Origin: Calothrix sp. PCC 7103
Lineage (GTDB): Bacteria; Cyanobacteriota; Cyanobacteriia; Cyanobacteriales; Nostocaceae
DNA length: 64,000 nt
Direction: 5' to 3'
Assembly (NCBI RefSeq): GCF_000331305.1
Contig: NZ_KB217478.1
Coordinates: 8,153,481 to 8,217,480, forward strand
The notes under the pieces are model-generated. The model made no database searches and was not told the DNA's origin. It saw nothing but the letters and a program-made list of their open reading frames with translations. A program made the translations under genes and the position numbers. Positions 1 to 64,000 of the stretch are shown piece after piece. Positions within the stretch are counted from its first letter, which is position 1, and every line of letters starts with the position of its first letter.

Positions 1-1
1 A

Positions 2-706
2 ACATATGGGCGCCACGACCCAATTCCTTTTTCTTTACCCAGTACTTATTTAGACTCAGTCCGTAAAGCAGGTGGTACTCCAGTATTGTTACCACCAGGA
101 GAAAGTAATGCAGCAACACTATTAAAACCACTTCATGGTTTGATAATTACAGGTGGAGGAGATATTAATCCAGCTTTATATAACGGCGTCGCTCACCCGA
201 TGGTATATTCGGTAGATAATGAGCGTGATGCCTTTGAAATCAACTTAGCAAAGTTCGCATTAGAGAATCACATCCCCGTATTAGGCATCTGTCGAGGGTT
301 ACAAATACTCATCGTTGCTAGTGGTGGTACTTTAATACCGCATATTCCAGATGAGTATGGCATATCAGTTTCACATCGCTTAGAACCAGAACCAGGTATT
401 CGTAAACATACAGAACACAATGTAATAATTACACCCAACAGTCGTTTAGGAAAATTGATACAGAAAACTCATATATCAGTAGTTTCATGGCATCACCAAG
501 CAGTAGGTATACTACCATCGAACTGGCGCCCGGTAGCTCACTCTGCCGAAGATAAAGTAATCGAAGCAGCAGAACACATACATCATCCTTGGGCAGTAGG
601 AGTACAATGGCATCCCGAAATGTCCCAAAATGACCCTAACCACGAACGTATATTTCAAGGATTTATAGAATCAACATATAGTAAACAAAATTTATTATCA
701 GCTTAA
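2..706 (+). CDS. Peptidase C26 / gamma-glutamyl-GABA hydrolase-like amidotransferase (5' end outside window)
   Basis: The reading frame is open to the left edge (frame of base 2), so the true start lies upstream; the TTG at base 86 is only an internal codon. The protein has the class-I glutamine amidotransferase fold as used by PuuD-type hydrolases: a GGGDINP segment, the nucleophile elbow GICRG with its catalytic Cys, and the C-terminal VQWHPE with the catalytic His. These enzymes cleave gamma-glutamyl amides such as gamma-glutamyl-GABA in the cytoplasm; the substrate here cannot be read from sequence. About 30-40 N-terminal residues seem to be missing compared with the usual 240-250 aa. The next gene is convergent. 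Confidence 0.85.
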   Translation, partial: TYGRHDPIPFSLPSTYLDSVRKAGGTPVLLPPGESNAATLLKPLHGLIITGGGDINPALYNGVAHPMVYSVDNERDAFEINLAKFALENHIPVLGICRGLQILIVASGGTLIPHIPDEYGISVSHRLEPEPGIRKHTEHNVIITPNSRLGKLIQKTHISVVSWHHQAVGILPSNWRPVAHSAEDKVIEAAEHIHHPWAVGVQWHPEMSQNDPNHERIFQGFIESTYSKQNLLSA

Positions 707-726
707 TCCCCCCTTGCGATTTTGTA

Positions 727-747
727 GCACAGGCATCTCGCCTGTGC
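727..747. repeat. Short dyad repeat (GCACAGGC ... GCCTGTGC)
   Basis: An 8-bp perfect stem with a 5-base loop in the 50-bp gap between two convergent genes. It belongs to a family of short dyads in this window built around GCCTGT/ACAGGC (others at 1555-1576 and 39201-39222). It may help terminate transcription, but no T-run follows on either strand. Confidence 0.6.
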
Positions 748-756
748 AGCAAAATA

Positions 757-1473
757 TCAATAATTATTTAATAAATCATTTAAGCCAGACCATAGTTTAT
801 CCAGTCCGTTAGCCATAAGAAAGCCGCCTTCAATAGTAGCATCTAATAATTCAGGGTATTGTCTAATAACTAAACTTGTTAATTCTAAAGCTTCACGCGC
901 GTGTCTTGTTTCTATTCCTTCGTTGAAACAGTCATTAAAATAAGCTTCTTCCTTAACCAAAGGGAAACATTTAGATAAACTATCCATAATCGCGCGCATC
1001 CAATCATCTGCAAACATTTCGATTACACACCAAGGTCCTAATGATTTGGGATATAAATTTTGTACTAATAGAATGAATTCTGCTGTAATTGGGTCAAGGA
1101 TGTTTTGTAGTTTATCCAAACTACCAAATTCTTCGTCATCAATTAAAATGTTGGCGCCAATTCGTACAAATGCGCGAGTTAGTTGATAGTGATGGGTGTC
1201 ACCATTTATCAATCCATCATCATCTTTAATGATTTGCAGTTTACGCACCCGCAGCGCTGGACTATCAAGGTGTGGTATGTGATATACCATGACGCGCGTG
1301 GCATGACATGCTGCTTGATATCGTAAGTGTAAATGCCCTAATAAATCTGGGCACGTTAATTTTTCACTGCTTAATGCGCTTAAATTCGCAAAAAAAGGAT
1401 GTTGTGATGGTAAATGCTCTTGATAAAGTTTATTTACATAGTTTTGAAATGTTAGCTCTGCATTTTGGTACAT
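757..1473 (-). CDS. Heme-oxygenase-like di-iron family protein (DUF3865/CADD-like)
   Basis: A 238-aa all-helical protein resembling the DUF3865/CADD group within the heme-oxygenase-like di-iron oxidase/oxygenase superfamily. Candidate metal ligands can be seen: DDDG and GDTHHYQL around residues 84-96 (His94/His95), E152 in IEMFADDW (with D156/D157) and H191 in TRHAREA. Characterised members of this fold oxidise fatty acids, amino acids or para-aminobenzoate precursors, but the substrate of the cyanobacterial group is not known to me. No signal peptide, so cytoplasmic. It stands alone on the minus strand, facing the amidotransferase gene. Family call is good; activity is inferred from the ligand-like residues. 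Confidence 0.7.
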   Translation of the reverse strand: MYQNAELTFQNYVNKLYQEHLPSQHPFFANLSALSSEKLTCPDLLGHLHLRYQAACHATRVMVYHIPHLDSPALRVRKLQIIKDDDGLINGDTHHYQLTRAFVRIGANILIDDEEFGSLDKLQNILDPITAEFILLVQNLYPKSLGPWCVIEMFADDWMRAIMDSLSKCFPLVKEEAYFNDCFNEGIETRHAREALELTSLVIRQYPELLDATIEGGFLMANGLDKLWSGLNDLLNNY

Positions 1474-1554
1474 AAATCTAAAAATAAATATTAATTATAA
1501 TTTTTAGATTTAGCTAAAACTATATAATATTTATTAATTTTGTATAAATAAAAT

Positions 1555-1576
1555 GAACAGGCAAGGATGCCTGTTC
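1555..1576. repeat. Short dyad repeat (GAACAGGCA ... TGCCTGTTC)
   Basis: A 9-bp perfect stem around a 4-base loop, followed by TACAAGA. A nearly identical copy lies at 39201-39222 followed by CACAAGA, and a variant (GAACGGGTA/TACCCGTTC) at 27552-27573. Intergenic dispersed element typical of filamentous cyanobacteria; function unknown. Confidence 0.7.
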
Positions 1577-1606
1577 TACAAGAAAAATTTTTACAAAAGA
1601 AAACTT

Positions 1607-1825
1607 TTAGGGAATGCGAGAAATGTTGCTGCCATCAATTTCTGGTGTTGCGAATGCATCTAATGACCCATTAGGAGGTCTTTTTGGCGCCTTTACACCA
1701 CTCTCTGATGGATAGTCTGGGTCAATTTTTCTCACAACTGGGAGTTGGAGCGCTTGCCATAGCTCGTAAAGTGCCCAAAATAAGCTGGTTGCAGAAGCTG
1801 CGATTAGTAAGTATGCATGTATCAT
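1607..1825 (-). CDS. Small membrane-anchored hypothetical protein
   Basis: A 72-aa frame with an N-terminal hydrophobic helix (about residues 4-28, rich in Ala/Leu/Trp) and a polar, proline-rich tail. I do not recognise a family. It is the divergent partner of the PadR gene: its ATG lies 11 bases from the first of two operator-like inverted repeats, so it may be under the same control. Conservation would be needed to be sure it is expressed. Confidence 0.45.
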   Translation of the reverse strand: MIHAYLLIAASATSLFWALYELWQALQLPVVRKIDPDYPSESGVKAPKRPPNGSLDAFATPEIDGSNISRIP

Positions 1826-1835
1826 ACCATTAAAC

Positions 1836-1884
1836 TATATCTAAAATGGATATATTATATTATGATATATCTAGATTTGATATA
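1836..1884. promoter_or_regulatory. Two identical-architecture inverted repeats (TATATC-N7-GATATA), candidate PadR operator
   Basis: Two perfect inverted repeats, TATATC-N7-GATATA, at 1836-1854 and 1866-1884, centres 30 bp (about three helical turns) apart. They fill the gap between the divergent small membrane gene and padR. PadR dimers bind short AT-rich inverted repeats in their own promoters, so autoregulation of both divergent genes is a natural reading. The repeats are seen directly; the identity of the binding protein is inferred. Confidence 0.6.
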
Positions 1885-1897
1885 GAGTGTTCTAATT

Positions 1898-2236
1898 ATG
1901 AAACCTATTGATTTTTTACCGTTAAAACCCGCAGTGTTTCATATACTGCTTTCGCTTGCTGATGCTGACCGTCACGGTTATGGAATTATGCAGGAGGTGC
2001 AAGTTAGGACGGGTGGTTTAGTTAAGCTTGGCCCTGGAACGCTTTATACAGCTATTAAGCGTTTGGTTATGGATAAGTTAATTGTGGAATGTGAGGGTAC
2101 AGATGCCTGTGATGATGAGCGACGACGGTATTACGGTATTACTGAGTTGGGACGAGAGGTTATTGGGTTAGAGGCTCGGCGGTTGGAGGAATTGGTGGAT
2201 ATGGCAAGGACTAAAAATTTGCTTTCATCGATTTAA
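1898..2236 (+). CDS. PadR family transcriptional regulator
   Basis: A 112-aa winged-helix regulator. The PadR signature is clear: the HGYGIMQEV segment near residue 28, then LGPGTLYTAIKRL (recognition helix region) and the wing DERRRYYGITELG, followed by a short dimerisation helix. PadR proteins repress detoxification or membrane-transport genes until a small ligand binds. It is followed after 24 bases by a small membrane protein gene with a strong ribosome binding site, the usual PadR/permease-prefix pairing. Two operator-like repeats lie just upstream. Ligand unknown. Confidence 0.9.
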   Translation: MKPIDFLPLKPAVFHILLSLADADRHGYGIMQEVQVRTGGLVKLGPGTLYTAIKRLVMDKLIVECEGTDACDDERRRYYGITELGREVIGLEARRLEELVDMARTKNLLSSI

Positions 2237-2260
2237 ATACGCTAATCAAAGGAGGAAGTT

Positions 2261-2596
2261 ATGTTGGTGTCACGATTAGCGTTAAAGTTATCGGTTGGAA
2301 TTTATAGTTGTTTGTTGGTTATTTATCCTGTTGGGTTTCGACGCGAGTTTGGTGAGCAGATGGTTATGGTGTTTGAGGATATGTGTTGCGATGCTGTGCG
2401 TGTTGGGAGAGTTTGGGGTTTGGTGAGGGTTTGGTATTTGGTTTTGTCTGAGTTGTGGAGTACTGCGCGGGAGCAGCATTTACTTGCGGGGAGTTATTTT
2501 CGTTTGTTGAGGGTTAGGAATTGTGTTTTGCAGGCTGTTTTTAGTTTGATGGGGTTGGTTGGGGGAGTTTGGTGGGTGATGAGGGGGAAGCACTGA
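2261..2596 (+). CDS. PadR-linked small membrane protein (permease-prefix-like)
   Basis: A 111-aa protein with a strong AAAGGAGG ribosome binding site 5-6 bases before the ATG. It contains the LVIYPVGFRREFGEQMVMVF segment, which resembles the 'LYP..FR..FG.EM...F.D' motif at the start of PadR-associated permeases, and ends with a hydrophobic helix (about residues 88-106). It appears to be the prefix/anchor region only, without a permease body. The coding strand is strikingly rich in G and T, unlike neighbouring genes, which also explains the C/A-rich open frames opposite. Likely co-transcribed with padR; role unknown. Confidence 0.6.
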   Translation: MLVSRLALKLSVGIYSCLLVIYPVGFRREFGEQMVMVFEDMCCDAVRVGRVWGLVRVWYLVLSELWSTAREQHLLAGSYFRLLRVRNCVLQAVFSLMGLVGGVWWVMRGKH

Positions 2597-2725
2597 AGTG
2601 CTTATTAGCAGCTGGGGGCAGTGGTTGTGTTTCATATGGAAGGGAAATGTTATATTTTGCTCTTGTAGTAAAAGTGCCATGTTGTGGTAATCTATTCAGG
2701 ATTTGATGGAGATGTGGAGGTTGTC

Positions 2726-3790
2726 ATGGCGAAGCTGCGAGTGGGGCTTTTGTTTGGTGGTCGTTCGGGCGAGCATGAAGTATCAATAAAATCTGCACGC
2801 GCGATACAAGGCGCCTTAAGTGCTGATGAAAATGCTAGTAAATATGATGTGCTGCCTTTTTATATTCAAAAAGATGGTTTATGGCAAGCTCCTGCAACTG
2901 CACAACAAGTTTTAGATAGTGGTGAAGCTCTACAAAATCTTGTCCCTTCTCCAAATTTATGGCAATTCCCTACTGAAGCCAATCAAGTTGATGTTTGGTT
3001 TCCTATCCTTCACGGACCTAATGGTGAAGATGGTACTATTCAAGGATTACTTACGTTGATGCAAGTGCCCTATGTTGGTTCTGGTGTACTGGGATCAGCG
3101 GCAGGTATGGACAAAATCGCCATGAAGGATGTTTTTGCACAAGCTGGTTTGGCTCAAGTTAAGTATGTTGTGGTGACACGCACACAAGTTTATTCTAATC
3201 CTTGTGTTTTTCCAAAGCTTTGTGATGATATTGAAGCTAATTTGGGATACCCTTGCTTTGTTAAACCTGCAAATTTGGGGTCTTCTGTTGGTATTGCCAA
3301 AGTTCGTAACCGTACTGAACTAGAAGTTGCTCTTGATAATGCTGCTAGTTATGACCGTCGAATTATTGTTGAACAAGGTGTAATTGCTAGAGAAGTTGAA
3401 TGCGCTGTTTTGGGGAATGATAATCCTAAAGCTTCTGTTCTCGGTGAAATTACTTTCAGTAGCGACTTTTATGACTACGTTACCAAGTATACCGATGGTT
3501 TGGCAGAATTGCTGATTCCGGCGCCGTTACCTTCTTCTGTTGTCTCGCAAATACAAGAGATGGCAATACGAGCATTTGCCGCAGTCGATGCAGCAGGGTT
3601 GTCGCGCGTAGATTTCTTTTATGTTGAATCAACAGGAGAAATACTGATTAATGAAATTAATACGCTACCCGGCTTTACAGCGACAAGTATGTACCCTCAG
3701 ATGTGGGCACATACAGGAGTACCTTTTACTAACCTCGTTGACCAATTAATACAGTTCGCACTCGAACGACATTCTTCTGCAAAGTCCTGA
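2726..3790 (+). CDS. ddl: D-alanine--D-alanine ligase
   Basis: ATP-grasp ligase that joins two D-alanines for peptidoglycan precursors in the cytoplasm. The N-terminus [17 protein letters not shown] is diagnostic, with [12 protein letters not shown], the [16 protein letters not shown] loop, ATP-grasp residues around [13 protein letters not shown], and the C-terminal [16 protein letters not shown] metal/substrate motif. I chose the ATG at 2726 because GGAGG lies 5 bases upstream and the protein then begins [12 protein letters not shown]; an in-frame GTG at 2684 adds 14 unlikely residues. Length 354 aa fits the family. Confidence 0.95.
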
Positions 3791-3981
3791 TAATCGTTTG
3801 ATTTCATCAGTAGATTAAGCACATAAAGTCTAAATAAATACCAAAAATTAGCCAAAAAAGTGGTTTTTTGTAGCCGATGTATCAGAAAAATGCTACAAAG
3901 AGCCACATTTGGCTACGGATACTCAAGGTGTATTCCAGATGTACAATTAGCCGGATAGAGGGGTATAAATCCGCAAAAATC

Positions 3982-4662
3982 ATGGAAAACAGTCAGAGAG
4001 TACAGCAGGAGACAAGTGACGCTGGCACTCCAGCACCTGAAAACGCGCCTGAACACAAACCTGAAAAAACGGTTGTATCAAAGCACAAATCAGCGTTAGG
4101 GTTTTTTATACGCTTGATTGCTTATCATCCTTGGCTTTTGGTGGTAGCTTTACTTAGTCTATTTGCTGGTGGTGCCGTGCTATCAGTTTATAGTCTGGGA
4201 TATGCAGGACGTATAGAAGAGTCGCAGACGAATGATATGACTGAGCAAGCTGAAGTGGAAATAGTTGAGTCTAGTTCTAGCCCAATTACTGAAAAAAGCA
4301 GTCAATTTCCAATATGGGTGGTTATGGCGATTGCTTTGAGTTGTGGAGGTGGGTGTTTGGTTATTTTTCGCTGGCTTAACAGTTCTAAGCTTTCTTCAAA
4401 AAACCAAAAGCGTGTTAATCGCTACGAAGAACGTATCGCTCAACGTCGTTATTATCAAACAGAACCACAGGCGCCTAAAAAGCCACCGGTTTTTGTACCA
4501 CCAAAAACAAGTACACATGGTCCTCCGACAACACGCAAGACAAATACAACAGTTACTATCTTGCCACCTCATAACAATTCTTTGGGCATCCACCAGGAAC
4601 CTCTAGCTCAACCCGTCGAAGCCCGCAAACAAAACCCTATTTCTTTTGTTGTGCGTAAGTAG
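3982..4662 (+). CDS. Hypothetical protein with two membrane segments and a proline-rich tail
   Basis: From the ATG at 3982 the product is 226 aa; the frame is open upstream but those residues look like translated spacer. It has a charged, Pro/Glu-rich N-terminus, a first hydrophobic helix (about residues 38-70), a Ser/Glu-rich loop, a second helix (about 109-130) and a basic, proline/threonine-rich C-terminal tail. No family recognised. The gene stands alone downstream of ddl and no clear Shine-Dalgarno was seen. Confidence 0.55.
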   Translation: MENSQRVQQETSDAGTPAPENAPEHKPEKTVVSKHKSALGFFIRLIAYHPWLLVVALLSLFAGGAVLSVYSLGYAGRIEESQTNDMTEQAEVEIVESSSSPITEKSSQFPIWVVMAIALSCGGGCLVIFRWLNSSKLSSKNQKRVNRYEERIAQRRYYQTEPQAPKKPPVFVPPKTSTHGPPTTRKTNTTVTILPPHNNSLGIHQEPLAQPVEARKQNPISFVVRK

Positions 4663-4928
4663 CAGTCCAAGTAAAAGTGTCAGATGACATCTTTATTTAG
4701 AGAAACCAGCCTTCTATATGAGAAATTATATTTTCTCGCAAAATATTTGGCAAGAAGCCTGGTTTCTGGCTAGATGCTCAATAGAAAAATAACTGTAGTA
4801 ACTGTTTAACCGGGCTTTTGAGTAAACCCGGTTTTTGAATGTCTGAAAGTAAATATACAATTTTATATTTATTTTATAAGATAAATCCTCAAAACTAAAT
4901 TATCAAGAAACTTGCCAGATTGGCAACT

Positions 4929-4980
4929 CACCCCTGAATTCGTCGGTTATCTTGAACAAAGATAAACGACTTCAAGGGTG
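4929..4980. repeat. Long imperfect hairpin inside a 774-bp gene-free stretch
   Basis: CACCCCTGAA and TTCAAGGGTG form the base of a stem, with CGTC/GAC and GTTATCTT/AAGATAA(A)C closer to the loop. Imperfect outer arms (GCCAGATTGGCAAC near 4914 and GCTAATCTGGCAAC near 5026) extend the dyad over about 125 bp. It could be a small MITE-like element or a structured RNA. No coding frame is supported here. Confidence 0.45.
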
Positions 4981-5180
4981 TTGTTATCAGGGTGTACTCA
5001 ACTACCAAACACCATTGCCAGAGCTAATCTGGCAACTATTTAATCAGATTATATTGATGATATAAAAAGCATCTACTACCTGATAACAAGTACCTTTACT
5101 TAAGTAATATTATCTAATATCAAAATATCTACTTATCCAAATATTTAAGTTTGGTATTCATCGCATCAGAGATAAAAGTA

Positions 5181-5310
5181 AAAACGTTGTTGTCCACACA
5201 TTAGCCCCCTAAGAGACAACGTTTTACTAAATTTCTGTTCGCTTCAGCGGTGAATGCTGGAGCGGGAGTGAAAAGCGCTTGATATGCTTCCTCCCGCTCC
5301 TCTTTTTTTT
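5181..5310 (+). ncRNA. Candidate small RNA: two hairpins ending in a strong terminator
   Basis: Within the 4663-5436 gap, a hairpin (AAAACGTTGTTGTC ... GACAACGTTTT, 5181-5225) is followed about 30 bases later by a GC-rich hairpin and T-run (5259-5310). The nearest plus-strand gene ends about 600 bases upstream, so this terminator probably ends a separate transcript. Neither tmRNA, Yfr1 nor Yfr2 signatures were seen. The 5' end is not defined by the sequence; existence as an RNA is inferred. Confidence 0.4.
5259..5310 (+). terminator. Rho-independent terminator
   Basis: Perfect 10-bp stem GGAGCGGGAG / CTCCCGCTCC (5259-5268 and 5291-5300) followed directly by TC and eight T residues. It is the strongest terminator in the window and lies in a region without a recognised gene on the plus strand. 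Confidence 0.8.
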
Positions 5311-5323
5311 GACAAACCTACTT

Positions 5324-5338
5324 AGAAACCCGGTTTCT
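5324..5338. repeat. Dispersed dyad AGAAACCCGGTTTCT
   Basis: Near-perfect palindrome, one of a family: also at 6667-6681, 33485-33499, 33551-33565, 63775-63789 and a partial copy at 63829-63840. Degraded relatives occur near 4735 and 6008. All copies are intergenic. Confidence 0.75.
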
Positions 5339-5436
5339 GTATCAAAGTAATAAAAAAGCTAATCAAATTTATTTTATCAGCCACACAAAGAAATATAAAT
5401 CAATTTAGAATAGTTATTAAAGAGAAGGAGTTATAT

Positions 5437-5871
5437 ATGTCAACGGAAAAAAAATATAAAGAATTTGACGAAATTGTTGACCGTGTTCTTTCAATTATAG
5501 AAAGTAAAAATGAGAGCGAGCAAACCGTACAGAATTTGACTCGTTTAGAAGAAGCTCATTTTGCTACATCACAACTTATCACTAGCTTACAGGCAGAACA
5601 CTTAGCAGCATCTAACCGGATGACTCGGATTGAAGAAGTACATATAGCTGCATCACAGAGAATGGACAAGATAGAATCTGCAATCGAATCAAATGCTGCT
5701 TCTATTAAAGAACTAAATATAGCAGTTGCTAATATATTTAACATTGTTAGTATCAGTCAGCAGAATTTTGAAGTGATTCAGAAAAATTTTGAAGTCGTTG
5801 TTTCCCAAATTAAAGGACTTCAGTCAGAAAGTCGTAATATTCTTGACCATTTGTTTGGTATACAAGAATAA
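5437..5871 (+). CDS. Small coiled-coil protein (paralogue 1 of 2)
   Basis: A 144-aa, almost wholly helical protein with AAGGAG 8 bases before the ATG. The middle carries about three imperfect repeats of roughly 18 residues (RLEEAHFATSQL, LQAEHLAASNRM, RIEEVHIAASQRM), then a longer coiled coil with QNFEVIQKNFEVVVSQI. No membrane segment, no known domain. It is clearly homologous along its length to the gene at 6145-6549, so the pair arose by tandem duplication. The duplicated pair and the neighbouring spacers contain no GGCGCC between about 4.5 and 6.7 kb. Function unknown; oligomeric scaffold is one possibility. Confidence 0.7.
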   Translation: MSTEKKYKEFDEIVDRVLSIIESKNESEQTVQNLTRLEEAHFATSQLITSLQAEHLAASNRMTRIEEVHIAASQRMDKIESAIESNAASIKELNIAVANIFNIVSISQQNFEVIQKNFEVVVSQIKGLQSESRNILDHLFGIQE

Positions 5872-5958
5872 TTATGTTCAAGGAGCCAATTCAGCTTCTA
5901 TGCCTTTAAATGTATAAAAAAGACATAATTTTTATTTTCTGTTTTATTTTAAAGCATA

Positions 5959-5992
5959 AAATTCCCAACTTCTGAAGAAAAGTTGGGAATTT
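5959..5992 (+). terminator. Probable terminator hairpin
   Basis: AAATTCCCAACTT / AAGTTGGGAATTT forms a 13-bp stem with an 8-base loop, 87 bases after the first coiled-coil gene; only a weak T-stretch (CAGTCTTTATT) follows. Confidence 0.55.
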
Positions 5993-6144
5993 CAGTCTTT
6001 ATTATAAACCAGGTTTTTACGTAAAAATATGGCTTATTAATTACATCAATTAATTGAAAAATAAAATTAAGTTATTATAAACAGAGTAGTATTTAGATAC
6101 AAATCACCCAACTTAAACTAAGTGGAATAAACTAATATAAGATT

Positions 6145-6549
6145 ATGATTAATACAAAGATATTTATGTTTAATAGAAGACAGAAAGAATTGGATGAAGT
6201 ATTTGAACGTGTTCTTGCATTCATGGAAGATGCTTGTGACCAATCATCCAAGCGTATGGAAAAGTTAGAACATTTAAATATTGCAGCGTCGGAACGTATC
6301 GCTCGTTTGGAAGAAGCAAGTTTGGCATCTTCAAAAAGACTAGATAGAATTGAAACGATTTTAGAGTCGAATACAATTTCTATTAAAGAATTAAATAGTG
6401 CTGCCTCCAATATATTTACTGCTATGACTCTCAGTCAGAAAAATTTTGAGGTTATTCAGGAGAACTTTGAGATTATAGTTTCACAAGTTAAAGGAATTCA
6501 AAAGGAAAATCGCCATATGCTTGAATATTTATTCAAGACAAACGAGTAA
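6145..6549 (+). CDS. Small coiled-coil protein (paralogue 2 of 2)
   Basis: A 134-aa helical protein matching the previous coiled-coil gene: KELDEVFERVLAF, RLEEASLASSKRLDRIE, SIKELNSAASNIF and QKNFEVIQENFEIIVSQVKGI correspond block by block. It has one heptad-type repeat unit fewer than its partner. The start at 6145 is uncertain; an in-frame ATG at 6166 would give MFNRRQ, and no good ribosome binding site is visible before either. Separate promoters are likely, since a hairpin terminator lies between the two genes. Confidence 0.65.
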   Translation: MINTKIFMFNRRQKELDEVFERVLAFMEDACDQSSKRMEKLEHLNIAASERIARLEEASLASSKRLDRIETILESNTISIKELNSAASNIFTAMTLSQKNFEVIQENFEIIVSQVKGIQKENRHMLEYLFKTNE

Positions 6550-6614
6550 ATGTTTTTAATTGAATAAAGTTTTTATATTCTAAATTGTTAATTTTGGTGT
6601 GTAAAAAATTAAAA

Positions 6615-6649
6615 ACGGATATAACAATTAATTTTTTTGTTACATCCGT
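6615..6649 (+). terminator. Probable terminator hairpin
   Basis: ACGGATATAACA / TGTTACATCCGT stem (one G-T pair) just after the second coiled-coil gene; T-rich loop and AT-rich tail. Confidence 0.5.
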
Positions 6650-6666
6650 CTATAATTTAAAATGCT

Positions 6667-6681
6667 AGAAACCCGGTTTCT
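6667..6681. repeat. Dispersed dyad AGAAACCCGGTTTCT
   Basis: Identical to the copy at 5324-5338; the two copies bracket the duplicated coiled-coil genes. It lies 8 bases beyond the stop codon of the convergent hydrolase gene. Confidence 0.75.
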
Positions 6682-6688
6682 TTGCGCT

Positions 6689-7624
6689 TTAGCAGTAACC
6701 GCTTTCTTGTAAAAACCTTACTGCTGTTTTATTTATAATAGCCGAGGCGCCGGACGAAGCGTCATGACAGCAGTTAGGAATGATATTTAAATATGAATTT
6801 GGAATACATTCTTGTAACTTTTTACCATCGCTTGCAGGAAACCAAGAATCTTGCTTACCCCATAAAATTAACGTAGGACAGGTAATTTTAAAAAGATTGT
6901 TTTGAGTATTGCTTAACCAGTTTGGTTTGTTAGCTTGTGCTAACTCTATTTCTTGCGCGGCAATTTTTAATTCTTCCGCAACCTTGGTTAAAGTTCCAGG
7001 AAACTCAATATATGGATAAGTAATCCAATATACGTCTTCTGGTGTTAGCATAGATGGGTCGTATAAAACACTACGCCGTTCAATTGCCATAACTTCACGA
7101 ACCAAAGGAGCAAACAAGTAACTTAAACGTGAAGTATCAATAGCTTGTATCACTTCTATTGGTATTTGAGAAAGTAAAGACATTCCCCAATGCGGCAAAC
7201 GCTTGGCAAAAATAGGCACATTTACTACTATTAATCTTGCAATTAACTGTGGATACTTTTGCGAAGCAGCGAGAGCTACTAAGGCGCCCAAAGATTCACC
7301 GACAATAATAGCAGGCTCATTACACAAGGCACGAATTACTCTAGCTAGTTCTGTAACTTGATGTCCTTGTTGCTCGCGACGCGATATCGGTTTATCAGAG
7401 AAACCATAACCTTTGGCATCAAAACAAATTACACGAAAATATTTCGATAGAGGTTTAATGCTGTTACGCCAGTTATAACTCCAACTGCCGATACCGTGTA
7501 GTAAAAATAACGGTTTTCCGCTACCAACTTCGCCATATGCAATTTTCACCGGATATCCGTTTGCATCGGCAATAGTTAAGCTTTGCTTACCCAAAGGAAA
7601 ATTTGTTCGCCACCAATCTCTCAT
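6689..7624 (-). CDS. Alpha/beta-fold hydrolase
   Basis: A 311-aa soluble alpha/beta hydrolase. The oxyanion HGIG segment (about residue 44), nucleophile elbow VGESLGA with the catalytic Ser, the acid in LILWGKQDSWFP and the catalytic His in NCCHDAS are all present in order. Members of this broad group cleave esters, amides or haloalkanes, or decarboxylate; the substrate cannot be assigned. The start MRDWWRTNFPLG is the natural N-terminus of this cyanobacterial subgroup. Monocistronic by appearance. Confidence 0.85.
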   Translation of the reverse strand: MRDWWRTNFPLGKQSLTIADANGYPVKIAYGEVGSGKPLFLLHGIGSWSYNWRNSIKPLSKYFRVICFDAKGYGFSDKPISRREQQGHQVTELARVIRALCNEPAIIVGESLGALVALAASQKYPQLIARLIVVNVPIFAKRLPHWGMSLLSQIPIEVIQAIDTSRLSYLFAPLVREVMAIERRSVLYDPSMLTPEDVYWITYPYIEFPGTLTKVAEELKIAAQEIELAQANKPNWLSNTQNNLFKITCPTLILWGKQDSWFPASDGKKLQECIPNSYLNIIPNCCHDASSGASAIINKTAVRFLQESGYC

Positions 7625-7764
7625 TTTAGGTTTTAGATTTGTCTTCGACAGTGAATAAAGTATAAATTTTAGATTGAGTGATTTTAATCCAAAAATCTAA
7701 ATTTTTGGCATCTTAGAAAAAAAAGTTTATTTTTCAACACAACTTAAACCTATAAGTGATTTAT

Positions 7765-8271
7765 TTAACCGCCTGTCAAAATTGACATTACCATTCTAAC
7801 TAATATAACGGGTATTGCCACAAGCACAATCGCCACGAGCAACAGTACAATTAAAACTCCTGCAATAAACCACTTATTAGCTTGTTTCTTCTGGTTTGGA
7901 AATTTTAAATATTCTTCTAGTAACTTAATATTGTTGGTATTGGCAGTCCATGCAAAGTCAAAAAAGTCTCCTATTAATGGAACCGTACCAGCAAGTCCAT
8001 CGATAGCTATATTAAACACCATCCTTCCCAAAGTCGAACCCGGCGCCCCCAAGCGTGCAGCTTCGAGGACAATATAACTAGACAGTAGCACGCCTAAAAA
8101 GTCACCAACACCAGGTAACAGCCCAATAACTGGGTCGAGACCAATACCTACTTGTGTACCAGGTATCACAATGGCTTTATCGAGTATCCGTGCAAGTTGT
8201 CGCAGTCGCTTTAAAGTCGGCGCCTTGGCTTCAGGCTCAATAGTAGAATAGCGAAAAGGCTGTTGAGACAT
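7765..8271 (-). CDS. DUF4112 domain-containing membrane protein
   Basis: A 168-aa protein with the DUF4112 core: LDKAIVIPGT, GLDPVIGLLPGVGDFLG and GTVPLIGDFFDFAW, followed by a basic stretch and a C-terminal transmembrane helix (about residues 130-160). The family is widespread in bacteria with no known biochemical role. Gene is isolated, with 140 bp to the hydrolase downstream. Confidence 0.85.
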   Translation of the reverse strand: MSQQPFRYSTIEPEAKAPTLKRLRQLARILDKAIVIPGTQVGIGLDPVIGLLPGVGDFLGVLLSSYIVLEAARLGAPGSTLGRMVFNIAIDGLAGTVPLIGDFFDFAWTANTNNIKLLEEYLKFPNQKKQANKWFIAGVLIVLLLVAIVLVAIPVILVRMVMSILTGG

Positions 8272-8431
8272 GGTTTAATATTCCTTAATTAGGCAGTTAG
8301 TAACATACCAGCATTTTGCTTGAATATTCTATGACTATGACACCTTTTTTTACAACAACTTAGTTATTTGTATCTATCTTTACTATTTATCTTAACAAAA
8401 TGTACTTTATCTTTTTTTAGATTAAAAATAT

Positions 8432-8881
8432 ATGTCTTCTACCCAAGTATTCGAGCAATCAATTCAAATCAATGCTTCTGCCACCACCGTTGAACGCTGT
8501 ATTACTGAGTTAAATTTAATGCATCGCTGGCTGAATCCGGTTTTACGTTGCTACCCAGTTGGTGATTGGAATACAAATGTTGGAGGAAAGAGCAAATTTG
8601 TGATTGAAGTACCATTAATTAAGCCGACGTTAAACTGTACGATTGTAGAACGACACCCAGGATTAGTAGTTTGGGGTTTTGAAGGATTTTTTAAAGGCAA
8701 AGACCGTTGGGAATGTCAACCAAACCAAAACGGTACATGTTTACTGAATAGATTTGAATTTCAAATACCTAACCCTGTAATTAGCTGGGGTTTTAAAATA
8801 TTTGCTGAAAAGTTTACTCAACAGGATATGCAAGCGCAATTAAGGCGCCTTAAACAAGTTGCAGAAAGTATAAGGGTCTAG
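8432..8881 (+). CDS. SRPBCC (START-like) family protein
   Basis: A 149-aa protein of the polyketide-cyclase/SRPBCC type: QSIQINASATTVERCI at the start, conserved MHRWLNPVLRCYPVGDW, and a helix-grip C-terminus (FAEKFTQQDMQAQLRRLKQVAE). These proteins bind hydrophobic ligands in a deep cavity; ligand unknown. Start chosen as the first ATG. It is convergent with the secretion module. Confidence 0.75.
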   Translation: MSSTQVFEQSIQINASATTVERCITELNLMHRWLNPVLRCYPVGDWNTNVGGKSKFVIEVPLIKPTLNCTIVERHPGLVVWGFEGFFKGKDRWECQPNQNGTCLLNRFEFQIPNPVISWGFKIFAEKFTQQDMQAQLRRLKQVAESIRV

Positions 8882-8884
8882 AAT

Positions 8885-9034
8885 TCAACCTTTAACATCA
8901 TCGACTCGGAATAAGTAAGTAGAGTTATTATACGCGGCTTCTCGTTGGAGTGATAAGCTTAGTTTCACTTGCTTGCCATCGAAAGCGGTGGAAGATTTAA
9001 GGTCAATTAATTCATTAGTGGTACTTAATTGTGC
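8885..9034 (-). pseudogene. C-terminal remnant of a secreted calcium-binding-type exoprotein (DUF4114-like)
   Basis: A 49-codon stretch without a start codon, preceded by a stop, encodes FDGKQVKLSLSLQREAAYNN then STYLFRVDDVKG and a stop. The 'REAAYNN ... FRVDD..G' pattern resembles the DUF4114 region in cyanobacterial RTX/hemolysin-type exoproteins. It lies directly downstream of the HlyD gene on the same strand, where a type I secretion substrate is often found. The frame is seen directly; the family is my recollection of the motif and needs a profile search. Confidence 0.4.
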
Positions 9035-9122
9035 TTAACTTTGACTTATTCTTTGTCTTTCTAAAAGAGCCGCACCCAAATAATTTTCACACACGCATTC
9101 AGCAACGCCATAATTTCAAATC

Positions 9123-10703
9123 CTACCGCACGTTTTTCAAGCTCTCTAGATTGGAGCTAAACATATCCGCAAATATACTCATAACACTTCTGTCACGAAT
9201 CTTGATATTTGTATTTACTCCCATTCCTGCTTGTAAGGTTATATTCCGTTCGTTTACTTTTAAATGCTGAGTTTGAAGTTCTACTTTTGCGGGGAATCTG
9301 TAGAAGGGATAAATTTGATCTGGTGGTAGGGCATCTGAACCTATCGACACAAGTTTACCTTTAATGTCTCCAAATTCACTAAACGGGAATGAGTCAATTC
9401 TAACATCAACGGTCATTCCTTCTTTGACAAAACCAATATCTTTGTTGGTAATAAACACTTTCGCAATGAGTTTGTCTGTGGGTACTACTTTCAAAATTGG
9501 TTCGCTGCCAGTAACTACAAACCCAGAAGATTTTGCCTTAAGCTCAAATACTGTACCATTAACAGGCGCCTTTATTACCTGGTACTTGAGGTTCATTTTA
9601 GTTTGGCTGATTTGCGAGTCTATTTCCGCCATACGTTTGCTATTTTCAACTATTGATTTATTCATTTGACTATCGATTTCAGCAATACGTTTGGCATTTT
9701 CAGCAATTTTGTCGAGCCAATCTTTACGGGAAATAGCTGTAGTATTTAGTAACTTCGCTTTTCCCTCGGCAATTTCCGCTTGGAATTTAAATTTTTCTTT
9801 CGTTAGTTGGTCGAGTTGAGATTGAGCGTTTCGTACTTCCTCTTGTTGTTTGAGGAACTGGAGTTGCGATATGGCGCCTTGTTTTGCTAGCCCTGAAATG
9901 TTATTTAATATGCCTTGATTCATCTGAAGGGTATCTTTTGTGGAAGCCATACGGATATCGGTTTGTTCTAGCTGGCGCCGAAGTTGATCGATTTCTAAGG
10001 AAGCAGCTTCAACTCGTGCATTTAATTCGATTTGGTTAGATGAAATGCGTTCGCGTTGTTCAACAGATAGTTTACCTACGGCAACACCATCAAGCTGGCT
10101 GCGATAAACTTGATTTTCTGCAACCAATGCAGCACGACTTTTTGTTAAATCAAGAATTGAGACAGGAAGTAGGAGTGTCGATGAGTTAACTGGTTCTCCA
10201 CGTAACTGTGCAGTATAGAACTGATTTTCTTGAGCAAGAGAGGTACGAATTTTTTGTAATGATTCTAATTGCGCTTTAGCGGTTGTGTTGTCAAGTACAA
10301 TTAGTTTATCTCCCGCTTTGACTTGCTCGCCATCCTCAACAAATATATCTTTGACAACCCCACCAATAGGCGCCTGCACATCTTTTGTGGCGCCGGATGG
10401 TTCGAGTTTTCCAGTTGCTGATACAGCTTCTTCGATTTTGGCGATGTTTGCCCACACTACTGTACCAGTCGTTGCAAGCATTAATCCCCATAATATCGCG
10501 CGCGACCACTTGCGGGGTTGCTTCAATACAACAGGTTGCTCAAATTTGGGGACGTGTCTGATTGCAGAACTAAGTGCTTTTTGTTGGATTTCTTCGGTGT
10601 TTTGTGGTAGTTTCGCACTCAATTCCTGCGTTGATATCGCACTTATAGAGGAATTAGCTTTACCGTGATTACCGTTGGCGCCGTTACCGTTATTAGAATT
10701 CAT
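9123..10703 (-). CDS. HlyD-family periplasmic adaptor of a type I secretion system
   Basis: A 526-aa membrane-fusion protein. A Asn/Gly-rich cytoplasmic tail is followed by one transmembrane helix (about residues 66-86), the first half of a lipoyl/barrel-sandwich domain (SGATKDVQAPIGGVVKDIFV, DGEQVKAGDKL), a long coiled-coil hairpin (about 160-390) and the returning beta domain (YQVIKAPVNGTVFELK). It would couple the ABC exporter to an outer-membrane TolC-type channel. It lies 82 bases downstream of the exporter gene and is probably in the same operon, with a hairpin repeat between. No TolC gene is visible in the window. Confidence 0.9.
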   Translation of the reverse strand: MNSNNGNGANGNHGKANSSISAISTQELSAKLPQNTEEIQQKALSSAIRHVPKFEQPVVLKQPRKWSRAILWGLMLATTGTVVWANIAKIEEAVSATGKLEPSGATKDVQAPIGGVVKDIFVEDGEQVKAGDKLIVLDNTTAKAQLESLQKIRTSLAQENQFYTAQLRGEPVNSSTLLLPVSILDLTKSRAALVAENQVYRSQLDGVAVGKLSVEQRERISSNQIELNARVEAASLEIDQLRRQLEQTDIRMASTKDTLQMNQGILNNISGLAKQGAISQLQFLKQQEEVRNAQSQLDQLTKEKFKFQAEIAEGKAKLLNTTAISRKDWLDKIAENAKRIAEIDSQMNKSIVENSKRMAEIDSQISQTKMNLKYQVIKAPVNGTVFELKAKSSGFVVTGSEPILKVVPTDKLIAKVFITNKDIGFVKEGMTVDVRIDSFPFSEFGDIKGKLVSIGSDALPPDQIYPFYRFPAKVELQTQHLKVNERNITLQAGMGVNTNIKIRDRSVMSIFADMFSSNLESLKNVR

Positions 10704-10740
10704 AAGAGTTAATGTAGTTAATGTAGTTAACTTATGGAAG

Positions 10741-10776
10741 TTGATCCCCCTTATTAAGGCAGACTAGGGGGATCAA
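10741..10776. repeat. Hairpin repeat TTGATCCCCC ... GGGGGATCAA
   Basis: Perfect 10-bp stem between the ABC exporter and HlyD genes. The loop starts TTATTAAGG, as in the related dyad CCCCCTTATTAAGGGGG at about 39055-39071. It may weaken read-through and lower hlyD expression relative to the exporter. Confidence 0.65.
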
Positions 10777-10785
10777 AGGAGGATA

Positions 10786-13770
10786 CTAAACTGTTATCTT
10801 GCCTTCTGACGCTTCTTGCTGCTGAGACAAGCAGTAATAAAGTCCTTTCATCCCCATTAATTCACTGTGGGTACCCTGTTCCGCAATCTTTCCAGCATTC
10901 ATCATCAAGATGATGTCAGCATTTTGAATTGTCGCCAGACGGTGCGTAATAAATAACACCGTGCGTCCTTTGAATGCGATTTGTAGATTTAAGCACACCT
11001 GTCGTTCGGTTGCGTAGTCGAGCGCGCTCGTTGCTTCGTCAAGAATTAACAGCGGTGGATTTTGCAGTATAGTGCGGGCAATTGCAATTCTTTGCCTTTG
11101 TCCACCGGATAAAGCTGCTCCCCTTTCACCAACGCGCGTGTTATAACCATTGGGCAAGCTCATAATAAAGTCATGCGCGCAGGCTATTTTTGCAGCTTCT
11201 ACAATTTCTTCGGGAGTGGCATCGGGCATTGTTAGGGCAATGTTTTGCTGTACTGTAGTATCAAATAAAAGAGTATCTTGCAGTACCATCCCGATTTGTT
11301 GACGTAGCGAGTATAACTCAACCTTACTGATGTCATATCCGTCAATCAAAATTCTGCCAGCATCAAGTTCGTAAAGTCGAGGGATTAACTTGGTTAAAGT
11401 ACTCTTACCGGCACCGCTTTGTCCGACTACTCCAATAAACGAACCTGCAGGAATTTCAACTGAGATGTTGTTAAGTTGGGGATTTGGAGATTTGGCAAAG
11501 CTGAAGGTAACGTTTTCGTAACGAACTTGCCCTTTAATGACTGGCATGGGTATATTACTTTGACCAGCAACTTCTGACTCTTGGGGAGTATCGAGAATGT
11601 CTGCTAATCGTTCCAACGATAGTGCTGTTTCTTGGAAGTTTTGCCAAAGTTGAATTAACCGTAGTAATGGACTTGTAACATATCCAGCAATAATTCTAAA
11701 GGCTATAAGTTCTCCAAGGGTAATTTCCCCTTTGAGTACGAGATAGGCGCCTACCCACAACAATAATAGGTTTGATAATTTATTGAGAAAGTTACTCAGA
11801 GAACTAGCAGTATTACTCGTTAGTACGTTATCGAAACTGGCACTAATATATCTACCGTAACGCTGCTGCCACTGCCATCTAGAGTTAAGTTCGATATTTT
11901 GGGCTTTGACTGTTTGAATACCTGATATAACTTCGACTAAATATGATTGAGTTTCAGCATTTTTCTCAGCTTTCGTTCGAGTTTGGCTACGAACAATTGG
12001 AGCAAATATAAATGTTAATATTGCAAATAGTGGTACTGTTGCTAATGCTACAATAGTTAGCAACCAACTATAAAAAACCATCACTGCGATATAGATTACC
12101 GAGAAGATGGCATCGAGTACAACGGTAAGGGCAGTACCTGTTAGAAACGACCGGATATTTTCTAATTCGTGTATTCTGGAAGATATTTCCCCTACTGGAC
12201 GTTTTTCAAAATAACGTAGTGGTAATCTTAATAAATGGTCGATAACCTCTGAACCTAAAGATAAATCAATACGGTTGGTTGTATCGGCGAATAAATTTGT
12301 ACGCAACCAGGTAATTATTCCCTCAATTACTGCCATCGCAATCAAAACAAAACCCAATACATTTAGGGTGTTGGCACCATTTTGAATGATTACCTTATCG
12401 ATAATTACTTGGGTGACTAATGGATTGCCTAGCCCAAGTAACTGTACAAATAATGAAGCTATAAATACTTCCGTTAATACAACTTTATGTTTTTTAATTG
12501 CTGGTAAAAACCAACTTAATCCAAATCGTTTTTTCGGAGTCTCTGGAGTAGATTGTAGTAATAATGCTTGTCCTTCTTCTCCCCAAGCTTCAATAAAATC
12601 TTTAGTTTTTTTGCGGACAATACCTTGTTCAGGAATAGCAAGTATTAATTCTTTTTCGGATGAATTATAAAGAATTGCATAAGTATCAAGATATGGAAGC
12701 AGTACTGGTGTAGGAAGTTGAGATATTGCAATTGCTGGTGCTTGTACTAGTTGCGCTTTTATGCCTATTAACTCTGCTAGTCCACCACATAATTCTATAG
12801 ATATTTTACCTGTTCGTTTATAGTTGTTCGATAGCGTGCGGTGTAAAACATCTCTTCTCCACGGTATTTGCCAATATTGTGAAAGCATTTGAAAACACGC
12901 TAGTGTTGCATCAATCGGTCCGCGACCACGAACGAACGGGAATTTTACATCTTGCGTGCTAGCTTTAATTGGTGCTGGTTCGGGTTTTTCGGGGGCAAAA
13001 GGGACATTTTTCCAAGGATTTTCCTGAATCGAAATATTTTCCGCAACGGTTTGAGCTGGTTTAAATGATAGAGTGGGGTCAGTAAATCCAAGGAGTCGAA
13101 TTCCCTTACCTGTTGATTCGATATATTTTTGATTTTTTTCTTGATTATCAGCAGGATTTATGCAATCACCAACCTGATAGTTAGAACCACTGCTGCTGAC
13201 TAACCATAATAGGTTAGGGTCTAACTGCGAAAACGGAATTTTTCCTTCGGGAAGGTTGAGAATAGTTGAATGATTTGCGGCAGCTAGAGCAAGTTCTTTT
13301 AAATTTTCTACTCCTCTACCCCGACGTTGAATTTCTTTAGCTAACAAGTCATATATTTCAATTAAACTGTGGCGTGAGCGAAAGTATTCTGCAACTTTGG
13401 GGTGTTTAGATAATAAATCTTGAAAATCTTTTAAATTAAGGGTAAGACAAACTGACTCCACAGAGGAAATAACTGTTTCACAAGCTACACCTCGAATTAC
13501 TCCAATGGCGCCGCACAATGCACCAGGCTTAAGTAGTTCTAATGTATCAGGCGCTGGAACATCTAAAGGATATCCTAGTAAGCGTGCTTGTCCTGTATAT
13601 AGAATAGCTATTTTTGCAGGCAGATTGTCTCTAACGACTATAGCTTGTCCCATCCGGTAACGTAATGGTGAAAGCTTTTGTGCGAGTTTTTCGATATCAG
13701 CTACATTCAAAGAGTCGAAAGGTGAAGTAGCAGCTAGAAAGTCAATAATATTGGTAGAACTCGATATCAT
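10786..13770 (-). CDS. ABC exporter with cyclic-nucleotide-binding-like and degenerate C39 peptidase domains
   Basis: A 994-aa exporter half. Domain order: a CRP-like cNMP-binding fold (about 10-150), a linker, a C39-type peptidase-like domain (about 278-405), six-helix membrane domain (about 430-715) and ATPase domain with Walker A GQSGAGKST (783-791), signature LSGGQRQR (888-894) and Walker B LLILDEATSALD (907-918). In the C39 domain the catalytic Cys position reads IDATLAC (Ala288) and the usual His position reads LDTYAIL, so leader cleavage is unlikely; it may instead dock substrates as HlyB's domain does. HetC-like exporters have a similar plan. It lies 13 bases after the PpiC gene. Confidence 0.9.
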   Translation of the reverse strand: MISSSTNIIDFLAATSPFDSLNVADIEKLAQKLSPLRYRMGQAIVVRDNLPAKIAILYTGQARLLGYPLDVPAPDTLELLKPGALCGAIGVIRGVACETVISSVESVCLTLNLKDFQDLLSKHPKVAEYFRSRHSLIEIYDLLAKEIQRRGRGVENLKELALAAANHSTILNLPEGKIPFSQLDPNLLWLVSSSGSNYQVGDCINPADNQEKNQKYIESTGKGIRLLGFTDPTLSFKPAQTVAENISIQENPWKNVPFAPEKPEPAPIKASTQDVKFPFVRGRGPIDATLACFQMLSQYWQIPWRRDVLHRTLSNNYKRTGKISIELCGGLAELIGIKAQLVQAPAIAISQLPTPVLLPYLDTYAILYNSSEKELILAIPEQGIVRKKTKDFIEAWGEEGQALLLQSTPETPKKRFGLSWFLPAIKKHKVVLTEVFIASLFVQLLGLGNPLVTQVIIDKVIIQNGANTLNVLGFVLIAMAVIEGIITWLRTNLFADTTNRIDLSLGSEVIDHLLRLPLRYFEKRPVGEISSRIHELENIRSFLTGTALTVVLDAIFSVIYIAVMVFYSWLLTIVALATVPLFAILTFIFAPIVRSQTRTKAEKNAETQSYLVEVISGIQTVKAQNIELNSRWQWQQRYGRYISASFDNVLTSNTASSLSNFLNKLSNLLLLWVGAYLVLKGEITLGELIAFRIIAGYVTSPLLRLIQLWQNFQETALSLERLADILDTPQESEVAGQSNIPMPVIKGQVRYENVTFSFAKSPNPQLNNISVEIPAGSFIGVVGQSGAGKSTLTKLIPRLYELDAGRILIDGYDISKVELYSLRQQIGMVLQDTLLFDTTVQQNIALTMPDATPEEIVEAAKIACAHDFIMSLPNGYNTRVGERGAALSGGQRQRIAIARTILQNPPLLILDEATSALDYATERQVCLNLQIAFKGRTVLFITHRLATIQNADIILMMNAGKIAEQGTHSELMGMKGLYYCLSQQQEASEGKITV

Positions 13771-13783
13771 TGTGTTTTTAAAT

Positions 13784-14590
13784 TTATTTTGTGTATGTAG
13801 AGACGTGATATACGATGTCTCCTGTATGGTCTGGCAAAGACTTGATATCTCGCGTCTCTACATCATCATCTTGAATTGAAATAGGATTTTGTTGGAGTTG
13901 CTCACCTAGCCATTTTTCAAACAAGTGGTTTAGTAACATCGCGCTTGTTGCTTCATCTAACTGTGCTGGTATTAATTTTTCTAGGCGTAAAATTATGTAC
14001 CAATTTTCCAACTTTATTGGTGTCCACACCTGTCCTTCTTTTGAAATAGAAAGTTTTTGGGCAATTACTGGATGTGGTTGTGATAAGGGTATTGGCCCAA
14101 TTAATCCTCCTGTTTGAGCTTCTGCACCCTGCGAAAATTCGCGCGCACAGTCGGTGAAGCTTTGTTCTTCTGCTTTTATACGGAAGTACAACTCTTGTGC
14201 TGTCTCCATATCTTGGGTACGCAGCAAGGAATAGACAACTTTATCTAACTGAGGTTTGTACTGAAGAAAATTTTGTTGAAGCGTTCCTCCCCAGGTTGCT
14301 TCCTTAAATTTCTCGACCCGTAACTGTTTTGTGGCTAACGCTTCTAACTGTTCTACTGTGATGCAATAGCATTGAAGTGTGGCATCAAGCGCTTCTGGTG
14401 TCGTAATTTGATTGTTTTTATAAAATGTAGAAATAGTATTGTTTTTCTCTTCAGACGTTAATTTTATATCGGCAATAGCTTTATTGATTATTAGTTCGCG
14501 CTGTAACTGTGGCAGTAGTTGATACCCAGCCAACAGTGGGATAACTTCTGTTGTTGTAATTATCTGGTTGCCAATTTTGATATGAACCAT
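13784..14590 (-). CDS. PpiC/SurA-type peptidylprolyl isomerase
   Basis: A 268-aa parvulin-type protein: an N-terminal helical SurA-like region (VIPLLAGYQLLPQLQRELI) and a PpiC domain (about 135-215) with AREFSQG, GGLIGPIPL and VWTPIKLENWYIILRLEK. No signal peptide is evident, so it probably acts on the cytoplasmic side. It is first in the operon with the ABC exporter and HlyD. The same trio of SurA-like, ABC and HlyD genes recurs in cyanobacteria near secreted peptides, which suggests a role in keeping the exported protein competent. The substrate is not identified. Confidence 0.85.
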   Translation of the reverse strand: MVHIKIGNQIITTTEVIPLLAGYQLLPQLQRELIINKAIADIKLTSEEKNNTISTFYKNNQITTPEALDATLQCYCITVEQLEALATKQLRVEKFKEATWGGTLQQNFLQYKPQLDKVVYSLLRTQDMETAQELYFRIKAEEQSFTDCAREFSQGAEAQTGGLIGPIPLSQPHPVIAQKLSISKEGQVWTPIKLENWYIILRLEKLIPAQLDEATSAMLLNHLFEKWLGEQLQQNPISIQDDDVETRDIKSLPDHTGDIVYHVSTYTK

Positions 14591-14765
14591 AGCAGGTATG
14601 TGGCGGGAAAAAGGGGCAGTTAGTATAATTTCCCTTGCATATCCTGTCTAATCAATTACACGCTTGTCATCGGTAACTATACGTATATATATTTGTGGTA
14701 ATTTTATTAATTTACGTATGAGTACTGTTGTGATACACAAAAATTGAATGCATATCTAAACTCGA

Positions 14766-15584
14766 TTACCCTTTTAGTTTTAAAAGTAGGCGCCGAATTA
14801 TCGAAGCATCGCGTGCGTCGGGTGTGCGGTACAAATAAGTTTCTAAATCTTGTGTAGCTTGTGTGAACCGTCCTAGTTGATAAGATAGTAAACCACGGTC
14901 GCGAGTATCGATGATGGAACCTGGCGCCACTAGTAAAATTCGCTCGACTGCTGCTAAAGCAAGTTCTAATTCCTGCTTGTTCAAATAAATATGTTTTAGA
15001 TTCGATAGCAACCGTATCAAAAACTGAGCTTTTGTCACCCTTGGTAGATGTTCGGGCTGTAACTGTACGGGTTGTTGATAAATTTGGCTCAACCGCAACT
15101 CGCAATCTTGCGGGAACAATATTTCACCCTCATGGAAAGTATCTATATATATATCCATATCGGGAATATCTGGACGTATCAAAAAATGCCCTGGCATTCC
15201 CACTCCCACCATCGGGAAATCTATACGACGCGCGACTTCTAGATATACTAGCGCTAATGTAATTGGAATTCCCAGGCGCCGCTCGATTACGTCATTCAAA
15301 AAGCTGTTGCGCGGGTCATAATAATTTTTGGTATTACCTGCAAATCCTAAATCCCCGTACAAGTATTCGTTAATACATTTAACCACTCGCATTGGATACC
15401 GCGTGTTGGGTAAACGTTCCTGTAGCTCAAATGCCATTGTATCCAATGTGTTGAGATACTCGTCACAGTCCAAGTCGGGGTACTCTTCAGTCGCTATATA
15501 TAAAGCTGCTTTGGCTAAGTCTATATTTTCATCAGCTTGCTGAATCTCTTGATAAAAATATTGCCGTGCCGATACGTAGTTCAT
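14766..15584 (-). CDS. SirB1 family protein (transglutaminase-like plus TPR)
   Basis: A 272-aa protein with the SirB1 signature: YYDPRNSFLNDVIERRLGIPITLALVYLEVARR in pieces, then VGMPGHFLIR, a transglutaminase-like fold with the expected His, and a C-terminal TPR-like region (about 195-270, AAVERILLVAPGS, RDRGLLSYQLGRF). No Cys is present at the classical nucleophile, as in other SirB1 proteins, so enzymatic activity is doubtful. Conserved across cyanobacteria and proteobacteria without a firm function. Divergent from the ATP synthase operon. Confidence 0.85.
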   Translation of the reverse strand: MNYVSARQYFYQEIQQADENIDLAKAALYIATEEYPDLDCDEYLNTLDTMAFELQERLPNTRYPMRVVKCINEYLYGDLGFAGNTKNYYDPRNSFLNDVIERRLGIPITLALVYLEVARRIDFPMVGVGMPGHFLIRPDIPDMDIYIDTFHEGEILFPQDCELRLSQIYQQPVQLQPEHLPRVTKAQFLIRLLSNLKHIYLNKQELELALAAVERILLVAPGSIIDTRDRGLLSYQLGRFTQATQDLETYLYRTPDARDASIIRRLLLKLKG

Positions 15585-15770
15585 AAGCTGATGCTAAAAC
15601 AATAAGCCGGATAAAATAATTCTTATTTCTATACTAAATCTAGAGCAGGCGGCGCCGAAAATTCTACAAATATTATTTTCCCGTAAAAATAAACGCCTCC
15701 AAATTGCTTTTACGTCCGAAAAGGCAGTAATTGCGTCTGTAGTCAAGATTTAAGTGAAATGGCATGGCAG

Positions 15771-15809
15771 TACTCTCGAACTCAATTGAAGGCGAGAGTA
15801 TTTTTTTAC
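15771..15809 (+). terminator. Orphan rho-independent terminator between divergent genes
   Basis: Perfect stem TACTCTCG / CGAGAGTA followed by seven T residues on the plus strand. The flanking genes diverge (SirB1 on minus, atpD on plus), so this signal has no annotated transcript to end. It implies either a small RNA starting within about 15590-15770 or attenuation in a long atpD leader. Confidence 0.7.
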
Positions 15810-17546
<1,737 letters not shown>

Positions 17547-17607
17547 TTTTGTAAGGGTGGGTTTATGAAAGCCCGCCCATACAGTAATGTAAAATTGACA
17601 AAAATCT

Positions 17608-18021
17608 ATGACTTTAACCGTTCGTGTACTTTCTCCAGATAAAACAGTCTGGGATGCTTCTGCTGAAGAAGTAATTTTGCCTAGTACCACTGGACAACTA
17701 GGTATTCTTACTGGACACGCACCACTTTTATCTGCGTTAGATACAGGTGTAATGCGTGTGCGTCCTAGCAAAAATCAACCTTGGGTAGCTATAGCTTTGC
17801 AAGGTGGTTTTGTGGAAGTTGAAGAAGATGAAGTTACTATTCTCGTTAATGGTGGCGAACGTGGCGATAAAATCAACTTGGAAGAAGCACGTTCTGCATT
17901 TAACGAAGCTCAAACTCGTCTAAACTCTGTTTCTGCTGACGACAGACAGGCAACAATTCAAGCTACTCAAGCTTTTAAACGTGCGCGCGCTCGTTTTCAA
18001 GCTGCTGGTGGTATGGTATAA
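17608..18021 (+). CDS. atpC: F1 ATP synthase subunit epsilon
   Basis: A 137-aa subunit (atpE in plastid naming) with the N-terminal beta-sandwich ([41 protein letters not shown]) and the C-terminal helical hairpin that regulates rotation ([30 protein letters not shown]). It modulates ATP hydrolysis by F1. The stop codon is followed within 10 bases by a dispersed inverted repeat that may serve as the operon end. Confidence 0.97.
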
Positions 18022-18030
18022 TTTTGTTAA

Positions 18031-18107
18031 TTGTCATGCTGAACGGAGTGAAGCATCTATTAAAGTATCTAAAGTTTTAAGATTCTTCGCTTCGCTCAGA
18101 ATGACAC
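18031..18107. repeat. Dispersed element with ends TTGTCATGCTGA ... TCAGAATGACA
   Basis: A 77-bp MITE-like element with near-matching terminal inverted repeats (TGTCATGCTGA versus TGTCATTCTGA) and a GCTTCGCTCAG internal segment. A second, diverged copy in opposite orientation lies at 44247-44345. It fills the gap between the convergent atpC and phosphatase genes. Such elements are common in filamentous cyanobacteria and carry no gene. Confidence 0.75.
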
Positions 18108-18116
18108 ATAAAATTC

Positions 18117-19673
18117 TTATTTTTGTTTCAGTACTACCAATGTTACATCGTCTAGAAGCTGTTTGGCGCCAATAAATTTCCACAAGTCTTGAATAATAGC
18201 TTCTTTTATTTCTTCTGCACGTAGTTGCCAATTGTCTTTAATTACTTGTATTAGTCGTTTCAACCCGTATAAGGCGCCGTTAATATCTTCAGCTTCTGTA
18301 ATACCATCGGTATAAAGGACAATTACATCATCTGGTAATAATTGTATATCAGCGTAAGCCACAAGATGGCTAATTTCTTTTTCTAAACCAATTGCGAATC
18401 CTAAATCGGTTGTATCAATTCTTTGTACCATTCCTCCTTTACGAACTATTAGAATTTCTTCGTGTTGTCCGTAAACTCGCACTTTCCCGTCATAATAATC
18501 TAACAAACAAAGAGTCATATTTTTATCGGACTCCATTCGCTGTACATTATTATAAATCGCTCGATTCAAAGTATTTAAAAAGTTTTGAGGATTCGTTTCG
18601 TTATTTTCTAAAAGGGTACGTACTGCGGTTTGCACCATAAGCATTAACATTCCACTTTCCAAACCGTGTCCAGTAACGTCGCCAATGCCTATTTTTACTT
18701 TTCCATTGTGGGAGATTATATCATAATAGTCACCACCAATTTCGGTTGCAGGTTGCATAAACCCGACAATATCTAAGTTTTTAATTTGTGCTAGTTCTTC
18801 TTGTTTGGGTAAAATGGTTTGTTGAACTTGTCTTGTTAAGTCCAACTCTGTTTTCATGCGAATATTTTCTTTGTTTAATGACTCGTTTAGTCCAACTATC
18901 TTTACATTTGCTGCTTCAAGTTCAAAGGTTCGCTCTTCAACTTTAGTTTCTAATGTCGCGTTTACTTGTTCAAGTTCAACTTTTGCAAAATGTAGCGCAT
19001 TCTCCGCACGCTGACGCTGAGTAATATACCATTTTACTAAGCCAAAAACAGCTAGCCAAGCTAATGTAAGAATTGGAAAGCTAATAATGCAGAATAAACT
19101 AGACAAAAATAAACGCTGTCTGTAAGATTCAAGGTTTGATTGAATCCTAGTATTTAATGCAGTAGTCGTTTTAGTCATGCCATTTGCATAAATTTGCTTT
19201 TGAGTGTTGTAATTTTGACTATTAAGCAAATTTAGAGCATCTTGAGATTTTTTTTGACGTACTAATTCAAATGCTTGCTGCTCCATTTGAACTAACTTGA
19301 GATTTGCTGCATCAGTTTCAGATGCGTTAGCTGTTTGAAATTCAGGAGCAATTTGAATGACTTTTTTAATCGCTGCATCTAGTTCAGGTTCAAACTTCTT
19401 ATAACGTTTCTCCCATTCTAAATCACCTGTACTAGCAGCCATTCGAGCAGACATTGTTAAAACTTCATCGAGATGAATAATTTTACCGCTCAAGCTTTGT
19501 AATTGAAATTCTGTTGAAACAACTGTTTTAAAGTCACTGTGCATATTCCAAACGTTCCAACCAACAGAAGCAATTAACATCATGCTAATAATGATAGCAA
19601 CTCCAATCACGAGCATGAAGTTTGAAGCTATAAACTTAGTTAAGTACGATGAATTTAATTTAAAGTTTTTCAT
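18117..19673 (-). CDS. RsbU/SpoIIE-type PP2C phosphatase, membrane sensor 1
   Basis: About 518 aa from the ATG at 19673 (a TTG at 19694 adds 7 residues). Transmembrane helix (about residues 14-38), a ~150-residue extracytoplasmic helical sensor, second helix (about 192-215), a coiled coil, then a SpoIIE phosphatase domain with GGDYYDI, GIGDVTGHGLESG, VLYTDGITEAED and DDVTLVVLK metal-binding aspartates. It should dephosphorylate a STAS antagonist on receipt of a signal. Last gene of a minus-strand operon with two paralogues, overlapping the end of the previous gene. Sensor region differs from its paralogues, so each probably reads another signal. Confidence 0.88.
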   Translation of the reverse strand: MKNFKLNSSYLTKFIASNFMLVIGVAIIISMMLIASVGWNVWNMHSDFKTVVSTEFQLQSLSGKIIHLDEVLTMSARMAASTGDLEWEKRYKKFEPELDAAIKKVIQIAPEFQTANASETDAANLKLVQMEQQAFELVRQKKSQDALNLLNSQNYNTQKQIYANGMTKTTTALNTRIQSNLESYRQRLFLSSLFCIISFPILTLAWLAVFGLVKWYITQRQRAENALHFAKVELEQVNATLETKVEERTFELEAANVKIVGLNESLNKENIRMKTELDLTRQVQQTILPKQEELAQIKNLDIVGFMQPATEIGGDYYDIISHNGKVKIGIGDVTGHGLESGMLMLMVQTAVRTLLENNETNPQNFLNTLNRAIYNNVQRMESDKNMTLCLLDYYDGKVRVYGQHEEILIVRKGGMVQRIDTTDLGFAIGLEKEISHLVAYADIQLLPDDVIVLYTDGITEAEDINGALYGLKRLIQVIKDNWQLRAEEIKEAIIQDLWKFIGAKQLLDDVTLVVLKQK

Positions 19674-21219
19674 TGGTAGAAATAACCTTTTCAATTTCTG
19701 TTTTTATTGACGACTGTGCCTTAAACTGATTTTGTTTTAAAATGACTAATGTAATATCGTCAAGAATATCTTTTTTTCCTATATACTCAAACAAGTTATC
19801 AATGACAGCTTGCTTGATTTCATCAGCAGACTTTTGCCAATTATCTTTAATAATTTGCATTAATCGTTTCAGTCCGTATAATTCACCTTCTAAATTCTCA
19901 GCTTCAGTAACACCATCTGTATAGAGTGCTATAATATCACCTGGGTATAATTGAATATCAGCATAACCGATGAATTCAGAAATTTCTTCCTCTAAACCAA
20001 TTGGCAAACCTAAATCAATCGTGTCAACTCGCTGTATTAAACCACCACGTCGAACAATAAGCATTTCTTCATGTTGTCCTGATACCCGAACTTTACCATC
20101 GTGATAGTCGAGTAAACATAAAGTCATATTCTTGTCTGAATTCATCCGTTGCACGTTTTGGTAAATGGTGCGGTTAAGCGTATCGAGGAATTTTTTGGGG
20201 TCGGTTTCGTTATGTTCTAGTAAAGTACGTATTGCAGTTTGTACCATAATCATCAAGACACCACTTTCTAATCCATGTCCGGTAACGTCACCAATACCTA
20301 TTTTGACTTTACCGTTATGGTAGATTACATCATAGTAATCTCCACCAACTTCACTAGCAGGTTGCATAAACCCAGCTATCTCTAAATCAGGGATTTTTGC
20401 AAGTTCGTATTTTTTTGGTAAAATCATTTGTTGGACTTCACGGGTAACATCCAACTCATGTTTCATACGATTATTATCTTGTTGAAGCTTTTCGTTGAGT
20501 GCGATAATTTGCTTGTTAGCTTCTTGAATTTTAATATCACTATCTTTCAGTTTACGTAAGCTATGAGAAAGTAATATTAAAAAGTTTGTTAACGCTAGAA
20601 TTAATCCAACTGTTTGAATAAGCTGTAATGTATTAGCTTTACTATCAGTAATTTGCTGTTGTTCGGTGGTGAGTTGATTCATTAAATCTAACAACTTAAG
20701 GTTTTTCTCAGTTGCGTATGTAATAGCATCTTGCAAAGTCTCTATGGGTAAAGAATCTTGCAATTCTAAAATTGCTTTTATTTTCTGTTTATAAGTTACC
20801 CATATCGACTTAGCGTCAGCGATAATTTTTCGGTTTTTTTCACCTTGTACGGATTCTAAAAATACGGATTTACCATCACTTCCAGTAACGGTATTACCAA
20901 TATCAAATCCAATTAGCGTTTCGTCAAAAAGTTTAAATGTTAACGCTAATTCTTCTTTTGGACGAGTAATATCTTTGCCTTCCAGCTTTGCGATTTTAAC
21001 TTGCAGTAAAGCTTTAGTTATGCGTTGCGATAACATTCGCTGTCGTCCAGCTAAATTTATTTTAACAGCATCGCGTTTTAAATCTGAGGATATAACAAAA
21101 TTAGGTAGTAAAACACCCAAATCAAATGCAAGAAATAAAGCCGCAGAAACTAAAATTGTGCGATACTTATATTTGTCACCTTTACTATAAAAATACTCAT
21201 TAATTAAATTTTTCAGCAC
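19660..21219 (-). CDS. RsbU/SpoIIE-type PP2C phosphatase, PilJ/NarX-like sensor 2
   Basis: 519 aa. N-terminal helix (about 22-42), then the NLAGRQRMLSQRI signature of PilJ/NarX-type sensor domains, a second helix near residue 202-220, a coiled coil and a complete SpoIIE phosphatase domain (GGDYYDV, GIGDVTGHGLESG, ALYTDGVTEAEN, DDITLVIL). The catalytic half is highly similar to the genes on either side. The PilJ/NarX-type domain suggests a small-anion or surface-related signal, an inference. It overlaps the downstream phosphatase gene by about 14 bases, supporting one transcript. Confidence 0.88.
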   Translation of the reverse strand: MLKNLINEYFYSKGDKYKYRTILVSAALFLAFDLGVLLPNFVISSDLKRDAVKINLAGRQRMLSQRITKALLQVKIAKLEGKDITRPKEELALTFKLFDETLIGFDIGNTVTGSDGKSVFLESVQGEKNRKIIADAKSIWVTYKQKIKAILELQDSLPIETLQDAITYATEKNLKLLDLMNQLTTEQQQITDSKANTLQLIQTVGLILALTNFLILLSHSLRKLKDSDIKIQEANKQIIALNEKLQQDNNRMKHELDVTREVQQMILPKKYELAKIPDLEIAGFMQPASEVGGDYYDVIYHNGKVKIGIGDVTGHGLESGVLMIMVQTAIRTLLEHNETDPKKFLDTLNRTIYQNVQRMNSDKNMTLCLLDYHDGKVRVSGQHEEMLIVRRGGLIQRVDTIDLGLPIGLEEEISEFIGYADIQLYPGDIIALYTDGVTEAENLEGELYGLKRLMQIIKDNWQKSADEIKQAVIDNLFEYIGKKDILDDITLVILKQNQFKAQSSIKTEIEKVISTNEKL

Positions 21220-21256
21220 TTTTGATAACCAACTATTTCCAGAAGTTTAAATACTT

Positions 21257-23305
21257 TTATACCAACGTGTGTGTTAGCTTTGCCAATGTTTCAGGTTCTA
21301 AATTTTGATCTACATCATCTTTTATTAATTTGTTTGATGATTCCAATTGTTTACGTTTTAAAACTACTATGGTAATATCATCTAAAATTTTTCCTTGTCC
21401 CATATATTTATATAGGTCATCAACTATAGCTTGTTTTATGTCATGAGCTGAATTTTGCCAGTTTTCTTTAATTATTTCTGTTAAACGTGCAATGCCATAT
21501 AGCTCCCCTTCAGGGTTTTCAGCTTCGGTAAGTCCATCAGTATAAAGAACTACAACATCATTTGGATATAACTGAATATCTGCATAACCAATAAAATCAG
21601 AAATTTCTTCCTCTAAACCAATTGGGAAACCCAAATCTACTGTATCAACTCTTTGTACTAAACCACCACGTCGAACAACGAGCATTTCTTCATGTTGTCC
21701 TGATACTCGCACTTTACCATCTTCATAGTCGAGTAAGCACAGCGTCATATTTTTATCTGAGTTCATTCGCTGTACGTTTTGGTAAATAGTGCGGTTGAGA
21801 GTGTCGAGGAATTTTTTGGGGTCGGTTTCGTTATGTTCTAATAAGGTACGTACCGCAGTTTGAACCATTATCATTAACACACCACTTTCTAGTCCATGTC
21901 CGGTAACGTCACCAATTCCAATTTTTACTTTGCCGTCGTGGTAAATTACATCATAGTAGTCACCACCTACTTCGGTAGCAGAAAGCATGAACCCAGCTAT
22001 TTCTAAATCTGGTATCTGTTCGAGTTCATGTTTTTGTGGTAAAATCATTTTTTGAAGTTTACTAGTTACCTCTAATTCGGCGCCCATACGAATATTTTCA
22101 TCGGTTAGGCATTGGTTCAATAGATTGACTTCTTTGTTGGCTTTAACTAAAGCAAGTGCAATATCGTTAAATGATTTGACAACTTCTGCCAATTCATCGC
22201 GGTTTTCTAAAATAATGCTTTCGGTGACAGTTCCATCAATCATTTGTTTTGATGCTGTACTTAAGCTAGATACTGTTTGTTTTACACCTAAATAAAACGC
22301 AATATATAAATACAGTACTAATATTAAAATGATTGAGACAAAAACGCATAATAATATTTGCCTCTGCACAAAACCATTGATACGGTTTTGCAAAAGCACG
22401 TCAAGTTCAACAATTGCTTTATCCCAAAGAATATAGCTTAGTTTTAAGTTGTCTGCTGCCGCTGTGTAAAATACTTGGCTGCTTAAAGTATTACTATTTA
22501 CAGTTAAAGGTATTGCTGTATCAACAAGTAAATCAATTTTATTAGTATAGTCATTTAAAAACTTTTCAAGCTTTGGACGTGTATTTCCAGCAGGATTAAA
22601 ATTAAAGGCATCCTGCATATTTTTCTTTAACTCGATATTATATTCTTCGAGTTTTGCTAAGTATTTAATTAATTTAATACGTGATTCAACCGTATCTTGT
22701 TTAGTTTGAATACTTTTTTGAGTTATAAGCTGAATGTCTGTTAAAGTATACTGCATTTCGGGCAGCTTTAACAAAGTTGCATCCATTAAATAGTAACTAT
22801 CTATGTCAGGGTCAAGGATTAAGTTAGATTGGTCTCCAACTTGATTCCTCAACTCATCGATTTCTTGTCGTAGCGTATTGTATGCTTGACTTTTTTCTTC
22901 TATGTTGTTATTATTTTTATTTTCTATTTTGCGCCATTTCTCTTTGATCAAATTAAATTTACTAGTTGTTAGTAAGATATTGCCATATTTTTTATCAACA
23001 TCCTCTAATGACCGCATTTGATTATTAATTCTTGCCTTGAGTTCTTTTAACTCGTTTTGTTTTGTTTGGTCGTTGTTAGTGATTTGTGCAAGTGAAATAT
23101 CTGACCATAGCTGACGCAAAGGACGTAGGTAAGTGTTACCAATTTTTTCTTTTTCTGCAAAGTCATTTCGCGATTGAATTTCTGAAATGAGTAAATACAT
23201 TACCAAACTTAATGGTAGTATAAAAATACTGCTAATCAAAGTAAACTTTTGAGGATATTTAAGGCGATTCATTAAAGTAATCGCCGGACGAAATATTTGT
23301 TTCAT
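21257..23305 (-). CDS. RsbU/SpoIIE-type PP2C phosphatase with HAMP domain, sensor 3
   Basis: 682 aa, the longest of the three. Transmembrane helix (about 22-45), large helical extracytoplasmic sensor (about 46-310), second helix (about 313-337), a HAMP-like linker (STASKQMIDGTVTESI ... NRDELAEVVKSFNDI), coiled coil and SpoIIE phosphatase domain with GGDYYDV, GIGDVTGHGLESG, VLYTDGLTEAEN and DDITIVVL. HAMP linkage suggests signalling from outside the membrane to the phosphatase. Transcribed before the other two phosphatases, directly after the truncated STAS copy. Confidence 0.88.
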   Translation of the reverse strand: MKQIFRPAITLMNRLKYPQKFTLISSIFILPLSLVMYLLISEIQSRNDFAEKEKIGNTYLRPLRQLWSDISLAQITNNDQTKQNELKELKARINNQMRSLEDVDKKYGNILLTTSKFNLIKEKWRKIENKNNNNIEEKSQAYNTLRQEIDELRNQVGDQSNLILDPDIDSYYLMDATLLKLPEMQYTLTDIQLITQKSIQTKQDTVESRIKLIKYLAKLEEYNIELKKNMQDAFNFNPAGNTRPKLEKFLNDYTNKIDLLVDTAIPLTVNSNTLSSQVFYTAAADNLKLSYILWDKAIVELDVLLQNRINGFVQRQILLCVFVSIILILVLYLYIAFYLGVKQTVSSLSTASKQMIDGTVTESIILENRDELAEVVKSFNDIALALVKANKEVNLLNQCLTDENIRMGAELEVTSKLQKMILPQKHELEQIPDLEIAGFMLSATEVGGDYYDVIYHDGKVKIGIGDVTGHGLESGVLMIMVQTAVRTLLEHNETDPKKFLDTLNRTIYQNVQRMNSDKNMTLCLLDYEDGKVRVSGQHEEMLVVRRGGLVQRVDTVDLGFPIGLEEEISDFIGYADIQLYPNDVVVLYTDGLTEAENPEGELYGIARLTEIIKENWQNSAHDIKQAIVDDLYKYMGQGKILDDITIVVLKRKQLESSNKLIKDDVDQNLEPETLAKLTHTLV

Positions 23306-23321
23306 ATATTAAAATATTTAA

Positions 23322-23432
23322 TCATAGTTTAATACTTGCTACTGTTCCTAACCTTAATGTCGCTTCAAAATGAACTGTTTTATTTGTTTTTTCGTACCAA
23401 ACACGGTATTTGTCACCCTGAATATTCAACAT
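23322..23432 (-). pseudogene. Truncated STAS-domain copy (36 aa)
   Basis: An ATG frame encoding MLNIQGDKYRVWYEKTNKTV then HFEATLRLGTVASIKL and stop. It aligns with the start of the intact STAS protein next door (MEILGDNYKVCYETTSATIN, FHGSLRLNG), so it is the first quarter of a duplicated STAS gene; the part carrying the phospho-acceptor Ser is missing. Lies between the intact STAS gene and phosphatase 3. Too short to be in most gene calls. Probably non-functional, though the short peptide could still be made. Confidence 0.7.
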
Positions 23433-23475
23433 AATTATGCGCCTGCACCTGATATAAATATTAAAAAATAATTAC

Positions 23476-23820
23476 TCAAATCATTTTTAAATTTAAATTT
23501 GGCATTAATTTTTGTAAGTTTTTGAGTAACTTACTTTGCCAAGGAATTGAATTGGCGCCGAGAATCATCATATGTATGCTTTTGTTGGTTCGCATTCCAA
23601 TCACAAACTTAGATAGCATGGTAATACCAGAACTGTTCAAAAAATCGAGATGCATTAAGTTGAGCGTAATTCGTGCTGGGTTACTATCAACTACATCATT
23701 TAATAATTTAAGAATGGGTGCATATTCTTCCATTCCGTTCAAACGTAAACTGCCATGAAAGTTAATGGTTGCAGAAGTAGTCTCGTAACAAACTTTATAG
23801 TTATCGCCTAAAATTTCCAT
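23476..23820 (-). CDS. STAS-domain anti-sigma-factor-antagonist-like protein
   Basis: 114 aa from the ATG at 23820 (MEILGDNYKVCYE); upstream in-frame codons give an implausible N-terminus. The STAS core is visible: ARITLNLMHLDFLNSSGITM with the Ser pair that is the usual phosphorylation site, then MLSKFVIGMRTNK. It should be phosphorylated by one or both kinase-like neighbours and dephosphorylated by the RsbU-type phosphatases. Same operon and order as the IcfG-type clusters of cyanobacteria. Confidence 0.85.
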   Translation of the reverse strand: MEILGDNYKVCYETTSATINFHGSLRLNGMEEYAPILKLLNDVVDSNPARITLNLMHLDFLNSSGITMLSKFVIGMRTNKSIHMMILGANSIPWQSKLLKNLQKLMPNLNLKMI

Positions 23821-23876
23821 AGTTTTTATTCGTGCAATAAATAAGTGATTAAAAATCAAAAAAATCGTATGTAAAT

Positions 23877-24452
23877 CTAGATGCTTACTTGTACCATTGT
23901 AGTTACAGCAAGTATTTCTGGTTTTTCCTGAACAATTTCAAATTTCCAACCTAGCATTGCTGAATAATCATTAATCATGCTCAGTAAACCTAAACCAGAA
24001 GCTGTATTATCTGGATTTTCGGCATTTTTCTCTAACTGATTAAAATATAGTTCCTGTGGATCAGCAACTACTAATTTTTCAATAAAGACTTTAAATCCTT
24101 CGATAGAGTCTTTATTTATGCTGTTAGTGACAAAAAATCTAATTTGGTCAGCATCGAGCTGAAGCTGAATTGTAATAGGTAATCGCACACTGTAATCACA
24201 GTACTTCATTGAGTTCTCTAATAACTCATTTGCAATATAGCTCGCAGTACTTTTAATTTCAGCTTGCTTTTGTGCGCCAACATCGCTATCATCTTTAGGA
24301 AAAAATGTAGTCAAATAATCCGCCATAAAATCTGCAGATAGCCCATTATTTCTCCAGCGGTCTTTTATCGAAATAGAAGACGGTGAGAACTTGACTATTA
24401 ATTGGTCATTATTGAGTGGTTTATCAACATAATATCCAAATATCTCTTTCAT
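23877..24452 (-). CDS. SiaB/DUF6272-family ATPase-like protein (kinase component B)
   Basis: 191 aa. A GHKL-type ATP-binding fold is indicated by the N-box NELLENSMKYCDY (about residues 78-90) and a glycine box SGLGLLSMINDYSAML (about 152-167). The pattern fits the SiaB/Slr1861-like group that phosphorylates or sequesters a STAS partner. About half the residues match the neighbouring 24485-25063 gene, so the two are tandem duplicates. Located directly before the STAS gene. Confidence 0.8.
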   Translation of the reverse strand: MKEIFGYYVDKPLNNDQLIVKFSPSSISIKDRWRNNGLSADFMADYLTTFFPKDDSDVGAQKQAEIKSTASYIANELLENSMKYCDYSVRLPITIQLQLDADQIRFFVTNSINKDSIEGFKVFIEKLVVADPQELYFNQLEKNAENPDNTASGLGLLSMINDYSAMLGWKFEIVQEKPEILAVTTMVQVSI

Positions 24453-24484
24453 ATCAACCTTACTTAGTTTAAATAATTTTTACC

Positions 24485-25063
24485 TTACATAGTGAATTCA
24501 ACCATTGTCGTCACAATCATGATTGCGGGTTTATCAGGGACTGCCTCAAACTTCCAAGCAAGCTTTGCCGAATAGTCATTTATCATGCTTAAAAAGCCTA
24601 GCCCTGACTTAAAAGTATATTCATCATCAATATTTTTTTCTAACTGGTTTAAATATAATTCTTCATGGTTATTATTTGACAGTTGATAAATAACGCCCTG
24701 AAGATTTGCCGACCGCAAGTGACTCAAGCTATTTGTAATAAAAAACTGAGTTTTACCTTTATTGGAATATAATTTTATTTTTATCGGTATTTGCGAAGCT
24801 TGATGTGAGTACTTAACGGCATTCTCTAAAAGTTCATTAGCAATATAGCTAGTGGCACTCTTAATTTCTGCATGACGTTTTAAATCACTGGACTTGGAAC
24901 CGTTTTTAGTAATAAGGGTCGTCAAAAAGTCAGCAATAAAATTTGCCGCGTAATCATTATTTCGCCAAAATTCCTGCACCGATATTGAATCAAGCAGAAA
25001 CTCTAGCATTAACTTTTCCTTTGTCTGTGGTTTTTCTATGAAGTCCCCTAAAATCTGCGTCAT
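24485..25063 (-). CDS. SiaB/DUF6272-family ATPase-like protein (kinase component A)
   Basis: 192 aa; first gene of the partner-switching operon. N-box NELLENAVKYSHQAS and glycine box SGLGFLSMINDYSAKLAW are intact, with the family start TQILGDFIEKPQTKEKL. Paralogue of the next gene. Two such proteins with only one intact STAS partner is unusual; they may form a heterodimer or act on STAS proteins encoded elsewhere. The 308-bp region upstream, to the divergent SPFH gene, should contain the operon promoter; no clear motif was recognised. Confidence 0.8.
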   Translation of the reverse strand: MTQILGDFIEKPQTKEKLMLEFLLDSISVQEFWRNNDYAANFIADFLTTLITKNGSKSSDLKRHAEIKSATSYIANELLENAVKYSHQASQIPIKIKLYSNKGKTQFFITNSLSHLRSANLQGVIYQLSNNNHEELYLNQLEKNIDDEYTFKSGLGFLSMINDYSAKLAWKFEAVPDKPAIMIVTTMVEFTM

Positions 25064-25371
25064 GGTAGTGCTGTGTAAAAATTGGCAACGGATTTAACGG
25101 ATAAACGCTTTATATCAGGTTAAACATATACGTTCTTTGGTATTTGTTTATACTTTTTCTTGCGCTTTTACTGCTTTTATACAATATGCCATTGTTTTAT
25201 TCTCTTGTGTTCAGTAAATGCACTTAAAGGCAAGAATAAGCAAGATTTAAGAGATTATTTACATTTTTTGCTAATTTGATTACGATATTAAGTTTTGTAA
25301 CGAATGCAGAAACTCAACAGAGTGGATGGGAAGTAATAGGTAAGATACTTATTGCCCAGAGGGCAAAATCT

Positions 25372-27531
25372 ATGAGAACCTTACAAAGCTTTAGTCGTAA
25401 ACGTAAGTCAAGTAAAATACTTAGTTTCGTTGCATCGGTTGCGGCAAGTTTGGCAGTTGCTGGTAGTGTTAGTATTGCTGGCGCCCAAGTTAATCAAGTT
25501 AATAAGTCGGTTAATCAAGTCGAATATAATAACGTTGCTAATGTTACTAAGTCTATAACGACAAATGTAACGGCACCTGCGACCGAAAATCAAGTTTTAA
25601 CAGTAAAAACACTTAAAACTAGCCAGTTGCAAATGAGTCTTGGTTGGGGCTTAATTCCTATTGCTGTAGTTGGCGGTTTGGTTATTTTTGTGCCGTTGTT
25701 CTTTGGTGGACTGGTAGTTATTGGTGAACGCGAAGTTGGAATTGTTGTTAAAAAATTCGCTGTTTCTGGAAAAGGACTTCCTCCTGGTCGGTTAATTGCT
25801 CTTAATGGTGAAGCTGGTTTGCAGGCAGATACTCTGGCACCTGGTTGGCATTGGGGTTACTTTCCTTGGCAGTTTTCTGTGAAAAAAGAAGCTGTAGTAA
25901 TGGTGCCGCAAGGTGAAATTGCGCTCATAGTCGCTGCTGATGGTTCACAAGTACCGCCTGAGAGAATTTTGGGTAAAATAGTTGATTCCGATAACTTTCA
26001 AGACGCACGTAAGTTTTTGCTGAATGGTGGAGAGAAAGGACGACAAATTGGTTTTTTAACAGCGGGTACTTACCGTATAAATACTGCTTTGTTTAAAGTA
26101 ATTACGGCAAGTAATGCTAATCAGCACGAGATGCGCGCGGAGCAGTTGCGTATATATCAGATAGAGCCAGAAAAAGTTGGTATTGTTACAACTTTAGATG
26201 GTTCACCTATTCGGACAGGAGAAATAGCCGGACATACAATTCCTGGACACGATAACTTCCAAAACGGTCAGAGGTTTCTTGATGGTGGTGGACAAAGGGG
26301 TTTGCAAGAGCAGGTATTATTATCGGGTTCGTGGAATCTTAACCCCTGGCTTGTAAACGTTGAACAAGTACCAATGACCGAAATACCTATCGGTTATGTG
26401 GGAGTGGTTATTTCTTTCGTAGGTAAAGAACAAGAAGATGTTAGTGGCGCCTCGTTTACTCATGGTCAGTTGGTGAACCAAGGACATAAAGGTGTATGGG
26501 TAGAGCCGTTATATCCTGGTAAACATCCTTTAAATACTAAAGTAATGAAAGTCGAGTTAGTGCCAACGACTAATATCGTCTTAAACTTTACCGATAGAAT
26601 TATGGGTCAACACGGCTATGATAGTAAACTCACAGCCTTAAAACTATTATCGTTTGACGGTTTTACCTTTGATTTAGAAATATTCCAAATTATTCATATC
26701 GGCGCCAGTGATGCACCCAAAGTCATATCGCGCTTAGGTTCAATGCAAAACGTCATCGACCAAGTACTGCGTCCAATAGTTGGAAACTATTTCCGTAACT
26801 CCGCTCAAGAGTACACAATTTTAGATTTTCTAATTGCCCGGAGCGAGCGTCAAGTCGAAGCATCAGAATACGTCAAATCAGCTTTGCGTGCGTATGATGT
26901 TCAAGCAGTAGACTCTTTGATAGGTTTAATTACTCCACCACCAGAGTTAATGCATACACTCACCGACCGTAAAATTGCTGAAGAACAACGCAAAACCTAC
27001 GAAGTTCAACAAATGGCCCAAACTCAGCGTCAGATGTTGGTAAGAGAAACATCATTAGCAGACATTCAAGACTCATTAGTTACATCTGAAGAAGGAGTTA
27101 AAATTGCCCAATTAAAAGCTAATGCCAGAATTCAAGAAGCGACTGGTGAAGCGGAATCGATTAAACTAAAAGCCATAGCTGAAGCTGAAGGTATTCGTGC
27201 CACCGGTAACGCGAAAGCAGAAACATACCGTGCAGGTGTGGAAGCATTAGGTGAAAACGGTTACACCGCAATGCAAATGATGCAAATAGTGGGTGAAAGT
27301 AACGTCCGCTTAATACCCGATATATTAGTTGGTGGTAACAGTGGTGGTGGCGCCAATGGTTTAGTAGACGGTTTACTATCTATGATTTTATGGAACCAAA
27401 CCAGCACTAAACAAAACGGTAATACAAGCACCCAACCAATTTATCCTAGAGTACCTGTAATGGCGCCGAAGAATGGTAACGGGAATGCTCATATACCTTT
27501 AAATCTTGATATTCCAACAGATAATCAATAA
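25372..27531 (+). CDS. SPFH/Band 7 (flotillin-like) membrane protein
   Basis: 719 aa from the ATG at 25372, chosen because AGAGGG lies 8 bases upstream. A basic N-terminus and hydrophobic segment (VASVAASLAVAGSVSIAGA), a second membrane helix (IAVVGGLVIFVPLFFGGLVVI), then a Band 7 region (GEREVGIVVKKF, PTTNIVLNFTDR), a long Ala/Glu-rich coiled coil (ANARIQEATGEAESIKLKA) and a Gly/Asn-rich tail. Such proteins form membrane scaffolds. Large insert between the membrane helix and Band 7 contains two similar segments (DSDNFQDARKFLLNGGEKGR and HDNFQNGQRFLDGGGQRG), an internal duplication. Divergent from the partner-switching operon. Confidence 0.85.
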   Translation: MRTLQSFSRKRKSSKILSFVASVAASLAVAGSVSIAGAQVNQVNKSVNQVEYNNVANVTKSITTNVTAPATENQVLTVKTLKTSQLQMSLGWGLIPIAVVGGLVIFVPLFFGGLVVIGEREVGIVVKKFAVSGKGLPPGRLIALNGEAGLQADTLAPGWHWGYFPWQFSVKKEAVVMVPQGEIALIVAADGSQVPPERILGKIVDSDNFQDARKFLLNGGEKGRQIGFLTAGTYRINTALFKVITASNANQHEMRAEQLRIYQIEPEKVGIVTTLDGSPIRTGEIAGHTIPGHDNFQNGQRFLDGGGQRGLQEQVLLSGSWNLNPWLVNVEQVPMTEIPIGYVGVVISFVGKEQEDVSGASFTHGQLVNQGHKGVWVEPLYPGKHPLNTKVMKVELVPTTNIVLNFTDRIMGQHGYDSKLTALKLLSFDGFTFDLEIFQIIHIGASDAPKVISRLGSMQNVIDQVLRPIVGNYFRNSAQEYTILDFLIARSERQVEASEYVKSALRAYDVQAVDSLIGLITPPPELMHTLTDRKIAEEQRKTYEVQQMAQTQRQMLVRETSLADIQDSLVTSEEGVKIAQLKANARIQEATGEAESIKLKAIAEAEGIRATGNAKAETYRAGVEALGENGYTAMQMMQIVGESNVRLIPDILVGGNSGGGANGLVDGLLSMILWNQTSTKQNGNTSTQPIYPRVPVMAPKNGNGNAHIPLNLDIPTDNQ

Positions 27532-27551
27532 AAATTCCATTTTCTCTTGTG

Positions 27552-27573
27552 GAACGGGTATCCCTACCCGTTC
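27552..27573. repeat. Short dyad repeat (GAACGGGTA ... TACCCGTTC)
   Basis: 9-bp perfect stem, 4-base loop, 20 bases after the SPFH gene; variant of the 1555-1576 family. Could double as a weak terminator. Confidence 0.6.
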
Positions 27574-27619
27574 TAAGTATTTGGGTTGGGACTAATAGTT
27601 TATATCGTAAGTTCTGGAG

Positions 27620-27739
27620 GAATGAACCACAAAGGACACAAAGAAAGAGTTATTAAGAGATAAACCCACATACTCAATGAATGATATATAGCAATAGTAT
27701 ATTTTTTTACCACAGAGGCACAGAGGTAACAGAGGTAAG
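27620..27739. repeat. Dispersed repeat containing ACCACAAAGGACACAAAG and CACAGAGGCACAGAGG
   Basis: Fragments of a repeat common in filamentous cyanobacteria: ATGAACCACAAAGGACACA near 27620-27648 and ACCACAGAGGCACAGAGG near 27709-27739. A reverse-oriented copy of the first part is found at about 44367-44395, directly before a NIL-domain gene. The rest of the 27532-27904 gap holds nothing else I recognise. Confidence 0.55.
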
Positions 27740-27904
27740 ATTAAAAATGCATTCACATGGCGCCAATATCTCAAAATTAATCCATACTCTAAGAGCAAGG
27801 CACCTATTTCACAAGTTTATATTATCTTTATATTTTGCATTTGTAGAAAAATTGGCGAAAATATTATTTAAATCATATAAAGTCTACAAAGAAAAGGAGT
27901 GTGA

Positions 27905-29653
27905 ATGTACAATTCTAATGTAGTACTGCCGATTTTTTTAGAACCTGCGTACCGTTTATTTAAGCTAATTAGTTACGGTAAATATACACAAACTTTTTTC
28001 GCTGTTAATGAAGAAGAATATCCTTTTATACCTTGCGTCATTCAAAAAATATTATTATCACAACCAAGAAACTTTGAACATAAGTTACAAATCTTACAAC
28101 AGTTAAGCAAGTCTTCTCAAATCCCTAAGTTAATAGATTACCACTGCGGCAAAGATTGTATCTATTTAATCTTTGAATATATTGAAGGTATAAATTTAAA
28201 TACGTTACTCGCAGAACAAGGGACTTTAAGCGAAAATAAAATTTGGCAAATACTGACAGATATTTTAACCACTTTAAAATTAGTACATAGTCATAAATTA
28301 ATTCATTGTGATATCAAACCAGAAAATATTATATCTAGGAATGGCAAGCAGGATTTTGTTTTAGTTGATTTTGCTGCTTCTCAGGTAGCTGCTGCTTATT
28401 ATCAAGCTAATAACATTATTACAGGTAGTCCAGAATATACGGCGCCAGAGCTTGCTTTATCTAAACCAATATTTAGCAGTGACCTTTACAGCTTGGGTGT
28501 TACTTGTATTTATTTACTAACCCAAGTACGGCCTTTTGATTTATATGATACCGCGAATAATCAATGGGCATGGCGCCATTATTTACAAACACCTATTAGT
28601 GTGTCGTTGGGTAATATTCTTGATAAACTTATTGACCAAGACATAAATCAGCGTCCTGCGTCAGCTGATGAAGTATTAATGATGATGGGTATGTCAGCAT
28701 ATACTACGCATGAACCAAAAAAACAGGCACCTGCGGAGCATAAAACTATACATTTGACTTCAGAAGTAAACGCAGTTGCAGTTTGTTTGGATAAAAATAT
28801 TATTGCGAGTACCCATAGTAACAAAGATGTATGTATATGGACTTTTAAAACACAACTTAAAACACAACTTAAAACACAACAATTATTACATACACTTCAC
28901 GGACATTCTAAACCAGTTACATCAGTAGCATTTAGTCCTGATGGTCAAATATTGGCAACAGGTAGCGATGATAAAACAATCAAATTATGGAATCAAGATT
29001 ATAAAGAAATTTATACCTTGGTAGGACATCAACACGTCGTCAAGTCATTAGCATTTCATCCAAATGGAGAGATATTGGCTAGTGGAAGTTGGGATAAAAC
29101 GATTAGACTTTGGGATGTCACTACAGGTAAAGAAGTTGCTTTGCTAACTGGACATAAGCTTCAAGTCAGTGCAGTCACATTTAGTAAAGATGGTACATAT
29201 TTAGCTAGTGCAAGCTTTGATAAAACAGTTCGCTTGTGGAAAAATGGCGCCGATTATTTATTATATTCACTATCTAATATATTATCGAGTCATACATGGG
29301 CGGTTACTGCCGTAGCATTTAGTTCAGACGAGAAAATTTTAGCTACAGGTAGCGACGATAACACCATTAAACTATGGAATGTAAGTACTGGTGAAGAATT
29401 CGCCACACTTACAGGGCATTCTTGGTCAATTACAACACTAGTATTTAGTTCTGATGGAACTTTGTTAATAAGCGCTAGTAAAGATAAAACAGTTAAGGTG
29501 TGGCAAGTTAGCAACCAAGAAGAAGTAACCACGCTTTCAAGTCATACAGATTCTGTTACAAGCGTTGCCATTGCTAACTCTGACACACAAATTATTGTCA
29601 GTAGTAGCAAGGATAAAACAATTAAAATTTGGGAATTAGATATTTCCCATTAG
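27905..29653 (+). CDS. Protein kinase-like domain fused to a seven-bladed WD40 propeller
   Basis: 582 aa with AAGGAG 8 bases upstream. Residues 1-270 form a Hanks-type kinase fold: IHCDIKPEN (134-141, Cys in place of the Arg of HRD), then VDFAAS at 154-159 (DFA for DFG), and SPEYTAPE. The glycine-rich loop is not recognisable. Residues 290-582 hold seven WD40 repeats ending in variants of DKTIKLW. A 12-base direct repeat at about 28850-28880 encodes TQLK repeats in the first blade. It may be a weak or pseudo-kinase scaffold. Ends 3 bases before a palindrome. Confidence 0.88.
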   Translation: MYNSNVVLPIFLEPAYRLFKLISYGKYTQTFFAVNEEEYPFIPCVIQKILLSQPRNFEHKLQILQQLSKSSQIPKLIDYHCGKDCIYLIFEYIEGINLNTLLAEQGTLSENKIWQILTDILTTLKLVHSHKLIHCDIKPENIISRNGKQDFVLVDFAASQVAAAYYQANNIITGSPEYTAPELALSKPIFSSDLYSLGVTCIYLLTQVRPFDLYDTANNQWAWRHYLQTPISVSLGNILDKLIDQDINQRPASADEVLMMMGMSAYTTHEPKKQAPAEHKTIHLTSEVNAVAVCLDKNIIASTHSNKDVCIWTFKTQLKTQLKTQQLLHTLHGHSKPVTSVAFSPDGQILATGSDDKTIKLWNQDYKEIYTLVGHQHVVKSLAFHPNGEILASGSWDKTIRLWDVTTGKEVALLTGHKLQVSAVTFSKDGTYLASASFDKTVRLWKNGADYLLYSLSNILSSHTWAVTAVAFSSDEKILATGSDDNTIKLWNVSTGEEFATLTGHSWSITTLVFSSDGTLLISASKDKTVKVWQVSNQEEVTTLSSHTDSVTSVAIANSDTQIIVSSSKDKTIKIWELDISH

Positions 29654-29655
29654 AT

Positions 29656-29683
29656 GTAGAGACCGTATTAATACGGTCTCTAC
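29656..29683. terminator. Perfect 28-bp palindrome GTAGAGACCGTATT ... AATACGGTCTCTAC
   Basis: Fourteen-base arms with no loop, between the convergent WD40-kinase and PSRP-3 genes. As RNA it would fold on either strand and could end both transcripts, although no T-run follows. GTAGAGAC ends are typical of dispersed cyanobacterial dyads. Confidence 0.6.
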
Positions 29684-29709
29684 AAACTGTTTTAGGAAAC
29701 GGCCTTATA

Positions 29710-30009
29710 TCAAGCGCTACCAGTGAAGGTGACTTCAGGAAATTTCAACTGAGCTTCACCCATAGGTCGATTTTTGCCTTCTTCTTGCCAGTAGTTAATT
29801 ACTTCTGTAGCTTTGTTGAGCAAATCGACTCTATCTACATCTGTAATCCAGTGTTTAGACTCTAGTTCTTTTTTTAGTTCTTCCCAGGCATCATTTCTGG
29901 GCCAAAAGAAGTACTTTGTCAAGGGACTCGTGCCTTTGCCCACAATTTGGTCAACTGCTAGGGCTACATTCTCATCTAACCAGAGAATCTTTAAGAGAAA
30001 TTTGGACAA
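29710..30009 (-). CDS. Probable 30S ribosomal protein PSRP-3 (Ycf65-like)
   Basis: 99 aa. The segments [40 protein letters not shown] and [10 protein letters not shown] are hallmark PSRP-3/Ycf65 residues. The protein is a small-subunit ribosomal component of cyanobacteria and plastids. Monocistronic; upstream 170 bases shared with the divergent HAD gene. Confidence 0.93.
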
Positions 30010-30179
30010 TCACACCTCCGGGACGCATCCGGGCGAACTTTACAATCAATCAGACAGACGATTGCCTATTTTAACTTAATAATCCACCACTTGAGCAAAT
30101 CATCATAAATAATTAGACTCGCGTAGCTAAAAAATTAAGATAAAGTAGTTCAGGAACTTTCCTTTGCTACTCACATTCC

Positions 30180-30974
30180 ATGACTGAACAATCCCCAGTA
30201 AACGCTATTATTGTTTTTGATATCGATGGCGTTATCCGCGATGTTGGTGGTTCCTACCGTCGTGCCTTAGCTGATACCGTCGATCATTTTACAGATTTTG
30301 CGTATCGTCCAACACCAGTAGATATTGATAAACTTAAATCGGAAGGCATTTGGAATAATGACTGGGAAGCTTCGCAAGAGTTTATCTTTCGACACTTTGA
30401 GGCTCAAGGAAAACACCGTAATCAAGTCCAATTAGACTATCAAGCGATAGTAGCATTTTTTCAATCACGTTACAGAGGTACAGACCCTAATAACTGGAAT
30501 GGCTATATTTGTGATGAGCCATTGTTATTGCATCCCACATATTTAGAACATTTAACCTCATCTGGTATTTTATGGGGATTTTTTAGCGGCGCCACTCGTG
30601 CTTCTGCAAATTATGTGTTAGAAAAACGCCTCGGTTTAAAAGCACCCGTTCTATTAGCAATGGAAGATGCACCAGGTAAACCAGACCCTAAAGGATTATT
30701 CGAGACAGTTAGGCGCCTGGAAGCAGGACAAAATAATACGAGTAATACCGTTATATATGTGGGTGACACGGTAGCTGATATGTATACCGTTATTAAAGCA
30801 AGAGAACTTGAACCACATCGCGAATTTATTGGTGTTGGTGTACTACCACCCCATGTTCAAAAAACACCCTCACGACGCGAAGCTTATGCAGAACTACTAA
30901 TAAATGCAGGCGCCGAAGTTGTTTTTTGCAACGTCCAAGATTTAACCCCAGCCCGCACAGCAGCTTTACTTTAA
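30180..30974 (+). CDS. HAD-superfamily IA hydrolase (TIGR01548-type)
   Basis: 264 aa. Motif I VFDIDGVIRDVGGSYRRAL carries the nucleophilic Asp and general acid Asp; motif II FFSGATRAS, motif III Lys around PGKPDPKGL, motif IV IYVGDTVADM. The IA-type cap lies between. Cyanobacterial members of this group are uncharacterised phosphatases. Divergent from PSRP-3. Confidence 0.85.
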   Translation: MTEQSPVNAIIVFDIDGVIRDVGGSYRRALADTVDHFTDFAYRPTPVDIDKLKSEGIWNNDWEASQEFIFRHFEAQGKHRNQVQLDYQAIVAFFQSRYRGTDPNNWNGYICDEPLLLHPTYLEHLTSSGILWGFFSGATRASANYVLEKRLGLKAPVLLAMEDAPGKPDPKGLFETVRRLEAGQNNTSNTVIYVGDTVADMYTVIKARELEPHREFIGVGVLPPHVQKTPSRREAYAELLINAGAEVVFCNVQDLTPARTAALL

Positions 30975-30987
30975 AGGTAGAGAGTAA

Positions 30988-31004
30988 GGTGGGCACTGCC
31001 CACC
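30988..31004. repeat. Short dyad GGTGGGCACTGCCCACC
   Basis: 8-bp perfect stem, one-base loop, 14 bases after the HAD gene stop; another short intergenic dyad, possibly aiding termination between the convergent genes. Confidence 0.55.
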
Positions 31005-31034
31005 CTACAATTTAACTACAATTAAATACTTGAA

Positions 31035-31427
31035 CTATACTAAACAAACACTATTTTCTCTACGGAAGTAAGAACTTGATTTAAAACCCATAATTTTACA
31101 AGAGTCAGCACACTGACGGCAAATATTTGCACAGTGTTGAAGTTTTGCGTCATTGCCCATAGCTTCACAAGCAATAGTAGTACTAATGCACATCTCAGCA
31201 CACAGTTGGCAGGTGCGACCCATAAATTCTGAACCATCTACAATCAAATTGACGCACATCATACACATCTCAGCGCAGTCACGCATCATACACATTAAGC
31301 TCATATTGATCGACTTACTGTCAAGCGATTTGCAATAGTTGAGAGTTTCAATACAAGTGTCTTGGCATTCAATACATACCTGTTTACAAGCTTCGATTTC
31401 GTAAAGTACGTTCTCTGTAATCATCAT
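31035..31427 (-). CDS. Cysteine-rich four-helix-bundle copper-binding protein (DUF326)
   Basis: 130 aa from the ATG at 31427, with AGGGA upstream; earlier in-frame codons are unlikely. The protein is full of CxxC/CxxxC units in helices (ACKQVCIECQDTCIETLNYC, CMMRDCAEMCMMC, CQLCAEMC, CANICRQCADSC), the DUF326/copper-storage-type pattern. It probably binds Cu(I) or a similar soft metal in the cytoplasm. A paralogue lies at 39263-39628; between them sit sulfur transport and cysteine genes. Confidence 0.88.
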   Translation of the reverse strand: MMITENVLYEIEACKQVCIECQDTCIETLNYCKSLDSKSINMSLMCMMRDCAEMCMMCVNLIVDGSEFMGRTCQLCAEMCISTTIACEAMGNDAKLQHCANICRQCADSCKIMGFKSSSYFRRENSVCLV

Positions 31428-31794
31428 GGTTTTATTCCCTGCACAAAACAAACTATTCGTTGAATGGCTCATAATAAGTACGTTAAAACGTTGTATTTGA
31501 GAAATCAATAGGTCTTAAGGTTGCCAAATTTATAAATTTATAAACCCTACTTGATAAGTGGGGATTTGGCAAGTCTATAAAAATTGTAAAGAAGTTGTAT
31601 ATATCGTATATTCTAAGGTGACAGCCCTCGTAAATAAACGATTATTGATTGTTGCTGTGATTATAAAATTATTAAATTTACCTCATTCGAGAATGTAAAT
31701 GAGTATTTAGACTTATTGACATATTTCTTAATATTAAGAAGCTACGGTTGCTAACTTTAGATTATTGTCATGAAATCTTGATATTTGCCTGATT

Positions 31795-31986
31795 ATGCAT
31801 AATAAGAAGACTTTTAACAAAACAATTAGAATAATTTTGACTTTGGCGTTAGTAGGTATAATTTTTTTCCCCTTTGCTTTTGTTCAAGCTGGGGAGCGGG
31901 GAGTACTAATGTATTTTGGGCGAGTTGAAGATAAGATTGTTAATGGTGGTGATTTGAAGTTTGATTTTAGTCAGTTTATGAAGTAG
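31795..31986 (+). pseudogene. N-terminal fragment of a prohibitin/SPFH protein
   Basis: 63 aa: a membrane helix (IRIILTLALVGIIFFPFAFV) followed by AGERGVLMYFGRVEDKIVNG, the start of a prohibitin domain, then premature loss of homology and a stop. A full-length prohibitin is 281 aa (compare 56933-57778). The remaining 3' part is absent downstream, so this is a truncated copy. Upstream 367 bases hold nothing I recognise. Confidence 0.75.
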
Positions 31987-32049
31987 CACACGAGCAGGGG
32001 AGCAGGTATAGAAAACCCGCTCCACAAGAGAAAATGTTCCCCACAGGAT

Positions 32050-32553
32050 TTAAGGGGCTATTATTAGGCTGTATGTTAAGGCGCCTAAAACGAGTAAAGA
32101 TATAAAGAAGTAAGTAAAGTCTCGTAATTTTAGGAAGGTGAATAGAGAAATTATTACTCGGATAACTGGTATTGATACTAGTACTAGTAAGCCAAGTTGA
32201 ATTACAGCATCGCTGTAACCATCTGATACTGCTTTTACTATACCTATTGGGGAACGTAATCTTTCTGGCTCTCCGTAAAAGAAGCGATATGTAATAGGTT
32301 CAGAGCCGTAATTTACCAAATAAATGATTCCGCCAAATAATACTACTGCACTGGCTAGTAGAACACCATATTTTAGTAAGTTACTCAGCAAAGCTTCTAA
32401 TTTTTGCTCGCTTTCTGGTTTCTCAATTTTAATGGTTTGATGTTTTTGTAATGCAGCGATGTCACTGTCTTGTTCTTCTGGTTGTAGCTGTAGTGTACCT
32501 ATTTCTTCTGATGTTGACGAAAACCAGCTAGTATTTAAATCTAAGTTATCCAT
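32050..32553 (-). CDS. DUF1634 domain membrane protein
   Basis: 167 aa with a long acidic N-terminal tail and three membrane helices (about residues 62-82, 112-136, 142-163); the DUF1634 core includes LLSNLLKYGVLLASAVVLFG and RSPIGIVKAVSDGYSDAVIQLGLL in pieces. The start is 3 bases from the stop of the TauE/SafE gene, so translation is coupled. DUF1634 proteins habitually accompany TauE/SafE exporters and may be a subunit. Confidence 0.9.
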   Translation of the reverse strand: MDNLDLNTSWFSSTSEEIGTLQLQPEEQDSDIAALQKHQTIKIEKPESEQKLEALLSNLLKYGVLLASAVVLFGGIIYLVNYGSEPITYRFFYGEPERLRSPIGIVKAVSDGYSDAVIQLGLLVLVSIPVIRVIISLFTFLKLRDFTYFFISLLVLGALTYSLIIAP

Positions 32554-32556
32554 TTT

Positions 32557-33390
32557 TTAAACCCCAACCAGACTGTTGTATACCATTTTTAAAGCCATTG
32601 CTACCAATACAAAGCTAAAGACTATTCTTAGAACTTGAGTCTTTGTACCTACTAATACTCTGGCACCTAAAAAAGCACCAGGTAAAACACCCAACATTAC
32701 TGGCATTGATAATCCTGGGTCTATATATCCGCGCGCTAGGTAAACTCCCGCAGATGCTGCTGCGGTTACACCTATCATAAAATTACTTGTAGTTGTTGAT
32801 ACTTTGAACGGAATACGCATTACTTGATCCATTGCCAATACTTTGAACGCACCCGAACCAATACCAAGTAAACCAGAAATTATACCTGCAACAAACATTA
32901 CGCTAAAGCCACCCGTAACGGAGTTGACTTGATAGCACATTAGTCCTGAAGCTGTTGGGTAAGTTCCGTTAAGTTGTAAATATTCTGCGACTGGGTTAGA
33001 TAAATCGTTTTCTGGATTTTCGAGTTTGGGTTGCTGTGAAAGATAAGCAGAGTAAAGTAAAACAACTGCTAATACAATAGTTAATGCTTTTACAGAGACA
33101 AAAGTAGCTATTAAAGCTCCTAATATGGCGCCAAACGTTGTGGCTACTTCCAGAAACATTCCTAATTTTAAATTAGTGTAGCCTTTTTTGATATATGTAG
33201 ATGCGGCGCCTAATGATGTTGCTATAACTGACACGAGTGAGGCGCCGACAGCATAGCGAATATCAACTCCGAATACTGATGTTAATAACGGAACAATTAC
33301 AACTCCACCACCTAGTCCTGTTAAGGCGCCTATCAAACCAGCAGTAAATGAACCAACCCAAACCAACAAAGAAAATTCCAGAATATTCAA
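32557..33390 (-). CDS. TauE/SafE family sulfite exporter-like permease
   Basis: 277 aa, about eight membrane helices. N-terminal AGLIGALTGLGGGVVIVPLL and the second-half GIISGLLGIGSGAFKVLAM are the paired TauE/SafE repeats. The family moves sulfite, organosulfonates or related anions. Four GGCGCC sites fall within the gene. First gene of a two-gene operon with DUF1634. Direction and substrate not determined by sequence. Confidence 0.9.
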   Translation of the reverse strand: MNILEFSLLVWVGSFTAGLIGALTGLGGGVVIVPLLTSVFGVDIRYAVGASLVSVIATSLGAASTYIKKGYTNLKLGMFLEVATTFGAILGALIATFVSVKALTIVLAVVLLYSAYLSQQPKLENPENDLSNPVAEYLQLNGTYPTASGLMCYQVNSVTGGFSVMFVAGIISGLLGIGSGAFKVLAMDQVMRIPFKVSTTTSNFMIGVTAAASAGVYLARGYIDPGLSMPVMLGVLPGAFLGARVLVGTKTQVLRIVFSFVLVAMALKMVYNSLVGV

Positions 33391-33480
33391 GTTTTCCCCC
33401 TTGATAATTAAATTTTATCTAAATATAAAATCTTGGAAGTTTTACTAATATCAGCGTCGAAAGATTCAATTTTATAATAT

Positions 33481-33565
33481 GCATAGAAACCGGGTTTCTA
33501 TGCATTCATTGTCGCAGACAAATCGTCATTTATATTACAATATCTCAATCAAGAACCCGGTTTCT
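33481..33565. repeat. Two copies of the GAAACC-GGGTTTC dyad
   Basis: The first copy is extended to a longer near-perfect dyad (ATGCATAGAAACC / GGTTTCTATGCAT, about 33479-33505); the second, AAGAACCCGGTTTCT, is at 33551-33565. Both are in the 392-bp gap between two minus-strand genes, otherwise without recognisable content except a terminator. Confidence 0.7.
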
Positions 33566-33653
33566 AATATATTTATTTGATAATTTAACACTTTTGCTAT
33601 TTAGCAAAACGTCTGATAATAACATATTTTACATCAACCGCCTTAAAATTTGT

Positions 33654-33700
33654 TAAAAAATGACAGAAACCAAGTTACCTTCGTAAGTATGGCTTCTGTC
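33654..33700 (-). terminator. Terminator of the 33783-34418 gene
   Basis: On the minus strand, GACAGAAGCC and GGTTTCTGTC form a stem followed by ATTTTTTAAC. It lies about 80 bases after the stop of the exported hypothetical protein gene. Confidence 0.65.
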
Positions 33701-33782
33701 ACAGCCATGATGATAATCCTTCAGTCAAACCTAGAAACGCTCGTTTATAGCTCTAACGAAGGAAACTTATAAAACAGGTGCA

Positions 33783-34418
33783 TTAATCATCAATTGGGGC
33801 ATTTGGAACTTGTGTACTAATGTCTGAGATCGATAAGTTAGGAATTGACCAACTGTTCTCAATTGCCTGATCCCCTGCTTTAAATACTTTTGCTGGGCTA
33901 ACATTTAATTCGTATGCTCCAGTTTGAGGATTCGTGGATATAACTAACTGTGTCCCTGGTATGATTTTTATTGCTTCTGGTTCTGTTAATTCATCAATCC
34001 CCAAACTTGTTGCATTCGCTAGTTTGGCGCCGCTTGGTAGATAAACACCATCACAACTCCAATTATCATCTGTATATTTGCCGTTTCCTAAATAGAAGAG
34101 AGTAGGTGCTTTTTTACCTTTGTGAGCATATATTGCTAAGGTGTTGCCTGTTTCATTTCTACACTCAGCGGGATGTGATGCTGTTTCAAGAATGTATTTT
34201 TGTAACTGCAATTGACCTATTTTTTGCTCAATTTCTGCGGGTGTGTATTCTGAATTTTCTTGAGGCGCCGTTTTTGCTTGTAGTAACTTATTTAGAGATT
34301 CTGTTACTTTAGTATATTCAGGAGTTTGAGTTAATTTTGTTTTGCTAGCCCAAGATGGTTGAGCAAATAGAAAATTTATCAAAATGAGCAAAATTATCAA
34401 AACACTTTTTAATTTCAT
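33783..34418 (-). CDS. Exported hypothetical protein
   Basis: 211 aa with a clear signal peptide (LIILLILINFLFAQPSWA, cleavage likely near residue 24). The mature part has a short helical region, then a beta-rich part with two Cys (AECRNE, WSCDGV) that may form a disulfide in the periplasm. No family recognised. Located within the sulfur/metal region but with its own terminator, so the functional link is uncertain. Confidence 0.65.
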   Translation of the reverse strand: MKLKSVLIILLILINFLFAQPSWASKTKLTQTPEYTKVTESLNKLLQAKTAPQENSEYTPAEIEQKIGQLQLQKYILETASHPAECRNETGNTLAIYAHKGKKAPTLFYLGNGKYTDDNWSCDGVYLPSGAKLANATSLGIDELTEPEAIKIIPGTQLVISTNPQTGAYELNVSPAKVFKAGDQAIENSWSIPNLSISDISTQVPNAPIDD

Positions 34419-34493
34419 AGATTTCCCCTTAAAACTCTAAAAATTGATATCTTCTGATGAATTTAGGTAGCTCTGATTATAGTAGTATGAATA

Positions 34494-35192
34494 TTAATTT
34501 TCCTCTATCTCTGGTGTTGATGTTTTTCTGACGATTCCCATTAAACAAATACTACTTGCCAGCAGAGCCAGTGGTGATAAAGCCTGACTTTCTAAAATAA
34601 TATATACACCTAGCCCAACTAATACAAACGGCACAAGATGACTACCATAGTTAGTAAGAATATTGCCAATAAATGCCTGCTTGGTCATTATGTAGCTGGC
34701 GTAGCACCAAACTCCTACTAATGCAAAGAATACAGCTAAAATTACTGGAAGTGCATTTAATTCACTATTTGCAAATAACGGAACATAAATACTTATATTA
34801 TCACTGCCATTCGCAACAGTAATTGCTGCAACGCTATAAACTTGGGGAGAAAGAATACTACTCAAAAAAGATGATTGAGATTCTTCTGAGTTGTTATTTT
34901 CTTCCTCTGAATCATTATTTTGTTTATTTAACCATTGATTTAAACCAATTGCAATTGGCGCCAGTCCTAATAGTCCAATCCAACGGTCAGGTAAAATTAA
35001 TCCACCAAAAAAGCCTGGAATACTCACAAGAACTAAGAGCGTGAATCCTAAATATTGACCGATAACAATGTGCCCACGACGAAAAGTAGAATTTACCTGT
35101 GAAAAAAACAATGTTAAAATCACTAAATCATCGAGATTTGTTGCGGTAAATGCTGTGAATCCTGTAACAAATGATGCAGTTAATTCTTCCAT
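34494..35192 (-). CDS. CadD-like cadmium-resistance-type transporter
   Basis: 232 aa, about six membrane helices. The start FTAFTATNLDDLVILTLFF, with the conserved NLDD, and GQYLGFTLLVLVS are characteristic of the CadD/LysE-superfamily exporters; a second-half VANGSDNISIYVP motif is also present. Members export cadmium or other cations; in a cysteine/sulfate context it might also concern thiol homeostasis (inference). Acidic Asn/Glu-rich loop at about 95-105. Confidence 0.8.
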   Translation of the reverse strand: MEELTASFVTGFTAFTATNLDDLVILTLFFSQVNSTFRRGHIVIGQYLGFTLLVLVSIPGFFGGLILPDRWIGLLGLAPIAIGLNQWLNKQNNDSEEENNNSEESQSSFLSSILSPQVYSVAAITVANGSDNISIYVPLFANSELNALPVILAVFFALVGVWCYASYIMTKQAFIGNILTNYGSHLVPFVLVGLGVYIILESQALSPLALLASSICLMGIVRKTSTPEIEEN

Positions 35193-35208
35193 ATTATTTT
35201 TAGCTATA

Positions 35209-35310
35209 GGTTGGGTGGAGGCTTTGCGTTCACGTACTGTCCCGCAGGGAAACCCAACATCAAAAACATAGACAATTTGTTGGGTTCCGTCCCTCCACCC
35301 AACCTACAAA
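35209..35310. repeat. Dispersed repeat GGTTGGGT ... ACCCAACC
   Basis: GGTTGGGTGGAGGCTTTGCG, CACGTACTGTCCCGCAGGGA and AACCCAACA at 35209-35258, followed by a second GTTGGGT...ACCCAACC dyad up to 35308. A reverse-oriented near-identical copy (only a few differences) is at 42166-42216. Non-coding, between cadD-like and lysR genes. Confidence 0.75.
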
Positions 35311-35528
35311 CTACAAACTACGGTACAATCTGAATTTAAAGAATTAATACGGCAAGTCAATCGACAAGCTTGAAATTATCTTGTGTATCGAGCGACTCGT
35401 GTACCAGCCCGACTTTTTGGCTATGGTTTAAATTTATCTCTCAAGAGTTTTAGAAGCAAATACTCTTTTTTTTTAAATCAATAAGCAGAAGTTATTGAAT
35501 GAAGTTATTAAATAGTGGGAATGCGTAA

Positions 35529-36452
35529 ATGGCAGGAATGACACTAGACCAACTGCGAATCTTTTTAGCAGTCGCGGAACATTTGCATTTTACTCGTGCA
35601 GCAGAAGCGCTCTACGTTACACAACCTGCGGTGAGTGCAGCAATCCAAAGTTTAGAAGAGGCATATGCTGTCAAACTGTTTCATCGAATTGGGCGCCATA
35701 TAGAAATTACTGAAGCTGGAGAACTGCTACAGGTAGAAGCGCGCAAAATTTTAGACCAAGTAAATTTGACTGAGCGCGGTTTACGCGAATTGAACGGGTT
35801 ACAGCGAGGTGAACTTAAACTCGGAGCAAGTCTAACGATAGGTAATTACTGGCTACCTGAGAAAATTAGTTTGTTCCAGAGTATATATCCGGGAATCTCA
35901 ATTAAATGCATTTTGAATAATGCAGATACAATCAGCGCTGGTACTGCTCAAGGAGAGTTTGACTTGGGTTTAGTCGAAGGAGAAGTGCAACCGCAACATA
36001 AAAGCGCTTTAGAACAAGAAACTATCGGAACTGACAAACTACTTATTGTCGTTGGCAGACTACATCCTTGGTTTGAACATCCTGAAGTAAGTCTTCGAGA
36101 AATAACTCATACAGGTTGGATAATGCGCGAACCTGGTTCCGGAACTCAGCAATGGTTTGAATACGCACTCGTCAACTGGGGTATTGATTTTTTACAACTG
36201 AATATAATATCCGTTCTCAATAGTGGCGAAATGGTGAAAGCTGTTGTCGAAAGCGGTGTAGGCGCCGGAGCTATTTCTGAGCTAATGGTGAAAAAAGAAC
36301 TCAAGTTAGATACACTCCGTGCGGTTAGTATAATTGATAATCGCGATGGTCAATCTAAAGGCGCCGAAATTGTTCGACCTTTCCTAATGCTCAAGCATCG
36401 TCAGCGCTTTCAAAGTAAACTTTGTAAAGCATTTGAAAAAATTCTCGCTTAA
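35529..36452 (+). CDS. LysR family transcriptional regulator
   Basis: 307 aa. N-terminal winged helix (MTLDQLRIFLAVAEHLHFTR, AAEALYVTQPAVSAAIQSLE) and a periplasmic-binding-like effector domain (LKLGASLTIGNYWLPEKI, EPGSGTQQWFE). The effector part resembles the CysB-adjacent/YwfK-like regulators. It is divergent from cadD-like and upstream of a membrane protein, TauE and cysK, so it may control sulfur genes; the effector is unknown. The plus-strand 336-bp upstream region contains the GTTGGGT repeat and, nearer the gene, only AT-rich sequence. Confidence 0.88.
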   Translation: MAGMTLDQLRIFLAVAEHLHFTRAAEALYVTQPAVSAAIQSLEEAYAVKLFHRIGRHIEITEAGELLQVEARKILDQVNLTERGLRELNGLQRGELKLGASLTIGNYWLPEKISLFQSIYPGISIKCILNNADTISAGTAQGEFDLGLVEGEVQPQHKSALEQETIGTDKLLIVVGRLHPWFEHPEVSLREITHTGWIMREPGSGTQQWFEYALVNWGIDFLQLNIISVLNSGEMVKAVVESGVGAGAISELMVKKELKLDTLRAVSIIDNRDGQSKGAEIVRPFLMLKHRQRFQSKLCKAFEKILA

Positions 36453-36703
36453 CCACAAGTTTCTATATCTAAAAGGTTATGCCTGTATAAAATATTACTA
36501 ATATAATTTAATGAGCTTAATTATATTGGTATTCTCTGATGCTTATATAGCCCAGTATAATTTCATAAAATGTATTCAAATACACTAGCAAAAAATAAGT
36601 TATATCTAATACAACATGTTGTCTATCGTTTTTGTGTATTTACGAATAGATTTTTTTTTCGATTTGTATTAAAGTACGGTAAGACAATCGGAAATACGTA
36701 TAT

Positions 36704-37162
36704 ATGAAGAACACTCAAGGCACAAACAGCGATTTCAGCCTGGACAAAGACATAGCACAAACAGCCGTACTAGAAGCTCAAGATAACAGTACTAGCATTA
36801 CCGCCATTTTGAAAAAGATTAGAGGCGGTTTTTTTCTGGTTATAGGGTACTTGCTTTCACCGTTGTCGTGGTGGAACGACTTATTTTTCAATATGCCGGT
36901 TGCTTACGCTTTTGGATATTTGTGTAGTTTATTCGATGCTAGATTGCTAGTGCCTTGTTCGATAGTAGGATATTGGATTTCCAACATTTTGGGAATTGTG
37001 TTAATGCAAGCAGGGGTTATGGATGTATTTCAGAACCAACCTACTGAGCGCAATTTCAAAAAAGAGTTATTAACAGGTTTAGCTTCGTCAACTGTTTACA
37101 CACTAATCATTGGCGCGCTATTTTATTTCAAGATTCTTGACGTACCCAATTTATTTCCGTAA
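36704..37162 (+). CDS. Hypothetical membrane protein linked to TauE
   Basis: 152 aa with a polar N-terminus (about 40 residues) and three or four hydrophobic helices (FFLVIGYLLSPLSWW, MPVAYAFGYLCSLF, VPCSIVGYWISNILGIVLMQ, SSTVYTLIIGALFYF). Family not recognised. It ends 12 bases before a TauE/SafE gene and is probably a partner, analogous to the DUF1634-TauE pair at 32-33 kb. Confidence 0.65.
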   Translation: MKNTQGTNSDFSLDKDIAQTAVLEAQDNSTSITAILKKIRGGFFLVIGYLLSPLSWWNDLFFNMPVAYAFGYLCSLFDARLLVPCSIVGYWISNILGIVLMQAGVMDVFQNQPTERNFKKELLTGLASSTVYTLIIGALFYFKILDVPNLFP

Positions 37163-37174
37163 GCCCCAATAAAA

Positions 37175-37963
37175 ATGGATTTAGTAATATTACCCTTTCT
37201 TAGCTTTATTATCGGTATTACCGTAGGACTAACGGGAATTGGTGGAGCGTCACTTATTACTCCGATGCTGATTTTTGTTTTTCAAGTTCCACCTGCTGTT
37301 GCCGTAAGTTCTGATGTTGTCGCTGCGACTCTGATGAAGGTTGTTGGAGGTTTCAAACATTGGCAGCAACAAACTCTCGATTGTAAGATTGTCAAGTGGT
37401 TGGCATTGGGAAGTGTTCCAGGCTCACTTTTTGGAGTAGGTATTTTATATTACCTAGAGCGAACCGGAATGAATTTAGATTCAATTATGCTTCGTATGAT
37501 TGGATTTATGATTCTGGTTGTGACGGTATTGGGATTCGGGCAATTATTACTGAAGCTATTTATACCTGAGTGGCAGGCGCCTGAATTACCTTCTTTTGAC
37601 TTGAACACTGTAAAAGGAAAAATTCAGGCTCTAGTTTTAGGAGCAGTTTTAGGATGTATGGTGGGAATGACCAGCGTCTCATCTGGTTCACTGTTTGTGA
37701 TGGCATTAATTGGCTTCTTCCGTCTAAACCCTCAAAAGTTAGTTGGTACTGATTTAGCGCAAGCGGCTATTTTACTATCTTTTACTTCTTTTGGACATAT
37801 TTTTTTGGGAACAGTCGATTGGAATATTGTTTTACCAATTTGGTTAGGTACAGTTCCAGGAGTAATTATAGGCGCCAAACTTTGTCAGCTTATACCTCAA
37901 CAAGTTTTAAAATCAGTGATTTACATGATTTTAGGCATGGTGAGTTGGAAACTCGTTTACTAA
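37175..37963 (+). CDS. TauE/SafE family sulfite exporter-like permease (second copy)
   Basis: 262 aa, about eight membrane helices, with IGITVGLTGIGGASLITPML at the start and a related LGCMVGMTSVSSGSLFVMAL in the second half. Differs clearly from the 32557-33390 exporter, so not a recent duplicate. Operon with the preceding membrane protein and probably with cysK 85 bases downstream, which suggests a link to sulfide/sulfite handling during cysteine synthesis. Confidence 0.88.
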   Translation: MDLVILPFLSFIIGITVGLTGIGGASLITPMLIFVFQVPPAVAVSSDVVAATLMKVVGGFKHWQQQTLDCKIVKWLALGSVPGSLFGVGILYYLERTGMNLDSIMLRMIGFMILVVTVLGFGQLLLKLFIPEWQAPELPSFDLNTVKGKIQALVLGAVLGCMVGMTSVSSGSLFVMALIGFFRLNPQKLVGTDLAQAAILLSFTSFGHIFLGTVDWNIVLPIWLGTVPGVIIGAKLCQLIPQQVLKSVIYMILGMVSWKLVY

Positions 37964-38048
37964 GTTCTTTAAAGAAACCCAATAATATCTATAGGTATAC
38001 CGTAATATGATAAATATCAGGTAAGTAAGTTTGCTATTTAATAACGGT

Positions 38049-39038
38049 ATGCGAATTGCTAACAACGTCACAGAGTTAATAGGGAAAACACCTTTAGTGC
38101 GATTGAATCGGATTCCACAGTCAGAAGGGTGTCTAGCTGATATCGTCGTCAAGCTTGAAGGAATGAATCCAGCAGCTTCGGTAAAAGACCGTATTGGTGT
38201 AAGTATGGTTGAAGAAGCTGAAAAGCTTTCCCAAATTCAACCAGGAAAAACAATTTTAGTTGAACCGACTTCAGGTAATACGGGTATTGCCTTAGCGATG
38301 GTAGCTGCTGCCAAGGGATACAAGTTAATTTTGACAATGCCCGAAACAATGAGTTTAGAAAGACGGGCAATGCTTAAAGCATACGGCGCCCAGTTGGAAC
38401 TGACTCCAGGAAGTGAAGGAATGAAGGGTGCTATTCGTAGAGCAGAGGAAATAGTTCGTATTGTACCAAATGCGTTTATGCTGCAACAATTTGCAAACCC
38501 TGCCAACCCAAAAATTCATCGTGAAACTACTGCCGAAGAACTTTGGACAGATACAGATGGCAAAATAGATATTTTAATTGCCGGAGTTGGAACAGGTGGA
38601 ACAATTACAGGTGTCGCAGAAATAATCAAAGCTAGAAAACCTAGTTTTCAAGTTATTGCCGTTGAACCAGATTCTAGTCCAGTATTATCTGGTGGGAAAC
38701 CAGGAGCGCATAAAATTCAAGGAATAGGCGCCGGATTTATTCCTCCAGTATTGCGTTTAGAATTAATTGACGAAGTTATTCAAGTGAAAGACGAAGATGC
38801 AATTAACTTTAGCCGTCGTTTAGCTTCAGAAGAGGGTTTATTATCAGGTATTTCCGCAGGCGCCGCACTATATGCAGCTATTCAAGTTGGTAGGCGTAAG
38901 GAAAATGCAGGACGTTTAATTGTATTAGTACAACCTAGCTTTGGTGAGCGTTATCTTAGCACTGTGTTGTTTAAAGATTTAGCAGATGTAGAAATAGTTT
39001 CGCTAGATAAAACTAAAGCAGAGACTGTTAGTGTTTAG
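38049..39038 (+). CDS. cysK: Cysteine synthase A (O-acetylserine sulfhydrylase)
   Basis: 329 aa from the ATG at 38049 ([19 protein letters not shown]); a TTG at 38031 is an alternative. PLP-binding Lys in [10 protein letters not shown], the substrate loop [14 protein letters not shown], phosphate loop GTGGTITG, and [17 protein letters not shown] are all present. It makes L-cysteine from O-acetylserine and sulfide in the cytoplasm. Position in a sulfur region with two sulfur-anion permeases and a LysR gene supports a role in regulated sulfur assimilation. Confidence 0.95.
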
Positions 39039-39054
39039 TGTTTGTTCATTTAAA

Positions 39055-39071
39055 CCCCCCTTATTAAGGGG
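39055..39071. repeat. Dyad CCCCCTTATTAAGGGGG
   Basis: Perfect 17-base dyad just after cysK, sharing CCCCCTTATTAAGG with the 10741-10776 repeat. May function as a terminator hairpin for cysK. Confidence 0.65.
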
Positions 39072-39200
39072 GACTATAACCGTCATTAGATGCTAAAAAC
39101 TGAATGACTTCAATTTAGTAGCTTTTATTTACAAAATCAAACACTTTGTATAATTAAGTTAATAAATTTCTTTGATAATTATGTAAACAACATAAGATTA

Positions 39201-39222
39201 GAACAGGCAGGGATGCCTGTTC
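39201..39222. repeat. Short dyad repeat (GAACAGGCA ... TGCCTGTTC)
   Basis: Same stem as 1555-1576 with loop GGGA and tail CACAAGA; located 40 bases from the stop of the convergent DUF326 gene. Confidence 0.7.
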
Positions 39223-39262
39223 CACAAGATGATATGAAATGATTGTAAATTAATTTATTAAT

Positions 39263-39628
39263 TTAATGATGAGATACTGTGCTGATGACTTTACAGTATT
39301 GGGCACACTTGCGGCAAGCGACAATACACTCCATTATTTTTTTATCATCGCTCCAACTTTCGCAAGCTGCTACACACTTTTCGCATGTTTGGTAGCACAG
39401 CATACAAGTGCGTTGAACAAATTCTGAACTACCCCTCATCATATTCGCGCACATCATACACATCTCAGCACAATCGCGCATTGTACTCATCACACTTACA
39501 TCTATGTACTTGCCACCTTTAGACATGCAATGAGCCATGCTTTCCAAGCAAGCTTTTTGACATTCTGTGATGGCATCTAGACAAGTCTGGATTTCGGTGG
39601 TCATTGATTCGGTTTTTAGCATCATCAT
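39263..39628 (-). CDS. Cysteine-rich four-helix-bundle copper-binding protein (DUF326), second copy
   Basis: 121 aa from the first of three consecutive in-frame ATGs (39628), preceded by AGGAAGC. Repeated Cys motifs: CLDAITECQKACLESMAHC, CAEMCMMCANMM, CMLCYQTCEKCVAAC, CIVACRKCAQYC. Paralogous to 31035-31427 (CAEMCMMC is identical). Likely stores or detoxifies Cu(I). A TGTAAAC...AGTTAC dyad about 100 bases upstream (39726-39741) resembles the Crp-type sites elsewhere in the window and could regulate it. Confidence 0.88.
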   Translation of the reverse strand: MMMLKTESMTTEIQTCLDAITECQKACLESMAHCMSKGGKYIDVSVMSTMRDCAEMCMMCANMMRGSSEFVQRTCMLCYQTCEKCVAACESWSDDKKIMECIVACRKCAQYCKVISTVSHH

Positions 39629-40161
39629 GGGTAAATGCTTCCTGATTAGACAATACAAGGAAGTAACTCTTCTCCTTTGTATGATTTGTCAGCTATCTAG
39701 GTCAATGGCTTAATTTTGATGTTACTGTAAACTTTAGTTACCCTATGCGGCGACTGGGGATTTTTTTGTTACAACTTAAATATAGCGAGCATTTCATTCG
39801 TAATATTTACATTGACTGTAAGTACAATGAACGCAAGTAAACAAATTTCTTTTATATAAGTCAAAAAAATAGCAGCTTACTTAATTTCCTGTAACCGCGT
39901 TAAGATAAGGCTGCTCATTATAATGTTATGGTTATATGACATAGTTAAGCAAAGTTAAAATAATAGACTATATAATAAAATTTGGCTAAACTAATTAGTT
40001 ATATTTAGGGAACAGGGAACAGTGAGTAGGTAATATTTATATTCGTCAATCTCTACAGCAGTTAGCGCGTTGAGATGTAGAAAAAAAACAATAAAATTTG
40101 CAGATTCAGATAATATACGTATAAACGTTACATGTAACGTCTATACGGGGATGTTATATGA
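39629..40161. other. Gene-free stretch with dyads
   Basis: 533 bases without a supportable gene. Contents: the TGTAA-type dyad near 39726; a stem AGCAGCTTA ... TAAGGCTGCT near 39872-39915; GGGAACAGGGAACAGT (40008-40023); and the long palindrome at 40118-40147. Confidence 0.5.
40118..40147. repeat. Near-perfect 30-bp palindrome centred on ACGTTACATGTAACGT
   Basis: CGTATA-A-ACGTTACA / TGTAACGT-C-TATACG with one central-arm mismatch pair. It lies 14 bases after the DUF202 stop codon on that gene's strand and probably forms its terminator stem. GTTACGTGTAACGT at about 58874-58887 is related. Confidence 0.6.
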
Positions 40162-40602
40162 TTATTCAACAACAAAAGTGTTCAGATTTTCGACGGGAAG
40201 AGTAAAGAAGTAATAGATAACTCCTAGTCCTAAAAGCAAAATTGTCATGCTAGAAAGAATTATCCACCTGTCACCAGGTTCATAAGTATCTGCGTCGATA
40301 TCATTACGGACTGCGAGATAATGCTGAGTTGATAGCAACACAGTTAGCAAACCAACTACTGAGAATGCTAAACCTAGCTTCCAACCGTTACCAGGTGGTT
40401 GAGGTGTAAGTGGAGGATGTAAAAGACGCAAACGCACAATTACAACACCAAATCCAATTAGTGATATAGCACTTCGCATCCACGCTAAGTAAGTGCGTTC
40501 GTTTGCTAAGTGTTCTCGCACTTTATCAGAACTCTTATTTTTAGTCTTATCTGGGTTAATTTTGTCTGAGTTAGTCTGATCTGGAATATTATCAAGCTTC
40601 AT
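40162..40602 (-). CDS. DUF202 (YidH-like) membrane protein
   Basis: 146 aa; hydrophilic N-terminus, then the DUF202 motif HLANERTYLAWMRSAISLIGFG and three membrane helices (about residues 43-60, 80-98, 118-138). Family of unknown function in the inner membrane. Divergent from the sulfate-binding protein gene, with a 365-bp shared upstream region. Confidence 0.88.
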   Translation of the reverse strand: MKLDNIPDQTNSDKINPDKTKNKSSDKVREHLANERTYLAWMRSAISLIGFGVVIVRLRLLHPPLTPQPPGNGWKLGLAFSVVGLLTVLLSTQHYLAVRNDIDADTYEPGDRWIILSSMTILLLGLGVIYYFFTLPVENLNTFVVE

Positions 40603-40829
40603 ATTTATAAGACGCTAATGCTTTTAAGAAGACTTTGAAAGTAAATTTACAAGTGAATTTACAGGACTGAACATACAATATAGGCTTACTCCGTTTATTC
40701 GCCCTGTTTCTACATTGTCTCAGCCATTGCTACTAAAAGTTGATTAACTTTTGGGAGAATGAAAAAATATTCCGATTGAGGTACTTCTTGAGAGCAGGCG
40801 CCACTAAAAAACCTTACAAAATAAGGATT

Positions 40830-40870
40830 GTAATAACAAATACATTAATTTGATACATGTTATGTAGATT
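40830..40870 (+). promoter_or_regulatory. NtcA/Crp-type promoter site before the sulfate transporter
   Basis: GTAATAACAAATAC (40830-40843) matches GTA-N8-TAC, and TAGATT (40865-40870) fits the TA-N3-T minus-10 box 21 bases downstream, the layout of NtcA-activated class II promoters. TGTAATC direct repeats and TTTGTAAT ... ATTACAAA arms (40883-40928) follow. A Crp-family protein could use this site; a dedicated Crp-family regulator gene lies at the end of the cluster. Confidence 0.45.
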
Positions 40871-40967
40871 GCCTATTGCATTTTTGTAATCTTATGTGTA
40901 ATCTATGACCATAGACAAATATTACAAATACTCTATCAGAAAAGAGTAGATTAAAGGAGCAAGTTAA

Positions 40968-42113
40968 ATGAATTTGTGGCGGCACCAGCAAAATATACTG
41001 CAAAACGTATCGAAATCCATAGCATCAGGATTTAGATTCAGCAGCCTAAAAGGGTTCCTATCTTTATTCTTGGTAGGGGCCTTTTTGAGTTTGGCTGTTG
41101 CTGCATGTGGTGGAGGTTCCGGTGGTGGTGAAGCATCGGCGCCTACTTCTGGAGCAAGTCCGGTTGCAGCAAGTAACAAAGACGCGGAAATAACTTTGGT
41201 GTCTTTCGCTGTAACTAAAGCTGCTCACGAAGCTATTATCCCTAAATTTGTAGAAAAATGGAAGAAGGAAAAAAATCAGAATGTCACTTTTAAAACTAGC
41301 TATGGTGGTTCTGGTTCACAAACGCGGGCTGTAATAGATGGACTAGAAGCTGATATAGTTCACCTGGCGCTGGCAGGAGACACACAAAAAATTGAAAAAG
41401 CTGGGTTAATACAACCAGGATGGGAAAAAGAAGTTCCTAATAATGGTATTGTTTCTAAGTCTGTAGGGGCAATTGCAACCCGTGCTGGTAATCCAAAAGG
41501 TATCAAAACGTGGGCTGATTTGGGTAAAGATGGAGTAAGGGTAATTACAGCAGACCCTAAAACATCAGGAGTCGCGCGTTGGAATTTCTTAGCATTATGG
41601 AATTCTGTAATTAAAGCAGGTGGAGACGAGCAGAAAGCCACTGACTTCGTTACCCAAATTTACACGAAAAACGTGCAATTACTAGCTAAAGACGCTCGTG
41701 AAGCAACTGATGCGTTTTTCAAGCAAGGGCAAGGTGATGCTTTAATCAACTACGAAAATGAATTGATTCTTGCAAGGCAAAAAGGAGAAAAAGTAGAAGC
41801 GATTATTCCTGATGTAAACATTTCTATCGACAACCCCATCGCAATAGTAGACAAAAACGTCGATAAACATGGTAATCGTGAAGTCGCAGAAGCATTTACC
41901 CAATTTTTGTTTACACCAGAAGCACAGCAGGAATTTGCCAAAATAGGTTTCCGTCCAGTTGATGAAACAGTCGCACAAACCAAAGAAGTCAAAGATAAAT
42001 ATCCCAGCGTTAAAACCTTGGGTACAGTTCAAGACTTTGGTGGATGGAGCCAAGTTCAGACAAAATTCTTTGAAGACGGCGCCATCTTCGATAAAATTCA
42101 AGCAAAAAGGTAA
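40968..42113 (+). CDS. sbpA: Sulfate/thiosulfate ABC transporter substrate-binding lipoprotein
   Basis: 381 aa with GGAG 9 bases before the ATG. Signal peptide with lipobox LAVAAC (lipid-anchored Cys about residue 47), then a Gly/Ser linker. The sulfate-binding core includes YGGSGSQTRAVIDGLEADIV, NPKGIKTWADLG, TSGVARWNFLALW and NYENELILAR. It delivers sulfate in the periplasm to the CysT-CysW permease encoded next. Well conserved and intact. Confidence 0.93.
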   Translation: MNLWRHQQNILQNVSKSIASGFRFSSLKGFLSLFLVGAFLSLAVAACGGGSGGGEASAPTSGASPVAASNKDAEITLVSFAVTKAAHEAIIPKFVEKWKKEKNQNVTFKTSYGGSGSQTRAVIDGLEADIVHLALAGDTQKIEKAGLIQPGWEKEVPNNGIVSKSVGAIATRAGNPKGIKTWADLGKDGVRVITADPKTSGVARWNFLALWNSVIKAGGDEQKATDFVTQIYTKNVQLLAKDAREATDAFFKQGQGDALINYENELILARQKGEKVEAIIPDVNISIDNPIAIVDKNVDKHGNREVAEAFTQFLFTPEAQQEFAKIGFRPVDETVAQTKEVKDKYPSVKTLGTVQDFGGWSQVQTKFFEDGAIFDKIQAKR

Positions 42114-42123
42114 ATAAAACTCC

Positions 42124-42216
42124 GGTTGGGTGTCCGATTGGAACCCAACATATCCTCAAATAGCACGTTGGGTTTCCCTGCGGGACACTACGTGAACGCA
42201 AAGCCTTCACCCAACC
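42124..42216. repeat. Dispersed GTTGGGT repeats between sbpA and cysT
   Basis: GGTTGGGTGTCCGATTGGAA followed by CCCAACA (42124-42150; reverse copy at 54401-54426), then the CGTTGGGTTTCCC ... CCCAACC element (42166-42216; reverse copy at 35209-35258). The insertion lies inside what should be one operon and may fold in the mRNA, affecting relative expression of sbpA and cysT. Confidence 0.75.
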
Positions 42217-42236
42217 TACAACTTACTTAAAATTCT

Positions 42237-43118
42237 ATGGCAGTTTCCTCTCCTCCTTCATACCAGCGAGCAAATCCTAAAAAAGCACCAAAAGGCAAAG
42301 GCTTTATATCGCAGTTATCTAGAATACCTATAACGTGGGTAATAACAGCAATATATCTAACTATAATGCTGTTTATTCCCATAGTTGCTATGTTCCTAAA
42401 GGCAACTACCGTACCTCCTGAACAATTCTGGAAAATTGCCACAAGTCCAATTGCATTATCTGCTTATGATGTAACTTTTACGACATCTTTTGTAACTGCG
42501 ATAATAAATGGAGTATTTGGAACTTTAATTGCTTGGGTACTAGTTCGCTATGAATTTCCATTCAAAAGAATTATTGATGCTTCAGTAGATATACCCTTTG
42601 CCTTACCTACTGCTGTAGCAGGTTTAACTTTAGCTACAGTTTACAGCGATACTGGTTGGATTGGTTCGCTTTTTGCACCATTGGGGATCAAAATATCTTT
42701 TACTCGTATAGGGGTAGGGGTGGCGATGACGTTGATATCTTTACCGTTTGTAGTACGGACGGTACAACCAGTGCTGCAAGAAATGGAAAGCGAAGTTGAG
42801 CAAGCAGCTTGGTCATTAGGCGCCAGTGAGTTTGAAACTTTTTGGCGAGTTATTTTACCTCCTTTGTTTCCGGCAATTCTAACTGGAGTCGCTTTAGGTT
42901 TTGCGCGGGCAGTAGGAGAGTTTGGTTCAACGGTAATTATCGCTTCTAATACACCTTTTAAAGATTTGATTGCACCAGTACTAATTTTCCAACGCTTGGA
43001 ACAGTACGACTATGCAGGTGCAACGGTTATTGGTGTTGTGCTGCTTGCTATATCATTAGTATTACTTGTAGCAATTAATCTTTTACAAGCTTGGGGAAGA
43101 CGCTATGACAGGAAGTAA
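42237..43118 (+). CDS. cysT: Sulfate ABC transporter permease CysT
   Basis: 293 aa, six membrane helices. The ABC permease loop is [20 protein letters not shown] followed by [10 protein letters not shown], and [20 protein letters not shown] is typical of CysT (CysU). Forms the inner-membrane channel with CysW. No Shine-Dalgarno is evident because the preceding bases belong to a repeat. Overlaps cysW by 14 bases. Confidence 0.93.
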
Positions 43119-43944
43119 GAATCAATCGAAAAAAGGTGGCTTGGCGCCTAAAATATTGATAGGGATAGCTATATTATATTTGGCATTAGTTCTATATATT
43201 CCAGCAGCTAACGTTTTTGTCCATGCTTTTGATAAAGGTATTGAACCGTTTTTATCTAACCTTACCAAACCAGACTTTCTTCATGCTGCCTGGTTAACCG
43301 TATTGCTTGCACTAGTTTCTGTACCAGTAAATACCGTATTTGGATTATGTGCAGCTTGGGCACTAACTCGTAACAATAACTTTCCTGGACGTGCATTTAT
43401 TCTTAGTATTATTGACTTACCATTTTCGATTTCGCCAGTTGTTGCAGGATTAATGATTGTACTGCTTTATGGGCGTAATGGATGGCTTGGTCCGTGGTTG
43501 AACGAGCATGATATCAAAATTGTGTTCGCTTTTCCAGCGATGGTGTTAGCAACAGCATTTGTAAGTATGCCATTTGTTGCACGCGAAGTTATACCAGTAT
43601 TAGAAGAATTAGGACACGACCAAGAAGAAGCTGCAAGTACACTAGGCGCCAAAGATTGGCAAATATTTTGGCGTGTTACATTACCCAATGTACGTTGGGG
43701 TTTGTTATATGGGTTACTATTAACCAATGCGAGGGCAATGGGAGAATTTGGTGCAGTCTCGGTAGTGTCAGGAAACATTGCGGGTAAAACTCAAAGTTTA
43801 CCGTTATTTGTTGAAGACGCTTACAAACAGTATCAAACCGAAGCTGCTTATTCAGCAGCAGTAATTTTAGGGCTATTAGCGTTAGTGACTTTAGTACTGA
43901 AGGATATTCTCGAAAAAAGAACTACCATTAAAGAAGTCGAGTAG
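43105..43944 (+). CDS. cysW: Sulfate ABC transporter permease CysW
   Basis: 279 aa, six membrane helices, ABC permease loop [20 protein letters not shown] and [20 protein letters not shown]. Translation is coupled to cysT by overlap. The expected next gene, the ATPase cysA, is not found; instead a NIL-domain protein follows 11 bases after the stop. The ATPase must come from elsewhere in the genome. Confidence 0.93.
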
Positions 43945-43955
43945 GAGTAATCAAA

Positions 43956-44237
43956 ATGGCAATTGATTCTAATAATACTCTCAATGTTCAGGCGCCGAAA
44001 CGGATTCGTATTAGAATTCCCAGAGACTATCATCAAGAACCTGTAATTTCTAAATTAGTATCCGACAATGGTTTAGTTGTTAATATCAGAGCAGCTATTC
44101 TCGGAGGAAATGCCGTTGGTGATGGTTGGTTCGATTTAGAATTACAGGGAACCAATGAGCAAATAAATAACGGACTGTCTTACCTTCGTAACCTAGAACT
44201 AGAAATTTGGGACGAAAACCAATTAGGTAATTGGTAA
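43956..44237 (+). CDS. Single NIL-domain protein in the sulfate transporter operon
   Basis: 93 aa with GGAG 7-8 bases upstream. One NIL domain: RIRIPRDYHQEPVISKLVSD, NGLVVNIRAAIL and GDGWFDLELQGTNEQINNGL. NIL domains bind methionine at the C-terminus of MetN; free-standing copies after sulfate permeases are known in cyanobacteria but uncharacterised. It may sense a sulfur amino acid and gate the transporter or its ATPase (inference). Confidence 0.85.
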   Translation: MAIDSNNTLNVQAPKRIRIRIPRDYHQEPVISKLVSDNGLVVNIRAAILGGNAVGDGWFDLELQGTNEQINNGLSYLRNLELEIWDENQLGNW

Positions 44238-44246
44238 GAATCTACA

Positions 44247-44345
44247 TTGTCATTCTGAGCGCAGGGTAAACGGAGCTTTCCCGGTGGGTAGAATCTTTTA
44301 AAAAATTGAATGTAATTAGATGCTTCACTGCGTTCAGCATGACAA
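44247..44345. repeat. Dispersed element with ends TTGTCATTCTGA ... TCAGCATGACAA
   Basis: About 99 bp, reverse-oriented relative of 18031-18107, inserted between the two NIL genes. Directly after it lies a CTTTGTGTTCTTTGTGGTTC segment (about 44367-44395), the reverse of the repeat at 27620-27648. Confidence 0.7.
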
Positions 44346-44395
44346 TTTGTTTACATATTCTTACTCTGTGTGCTTTGTGTTCTTTGTGGTTCATT

Positions 44396-45070
44396 ATGGA
44401 AACACCAATTCAAACCCAAATTAGATTACCAGGAAAGTACCAGAAACAACCTGTAATATCTAGATTAACATCACGTTATGGTTTAACAGTTAATATTACT
44501 GCTGCGTCTTTAATAAGTGGTGTCTATAGTGAAGGTTGGTTTAATATAGAACTATCGGGAAATCCTGAAAAATTAACTAATAGTCTATCATATTTACAAG
44601 TACTAGGTATAGATTTGTTGCAATTAGAAATTGCAAATCATCTTAAACCAAGTCAAATATCAAAAATATTAAAACATTCCAATAGTAATGAAGTAATTAC
44701 AAATAAAAAACTACTTCAAACGCAAAGCAATATCACGCAAAAATGGCATGAATATATATATAATAGTAAATCTAGTCAATCAACAAAAATAGCAAATCAT
44801 AATACAATTAGATTAAAATTAAAGTTAGGTATTTTAAAAAGATACCAGCATAAGCCAATTATATCAGAGTTAATTTCTAATTTTGGCTTGACAGTTAATA
44901 TTGTGAGCGCGCTTTTAGCTGATGATATTTATGATGATGGGTTGTTTGAATTGGAAATATGGGGAGAGTTGCAGCAAGTTTATTCGAGTTTAAGGTATTT
45001 AGAGCAATTAGGTTTGTCTTTGCTTGTTGATGCAAGTCCTGAGTCAAATAGTGAAGATTTGATTTATTGA
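44396..45070 (+). CDS. Two-NIL-domain protein
   Basis: 224 aa from ATG 44396 (METPIQTQIRLPGKYQ); codons upstream belong to a repeat. Two NIL domains (about residues 8-78 and 140-212) share 'VISRLTSRYGLTVNITAA' and 'IISELISNFGLTVNIVSA', joined by a polar linker. No Shine-Dalgarno: the repeat abuts the start codon. Probably a duplicate-fusion of the neighbouring NIL protein. Convergent and directly adjoining (no spacer) the Crp-family gene. Confidence 0.75.
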   Translation: METPIQTQIRLPGKYQKQPVISRLTSRYGLTVNITAASLISGVYSEGWFNIELSGNPEKLTNSLSYLQVLGIDLLQLEIANHLKPSQISKILKHSNSNEVITNKKLLQTQSNITQKWHEYIYNSKSSQSTKIANHNTIRLKLKLGILKRYQHKPIISELISNFGLTVNIVSALLADDIYDDGLFELEIWGELQQVYSSLRYLEQLGLSLLVDASPESNSEDLIY

Positions 45071-45652
45071 TTATATTTCATAGTGCCACATATCTTGTAC
45101 TTGTACTATTGTGAGATGTAAGGGTAAGCGCTGAATTAAATTTTGCTCTTCTAATTGTGTCATAACGCGCGTGACGGTGACACGAGTTGTCCCAAGAATT
45201 TCTGCTATATCTTGATGTGTTAAACGTAAATCAATTAACCTTCCTGTCTCGACTTCACGACCAAATTTTTGAGACAACCATATTAAAAGCTTCATTACCA
45301 TCATCTCTACTGTTTTGTAGCTGCGAATTATCATTAGCTCTTTAGCTTGTTGAAGATTTTCATATAATACACCTGTAAATGGTTGCCAGTTTTCTATGGG
45401 AATAGCTACTGCTTCAACTTTTGTTATGCATTCAACTTGATATGGTTCATTCGCAGAAAATGCATGACCAACTGTATCTCCTTTACCCCAAATACCTAAA
45501 GTCACAATTGTACCATCTTCCAACCATGTCACAGTTCGTACAACACCGCTTTCTAATTTCCATAAAAAATCTGCTTCTTGCGGTAGAAAAGTTCGTTTCT
45601 CGAACTCTCGTAGGCGTAGTAATACCGGGTTCTGCTTTGTCAAAGATTTCAT
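45071..45652 (-). CDS. Crp/Fnr family transcriptional regulator (CysR-like candidate)
   Basis: 193 aa from ATG 45652. N-terminal cNMP-binding-type beta barrel (FLWKLESGVVRTVTWLEDGT, LGIWGKGDTVGH) and C-terminal helix-turn-helix LTHQDIAEILGTTRVTVTRVMTQLEEQ. The cAMP-contact residues of CRP are not obvious, so another effector or none is likely. In Synechococcus PCC 7942 a Crp-family protein, CysR, is encoded with the sulfate permease and controls sulfur genes; the position here suggests the same role. Shares a dyad with the divergent Rrf2 gene. Confidence 0.85.
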   Translation of the reverse strand: MKSLTKQNPVLLRLREFEKRTFLPQEADFLWKLESGVVRTVTWLEDGTIVTLGIWGKGDTVGHAFSANEPYQVECITKVEAVAIPIENWQPFTGVLYENLQQAKELMIIRSYKTVEMMVMKLLIWLSQKFGREVETGRLIDLRLTHQDIAEILGTTRVTVTRVMTQLEEQNLIQRLPLHLTIVQVQDMWHYEI

Positions 45653-45697
45653 ATTTAGGATGCCGTTAAACAATTATCATCAATTCTACCTTAAAAT

Positions 45698-45721
45698 ACT
45701 GTAAATCTATCAAGTTACAGT
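45698..45721. promoter_or_regulatory. Dyad ACTGTAA-N10-TTACAGT between Crp and Rrf2 genes
   Basis: Perfect 7-bp inverted arms spaced by 10 bases, 46 bases before the Crp-family start and about 118 before the Rrf2 start. The dimension fits a dimeric winged-helix regulator; autoregulation by one of the two flanking genes is likely. The TGTAA half-site recurs upstream of sbpA and at 48341-48356. Confidence 0.5.
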
Positions 45722-45838
45722 TGATTAATTCTCAAGTAAGATGTTACGCATTTTTTTAATGATAATGGGTATAAGACACTTAATCTTTATCGGATAACCG
45801 TATTATATTAATATGGAACACTTAGTAGACAGACTTTT

Positions 45839-46273
45839 GTGGAATTATCTTCTAGAGTTGAGTACGCACTACTAGCATTAATAGAGCTAGCAGACTGCTA
45901 TAGTATTGAAAAATCTCTAAAAATTAGTGAAATAGCTGCTCGTCACTCTTTACCAGAGCGATATTTAGAGCAAATTCTTTCAACTTTGCGTCGTGAGGGA
46001 ATTGTCAAAAGCGTGCGTGGCGCCAAAGGGGGTTATATATTAGTCAAAGAACCCAGACAGATATATGTACAAGAAGTAATCGCAGTTATAGATGGTGAAA
46101 GAAAACCAAGTGAAGGAGAATCTGCGAGTTTAGCTCCAGAAAAAATGGTAATCAATGAAATATGGTTACAAGCAAACGAAACGATAAAAGCTTTTTTCCA
46201 GAAATACACCATACAGGATTTATGTCAACAGCGAGATACCTTACGACAAGAAAACACAATGTATTATATCTAA
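45839..46273 (+). CDS. Rrf2 family transcriptional regulator (CymR-like candidate)
   Basis: 144 aa with a GTG start; the family N-terminus MELSSRVEYALLALIELAD fixes it. The winged helix SEIAARHSLPERYLEQILST and the wing RGAKGGYIL are clear. The three-Cys iron-sulfur motif of IscR/NsrR is absent, as in CymR, the Bacillus cysteine regulator that works with CysK. With cysK and sulfate genes nearby, a sulfur-control role is plausible but inferred. Confidence 0.88.
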   Translation: MELSSRVEYALLALIELADCYSIEKSLKISEIAARHSLPERYLEQILSTLRREGIVKSVRGAKGGYILVKEPRQIYVQEVIAVIDGERKPSEGESASLAPEKMVINEIWLQANETIKAFFQKYTIQDLCQQRDTLRQENTMYYI

Positions 46274-46280
46274 TGCTGAG

Positions 46281-48266
46281 TTAGGGGTTGTGAGTTGCTA
46301 ACCAAATTCGTAAAACTTCTGCAACTGTCCAAGCTTGGGCAATACATCCACGGGGAGTAAAAGGCGCCTCACCGTCAAAAATTTCGCTTAAACTACCAAT
46401 ACCATGATTACAAACATGATTTGCCATAGGTTCTAGAAATTCGCGAGCAGCAGCACGGTTTCCATACACACGCAAGTGTGCTGATATGAATGTACCTAGC
46501 AACCATCCCCAGGTTGTTCCTTGATGATATGCACTATCTCTTTGATACTGATTACCTCCATAATTACCATGATAATGATTATCATCGGGATTTAAGGAAC
46601 GTAAACCGTAGGAAGTTAGTAATTGGCGCCCACAAATATCTACAATAGAACGTTGTTGGGGTTGTGACAATAAAGGTTCAGGTAAGGAAACTGCAAAAAG
46701 TTGGTTTGGACGTAGTGTTATGTCATCACCGTTATGTGTGTCCAAAACATCATAACAATAGTTTTTTTCAGAATTCCAAAAGCGTGCAAATCGTAATTGA
46801 GTACGGTCTGCCATTGCTGTATATTCTTGGTGTGGTTTATTAATGCGACGTGCAAACAAAGCCATTGTTCGTAGAGCATTGTACCACAGTGCGTTGATTT
46901 CAATTGGCTTACCAATACGTGGTGTAATTACCTCGTTATTAACCTTCGCATCCATCCATGTTAACTGTGTCCCTCCTTCACCTGCATATAATAACCCATC
47001 CGCTGCATCAAGATGAATATTATATCGAGTTCCACGACAATGCCAGTCAATAATATCTGCAAGGGCGCCAAAAAGTTCTTCTATTAAACCGTCATCTTCG
47101 GTATCCTTATGATACGCGCGCAATGCGTCAAAATACCATAACGTAGCATCAACAGTATTATATTCAGGTACTTCACCCGCATCGGGGAAGCGATTAGGTA
47201 ACATTCCTTTGTCTATATATTTAGCAAAAGTACGCAGAATTAAGCGAGCAATTTCTGGTTTTCCTGTAGCGAGCGTGAGTCCTGGTAGACTTATCATTGT
47301 ATCGCGTCCCCAATCTCCAAACCAAGGATAACCCGCAATTATACTTTTACCATACGGTTCATCAGGCGCCGGACGTTCGACTATAAATTGGTCTGCTGCA
47401 AGTACTAATTGTTTTATCCAAGCTGGAGAGTCTTTAAACAAAGCAGAGTTATGATTTTTCCATAGTCCTAGTAATTTATTCTCGTTTTGGCGCCGTGCTT
47501 TTAAAGCAGCTTCACCATCGTATTGCTTTAAATCTTCTGTACTAGCAATAAACGTGATTGATTCGCCTTTTTCTAGAGTAACTTGAAACGTTGCTGCATG
47601 AAGATGGTCTTCTTTATCATTTAATCCTCGATAACGTTCCACCGCTAAATCAAAACCATAATACCAATTATGAACTGGTGATACATTACCACGGTCAGTT
47701 AACAAATAAAGCGGCGCTGCATCAGGATATGCTAGTACACGAACTCCCCCTGATATTTCCTCAACTGTCATTTGCCAACCATTACCTTGCGTATCACTAT
47801 GATAATCGCGATAATTAACTATCGCTTTGAAAGTTAATTTCAATGGTTGAGTCGCACGACGCAAATGGTATTGAATATATGTAGTGTTTTCTCCTTGCTG
47901 CATCCAAATACGCTTGGACAATAGCGCATCTGCAATAGCATACTCCCACCTTGGAATAGTACCCTCAAGACTAAAACGCTCAATATGACGAAAACCCTGT
48001 GGACTTACAATACCATCTGCCCAACGGTTAGCGTGTAACGGGTAAGTATGGTTATCATATATAGCAGTCTCATCAAGTTTTGTAAGCAATAAAGTTCGAC
48101 CAAGTGGAGGTTTAAGTGCTGCAACTAGTAACCCATGATAACGACGAGTTAACAAACCTGCTACCGTTCCCGAACCATAACCACCAATACCATTAGTAAC
48201 TAGCCATTCCCTTGTTTCTGCGGTTTCAAGATTACCACAGATCTCTCGCCCGAAATTAACACACAT
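46281..48266 (-). CDS. Glycogen-debranching enzyme (amylo-alpha-1,6-glucosidase type)
   Basis: 661 aa. N-terminal GDE domain (EWLVTNGIGGYGSGTVAGLL, TRRYHGLLVAALKPP) and a C-terminal (alpha/alpha)6 barrel of the GH133/GDE_C type with IAGYPWFGDWGRDTMISLPG (catalytic Asp region), EYNTVDATLWYFDAL and YHQGTTWGWLLG. It removes alpha-1,6 branches from glycogen in the cytoplasm. An NtcA/Crp-type palindrome lies 75 bases upstream, suggesting nitrogen or carbon-status control. Confidence 0.9.
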   Translation of the reverse strand: MCVNFGREICGNLETAETREWLVTNGIGGYGSGTVAGLLTRRYHGLLVAALKPPLGRTLLLTKLDETAIYDNHTYPLHANRWADGIVSPQGFRHIERFSLEGTIPRWEYAIADALLSKRIWMQQGENTTYIQYHLRRATQPLKLTFKAIVNYRDYHSDTQGNGWQMTVEEISGGVRVLAYPDAAPLYLLTDRGNVSPVHNWYYGFDLAVERYRGLNDKEDHLHAATFQVTLEKGESITFIASTEDLKQYDGEAALKARRQNENKLLGLWKNHNSALFKDSPAWIKQLVLAADQFIVERPAPDEPYGKSIIAGYPWFGDWGRDTMISLPGLTLATGKPEIARLILRTFAKYIDKGMLPNRFPDAGEVPEYNTVDATLWYFDALRAYHKDTEDDGLIEELFGALADIIDWHCRGTRYNIHLDAADGLLYAGEGGTQLTWMDAKVNNEVITPRIGKPIEINALWYNALRTMALFARRINKPHQEYTAMADRTQLRFARFWNSEKNYCYDVLDTHNGDDITLRPNQLFAVSLPEPLLSQPQQRSIVDICGRQLLTSYGLRSLNPDDNHYHGNYGGNQYQRDSAYHQGTTWGWLLGTFISAHLRVYGNRAAAREFLEPMANHVCNHGIGSLSEIFDGEAPFTPRGCIAQAWTVAEVLRIWLATHNP

Positions 48267-48340
48267 CTTTATTTGAGCTATGGAACACTTATATATAAGT
48301 TACCCTAACAAGATAAAGCAACGGCGCCAAACTTGTAATA

Positions 48341-48356
48341 TGTAACTTTAGTTACA
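48341..48356. promoter_or_regulatory. Palindrome TGTAACTTTAGTTACA (GTA-N8-TAC) upstream of the debranching enzyme
   Basis: Matches both the NtcA consensus GTA-N8-TAC and a TGTNA-N6-TNACA Crp-type site. On the minus strand TATCTT lies about 26 bases downstream, slightly longer than the usual 20-24 spacing to a minus-10 box. Confidence 0.5.
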
Positions 48357-48423
48357 TTATTAAACAAATATTTACGGATTAAAGTTCTTCTGTGAACCAC
48401 GGTTCACATTTTAGTTGAACCAA

Positions 48424-48452
48424 AAACCCGACTTATTGAATAAGTCGGGTTT
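48424..48452 (-). terminator. Terminator of msrB
   Basis: Fourteen-base arms AAACCCGACTTATT / AATAAGTCGGGTTT with almost no loop; on the minus strand a T-run (TTTTTGG) follows, 6 bases after the msrB stop codon. Confidence 0.8.
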
Positions 48453-48457
48453 GTTAA

Positions 48458-48880
48458 TTAGGCTTTTGTAGCTGGTTCAAACTTTAATGAGACACCATTC
48501 ATACAATAGCGTTGACCAGTAGGTTTGGGACCATCACCAAACACATGTCCTAAATGTCCACCGCAACGACTGCAATGTACTTCAACGCGCGTCATAAATA
48601 ACGACTTATCGACAGTAGTCCCTATAGCACCTTCTATCGGGTTAAAGAAACTGGGCCATCCAGTACCGCTGTTAAACTTTGTATCAGACGTGAACAAAGC
48701 TTGCCCACATCCGGCACAATAGTAAGTACCTTCCCCGTACTCTTTGTCAAGTGGACTAGTTCCAGCCCTTTCAGTACCGTGTTTTCTCAACACACGGTAC
48801 TGTTCTGGTGTCAATATACTTTGCCATTCCCCATCTGTCTTTACAATTTCGTACTGCTCTTGATTCTTAGAAGCTGTCAT
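48458..48880 (-). CDS. msrB: Peptide-methionine (R)-S-oxide reductase
   Basis: 140 aa from the ATG at 48880, which has GAGGG 5 bases upstream; 28 further in-frame codons upstream are not part of the family. Zinc motifs CAGC and CSRC, the GTGWPSFFNPIEGA segment, and catalytic RYCMN (Cys) are intact. Repairs the R-epimer of oxidised methionine using thioredoxin. Soluble, cytoplasmic. Confidence 0.95.
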   Translation of the reverse strand: MTASKNQEQYEIVKTDGEWQSILTPEQYRVLRKHGTERAGTSPLDKEYGEGTYYCAGCGQALFTSDTKFNSGTGWPSFFNPIEGAIGTTVDKSLFMTRVEVHCSRCGGHLGHVFGDGPKPTGQRYCMNGVSLKFEPATKA

Positions 48881-49073
48881 ACGTTCCCTCTCTAATGCTA
48901 TCAGTGCTATATCCAAGCGGCGCCTGAGTTCCGCAACCTGGGGTATCTTTATATATCTTAACAATACTTATAGAACAGGTTATGAAGATAGCCGTTATTA
49001 ATATATACAGATAACCGATAGCTATATTAAACAGAGCTATGATGATTTAATAAAAGCCTAAGAAAATGGCATT

Positions 49074-49226
49074 ATGATAAACAAACCAGTGTATCAATTA
49101 ATAGACGAAGAATATCAAGTTAGGCGGTTTCAAGGCAATGACCCCATAATTTCCCCATCCTTTCCTAAGCTTAATATTACTGCACAGCAAGTTTTTGATG
49201 CTGCCAATGCTGAATTGATAAATTAA
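49074..49226 (+). pseudogene. C-terminal remnant of a Uma2-family (DUF820) endonuclease
   Basis: 50 aa: VYQLIDEEYQVRRFQGNDPI, ISPSFPKLNITAQQVFDAA. The 'YQL..FQG.D.IISP.FP.L..T..Q.' pattern is the end of Uma2 proteins, which are abundant in cyanobacteria. The N-terminal nuclease core is absent from the bases upstream, so only the tail remains. Confidence 0.65.
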
Positions 49227-49725
49227 ATATATCTGTTAAATATCTACAAACACGTAACTGAATTATGACAAATAAAACAAATAAGGTTCTTCATTACTTG
49301 TTATGCTAAATACGTCTAAAAAATAGCTTTAAATCCTTACTGGGCAAGAATAGCAGCCATTCTCTTAACGTTTGAGCCTTTACGATAAAATCTAGACTTT
49401 AACTGCCTGAAAGCCTTGATTGTAAAGGAAAGTTCTGAATTTTAGTTTAAGGTTGAGCATAACACCTACGGAAGAGCCACAAATAAAAAAGAGGTTTAAT
49501 ACCAGAAATTTTAGAGTTGATAGCTTATAATATCATATCCGGTCCCGTAAACTTAATAAAATTATTGTGGAGACGCTTACATGTTTAGTCTCTACAACGT
49601 GCAGGTTTAGCGCAATTGCTCACTCCGTGAACACAAATGATTTAGGACTGCTATAGATGAGGGCGCCTTGTTTAGCTATCATATACGTACCTCAGCATGA
49701 CATATTTCATCCGTTGCCAGCGTTG
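49227..49725. other. Gene-free stretch with a possible decayed frame
   Basis: Nothing intact. On the minus strand, 49336 to about 49441 can be read as a ~34-codon C-terminal piece ending SRFYRKGSNVKRMAAILAQ without a start; it could be a worn gene end, but I cannot name the family. Confidence 0.3.
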
Positions 49726-51885
49726 CTAATTATATACTGGTAAAGTGAACCAAAAAGTGGCGCCTGCATTTGGAGTACTATTAACACCAATTTCACCACT
49801 ATGTGCCTCAATAATTTGTTTGCACAAGTATAATCCTAGTCCTAATGAAAGTGAGTTGCGTGCGTTGGTACCGCGAAAATATAAGTCAAATAGATGTTCG
49901 CTTTGCTGTTGCGTTAACCCAACTCCGTTATCGGAAACTGTACAGAAAATTTTATTGTTGTTGTCTTTAATAGTCGCGTTGAGGATTATATTTAAACCGG
50001 GAGGGTTATGTTTGACCGCGTTTGCAATTATATTAGAGAAGACTCGCCATAGTTGTGTTGCATCTCCGTTAACTTGGGGTAAGTCAGATTGAATTAAGTT
50101 GATAAGGGTTGCTTCGTTTTCTGTAAGCATTGGTTGTAAGTCGGCTATTGCATCTTCTACGACTTTGTTTAGATGTATAGGTTGTAATTGTAGTGCTATA
50201 CCTTGGACTTCACTAATATGTGCTTCCATTAATGAGTTGATTAAATTCAACTGACGTTCACTACTTTGCTGCATCCGTTCGAGAAATGTACGAGGAACAG
50301 AAACCACAGATGACTCTTGTTTATCCGCTAGTAAATTTCTCAGTACCATTAATGTTCCTAATACTGGGTTGCGTAAGTCGTGGGAAACTGCGTGAATAAA
50401 TACTCGTAGTGCTTCTTCGGTACGTTTTCTCTCGCTAATATCTAATATTACCCCTACTATACCACCCAAGGCGCCATCCACTTTATCATATGTTGCTTTG
50501 TAAAATATTACACTGTGCTTTTTGTTATCAGCATAGATTATGGAACTTTCATAAGTTTGAACTCCACGCTTGGATAATAGCTTAATATCTGCTTGATAAT
50601 ATTCTTCTGCCAGCTCTTTTGGTGCAATTTCGTATACTTTTTTACCAATAATGCTTGCTCGACTTAAACCTATTGATGTTTCAAAAGATTTGTTGCATCC
50701 TACATATAGTCCTTGAGCATTTTGATAATATACAGGCGCCGGAATTGTGTCGATAAGAACTTGTAAAAAGTCAAATTGCTCTTGGAGTGCTTCTTCTGCG
50801 CGTTTACGTTTGGTTATATCTTCAATAATTCCTTCGTAATATAGTATATTACCTTGGGAGTCGCGAACGGCATATGCTTTTTCGGAAATCCAAACAATGT
50901 TATTTGAAGAATTATGATGTCGGTAAATTTGAGATTCAAACTCGGAGACGTTACCATACTTCTCGACTAGGTGAATAAATTCTGTACGTCGATTTGGGTT
51001 GACATAAAGCTGCTTGCCAATGTCTGTATAATAATCAATAACTTCTTCGGGTGTGGAAAAGCCTAAAATTTGGGCAAGTGCAGGGTTAACGGTGATGTAG
51101 CGTCCATCAACTGTACTTTGGAAAATACCTTCTACTGCGTTCTCAAAGATACTTCGGTATTTATTTTCGGCTATTTTTAGTTTATTATTCGTTTTCTCAA
51201 GCTGTTTACGTGCGTTAAATTCACGCGATTGTAGTCTGTCGTATAAATAAACGCTAAAGTTACATATGGCACAGAACCAAAATATATATAAAAGGAATGT
51301 CACATTATATATAGGTTGTTGACCTGCTGTTGGTGTTGGGACTTTAAAACCGAGACTCAGATTTACACCGAAGTAGTAAATTAATAATACGATTTGGGAA
51401 ACAAGATGCAGTGTCCAACGTACTGGCATAAATGCAGCTTGACCCAGAAACAGCAGTGACCAAGTAACAATATCAGGTATGGCAAATCCTTTGATAGTAC
51501 TAAATATTTGTTGTCCAAGACTTATCGACCAAGATGAAGCTAAAAATAGTACTCCTGGATGACGGCGCCCAAATCTAGTACGATGTACTAGTAATGAGAT
51601 ACTAATACTAGATAACATTGCTCCGTCTAATAGAAATGTGTGACGCATTAGTTGCTGTGGAATGTTGGCAAGTTCTTTTAAAGGGAAAAAGAAGTTGTAA
51701 ACATCGCGAACGACAAAACTTAGAACACAAAAAAGAGCTAACCATAACCATAACTGTAAACGCTGCCACAAAAAGTGACGGCGCCAAGTTTCATATTTAA
51801 CAGTTAAAATATCGGTTTTGGGTAGAATGTATGTAGAAACAACTTGTCTCCATCTCCGTTGTACGGTTCTAAGTACGTCAACCAT
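49726..51885 (-). CDS. PAS-domain sensor histidine kinase
   Basis: About 719 aa. Five or six N-terminal membrane helices (about residues 40-230) form a membrane sensor, followed by a coiled coil, two PAS domains (YRSIFENAVEGIFQSTVDGR and FLQVLIDTIPAPVYYQNAQG regions), HisKA with the phospho-acceptor in AVSHDLRNP, and an intact HATPase (NIIANAVKHNPPG, SDNGVGL, SLGLGLYLCKQIIEAHSG). Start taken at ATG 51885 (MVDVL); ATG 51894 is possible. Overlaps the stop of the upstream kinase by about 8 bases. No response regulator lies beside it. Confidence 0.88.
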   Translation of the reverse strand: MVDVLRTVQRRWRQVVSTYILPKTDILTVKYETWRRHFLWQRLQLWLWLALFCVLSFVVRDVYNFFFPLKELANIPQQLMRHTFLLDGAMLSSISISLLVHRTRFGRRHPGVLFLASSWSISLGQQIFSTIKGFAIPDIVTWSLLFLGQAAFMPVRWTLHLVSQIVLLIYYFGVNLSLGFKVPTPTAGQQPIYNVTFLLYIFWFCAICNFSVYLYDRLQSREFNARKQLEKTNNKLKIAENKYRSIFENAVEGIFQSTVDGRYITVNPALAQILGFSTPEEVIDYYTDIGKQLYVNPNRRTEFIHLVEKYGNVSEFESQIYRHHNSSNNIVWISEKAYAVRDSQGNILYYEGIIEDITKRKRAEEALQEQFDFLQVLIDTIPAPVYYQNAQGLYVGCNKSFETSIGLSRASIIGKKVYEIAPKELAEEYYQADIKLLSKRGVQTYESSIIYADNKKHSVIFYKATYDKVDGALGGIVGVILDISERKRTEEALRVFIHAVSHDLRNPVLGTLMVLRNLLADKQESSVVSVPRTFLERMQQSSERQLNLINSLMEAHISEVQGIALQLQPIHLNKVVEDAIADLQPMLTENEATLINLIQSDLPQVNGDATQLWRVFSNIIANAVKHNPPGLNIILNATIKDNNNKIFCTVSDNGVGLTQQQSEHLFDLYFRGTNARNSLSLGLGLYLCKQIIEAHSGEIGVNSTPNAGATFWFTLPVYN

Positions 51886-53971
51886 TATGTTCAATAGGTA
51901 ATGTGAACCAATAAGTTAATCCTTGCTTGCGATTAGAATTTACACCAATATCACCACCATGTGCTTTAATAATTTGCCGACACATATATAGTTTCAAACA
52001 CAGACTCGTTGATAAACGCTTTTGTGGGTCACGCACGTGTAAATCAAAAAAGCTATCGCACTCCGATTTGTTCATCCCCACCCCATCGTCTTGAATTATG
52101 CATCGAATTTTATCTCTATCCATCTTAGCTTTTATACTAAAATTTAGTCCGGGTGGATTATTTTGGCAGCTATAAGTTAATAAAGATACAAATACTTTAC
52201 GTAATAATTCTTGGTCGGCTTTTACTATAATAGGATTTTTACGGTCTAAGTTTTTTAAGTGTGTACTTAATTGTGCTTGATAACGGGTCAGTAATGACGT
52301 TGAGTCTTGAAGTATTGCTTCAATCAATGTAGTAAAATTTACTATCTCTTGATGCATTATCATATCTTTTGCATCACTAGAATTGATTTCTAATAAAGAA
52401 TTAATCATTCCTAGCTGTCGTTCATTACCTTGAATCATGCGTTCAATTATAGAACTAGGAATTTCTCTATCTGCTTTGAGCAAGTTATTAAGTACCATCA
52501 AATTACCCATTACTGAAGTACGTAAATCATGAGAGACTGTATCTAACACAACATCTTTGATACGACTTAGCTCTTGAATTTCCTGCACTTTTTGCTGTAA
52601 TTGAACAGTCCTTTCCTCAACTTGCCCTTCTAGGTTAAAGTTAAGTTGTGCTAGTTCTTGATAAAGTTTGGCTTGTTGAATCGCAATTGCTAACTGTTCA
52701 GATATTTGCTGAAGTAAATCTATTTCTACTGGTTGCCAATAACGAGGACTGGAACATTGATTTGCAATTAATACACCAAATAATTCACCTCCCAGAATAA
52801 CTGGCACAGCCAAAGTTGCCTGTGTATGAAATGCCTGATATAATGCTTTCAAACTCGCAGATGCTTCGATTTTTGTAATATCTTCGACAACGCGAACGTT
52901 ATTTATTAATAATGAAGTTTTTAGCTCATTAAATAAACACTCATCAGAATTATCGTCTTTCCAATCTAATACTGCTGGATAACACGGATTTACTGACTCA
53001 GCTAAAACTCTACACTGTACGTTATTTTGATTTTTATTTTCATGCAACGCAATAAACACTCGGTCTGCTTGAAGAAATTTCCGCACTTCGGTGACAGTCG
53101 TTTGTAAAATTTCATCGAGATGAATGGACTTGCGAATTCTTGCCAAGGTTTCTGCTAGCAAGCGATTACGCGATACACTTACATGTAATTGCGCTTCTGC
53201 TTGTTTACGTTCGGTTATATCCCTGACGATTGCTAAAATTTCTTCGTGTCCACTAACTACTAAGCGTGCTTCATAATCGCGTAAACCTATCGGTGTAAGC
53301 AATTTGTACTCACAAGTTTGTACGCTTCTTGATGCTAAAGCTTTATGAATTGCAGCATAACTACTGTTGGCAATATCCTGTGGTAATAAATCCCATAGGT
53401 TTTTACCAATAATTTGCTCACGCGGAATTGTAATGTTTGCCCCTTCTCCTTTAAAGTCTATATACTCACCATTGGCATTTATTCTAAAAATCAAATCAGG
53501 AATAGCATTTAAAATCGCTTTATATCGTCCTTCACTGACGCGCAAATTTTCCTCCGCTAATTTGCGAGTTGTAATATCCATAACTAAACCTTCCCAATAA
53601 ATATCCCCGTTTGCTTGTTTACTTGGGTGAGAAGTGACTTGTACCCACTTATGTTTGTTGCTTGCGGTAACAATTCGACCTTCCCAATGCAAAGGAGACA
53701 GAGTATTGCTTGATACTGAAAATGATTCTGTAAAAGTCTGAACATCCTCTGGATGAATGAGATTAAGCAAAACCAAAAAGTTTGCTTGCACAGTTTCTGG
53801 TTTTAATTCAAATAGTTCTTGACAACCCGAACCGATATAGCTTACTACATTCGAGTTATCAGGACGTTGAATACACGTAAAAATTACCCCAGGCAAACTA
53901 GCTGTAATTTTCTCTAGTAACGATAATCCATTAATGCGAGGGTACATTTGCACTTTTGCAGTTTCATTCAC
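51878..53971 (-). CDS. PAS/GAF histidine kinase-like protein with degenerate ATP-binding site
   Basis: 697 aa, no membrane helix. Two or more PAS domains (about 20-135 and 150-255), a GAF domain (about 280-425), coiled coil, HisKA with DTVSHDLRTSVMG, and an HATPase-like C-terminus. The N-box that reads NIIANAVKHN in the downstream kinase reads SLLTYSCQNN here, and the G2 box LGLGLYLC reads TSLCLKLYMC; DDGVG is kept. ATP binding is therefore doubtful. The C-terminal 200 residues are clearly paralogous to the next gene and the two overlap, suggesting a heteromeric sensor pair. Confidence 0.85.
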   Translation of the reverse strand: MNETAKVQMYPRINGLSLLEKITASLPGVIFTCIQRPDNSNVVSYIGSGCQELFELKPETVQANFLVLLNLIHPEDVQTFTESFSVSSNTLSPLHWEGRIVTASNKHKWVQVTSHPSKQANGDIYWEGLVMDITTRKLAEENLRVSEGRYKAILNAIPDLIFRINANGEYIDFKGEGANITIPREQIIGKNLWDLLPQDIANSSYAAIHKALASRSVQTCEYKLLTPIGLRDYEARLVVSGHEEILAIVRDITERKQAEAQLHVSVSRNRLLAETLARIRKSIHLDEILQTTVTEVRKFLQADRVFIALHENKNQNNVQCRVLAESVNPCYPAVLDWKDDNSDECLFNELKTSLLINNVRVVEDITKIEASASLKALYQAFHTQATLAVPVILGGELFGVLIANQCSSPRYWQPVEIDLLQQISEQLAIAIQQAKLYQELAQLNFNLEGQVEERTVQLQQKVQEIQELSRIKDVVLDTVSHDLRTSVMGNLMVLNNLLKADREIPSSIIERMIQGNERQLGMINSLLEINSSDAKDMIMHQEIVNFTTLIEAILQDSTSLLTRYQAQLSTHLKNLDRKNPIIVKADQELLRKVFVSLLTYSCQNNPPGLNFSIKAKMDRDKIRCIIQDDGVGMNKSECDSFFDLHVRDPQKRLSTSLCLKLYMCRQIIKAHGGDIGVNSNRKQGLTYWFTLPIEHNG

Positions 53972-54426
53972 TCTGTGAACCTTATCTATATAAAGAGCTT
54001 AGGGACTAAGAACTAGGGAAACGAATCGAAAGGCGCCTGAGTACAGGTTTATTATAAAAGAACCCTATTATGAATATCCCTTATTTATCTGCTCATAACA
54101 CAAATCATTAATCTCTTTTCACATTTACTCATCCCTAGTGTCCTTAGCTCTCACCCCTATTACTTAGATTAAATTCTAACCAGGGCAAATGTATTCACCC
54201 AAATGGATGAACCACTAGTAGGAACCAAGAGAAATTGCTAAATACTTGGAAACACACTATATTTATTTGAATTACTGGGGCTGTTTTTACTGGTGGTTAT
54301 GATTTTTATGTTCTTTTTTACTGGGTTTATTTACCATATCCCCCAGTAAAACATGATTTTAACTTCAGGTTTAGGCGCCAGATGAGATTTGACGCGCGAA
54401 TGTTGGGTTCCAATCGGACACCCAAC
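53972..54426. other. Gene-free stretch with a hairpin and a GTTGGGT repeat
   Basis: 455 bases. A dyad TTACTGGGG ... CCCCCAGTAA spans about 54272-54352. At 54401-54426 lies the TGTTGGGTTCCAATCGGACA repeat (reverse of 42124-42150), which abuts the stop codon of the ABC-F gene. No frame is supported. Confidence 0.5.
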
Positions 54427-56355
54427 CTACGAATCGATTTCTGCTAGCTCCATCCAACGTTCTGTGGATTTGTCGATTGCACGTTTGATTTCTTCTACTT
54501 GGTCGTATAATTTTTGAACTTGGGTGTAGTTTCCTGCTGGTACGTTACCCATTGCTTTTTCTACTTCGGCTTTTTCGGTTTCTAATTTAGCTATTTTTCC
54601 TTCGAGTTCGTCAAATTCTCGTTTTTCCCATGTTGATAGTCTACGCTTTTTGGATGTTTCTGATGGCGCCGATGTTTTTACTTCTTTTGTTTCTACTGAG
54701 GTGCTTTTAGGTTTTTCTGTGACTTCCGATGTTTGTTGTGCTTCCTCTTGTGCTTTATAGTCGAGGTATACAGAGTAGTTACCTGGGTATTGGCGAATAT
54801 TTCCACCTTCTTCTAAGGCAAAAATTGTATCGACGGTGCGGTCTAGAAAATAACGGTCGTGGGATACTACGATTACACTTCCTGTAAAGTCTTCTAGGTA
54901 TTCTTCTAGTATTGCTAGCGTTTGTACGTCTAAATCGTTTGTCGGTTCGTCTAGTATTAATACGTTTGGTGCGCTAATTAGTATACGCAGTAAAAATAGG
55001 CGCCTTTTTTCTCCTCCTGATAGTTTACTTATTGGTGCATATTGTTGATTTCCTGGGAATAAGAATCGTTCTAACATTTGGGAAGCACTTATTTGAGTCC
55101 CATCAGATATTTTAATGAACTCTCCTTCTTCTTTGATGTAATCAATTACACGCTGCGAATCGTTGAGTGCAGATAGTAAATCATCGGAATGTTGGTCAAA
55201 ATATCCTATATGTATTGTGGCGCCAATATCGACTTTACCTGAATCAGGTTGTACCTTACCTGTGATAATATTCATTAAAGTGGATTTGCCGGCGCCGTTT
55301 CCACCAATTATACCAATACGGTCTTCAGGACTAAATTCGTAGGTAAAGTCTTTGATTAATGTTCGCTCATCATATGCTTTAGAAACATGCTCTAACTCAA
55401 TAACTTTTTTACCGATGCGTCTACTAACGGTAGAAATTTCAACTTTGCCAATTCCTTGCTTAAATTCTGTTTCGCGCATTGCTTCGACACGTTGAATACG
55501 TGCTTTTTGCTTCGTACTGCGTGCTTTGGGTCCACGCTTTAACCATTCTAACTCGCGTCGTAGTACACCCTGAAATTTACGTTGTGTACTTGCAGAAGAT
55601 TCTTCAGCAGCAGCTTTTTTTTCTAGGTAATACGAATAATTACCTGAATAAGTATAAATATCACCTCGGTCTATTTCAATAATTCGATTTGTGACTTTAT
55701 CCAGAAAATATCTATCGTGAGTAATTAATAATAAGGCACCACGATATCTATTTAAATAACTTTGTAACCATTCTACCGAAAGTGCATCTAAATGGTTAGT
55801 AGGCTCGTCCATTAATAGTAAATCTGGTTCGGCAAGTAAAGCTGTTGCTAAAGCTATCCGCTTACGATAACCTCCAGATAATGTACCAACTTTGACATTA
55901 AAGTCAGTGATACCTAATTTAGTCAGAATAATTTTAGCATTTGTCTCTAATTCCCAGGCGCCTGTTGTGTCCATTCGCTGCATAACGCTCGATAAACGTG
56001 ACATCAACTGACTATCTTCTGGATAATGCGCTAACTTTTCTGAGATTTCTTCGTACTCGCGTACTAAGGTCATTTGCTCACCACTGTCAGCAAAAACCTG
56101 TTCGATAACAGTACGACTTTCATCAACGTCGGGTTGCTGTGGTAAATATATAACTTTGGCGCCGGAGTTAGTTATGATTTGTCCAGCATCGATTGGCTCG
56201 ATGCCAGCTATCATTTTTAATAATGTTGATTTTCCCGAACCATTTGTACCAATTAAACCAACTTTATCGTTCGCATCAACGCTAAAACTAGCTTCTTTTA
56301 AGATTTCTTTAATGCCAAAATCTTTTTTGACCGACTGTAATATAACAAGACTCAT
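54427..56355 (-). CDS. ABC-F family ATPase (Uup/EttA-like)
   Basis: 642 aa from ATG 56355 (MSLVILQSVKKDFG); the upstream extension is not conserved in character. Two ATPase domains, each with Walker A (GTNGSGKSTLLKMI, GGNGAGKSTLMNII), signature (LSGGYRKRIALA, LSGGEKRRLFLL) and Walker B (LLLMDEPTNHLD, VLILDEPTNDLD), a linker with basic residues (GPKARSTKQKARIQRV) and a C-terminal coiled coil (about 565-640). No membrane domain: a ribosome- or DNA-associated ATPase rather than a transporter. Coiled-coil tail favours the Uup-like group. Confidence 0.92.
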   Translation of the reverse strand: MSLVILQSVKKDFGIKEILKEASFSVDANDKVGLIGTNGSGKSTLLKMIAGIEPIDAGQIITNSGAKVIYLPQQPDVDESRTVIEQVFADSGEQMTLVREYEEISEKLAHYPEDSQLMSRLSSVMQRMDTTGAWELETNAKIILTKLGITDFNVKVGTLSGGYRKRIALATALLAEPDLLLMDEPTNHLDALSVEWLQSYLNRYRGALLLITHDRYFLDKVTNRIIEIDRGDIYTYSGNYSYYLEKKAAAEESSASTQRKFQGVLRRELEWLKRGPKARSTKQKARIQRVEAMRETEFKQGIGKVEISTVSRRIGKKVIELEHVSKAYDERTLIKDFTYEFSPEDRIGIIGGNGAGKSTLMNIITGKVQPDSGKVDIGATIHIGYFDQHSDDLLSALNDSQRVIDYIKEEGEFIKISDGTQISASQMLERFLFPGNQQYAPISKLSGGEKRRLFLLRILISAPNVLILDEPTNDLDVQTLAILEEYLEDFTGSVIVVSHDRYFLDRTVDTIFALEEGGNIRQYPGNYSVYLDYKAQEEAQQTSEVTEKPKSTSVETKEVKTSAPSETSKKRRLSTWEKREFDELEGKIAKLETEKAEVEKAMGNVPAGNYTQVQKLYDQVEEIKRAIDKSTERWMELAEIDS

Positions 56356-56443
56356 AACTGATAAATATTGGGCAATTGGCAAATTTTTATATGTTGGGGG
56401 GGCATTCCTGCCCTCTCCACAAGACACTCCACGTTCCTTAAGA

Positions 56444-56860
56444 TTAATCAAATAGATCTAGGGGTAAGTGACCATACATTTCATTAATTCCACTTTGGGT
56501 GTGGGACTGGCACGACACTAAAACGCCACGATGATGTCCTGAATATGAATCAAGGTAGCACAAACCATTTTTGCCGTTTAATTTGATATAAACAGGTCCC
56601 TCAATAATAGGCAAATTGCTAGGTGGCTCATAGCCGAATGCCAAGGAGTAACCTTTCATCGCCGCCAAACCTTCTTCGGCTGTATCGGCACAAATACCTA
56701 AGATTTGGTAATCTGAAAGTCTAGCAAAAGCTAGTATTGCTTTACGGACTAAAGCTTTTTCAGAACTCTTAACTATCGGAGCAATATCGACGCAATTGAA
56801 TTTGTTTAGGATTTTTTTTGCGTCTTGAAGTGTGAGATTGGTTTGGTTTTGACTTGTCAT
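56444..56860 (-). CDS. DUF1824 family protein
   Basis: 138 aa, soluble. Family residues include LTLQDAKKILNKFNCV, SDYQILGICADTAEEGLAAM and YLDSYSGHHRGVLVSCQS. Restricted mostly to cyanobacteria and plant plastids; structure known for members but no activity. 88 bases separate it from the ABC-F gene downstream. Confidence 0.88.
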   Translation of the reverse strand: MTSQNQTNLTLQDAKKILNKFNCVDIAPIVKSSEKALVRKAILAFARLSDYQILGICADTAEEGLAAMKGYSLAFGYEPPSNLPIIEGPVYIKLNGKNGLCYLDSYSGHHRGVLVSCQSHTQSGINEMYGHLPLDLFD

Positions 56861-56932
56861 ATACCTGCTTGTTGCTAGTTGTGTGCTGTGTTGGTGAGAT
56901 AGCGCGCGTTGGTCTTCGTGTTTTATTTCACT

Positions 56933-57778
56933 TTAAGGTGATTGGATATTACCTACGTTAAATAGAAATGGCACACTGCTAGTCTTATCGTTCCCCATAA
57001 CAAGAACTTTTGGCATTTGGGCGCCACCAGTCTTCCATGCTTCAATTGCCTCCTTTTGTAACACTAACTGTCCTCCCTGAGCTTTTAATGTTTCAGCTAA
57101 AAGTCTTTGAGCTTCGGCTTTACCTTTGGCACGATTAATTTCTGCTTGAGCTTCTTGTTCTGCTTCTCTAGCTATATACACCGCTCGTTGTGCCCGCTGT
57201 TCGGCAATTTGCTTCTCTTCTACAGCTCTTGCGAATTCAGGAGAGAATGTTAAGTCTACGACGCTGGTGTCTAAGACAATTATTCCATATTTATCTAATC
57301 GTTGGCTTAATGCTAAATCAAAGTCATCCTTAAGTTCAGTTCGCCGGGTGATAGCTTCTTCGACTGTTCTGCGTGCTGCTGCTATTTTAAATGATTCCTG
57401 AGTCTGTGGTGCAATAATCTTTGCTACTATGTTTTCTAGAGTACCCTGCGTCCTACGTATCTGTACTACTTCTGAGGAATCTATTTGAAAATTAATCGCA
57501 AATCTTGCGGACAGCGTTTGCAAATCCTTCGTTGAACTTTCGGCAGGCACTTCAAATTTTTGCACCGTCAAATCATATACATCTACCACTGAAATAAAAG
57601 GTGGTTTAACGTGAATTCCCTCCAGTAATGCTCCATCTGTCGCTTTACCTAATATACTAATCACCCCTGCTTGCCCAGGATTTATTATGATAAAGGAATT
57701 TAAACTCAATAGTACAATTATGCCTAATGCTATACCTAGTGCAGCGCTTTGCCAACTGGTAGATTGCGTATTTTTCAA
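56933..57778 (-). CDS. Prohibitin family (SPFH) protein
   Basis: 281 aa. One N-terminal membrane helix (about 14-34), then the prohibitin/Band 7 domain (INPGQAGVISILGKATDGAL, DVYDLTVQKFEVPAESSTKD) and a coiled coil (REAEQEAQAEINRAKGKAEA). Forms ring-like scaffolds at the plasma or thylakoid membrane and may modulate FtsH proteases. The truncated gene at 31795-31986 is a relative. Confidence 0.9.
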   Translation of the reverse strand: MKNTQSTSWQSAALGIALGIIVLLSLNSFIIINPGQAGVISILGKATDGALLEGIHVKPPFISVVDVYDLTVQKFEVPAESSTKDLQTLSARFAINFQIDSSEVVQIRRTQGTLENIVAKIIAPQTQESFKIAAARRTVEEAITRRTELKDDFDLALSQRLDKYGIIVLDTSVVDLTFSPEFARAVEEKQIAEQRAQRAVYIAREAEQEAQAEINRAKGKAEAQRLLAETLKAQGGQLVLQKEAIEAWKTGGAQMPKVLVMGNDKTSSVPFLFNVGNIQSP

Positions 57779-57868
57779 TTCTCCTCCTTTTATTTCCGTT
57801 ATCTATAATCGTTTGCGTTCTATTAAGGCAAACGTAGTAAAATATAATTCACACTTCAAAAAATAGCT

Positions 57869-58395
57869 GTGGTTACGCTATCAAAAGATTTTAGGGCATC
57901 TAGTACTAGTACTGGTTCAGTACATCCACTCCAGCGCTTGTCAAGTTACGGTATTCATTATCGCAAACAAATCTGGTAAGCAGCCATTTGTTCGGTTTTA
58001 AACAAAGTTTTCGATTTGGCGCCACCTGTACTAATTGGTACGGCAGTTGATGTGGTGGTCAAAAAGCAAGATTCAGTCATCGCGCGTCTGGGAATTACCG
58101 ATATATTCGGACAGTTCCTTATTCTAGCGTTTTTTACGGTGATTGTCTGGGTATTAGAATCGGTGTTTAAGTACGGATACAAACGACTGTGGCGAAATTT
58201 ATCACAACAAATTCAGCATAATTTAAGTCTTGACGCTTACAACCATCTGCAAGAATTAGAACTAGCCTACTTTGAAGAACGTAGTACTGGTGGATTAATG
58301 TCTATTTTGAGTGACGACGTTAACCTCACGAGCAGCTACTAGAGAAACAAGGAGTATACGCAAAGCTATGGCGTGTCCAAAGTGGTTTAAAATAA
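57869..58395 (+). pseudogene. Decayed ABC exporter gene (nonsense codon plus large internal deletion)
   Basis: From GTG 57869 the frame reads ... RLSSYGIHYRKQIW, then a TAA at 57977 where Leu is expected, then in the same frame [20 protein letters not shown] and on to [20 protein letters not shown] near 58320, the first part of an ABC exporter membrane domain. After that, in another frame from about 58327, [20 protein letters not shown] and stop is the C-terminal end of the same family. The remaining membrane domain and the whole ATPase (over 1 kb) are missing. Clearly non-functional. Confidence 0.85.
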
Positions 58396-58449
58396 TGGGC
58401 GGCGCCAATCTTTAAAAGTTACCTTGCCAAAATAGTTAGGAGCTAAATT

Positions 58450-58875
58450 ATGTTTACTACGTCATCTCAACCTTCATCTCCAGAAAACGAATGGCGCCAT
58501 CGGTTAGACAAATTCGTCAAAGACCATAAAATGGAGTTGGCAGCTTTATCATGGGCACTATGGTTGGAAAACGGTAACACTCAGGGAACCATAGGTATAG
58601 ATTTACAGCCAACACCACACTTTGTATACTGTCCACCGACAGCAGTCGAAAGCTTAAACGATAGAGTAGAGAATCGTCTTCAGGAAATTTTAGGACTTAT
58701 TAAGCACCATAAACCCGAAGTAGAAGTTCTAATGATAGGTATTGGGAAAGACCAAGTTAAACTTATTTACTTTGAACCAGAAACGGCACCACCTCAAAGT
58801 TTTGAGCAACTAGGCAAAGATGTTGATACACTCATAGAAGAGTTAGAAACAAAACTTGGCGCCTGTTTATCTTAA
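58450..58875 (+). CDS. ccmS: Probable beta-carboxysome assembly chaperone CcmS-like protein
   Basis: 141 aa, soluble, acidic. Conserved stretches WRHRLDKFVKDHKMELAALS, QGTIGIDLQPTPHFVYCPP, RLQEILGLIKHHKPEVEVLM and FEQLGKDVDTLIEELE fit what I recall of CcmS, a chaperone for the carboxysome shell proteins CcmK1/K2. No other ccm gene is in the window, which is consistent with satellite ccm genes in cyanobacteria. GGAG lies 8 bases before the ATG. Family recall should be confirmed by profile search. Confidence 0.6.
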   Translation: MFTTSSQPSSPENEWRHRLDKFVKDHKMELAALSWALWLENGNTQGTIGIDLQPTPHFVYCPPTAVESLNDRVENRLQEILGLIKHHKPEVEVLMIGIGKDQVKLIYFEPETAPPQSFEQLGKDVDTLIEELETKLGACLS

Positions 58876-58892
58876 TGTTACGTGTAACGTCT

Positions 58893-60281
58893 CTACCTTC
58901 CACATAACCAGTCTTTAATTTCCTGCGCTATCCATAAGCATTCTTGGGCACTTAGTCCAATACCGAATGAGAATCGTTTATTTACGGTTTGAATAGTAAT
59001 CATTTCCTTTTCTTGATGACTTTCAAGCTGAAGGTTATCTTCTTTGCCTAAACGGATAATACTTTGAAATACGTCTCTAATATCTCTAATTTTGCCACTT
59101 TTTATACTGCGGCGAAACGTAAATATCCATAGTTCTATCCGAAAATCATCTTCATTAAAACATATTCTGTGATTACCAAAGTCTGAAATTATACACTGGT
59201 CTATAGCTGCTAGCCAAATTAAAAGTAGGGGAACAGTTATTCCAAGTGTCGGTAAAATGCCTGTTACTAGTCCTATTCCTGACAGGGAAAAAAAGGCTAG
59301 CCCAAATCCTGATATGATTAAGTACTTAACTATTAAAGCAATGACTCTAATGTTATCTATTTCTTTTCTGGGAAGAACTATGTTTAATTTATTAAAAGTT
59401 TTTTTGATTCTGACTAAACTATAATTAGGTTTGCGAAATGGTTGAAAAATATTGCTTGCAGGTTTATTACTCAAACTATTAGATTCAAGTGCTTTTAATG
59501 CTTCAGTGGCATTACTCAAGCGTCTTTCTACTGATGGTTCTAAAACTTTTTCAATCCAAGCTAAAAAATTATCATTTATATTAACTTTATCGTGAAATTG
59601 TATTTTTAAATCACGAACAGGCAAATCAGCAGGAGGAATACCTGTTAATAAGTGAATAATAGTTGCACCAAGTCCGTATAAGTCAGAAGCAGGTACAGCT
59701 TTACCTCCAAACTGTTCCATTGGTGCATAACCATATGTTCCCACAACAGTAAAAGTAACACCTTCTTTCGCTGCTTTATCTTGAACGGCGCCAAAATCAA
59801 CTAAATAAATCTCTTTATCTTCTCCTAAAATTAAATTACTCGGCTTAATATCGCGATGTAGAACAGCCGGATTTAAATTATGTAAATATATTAAGATATT
59901 TAAGACTTCGGTGACAATTTTATGTACTTCTTTCTCGGTAAATCTTTTACCTTGCACTAACAAGTCTTTCAAAGAATTACCAGGAATATACTCTTCCACT
60001 AGTCCAAACCACAGCACCCGGTCATCAATGGAAAAATAATCTATATACTTGGGAATTTTTGCATGTTCAAGATGCTTAAGAATTTGAGCTTCACGTTCAA
60101 ATAATTTCAAATCATCCCATTGTACTGTACCACCAAAAGCAAGCAACTTCACGACTACACGTGAATCTTTGCCTTCCGAGACACTCAAATCTGTTGCCAA
60201 CCAAGTTTGACGCGCTGCATTATTACCAAGTTGACGCTCAAGTTTATAACGATTTTGGATTATTTGTTCAGCTTGGAGCAT
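58893..60281 (-). CDS. Ser/Thr protein kinase with C-terminal membrane anchor
   Basis: 462 aa. Hanks-type kinase in residues 1-270: VVVKLLAFG (Lys45), VLHRDIKPSNLIL, VDFGAVQDKAAKEGVT, GTYGYAPMEQFGGKAVPASD. The glycine loop QLGNNAARQTW lacks the standard GxGxxG. Residues 315-365 contain two membrane helices, followed by a C-terminal domain of about 95 residues that is probably cytoplasmic. Four bases after the stop of the paralogous kinase upstream, so co-transcribed. Confidence 0.88.
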   Translation of the reverse strand: MLQAEQIIQNRYKLERQLGNNAARQTWLATDLSVSEGKDSRVVVKLLAFGGTVQWDDLKLFEREAQILKHLEHAKIPKYIDYFSIDDRVLWFGLVEEYIPGNSLKDLLVQGKRFTEKEVHKIVTEVLNILIYLHNLNPAVLHRDIKPSNLILGEDKEIYLVDFGAVQDKAAKEGVTFTVVGTYGYAPMEQFGGKAVPASDLYGLGATIIHLLTGIPPADLPVRDLKIQFHDKVNINDNFLAWIEKVLEPSVERRLSNATEALKALESNSLSNKPASNIFQPFRKPNYSLVRIKKTFNKLNIVLPRKEIDNIRVIALIVKYLIISGFGLAFFSLSGIGLVTGILPTLGITVPLLLIWLAAIDQCIISDFGNHRICFNEDDFRIELWIFTFRRSIKSGKIRDIRDVFQSIIRLGKEDNLQLESHQEKEMITIQTVNKRFSFGIGLSAQECLWIAQEIKDWLCGR

Positions 60282-60285
60282 TTTT

Positions 60286-61470
60286 TTAGAAAAGAGTCGT
60301 AATTATAAATATAGCAAGCCACCAAATTACTAAACTGATAGGTACTCCAACGAAAAGTCCTGCAATTGCCCAACCGCGCTGATGACGTTTAAAATGGTCA
60401 ATACTGCGCCAACGTCTACTTTTCCATGCCCATTCATTACCTTTGGCGCCAAGAACAACAGTCATAATAATTCCGACTGATGGCACAAAATATAATAAAC
60501 CGACCCAGACTTGATTCGTCCATAACCAAAAATAAGGCATAAAAAAGGCACCCCAATTCCATCCTAAAACTTCTTCAGGAACAGGCGCCATACTATTAAT
60601 TCCACAGCCAGAGTTATTAATATCTGGTACTTGTTGTATATGTGGTGGTTTTACTACTTTTAATCTTGTACCCGATTTTAATGCTTCTAGTGCGAGTACA
60701 GCAGTTGCAAAACGGTCTTCAGGTGCAGGTTCAGTTAATTTTTGTAACCATTCGCTAAACTCAGGAGTTACATTAACCAAATGACTAAATTCAATTCGTA
60801 GCGAACGTTGAGGTAACTCCGAAGGTGAAAGACCAGTCAACAAATGAATTAAGGTTGCACCCAATGCATATAAATCGGATGCAGGAACAGCTTTACCACC
60901 AAATTGTTCCATTGGTGCATAACCGTATGTTCCAACAACAGTAAAAGTAACACCTTCTTTGGCGGCTTTATCTTGAACGGCGCCGAAATCGACTAAATAT
61001 ACACGATTATCTTCACCCAATATCAAATTACTTGGTTTAACATCGCGATGCAGCACCAAGGGATTTAACTCGTGTAGATAAATTAAAATATTTAAAACAT
61101 CAACAGCTATCTTACGTACTTGTTTTTCACTAAACCGTTGACAAGTAGCAAGTTTTTCCTTAAAAGACTCCCCAGGTATATACTGTTCAATCAAACCGAA
61201 CCATAAACTGCGGTCGTCAACACAGAAATAGTCTATATATTGAGGAATTCTAGGATGCTTTAGTTGCTTGAGTATTTGCGCTTCACGTTCAAACAACTTT
61301 AAATCATCCCATTGTATGGCGCCTCCAAACGCTAATAATTTGACTACAACTCGTGAGTCAGCATCAGCAGCTTGTAAATCTTTGGCCAACCAAGTTTGAC
61401 GGATACCGTTATTACCCAGTAAGCGTTGTAACTGGTAACGGTCTTGTAATACCTGTTCTGCTTGCAGCAT
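60286..61470 (-). CDS. Ser/Thr protein kinase with C-terminal membrane helices (tandem paralogue)
   Basis: 394 aa from ATG 61470 (MLQAEQVLQDRYQLQRLLGN), chosen because the paralogue begins the same way; a TTG at 61488 is possible. Kinase motifs match its neighbour (VVVKLLAFGG, VLHRDVKPSNLIL, VDFGAVQDKAAKEG), also with a degenerate glycine loop (GNNGIRQTW). After a linker comes a membrane region unlike the neighbour's (FMPYFWLWTNQVWVGLLYFV, GWAIAGLFVGVPISLVIWWL). The N-terminal ~280 residues are highly similar between the two genes, the C-termini are not. Confidence 0.88.
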   Translation of the reverse strand: MLQAEQVLQDRYQLQRLLGNNGIRQTWLAKDLQAADADSRVVVKLLAFGGAIQWDDLKLFEREAQILKQLKHPRIPQYIDYFCVDDRSLWFGLIEQYIPGESFKEKLATCQRFSEKQVRKIAVDVLNILIYLHELNPLVLHRDVKPSNLILGEDNRVYLVDFGAVQDKAAKEGVTFTVVGTYGYAPMEQFGGKAVPASDLYALGATLIHLLTGLSPSELPQRSLRIEFSHLVNVTPEFSEWLQKLTEPAPEDRFATAVLALEALKSGTRLKVVKPPHIQQVPDINNSGCGINSMAPVPEEVLGWNWGAFFMPYFWLWTNQVWVGLLYFVPSVGIIMTVVLGAKGNEWAWKSRRWRSIDHFKRHQRGWAIAGLFVGVPISLVIWWLAIFIITTLF

Positions 61471-61599
61471 CTTTAAGGTCGCGAGCAACTGCTGGAATTG
61501 GAGCGTATCAGTACTACTATGTTAACTACAATATTAAAAAATGTCATAAACTAACATTAAATTATTCCGATTCCCAGCGTGTCATATTTTACTCGTTAA

Positions 61600-62592
61600 T
61601 TATTTCAGTTTTTTCTTAACTTTACTTAATATTTGCTGTATTTTTAGCTGAGTCAAGCGGAAACTACTAAAATCTGCGATATTGCCAGGGTATTGTTGTT
61701 TATGGTCAAAGAATTCGTTTAACTCACTGAGAATGACTAGTAGGCGCCTGGTAATATTATCTAATCGGTATTCAGCTAAGAAATCTTGAGATAAATTAAA
61801 GGGTTGGGAAGTTGCGGCAACCTTTAATATACGTTCCATGTCATACTCTTTAGAATATCCGGCAATTTTATAGCAATTAAATCCTGGGTCTAAAAAATCA
61901 GAGAGTCCATTATTTAAACTAGAAAAAACATGACATCCACAAGCCATTGCTTCGAGTGGTTGTAAGCCAAAACCTTCGGTAACACCTTGGAGTGTCCAAT
62001 ATTCTGCCGAGTCGTATAAATATACTTTTGCTCGATTAAACAAACTTGTCAAATCCTTCACAAAAGATTCAACTATATACACATTACATTTTTCTTGTAA
62101 AGCTGGTATTAAATCTTTTATTAAGTAACTTGAAGATTTACGCGCTTGTACTAGTACATCAATATCGCGCGTTATATCTAAATTTGTAAATTCATCGCTA
62201 ATTTGATTTGGCAAGTAGTAAATTAGAGAGTTAGGCGCCAACTGTCCCCAATATCCCATTGTATTACGGCTAACCGTGATAATTGGAATACTCGCCGGAA
62301 GCTTAAATCCGTAACCCGCACTATGAGCATGATATATAACATTATGAGACTTTAAAGAAGGCGCCAGTTTAGGAACATCGAATCCCCAACTAACAACAAA
62401 AATAACATCTTCAAGACTAGATGCTTTAAGAACATCATCCAAAAAAAGCTTATCAGGTTCGCGTTGACGATAAGTAACAACCTCAGCATCACAAATTGTT
62501 TGGGCAATACTAAGCGTCTTCAACTCCGCGAACAGACCACCACAAGTAAATTTAGCATCTGTACCAGGCAATAAAAAGTAAAGTTTTCTCAT
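61600..62592 (-). CDS. Glycosyltransferase (GT4-like)
   Basis: 330 aa from ATG 62592 (MRKLYFLLPGTDAKFTCGG); a GTG at 62613 overlapping the upstream stop as GTGA is an alternative and would add 7 residues. C-terminal GT-B signature EGFGLQPLEAMACGCHVFSS. N-terminal Rossmann half includes DAEVVTYRQREPD. Probably transfers a sugar to a lipid or polysaccharide. Third gene of a tight minus-strand run with DUF6391 and DUF2809. Confidence 0.8.
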   Translation of the reverse strand: MRKLYFLLPGTDAKFTCGGLFAELKTLSIAQTICDAEVVTYRQREPDKLFLDDVLKASSLEDVIFVVSWGFDVPKLAPSLKSHNVIYHAHSAGYGFKLPASIPIITVSRNTMGYWGQLAPNSLIYYLPNQISDEFTNLDITRDIDVLVQARKSSSYLIKDLIPALQEKCNVYIVESFVKDLTSLFNRAKVYLYDSAEYWTLQGVTEGFGLQPLEAMACGCHVFSSLNNGLSDFLDPGFNCYKIAGYSKEYDMERILKVAATSQPFNLSQDFLAEYRLDNITRRLLVILSELNEFFDHKQQYPGNIADFSSFRLTQLKIQQILSKVKKKLK

Positions 62593-62609
62593 ATTTTGTA
62601 TGGGCAGGT

Positions 62610-63017
62610 TCACTTACGGATTTTAACCAACCAGCGCATCCAAAACCACCCAGCAAAGCTACCAAAAAAGTAAGATATAAAATCAGACAAAACAAAAGTA
62701 TTACCTAAAACAAGCCTCCCCACCAACGTCGCACGTACTGCTTCAAGAAAAGGATGTTTCACTAGCTGTAAAAACTCTATTCCACACGTAGCAACACAAA
62801 CTCCAACCGCAGTCCATAACGGAGAAGCTTTCGGATAAACAAAACCAACTAATAAAATCCAAAATATCTCATAAGCAACGCTCCCTAAAAAATCATACAG
62901 CCACTCTAGTCCAAATCCTTGTGCAAAGCGCACAAAATAACCTAGTGGCACAATAAATATAATGCTAATAAGTAGCGCTACACGGTACCGAAAAAAATTT
63001 CTTTCTAACTTTGCCAT
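62610..63017 (-). CDS. DUF2809 family membrane protein
   Basis: 135 aa, four membrane helices; motifs GFGLEWLYDFLGSVAYEIFW, ATCGIEFLQLVKHPFLEAVR and LVLGNTFVLSDFISYFFGSF fit DUF2809. Overlaps the DUF6391 gene by 13 bases and the glycosyltransferase start by up to 4, so translation of all three is coupled. Function unknown. Confidence 0.85.
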   Translation of the reverse strand: MAKLERNFFRYRVALLISIIFIVPLGYFVRFAQGFGLEWLYDFLGSVAYEIFWILLVGFVYPKASPLWTAVGVCVATCGIEFLQLVKHPFLEAVRATLVGRLVLGNTFVLSDFISYFFGSFAGWFWMRWLVKIRK

Positions 63018-63667
63018 TGAACTTTTACGAAATGCGCTTCACGTCCCCACATATCCCTAGTTTTAATAATACTCTCGATACTGAGATTAAAAGGTACAGA
63101 CGTTGTTAAGTAACGCTGTGCTAAAGCGCCAACATAAGGCGCTAACTCACCAGCAAGAGTGGTAGCTATTCCCAACCCAAACATCTGTTCGATTAATCCG
63201 CGCGGCATAATTAAATGCATTCCTACTGCACATCCCGCAGTCAGTAACATTGATGTCGATACATTAGTACCACAGCGTGGATGAACAGCTAAATTCCACT
63301 CACCGTCTTTCAAACGTTGAAGACCGTTGGTAACAGCGCGACGTAAATCACTGATATTAACATCACCGTAGAGAAAAAAGCCTTGTTCGGTAGATAATCC
63401 TCCAAGTGATTCGTCATCTACCTGAAAATTACGAGGTAGCAGCGAAATAAACCGGGAAGCACGGGGTTGACTCAAAAGCCACACAGTCGCGTGTTCAAGT
63501 GCATGAACTTGACGCAGCATTAAAATTTCTTTTAAGCCAGGTACAAAATGCAGTACTGCAAGCAACTCCTTATCTTGGTTAGGCTGAGGAGTAATAAAAT
63601 CCAACAAATCAAGATTTACAAAATCAAGGGGATTGGAGTTACCCTGTACAGAAACAGAGGTATTCAT
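63005..63667 (-). CDS. DUF6391 family protein
   Basis: 220 aa. Conserved core RQVHALEHATVWLLSQ, then GLSTEQGFFLYGDV, AVHPRCGTNVSTSMLL and a hydrophobic region (about 140-185) likely membrane-embedded. HALEHA and HPRCG could bind metal, but no activity is known. First gene of the three-gene run. Confidence 0.85.
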   Translation of the reverse strand: MNTSVSVQGNSNPLDFVNLDLLDFITPQPNQDKELLAVLHFVPGLKEILMLRQVHALEHATVWLLSQPRASRFISLLPRNFQVDDESLGGLSTEQGFFLYGDVNISDLRRAVTNGLQRLKDGEWNLAVHPRCGTNVSTSMLLTAGCAVGMHLIMPRGLIEQMFGLGIATTLAGELAPYVGALAQRYLTTSVPFNLSIESIIKTRDMWGREAHFVKVQWQS

Positions 63668-63774
63668 TAAAACACCGCCCTCTTAGAATTAATGGAGTAT
63701 TGAAGATATTTTTAATTTAACTCTTGTATCAATCAAACAACTACAAATTTTTATTGAGTTTTGCGTAGAAACAA

Positions 63775-63840
63775 AGAAACCGGGTTTCTGTTGATAACTT
63801 GTAATAAAAACGACAATTTTGCGCGAGATTCCCGGTTTCT
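63775..63840. repeat. Two GAAACC/GGTTTC dyads
   Basis: AGAAACCGGGTTTCT at 63775-63789 and a partial ATTCCCGGTTTCT at about 63828-63840, same family as 5324, 6667 and 33485. They lie upstream of the DUF6391 gene. Confidence 0.7.
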
Positions 63841-63850
63841 AAGATTTGGG

Positions 63851-63884
63851 AAAAAATTAGACCGAAGCTTTTAAACTCCGGTCT
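63851..63884 (-). terminator. Terminator for a minus-strand gene entering from the right
   Basis: On the minus strand AGACCGGAG / CTTCGGTCT (one G-T pair) followed by AATTTTTT. It lies 30 bases after a minus-strand stop codon at 63914. Confidence 0.6.
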
Positions 63885-63913
63885 GTATTATGAATGCGCT
63901 TGCGCGCGTATGT

Positions 63914-64000
63914 TTAGCAGGTTTGAAGTTGTCTTTGTTTTTTACGGAGATAGCGTGATAATGCAACACCTGTTCGCCAAAAGCTACGTATAACCAAGAA
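63914..64000 (-). CDS. C-terminal end of an unidentified protein (cut by window edge)
   Basis: A minus-strand frame of 28 codons open to the right edge ends FWRTGVALSRYLRKKQRQLQ then TC and stop. The basic tail and the terminator just downstream suggest a real gene end. Too short to name. Confidence 0.35.
   Translation of the reverse strand, partial: FLVIRSFWRTGVALSRYLRKKQRQLQTC

Follow-up and report, generated by a model that had tools for sequence, protein, structure and literature searches.

Highly iterated palindromes (HIPs) are GC-rich palindromic words that lie far above the Markov expectation throughout a genome, in genes and in spacers. The usual one in cyanobacteria, HIP1 (GCGATCGC), is found about once per kilobase and is tied to solitary methylases. 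GGCGCC is already known as such a word for one strain, since Elhai described it in 2015 as an 'alternate HIP' in Calothrix PCC 7103, with HIP1 at 14 per Mb and a link to a GRCGYC methylase (PMC4390886). That study, which drew on one genome and on fragments of a second strain, D253, totalling 19 kb, also reported the loss of the CGATCG enzyme DmtC, regarded alternate words as sporadic and without persistence in clades, and argued the function of HIP1 itself partly from this sporadic occurrence (PMC4390886). The other related systems are the BsaHI/HindV restriction-modification systems, which act on GRCGYC, and of which M.BsaHI methylates the central C (PMC2413257).

The DNA described here shows the same word, the same scarcity of HIP1 and the same methylase link as PCC 7103 and D253; the difference from that account is that seven genomes of one genus share the word. 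GGCGCC resembles HIP1 in sequence type, density, distribution and association with solitary methylases, but has six bases instead of eight and a presumed m5C in GRCGYC, as opposed to the GATC/CGATCG methylation of HIP1. The methylase is of the same family as in the BsaHI/HindV systems, but no endonuclease turned up in this genus, and GGCGCC is in excess there rather than depleted. What is new is the genus-wide occurrence of GGCGCC, the conservation of single sites and the finding of no endonuclease of this family in any of the seven genomes.

The window, that is, the whole stretch of 64,000 bases that was analysed (G+C 37.7%), holds 101 exact matches to GGCGCC, against an expectation of 2.9 from base composition, 4.6 from a first-order and 3.7 from a second-order model, and the Poisson log10 P for 101 sites against 4.6 expected is about -95. 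The preliminary description, made from these letters alone, had estimated about 100 sites against about four by chance and had seen no HIP1, and both statements hold, with 0 exact copies of HIP1 in the window. It had also placed the word in genes and spacers alike, in agreement with the 51, 16 and 24 coding sites in the three codon phases and the 10 intergenic sites obtained with simple gene calls. The sites and the two gaps discussed below are as follows.

9 to 62365, no strand assigned: all 101 GGCGCC sites in the window, by exact match (expectation 2.9-4.6)
GGCGCC starts, part 1: 9, 525, 1153, 1686, 2810, 3520, 4470, 6746, 7283, 8042, 8219, 8844, 9565, 9873, 9974, 10369, 10389, 10677, 11746, 13507, 14789, 14923, 15275, 15651, 16352
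GGCGCC starts, part 2: 16797, 16986, 18165, 18273, 22079, 23554, 25480, 26446, 26701, 27349, 27462, 27759, 28441, 28572, 29246, 30588, 30712, 30909, 32080, 33127, 33205, 33241, 33325, 34026, 34264
GGCGCC starts, part 3: 34957, 35692, 36261, 36360, 37576, 37871, 38385, 38727, 38859, 40797, 41138, 42078, 42819, 43143, 43645, 43991, 46019, 46363, 46625, 47064, 47365, 47489, 48323, 48919, 49662
GGCGCC starts, part 4: 49759, 50470, 50735, 51564, 51780, 54032, 54374, 54665, 54999, 55219, 55291, 55957, 56158, 57020, 58018, 58401, 58493, 58858, 59787, 60445, 60584, 60979, 61318, 61743, 62234, 62360
18273 to 22079, no strand assigned: longest GGCGCC-free stretch, 3806 bases, over three SpoIIE-type phosphatase genes
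4470 to 6746, no strand assigned: second GGCGCC-free stretch, with flanking sites 2276 bases apart, closer together than those of the gap above

The suggestion that such gaps mark newer or constrained DNA finds no support in the window, where spacing is close to random and a longest gap of 3806 bases has P = 0.18 for 101 random sites.

A genome-wide count near expectation, or frequent HIP1 elsewhere in the genome, would have told against the preliminary description. Instead, the 11,584,393 bases of the whole genome contain 17,704 GGCGCC sites, about one every 600 bases, and 163 copies of HIP1 (14.1 per Mb), a density that matches Elhai's 14 per Mb and makes this very probably the genome of that study. 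The ratio of observed to expected GGCGCC is 38.7 in 400 kb of this genome (second-order model, sites masked) and 31.9-49.1 across four 400-kb stretches, the Markov model having been chosen as control because the reversed word CCGCGG may be depleted in the genus by an Eco29kI-type system. All seven genomes compared from the genus, which comprises Dulcicalothrix and Calothrix-named relatives, carry 1150-1711 GGCGCC and 3.6-22.6 HIP1 per Mb, against a median of 803 HIP1 per Mb in the other 210 genomes of the family. Among these 210, 206 have at least 200 HIP1 and at most 110.8 GGCGCC per Mb and the remaining four are low in both words, so that the GGCGCC-rich state was found in none of them, and none of the 217 family genomes compared is high in both. 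Two genomes considered as further carriers by count, G561 and G448, were rejected, HIP1 being the top 8-mer in the 24 and 34 kb examined. GGCGCC is thus not HIP1 proper but, with hardly any room for doubt, a genome-wide alternate HIP, whose high state marks the whole genus and is accompanied there by the loss of HIP1, as the idea of a replacement palindrome had it.

Individual sites are strongly conserved. In three genome comparisons 271 of 288, 335 of 376 and 98 of 136 GGCGCC sites were retained, compared with 431 of 631, 605 of 844 and 153 of 299 for other G/C-only hexamers, and each time no other hexamer represented by 50 or more cases was better conserved than GGCGCC. This conservation extends to synonymous and intergenic sites. 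At four-fold degenerate sites, all 14 classes examined showed fewer changes when the codon lay inside GGCGCC than when it lay elsewhere, 12 of them with p<0.05, although these p values are too strong, each genome pair having been counted in both directions. Every position is frozen in this way, with the exception of the C-to-T change at position 3, and 43 of the 81 sites that are present in two of three genomes and missing in the third read GGTGCC or GGCACC there (unpolarised).

Position 3 is the base methylated by M.BsaHI (PMC2413257), and a gene for a GRCGYC-type (BsaHI/HindV) m5C methylase, the predicted specificity of which rests on neighbours and homology, is present in all seven genomes of the genus. 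It encodes a C5 methylase, 319 aa long in L005, whose homologues are paired with an R.BsaHI/HindV-type endonuclease (PF09519, RE_HindVP), and a record with 54% identity is annotated hindVM. The genus methylases form one clade (support 100/99) in a tree of 32 of 53 loci, from which 21 were dropped as having no full open frame by the search pattern, and in which G061 is represented by its contig 60 copy, as its other copy is divided between the ends of two contigs. The cognate endonuclease was found in none of the seven genomes at E <= 1e-10. Outside the genus, its motif adjoins the methylase in 18 of the 23 best loci, some in broken frames; the two genes often occur together, and GGCGCC is then depleted. 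The methylase is not sufficient, since 17 genomes outside the genus carry one of this family without the endonuclease and have at most 42.6 GGCGCC per Mb, no different from genomes with neither gene (p = 0.55). Nor is it strictly vertical in descent, as its tree joins PCC 7103 to G060 while 400-kb DNA places G060 nearer G065 (0.9448 vs 0.9362), and in NIES-4105 the gene lies at a different place. The solitary GRCGYC methylase is quite probably the partner of GGCGCC. The proposed tie to a methyltransferase is therefore supported by comparison (seven of seven genomes, one clade, no endonuclease), but no strictly GGCGCC-specific enzyme was identified among the methylases found in these genomes.

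Two further m5C methylase families in all seven genomes, B and D, point to other targets. The B methylase (L011/L012; only a fragment in G061) was rejected as partner for its Eco29kI-type endonuclease neighbour, seen at the seven loci inspected with the exception of L067 in the stretch covered; the target of Eco29kI is CCGCGG. The D methylase (L010) was set aside for its Cfr10I/Bse634I-type neighbours in three relatives, which indicate RCCGGY. A C-family methylase (L004, broken in PCC 7103; L031, intact) can hardly be DmtC, as HIP1 is present almost throughout the family and this methylase has matches at E <= 1e-60 in only 43 of the 217 genomes. The PF01555 methylases, present in all seven genomes, may be an alternative partner of GGCGCC. 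In G435, the 493 kb examined contained no recognisable C5 methylase.

The best explanation, to which we give a probability of about 0.6, combines a single switch from HIP1 to GGCGCC, a solitary methylase and weak selection at each site. GGCGCC would have replaced HIP1 once, in the ancestor of the genus; the methylase would modify the inner cytosine (GGmCGCC), and the methylated word may have taken over the role of HIP1 in other cyanobacteria, putatively by serving as a site that is recognised in repair, in recombination or in the handling of the chromosome. Selection of a scaled strength of about 2.9 to 3.6 would oppose a steady loss of sites, most of which would turn into GGTGCC when the methylated C is deaminated. 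Under mutation-selection balance, the loss ratio of 0.10 predicts an enrichment of about 37-fold, near the observed 32-49, while normalising the loss suppression to other palindromes (0.57) predicts about 17, below the observed. The change to GACGCC is no less suppressed than other changes (0.05), though a GRCGYC methylase should modify this word too, which suggests that whatever reads the site has a stricter specificity than the presumed methylase. A fuller account, in which the genus switched its recognition word once the GRCGYC methylase had been left without its endonuclease and was solitary genus-wide, the word then being read site by site by such a stricter cellular system, is offered tentatively. 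That site-wise selection rather than a repair bias holds the word has about an even chance.

The repair bias that survives best, though we consider it unlikely, is the G-mC ratchet of Elhai, in which methyl-directed mismatch repair favours new strands that create GmC and turns GRCGYC near-misses into GGCGCC as a neutral by-product (PMC4390886). It makes the word depend on an m5C methylase (PMC4390886), the base that it needs methylated is the C-to-T hot position, in agreement with M.BsaHI, and the mean spacing of 572-715 bases in the four stretches is near its one site per 1000 or so. However, mismatch repair over about 1 kb should protect neighbouring bases, and the protected island is sharply limited to 6 bp, its flanks diverging as much as the background; nor does divergence rise with distance from the nearest site, few aligned bases lying beyond 1 kb (2,000-3,000 per pair). 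Outgroup-resolved changes on end branches, from which alone direction can be taken, ordered-pair tables being symmetric by construction, comprise 15 losses and 2 gains of GGCGCC and do not speak for ongoing accumulation. Among the unresolved changes, G060 (8 sites absent only, 11 present only) and G065 (23 and 18) are in balance; PCC 7103, with 8 sites of its own and 50 missing that the other two share, may not be.

Less probable still is that GGCGCC serves as a signal for DNA uptake or exchange and was spread by biased recombination, for which the uptake sequences of Haemophilus and Neisseria are the comparison. Molecular drive would account for sites in genes and spacers and for a fixation bias at each position, yet six of the nine one-off classes fall short of expectation in each of the four stretches, the switch accompanies a methylase and the word is a short, strict palindrome. 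Very-short-patch repair acts on m5C sites and shifts word counts in E. coli, but that a Vsr-type repair of T:G mismatches, from GGTGCC to GGCGCC, makes the excess is highly improbable, as it would not freeze positions 1 and 2 and would deplete GGTGCC, which (with GGCACC), alone among the one-off words, stands at 1.3-2.07 times the expected count in each of the four stretches. A composition or coding artefact deserves almost no credence, for although Gly-Ala (phase 1) accounts for 290 of 543 coding sites in 400 kb, the word exceeds a second-order model about 38-fold, 78 sites in the same 400 kb are intergenic and four-fold degenerate sites are frozen.

A genus-wide alternate word with near-fixed sites argues that the function attributed to HIP1 follows the methylated word and not the letters of HIP1. 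With HIP1 genomes, GGCGCC genomes and candidate methylases in one family, this becomes testable by comparison and by gene removal, for which Dulcicalothrix desertica PCC 7102 and Calothrix sp. PCC 7716 are cultured strains. If the proposed switch is true, HIP function can persist in a cell even when the word that carries it is exchanged for another.

GGCGCC was described beforehand as iterated about 100 times in the window, with HIP1 apparently absent, and exact matching bears this out: GGCGCC occurs 101 times and GCGATCGC not once, where base composition predicts 2.9 copies of GGCGCC, a first-order Markov model 4.6 and a second-order model 3.7. The whole genome (11,584,393 bases in 12 contigs, the window being G000:C7:8153481-8217480) contains 17,704 GGCGCC and 163 GCGATCGC. 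In 400-kb stretches from four genomes, observed/expected ratios for GGCGCC are 38.7, 40.6, 49.1 and 31.9 (second order, sites masked). The excess of GGCGCC with low HIP1 is real, and for Calothrix PCC 7103 it was previously known. In Elhai 2015 (PMC4390886), GGCGCC is given as this strain's alternate HIP; HIP1 is put there at 14 per Mb, against 14.1 in our count, and the top 8-mer, CAGGCGCC, at 159 per Mb, against 150 and 132 per Mb here (60 and 53 copies, one figure per strand of a 400-kb stretch). Within the full-text collection searched, that paper alone came up for GGCGCC with Calothrix, and none for HIP1 with Calothrix and PCC 7102.

Other features of this DNA were recorded as follows:
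window 33485-33566, 35207-35311 and 44248-44347, short dispersed repeats
window 18117-23305, a run of three adjacent SpoIIE-type phosphatase genes, of which one carries a PilJ-type domain
Copies of the repeats, about 80-93% identical, are scattered over numerous locations in at least five of the genus's seven genomes. In the four 400-kb stretches (L142-L221), CCATGG is strongly avoided throughout (0-1 copies, 44-50 expected), and GATC, GGCC and ACCGGT stand at 0.10-0.23, 0.20-0.31 and 0.02-0.08 of expectation.

Among 217 family genomes, all seven of the genus (Dulcicalothrix and Calothrix-named relatives) carry 7,475-20,380 GGCGCC each (1150-1711 per Mb) and 31-163 copies of HIP1; two of the seven, G063 and G064, are metagenome assemblies. 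None of the remaining 210 exceeds 1053 GGCGCC or 110.8 per Mb, and HIP1 reaches at least 200 per Mb in 206 of them. The alternate HIP has therefore persisted through a clade, contrary to the sporadic occurrence, not in clades, that Elhai 2015 (PMC4390886) describes for exceptional HIPs. Two family genomes, G194 and G182 (the latter assembly 88% complete), are low in both words, with HIP1 at 50 and 9 and GGCGCC at 30.5 and 4.7 per Mb, so that a family genome can do without either.

A sample of 388 genomes from across the class showed comparable GGCGCC densities in a single further family, f16, whose genomes also abound in the reversed word (5498 vs 3180 in G555, for example), and in G435, of another family in the same order. 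G435 has 9489 GGCGCC, and three more genomes of its genus 304-343 each. In 493 kb of it (L262-L268, L282-L301), CGGCGCCG occurs 616 times (29 expected), CAGCGCCG 579 times (34 expected) and GCGATCGC 9 times (11.5 expected). This second alternate HIP, apparently independent of that of the Calothrix genus, is absent from Table 2 of Elhai 2015 (PMC4390886).

Individual sites are strongly conserved. The mostly syntenic 400-kb stretches, with PCC 7103 as reference, gave 178,995, 230,830 and 83,604 aligned bases in D. desertica PCC 7102 (G060), Calothrix sp. PCC 7716 (G065) and NIES-4105 (G062). GGCGCC is intact there at 271/288, 335/376 and 98/136 sites, other G/C-only hexamers at 431/631, 605/844 and 153/299, and among hexamers with at least 50 cases it ranks first of 1286, 1833 and 225, respectively. 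Five of the word's positions diverge by 0.013-0.037, the fourth by 0.065, and the flanking bases by about 0.04-0.08. In 14 of 14 classes compared, codons within a GGCGCC site show fewer changes at their four-fold degenerate base than the same codons do elsewhere, and intergenic GGCGCC is intact in 156/197 cases, compared with 2239/3491 for hexamers having five or six G/C. Protein constraint therefore does not explain the conservation.

At 81 sites, not polarised, where two of three genomes have GGCGCC, the third reads GGTGCC/GGCACC in 43, AGCGCC in 10 and GACGCC in 2. Changes away from GGCGCC at positions 1, 2, 5 and 6 occur at 0.10 of generic rates (60 observed, 611.9 expected) and C-to-T at position 3 at 0.69; against the more distant G062, these values are 0.07 and 0.43. 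GGTGCC, at 1.3-2.07 times expectation, is the sole one-off word in excess in all four stretches; GTCGCC (0.95-1.27) and GCCGCC (0.74-1.52) lie on either side of expectation, and the remaining six fall short in all four. M.BsaHI methylates the corresponding C of GRCGYC (PMC2413257), and the GGTGCC excess together with position-3 C-to-T is the pattern that deamination of GGmCGCC would leave. From the loss ratio of 0.10 one obtains a scaled bias of 3.6, which would give about 37-fold enrichment; normalising to other palindromes lowers these values to 2.85 and 17-fold. These numbers are identical under selection and biased conversion.

With G062 as outgroup, the end branches of PCC 7103, G060 and G065 show 11, 0 and 4 losses against 0, 1 and 1 gains, respectively; without it, sites absent only in and present only in each genome number 50/8, 8/11 and 23/18. 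Only the PCC 7103 lineage is clearly off balance, given its 50 against 8, and some of the 50 may reflect sites gained in the common ancestor of G060 and G065. PCC 7103 also has the highest GGTGCC excess of the three (2.07). Sites are spaced almost randomly (CV 0.97-1.04), except that gaps below 100 bases are underrepresented, and the longest GGCGCC-free gap exceeds chance in G060 (P 0.02) and G062 (P 0.00), not in PCC 7103 or G065. Conservation is slightly lower at sites that have a neighbour within 124 bases (0.827 vs 0.870-0.887), and no rise of divergence with distance from GGCGCC sites was found. A plain mismatch-repair ratchet would also yield an excess, but the sharp protected island and the missing distance effect speak against it and for selection or conversion acting at GGCGCC itself.

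For PCC 7103, Elhai 2015 (PMC4390886) reports two GrCGyC methylases and no recognisable GGCGCC methylase. The C5 methylase family has 15 hits in this genome, and clustering of 81 open frames from the seven genus genomes gave three families present in all seven, family B being only a fragment in HK-06 (G061). Family B adjoins an Eco29kI-type endonuclease, and family D looks RCCGGY-like, judging by its neighbours in three relatives. Family A (L005, 319 aa, GRCGYC-type) occurs in 63 of the 217 family genomes, including all seven of the genus. The PF01555 methylases, likewise in all seven, are a further possible partner of GGCGCC. The seven genus copies of family A used form one clade (support 100/99), and in the three genomes inspected (PCC 7103, G060, G065) it is flanked by a RuBisCO-large-like gene on one side and a common downstream gene on the other. 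This RuBisCO-large-like neighbour of the solitary methylase (L142:3180-4373) was matched to its family in the PCC 7103 copy. Inheritance of family A is not strictly vertical, since the PCC 7103 and G060 copies are tree sisters at 99% identity while the DNA sets G060 nearer G065, and G062 carries the gene at a different place.

Among the best 30 family A loci, the SPERRFD motif of the BsaHI-type endonuclease was found in the 1.5-kb flanks of 18 of 23 outside the genus, some frames being broken, and of none of the seven within it. The endonuclease itself (PF09519, RE_HindVP) matches in 42 of the 217 family genomes and in none of the seven. Outside the genus, median GGCGCC per Mb is 0.71 with both genes (n=39) and 5.07 with neither (n=151; p = 1.4e-6), 6.08 where only the methylase is present (n=17; p = 0.55 against neither) and 1.40 where only the endonuclease is (n=3). 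Beyond the prior report, four things are new: the word persists throughout the genus, it is frozen at the level of single sites, it shows a deamination footprint, and its methylase's restriction partner is missing.
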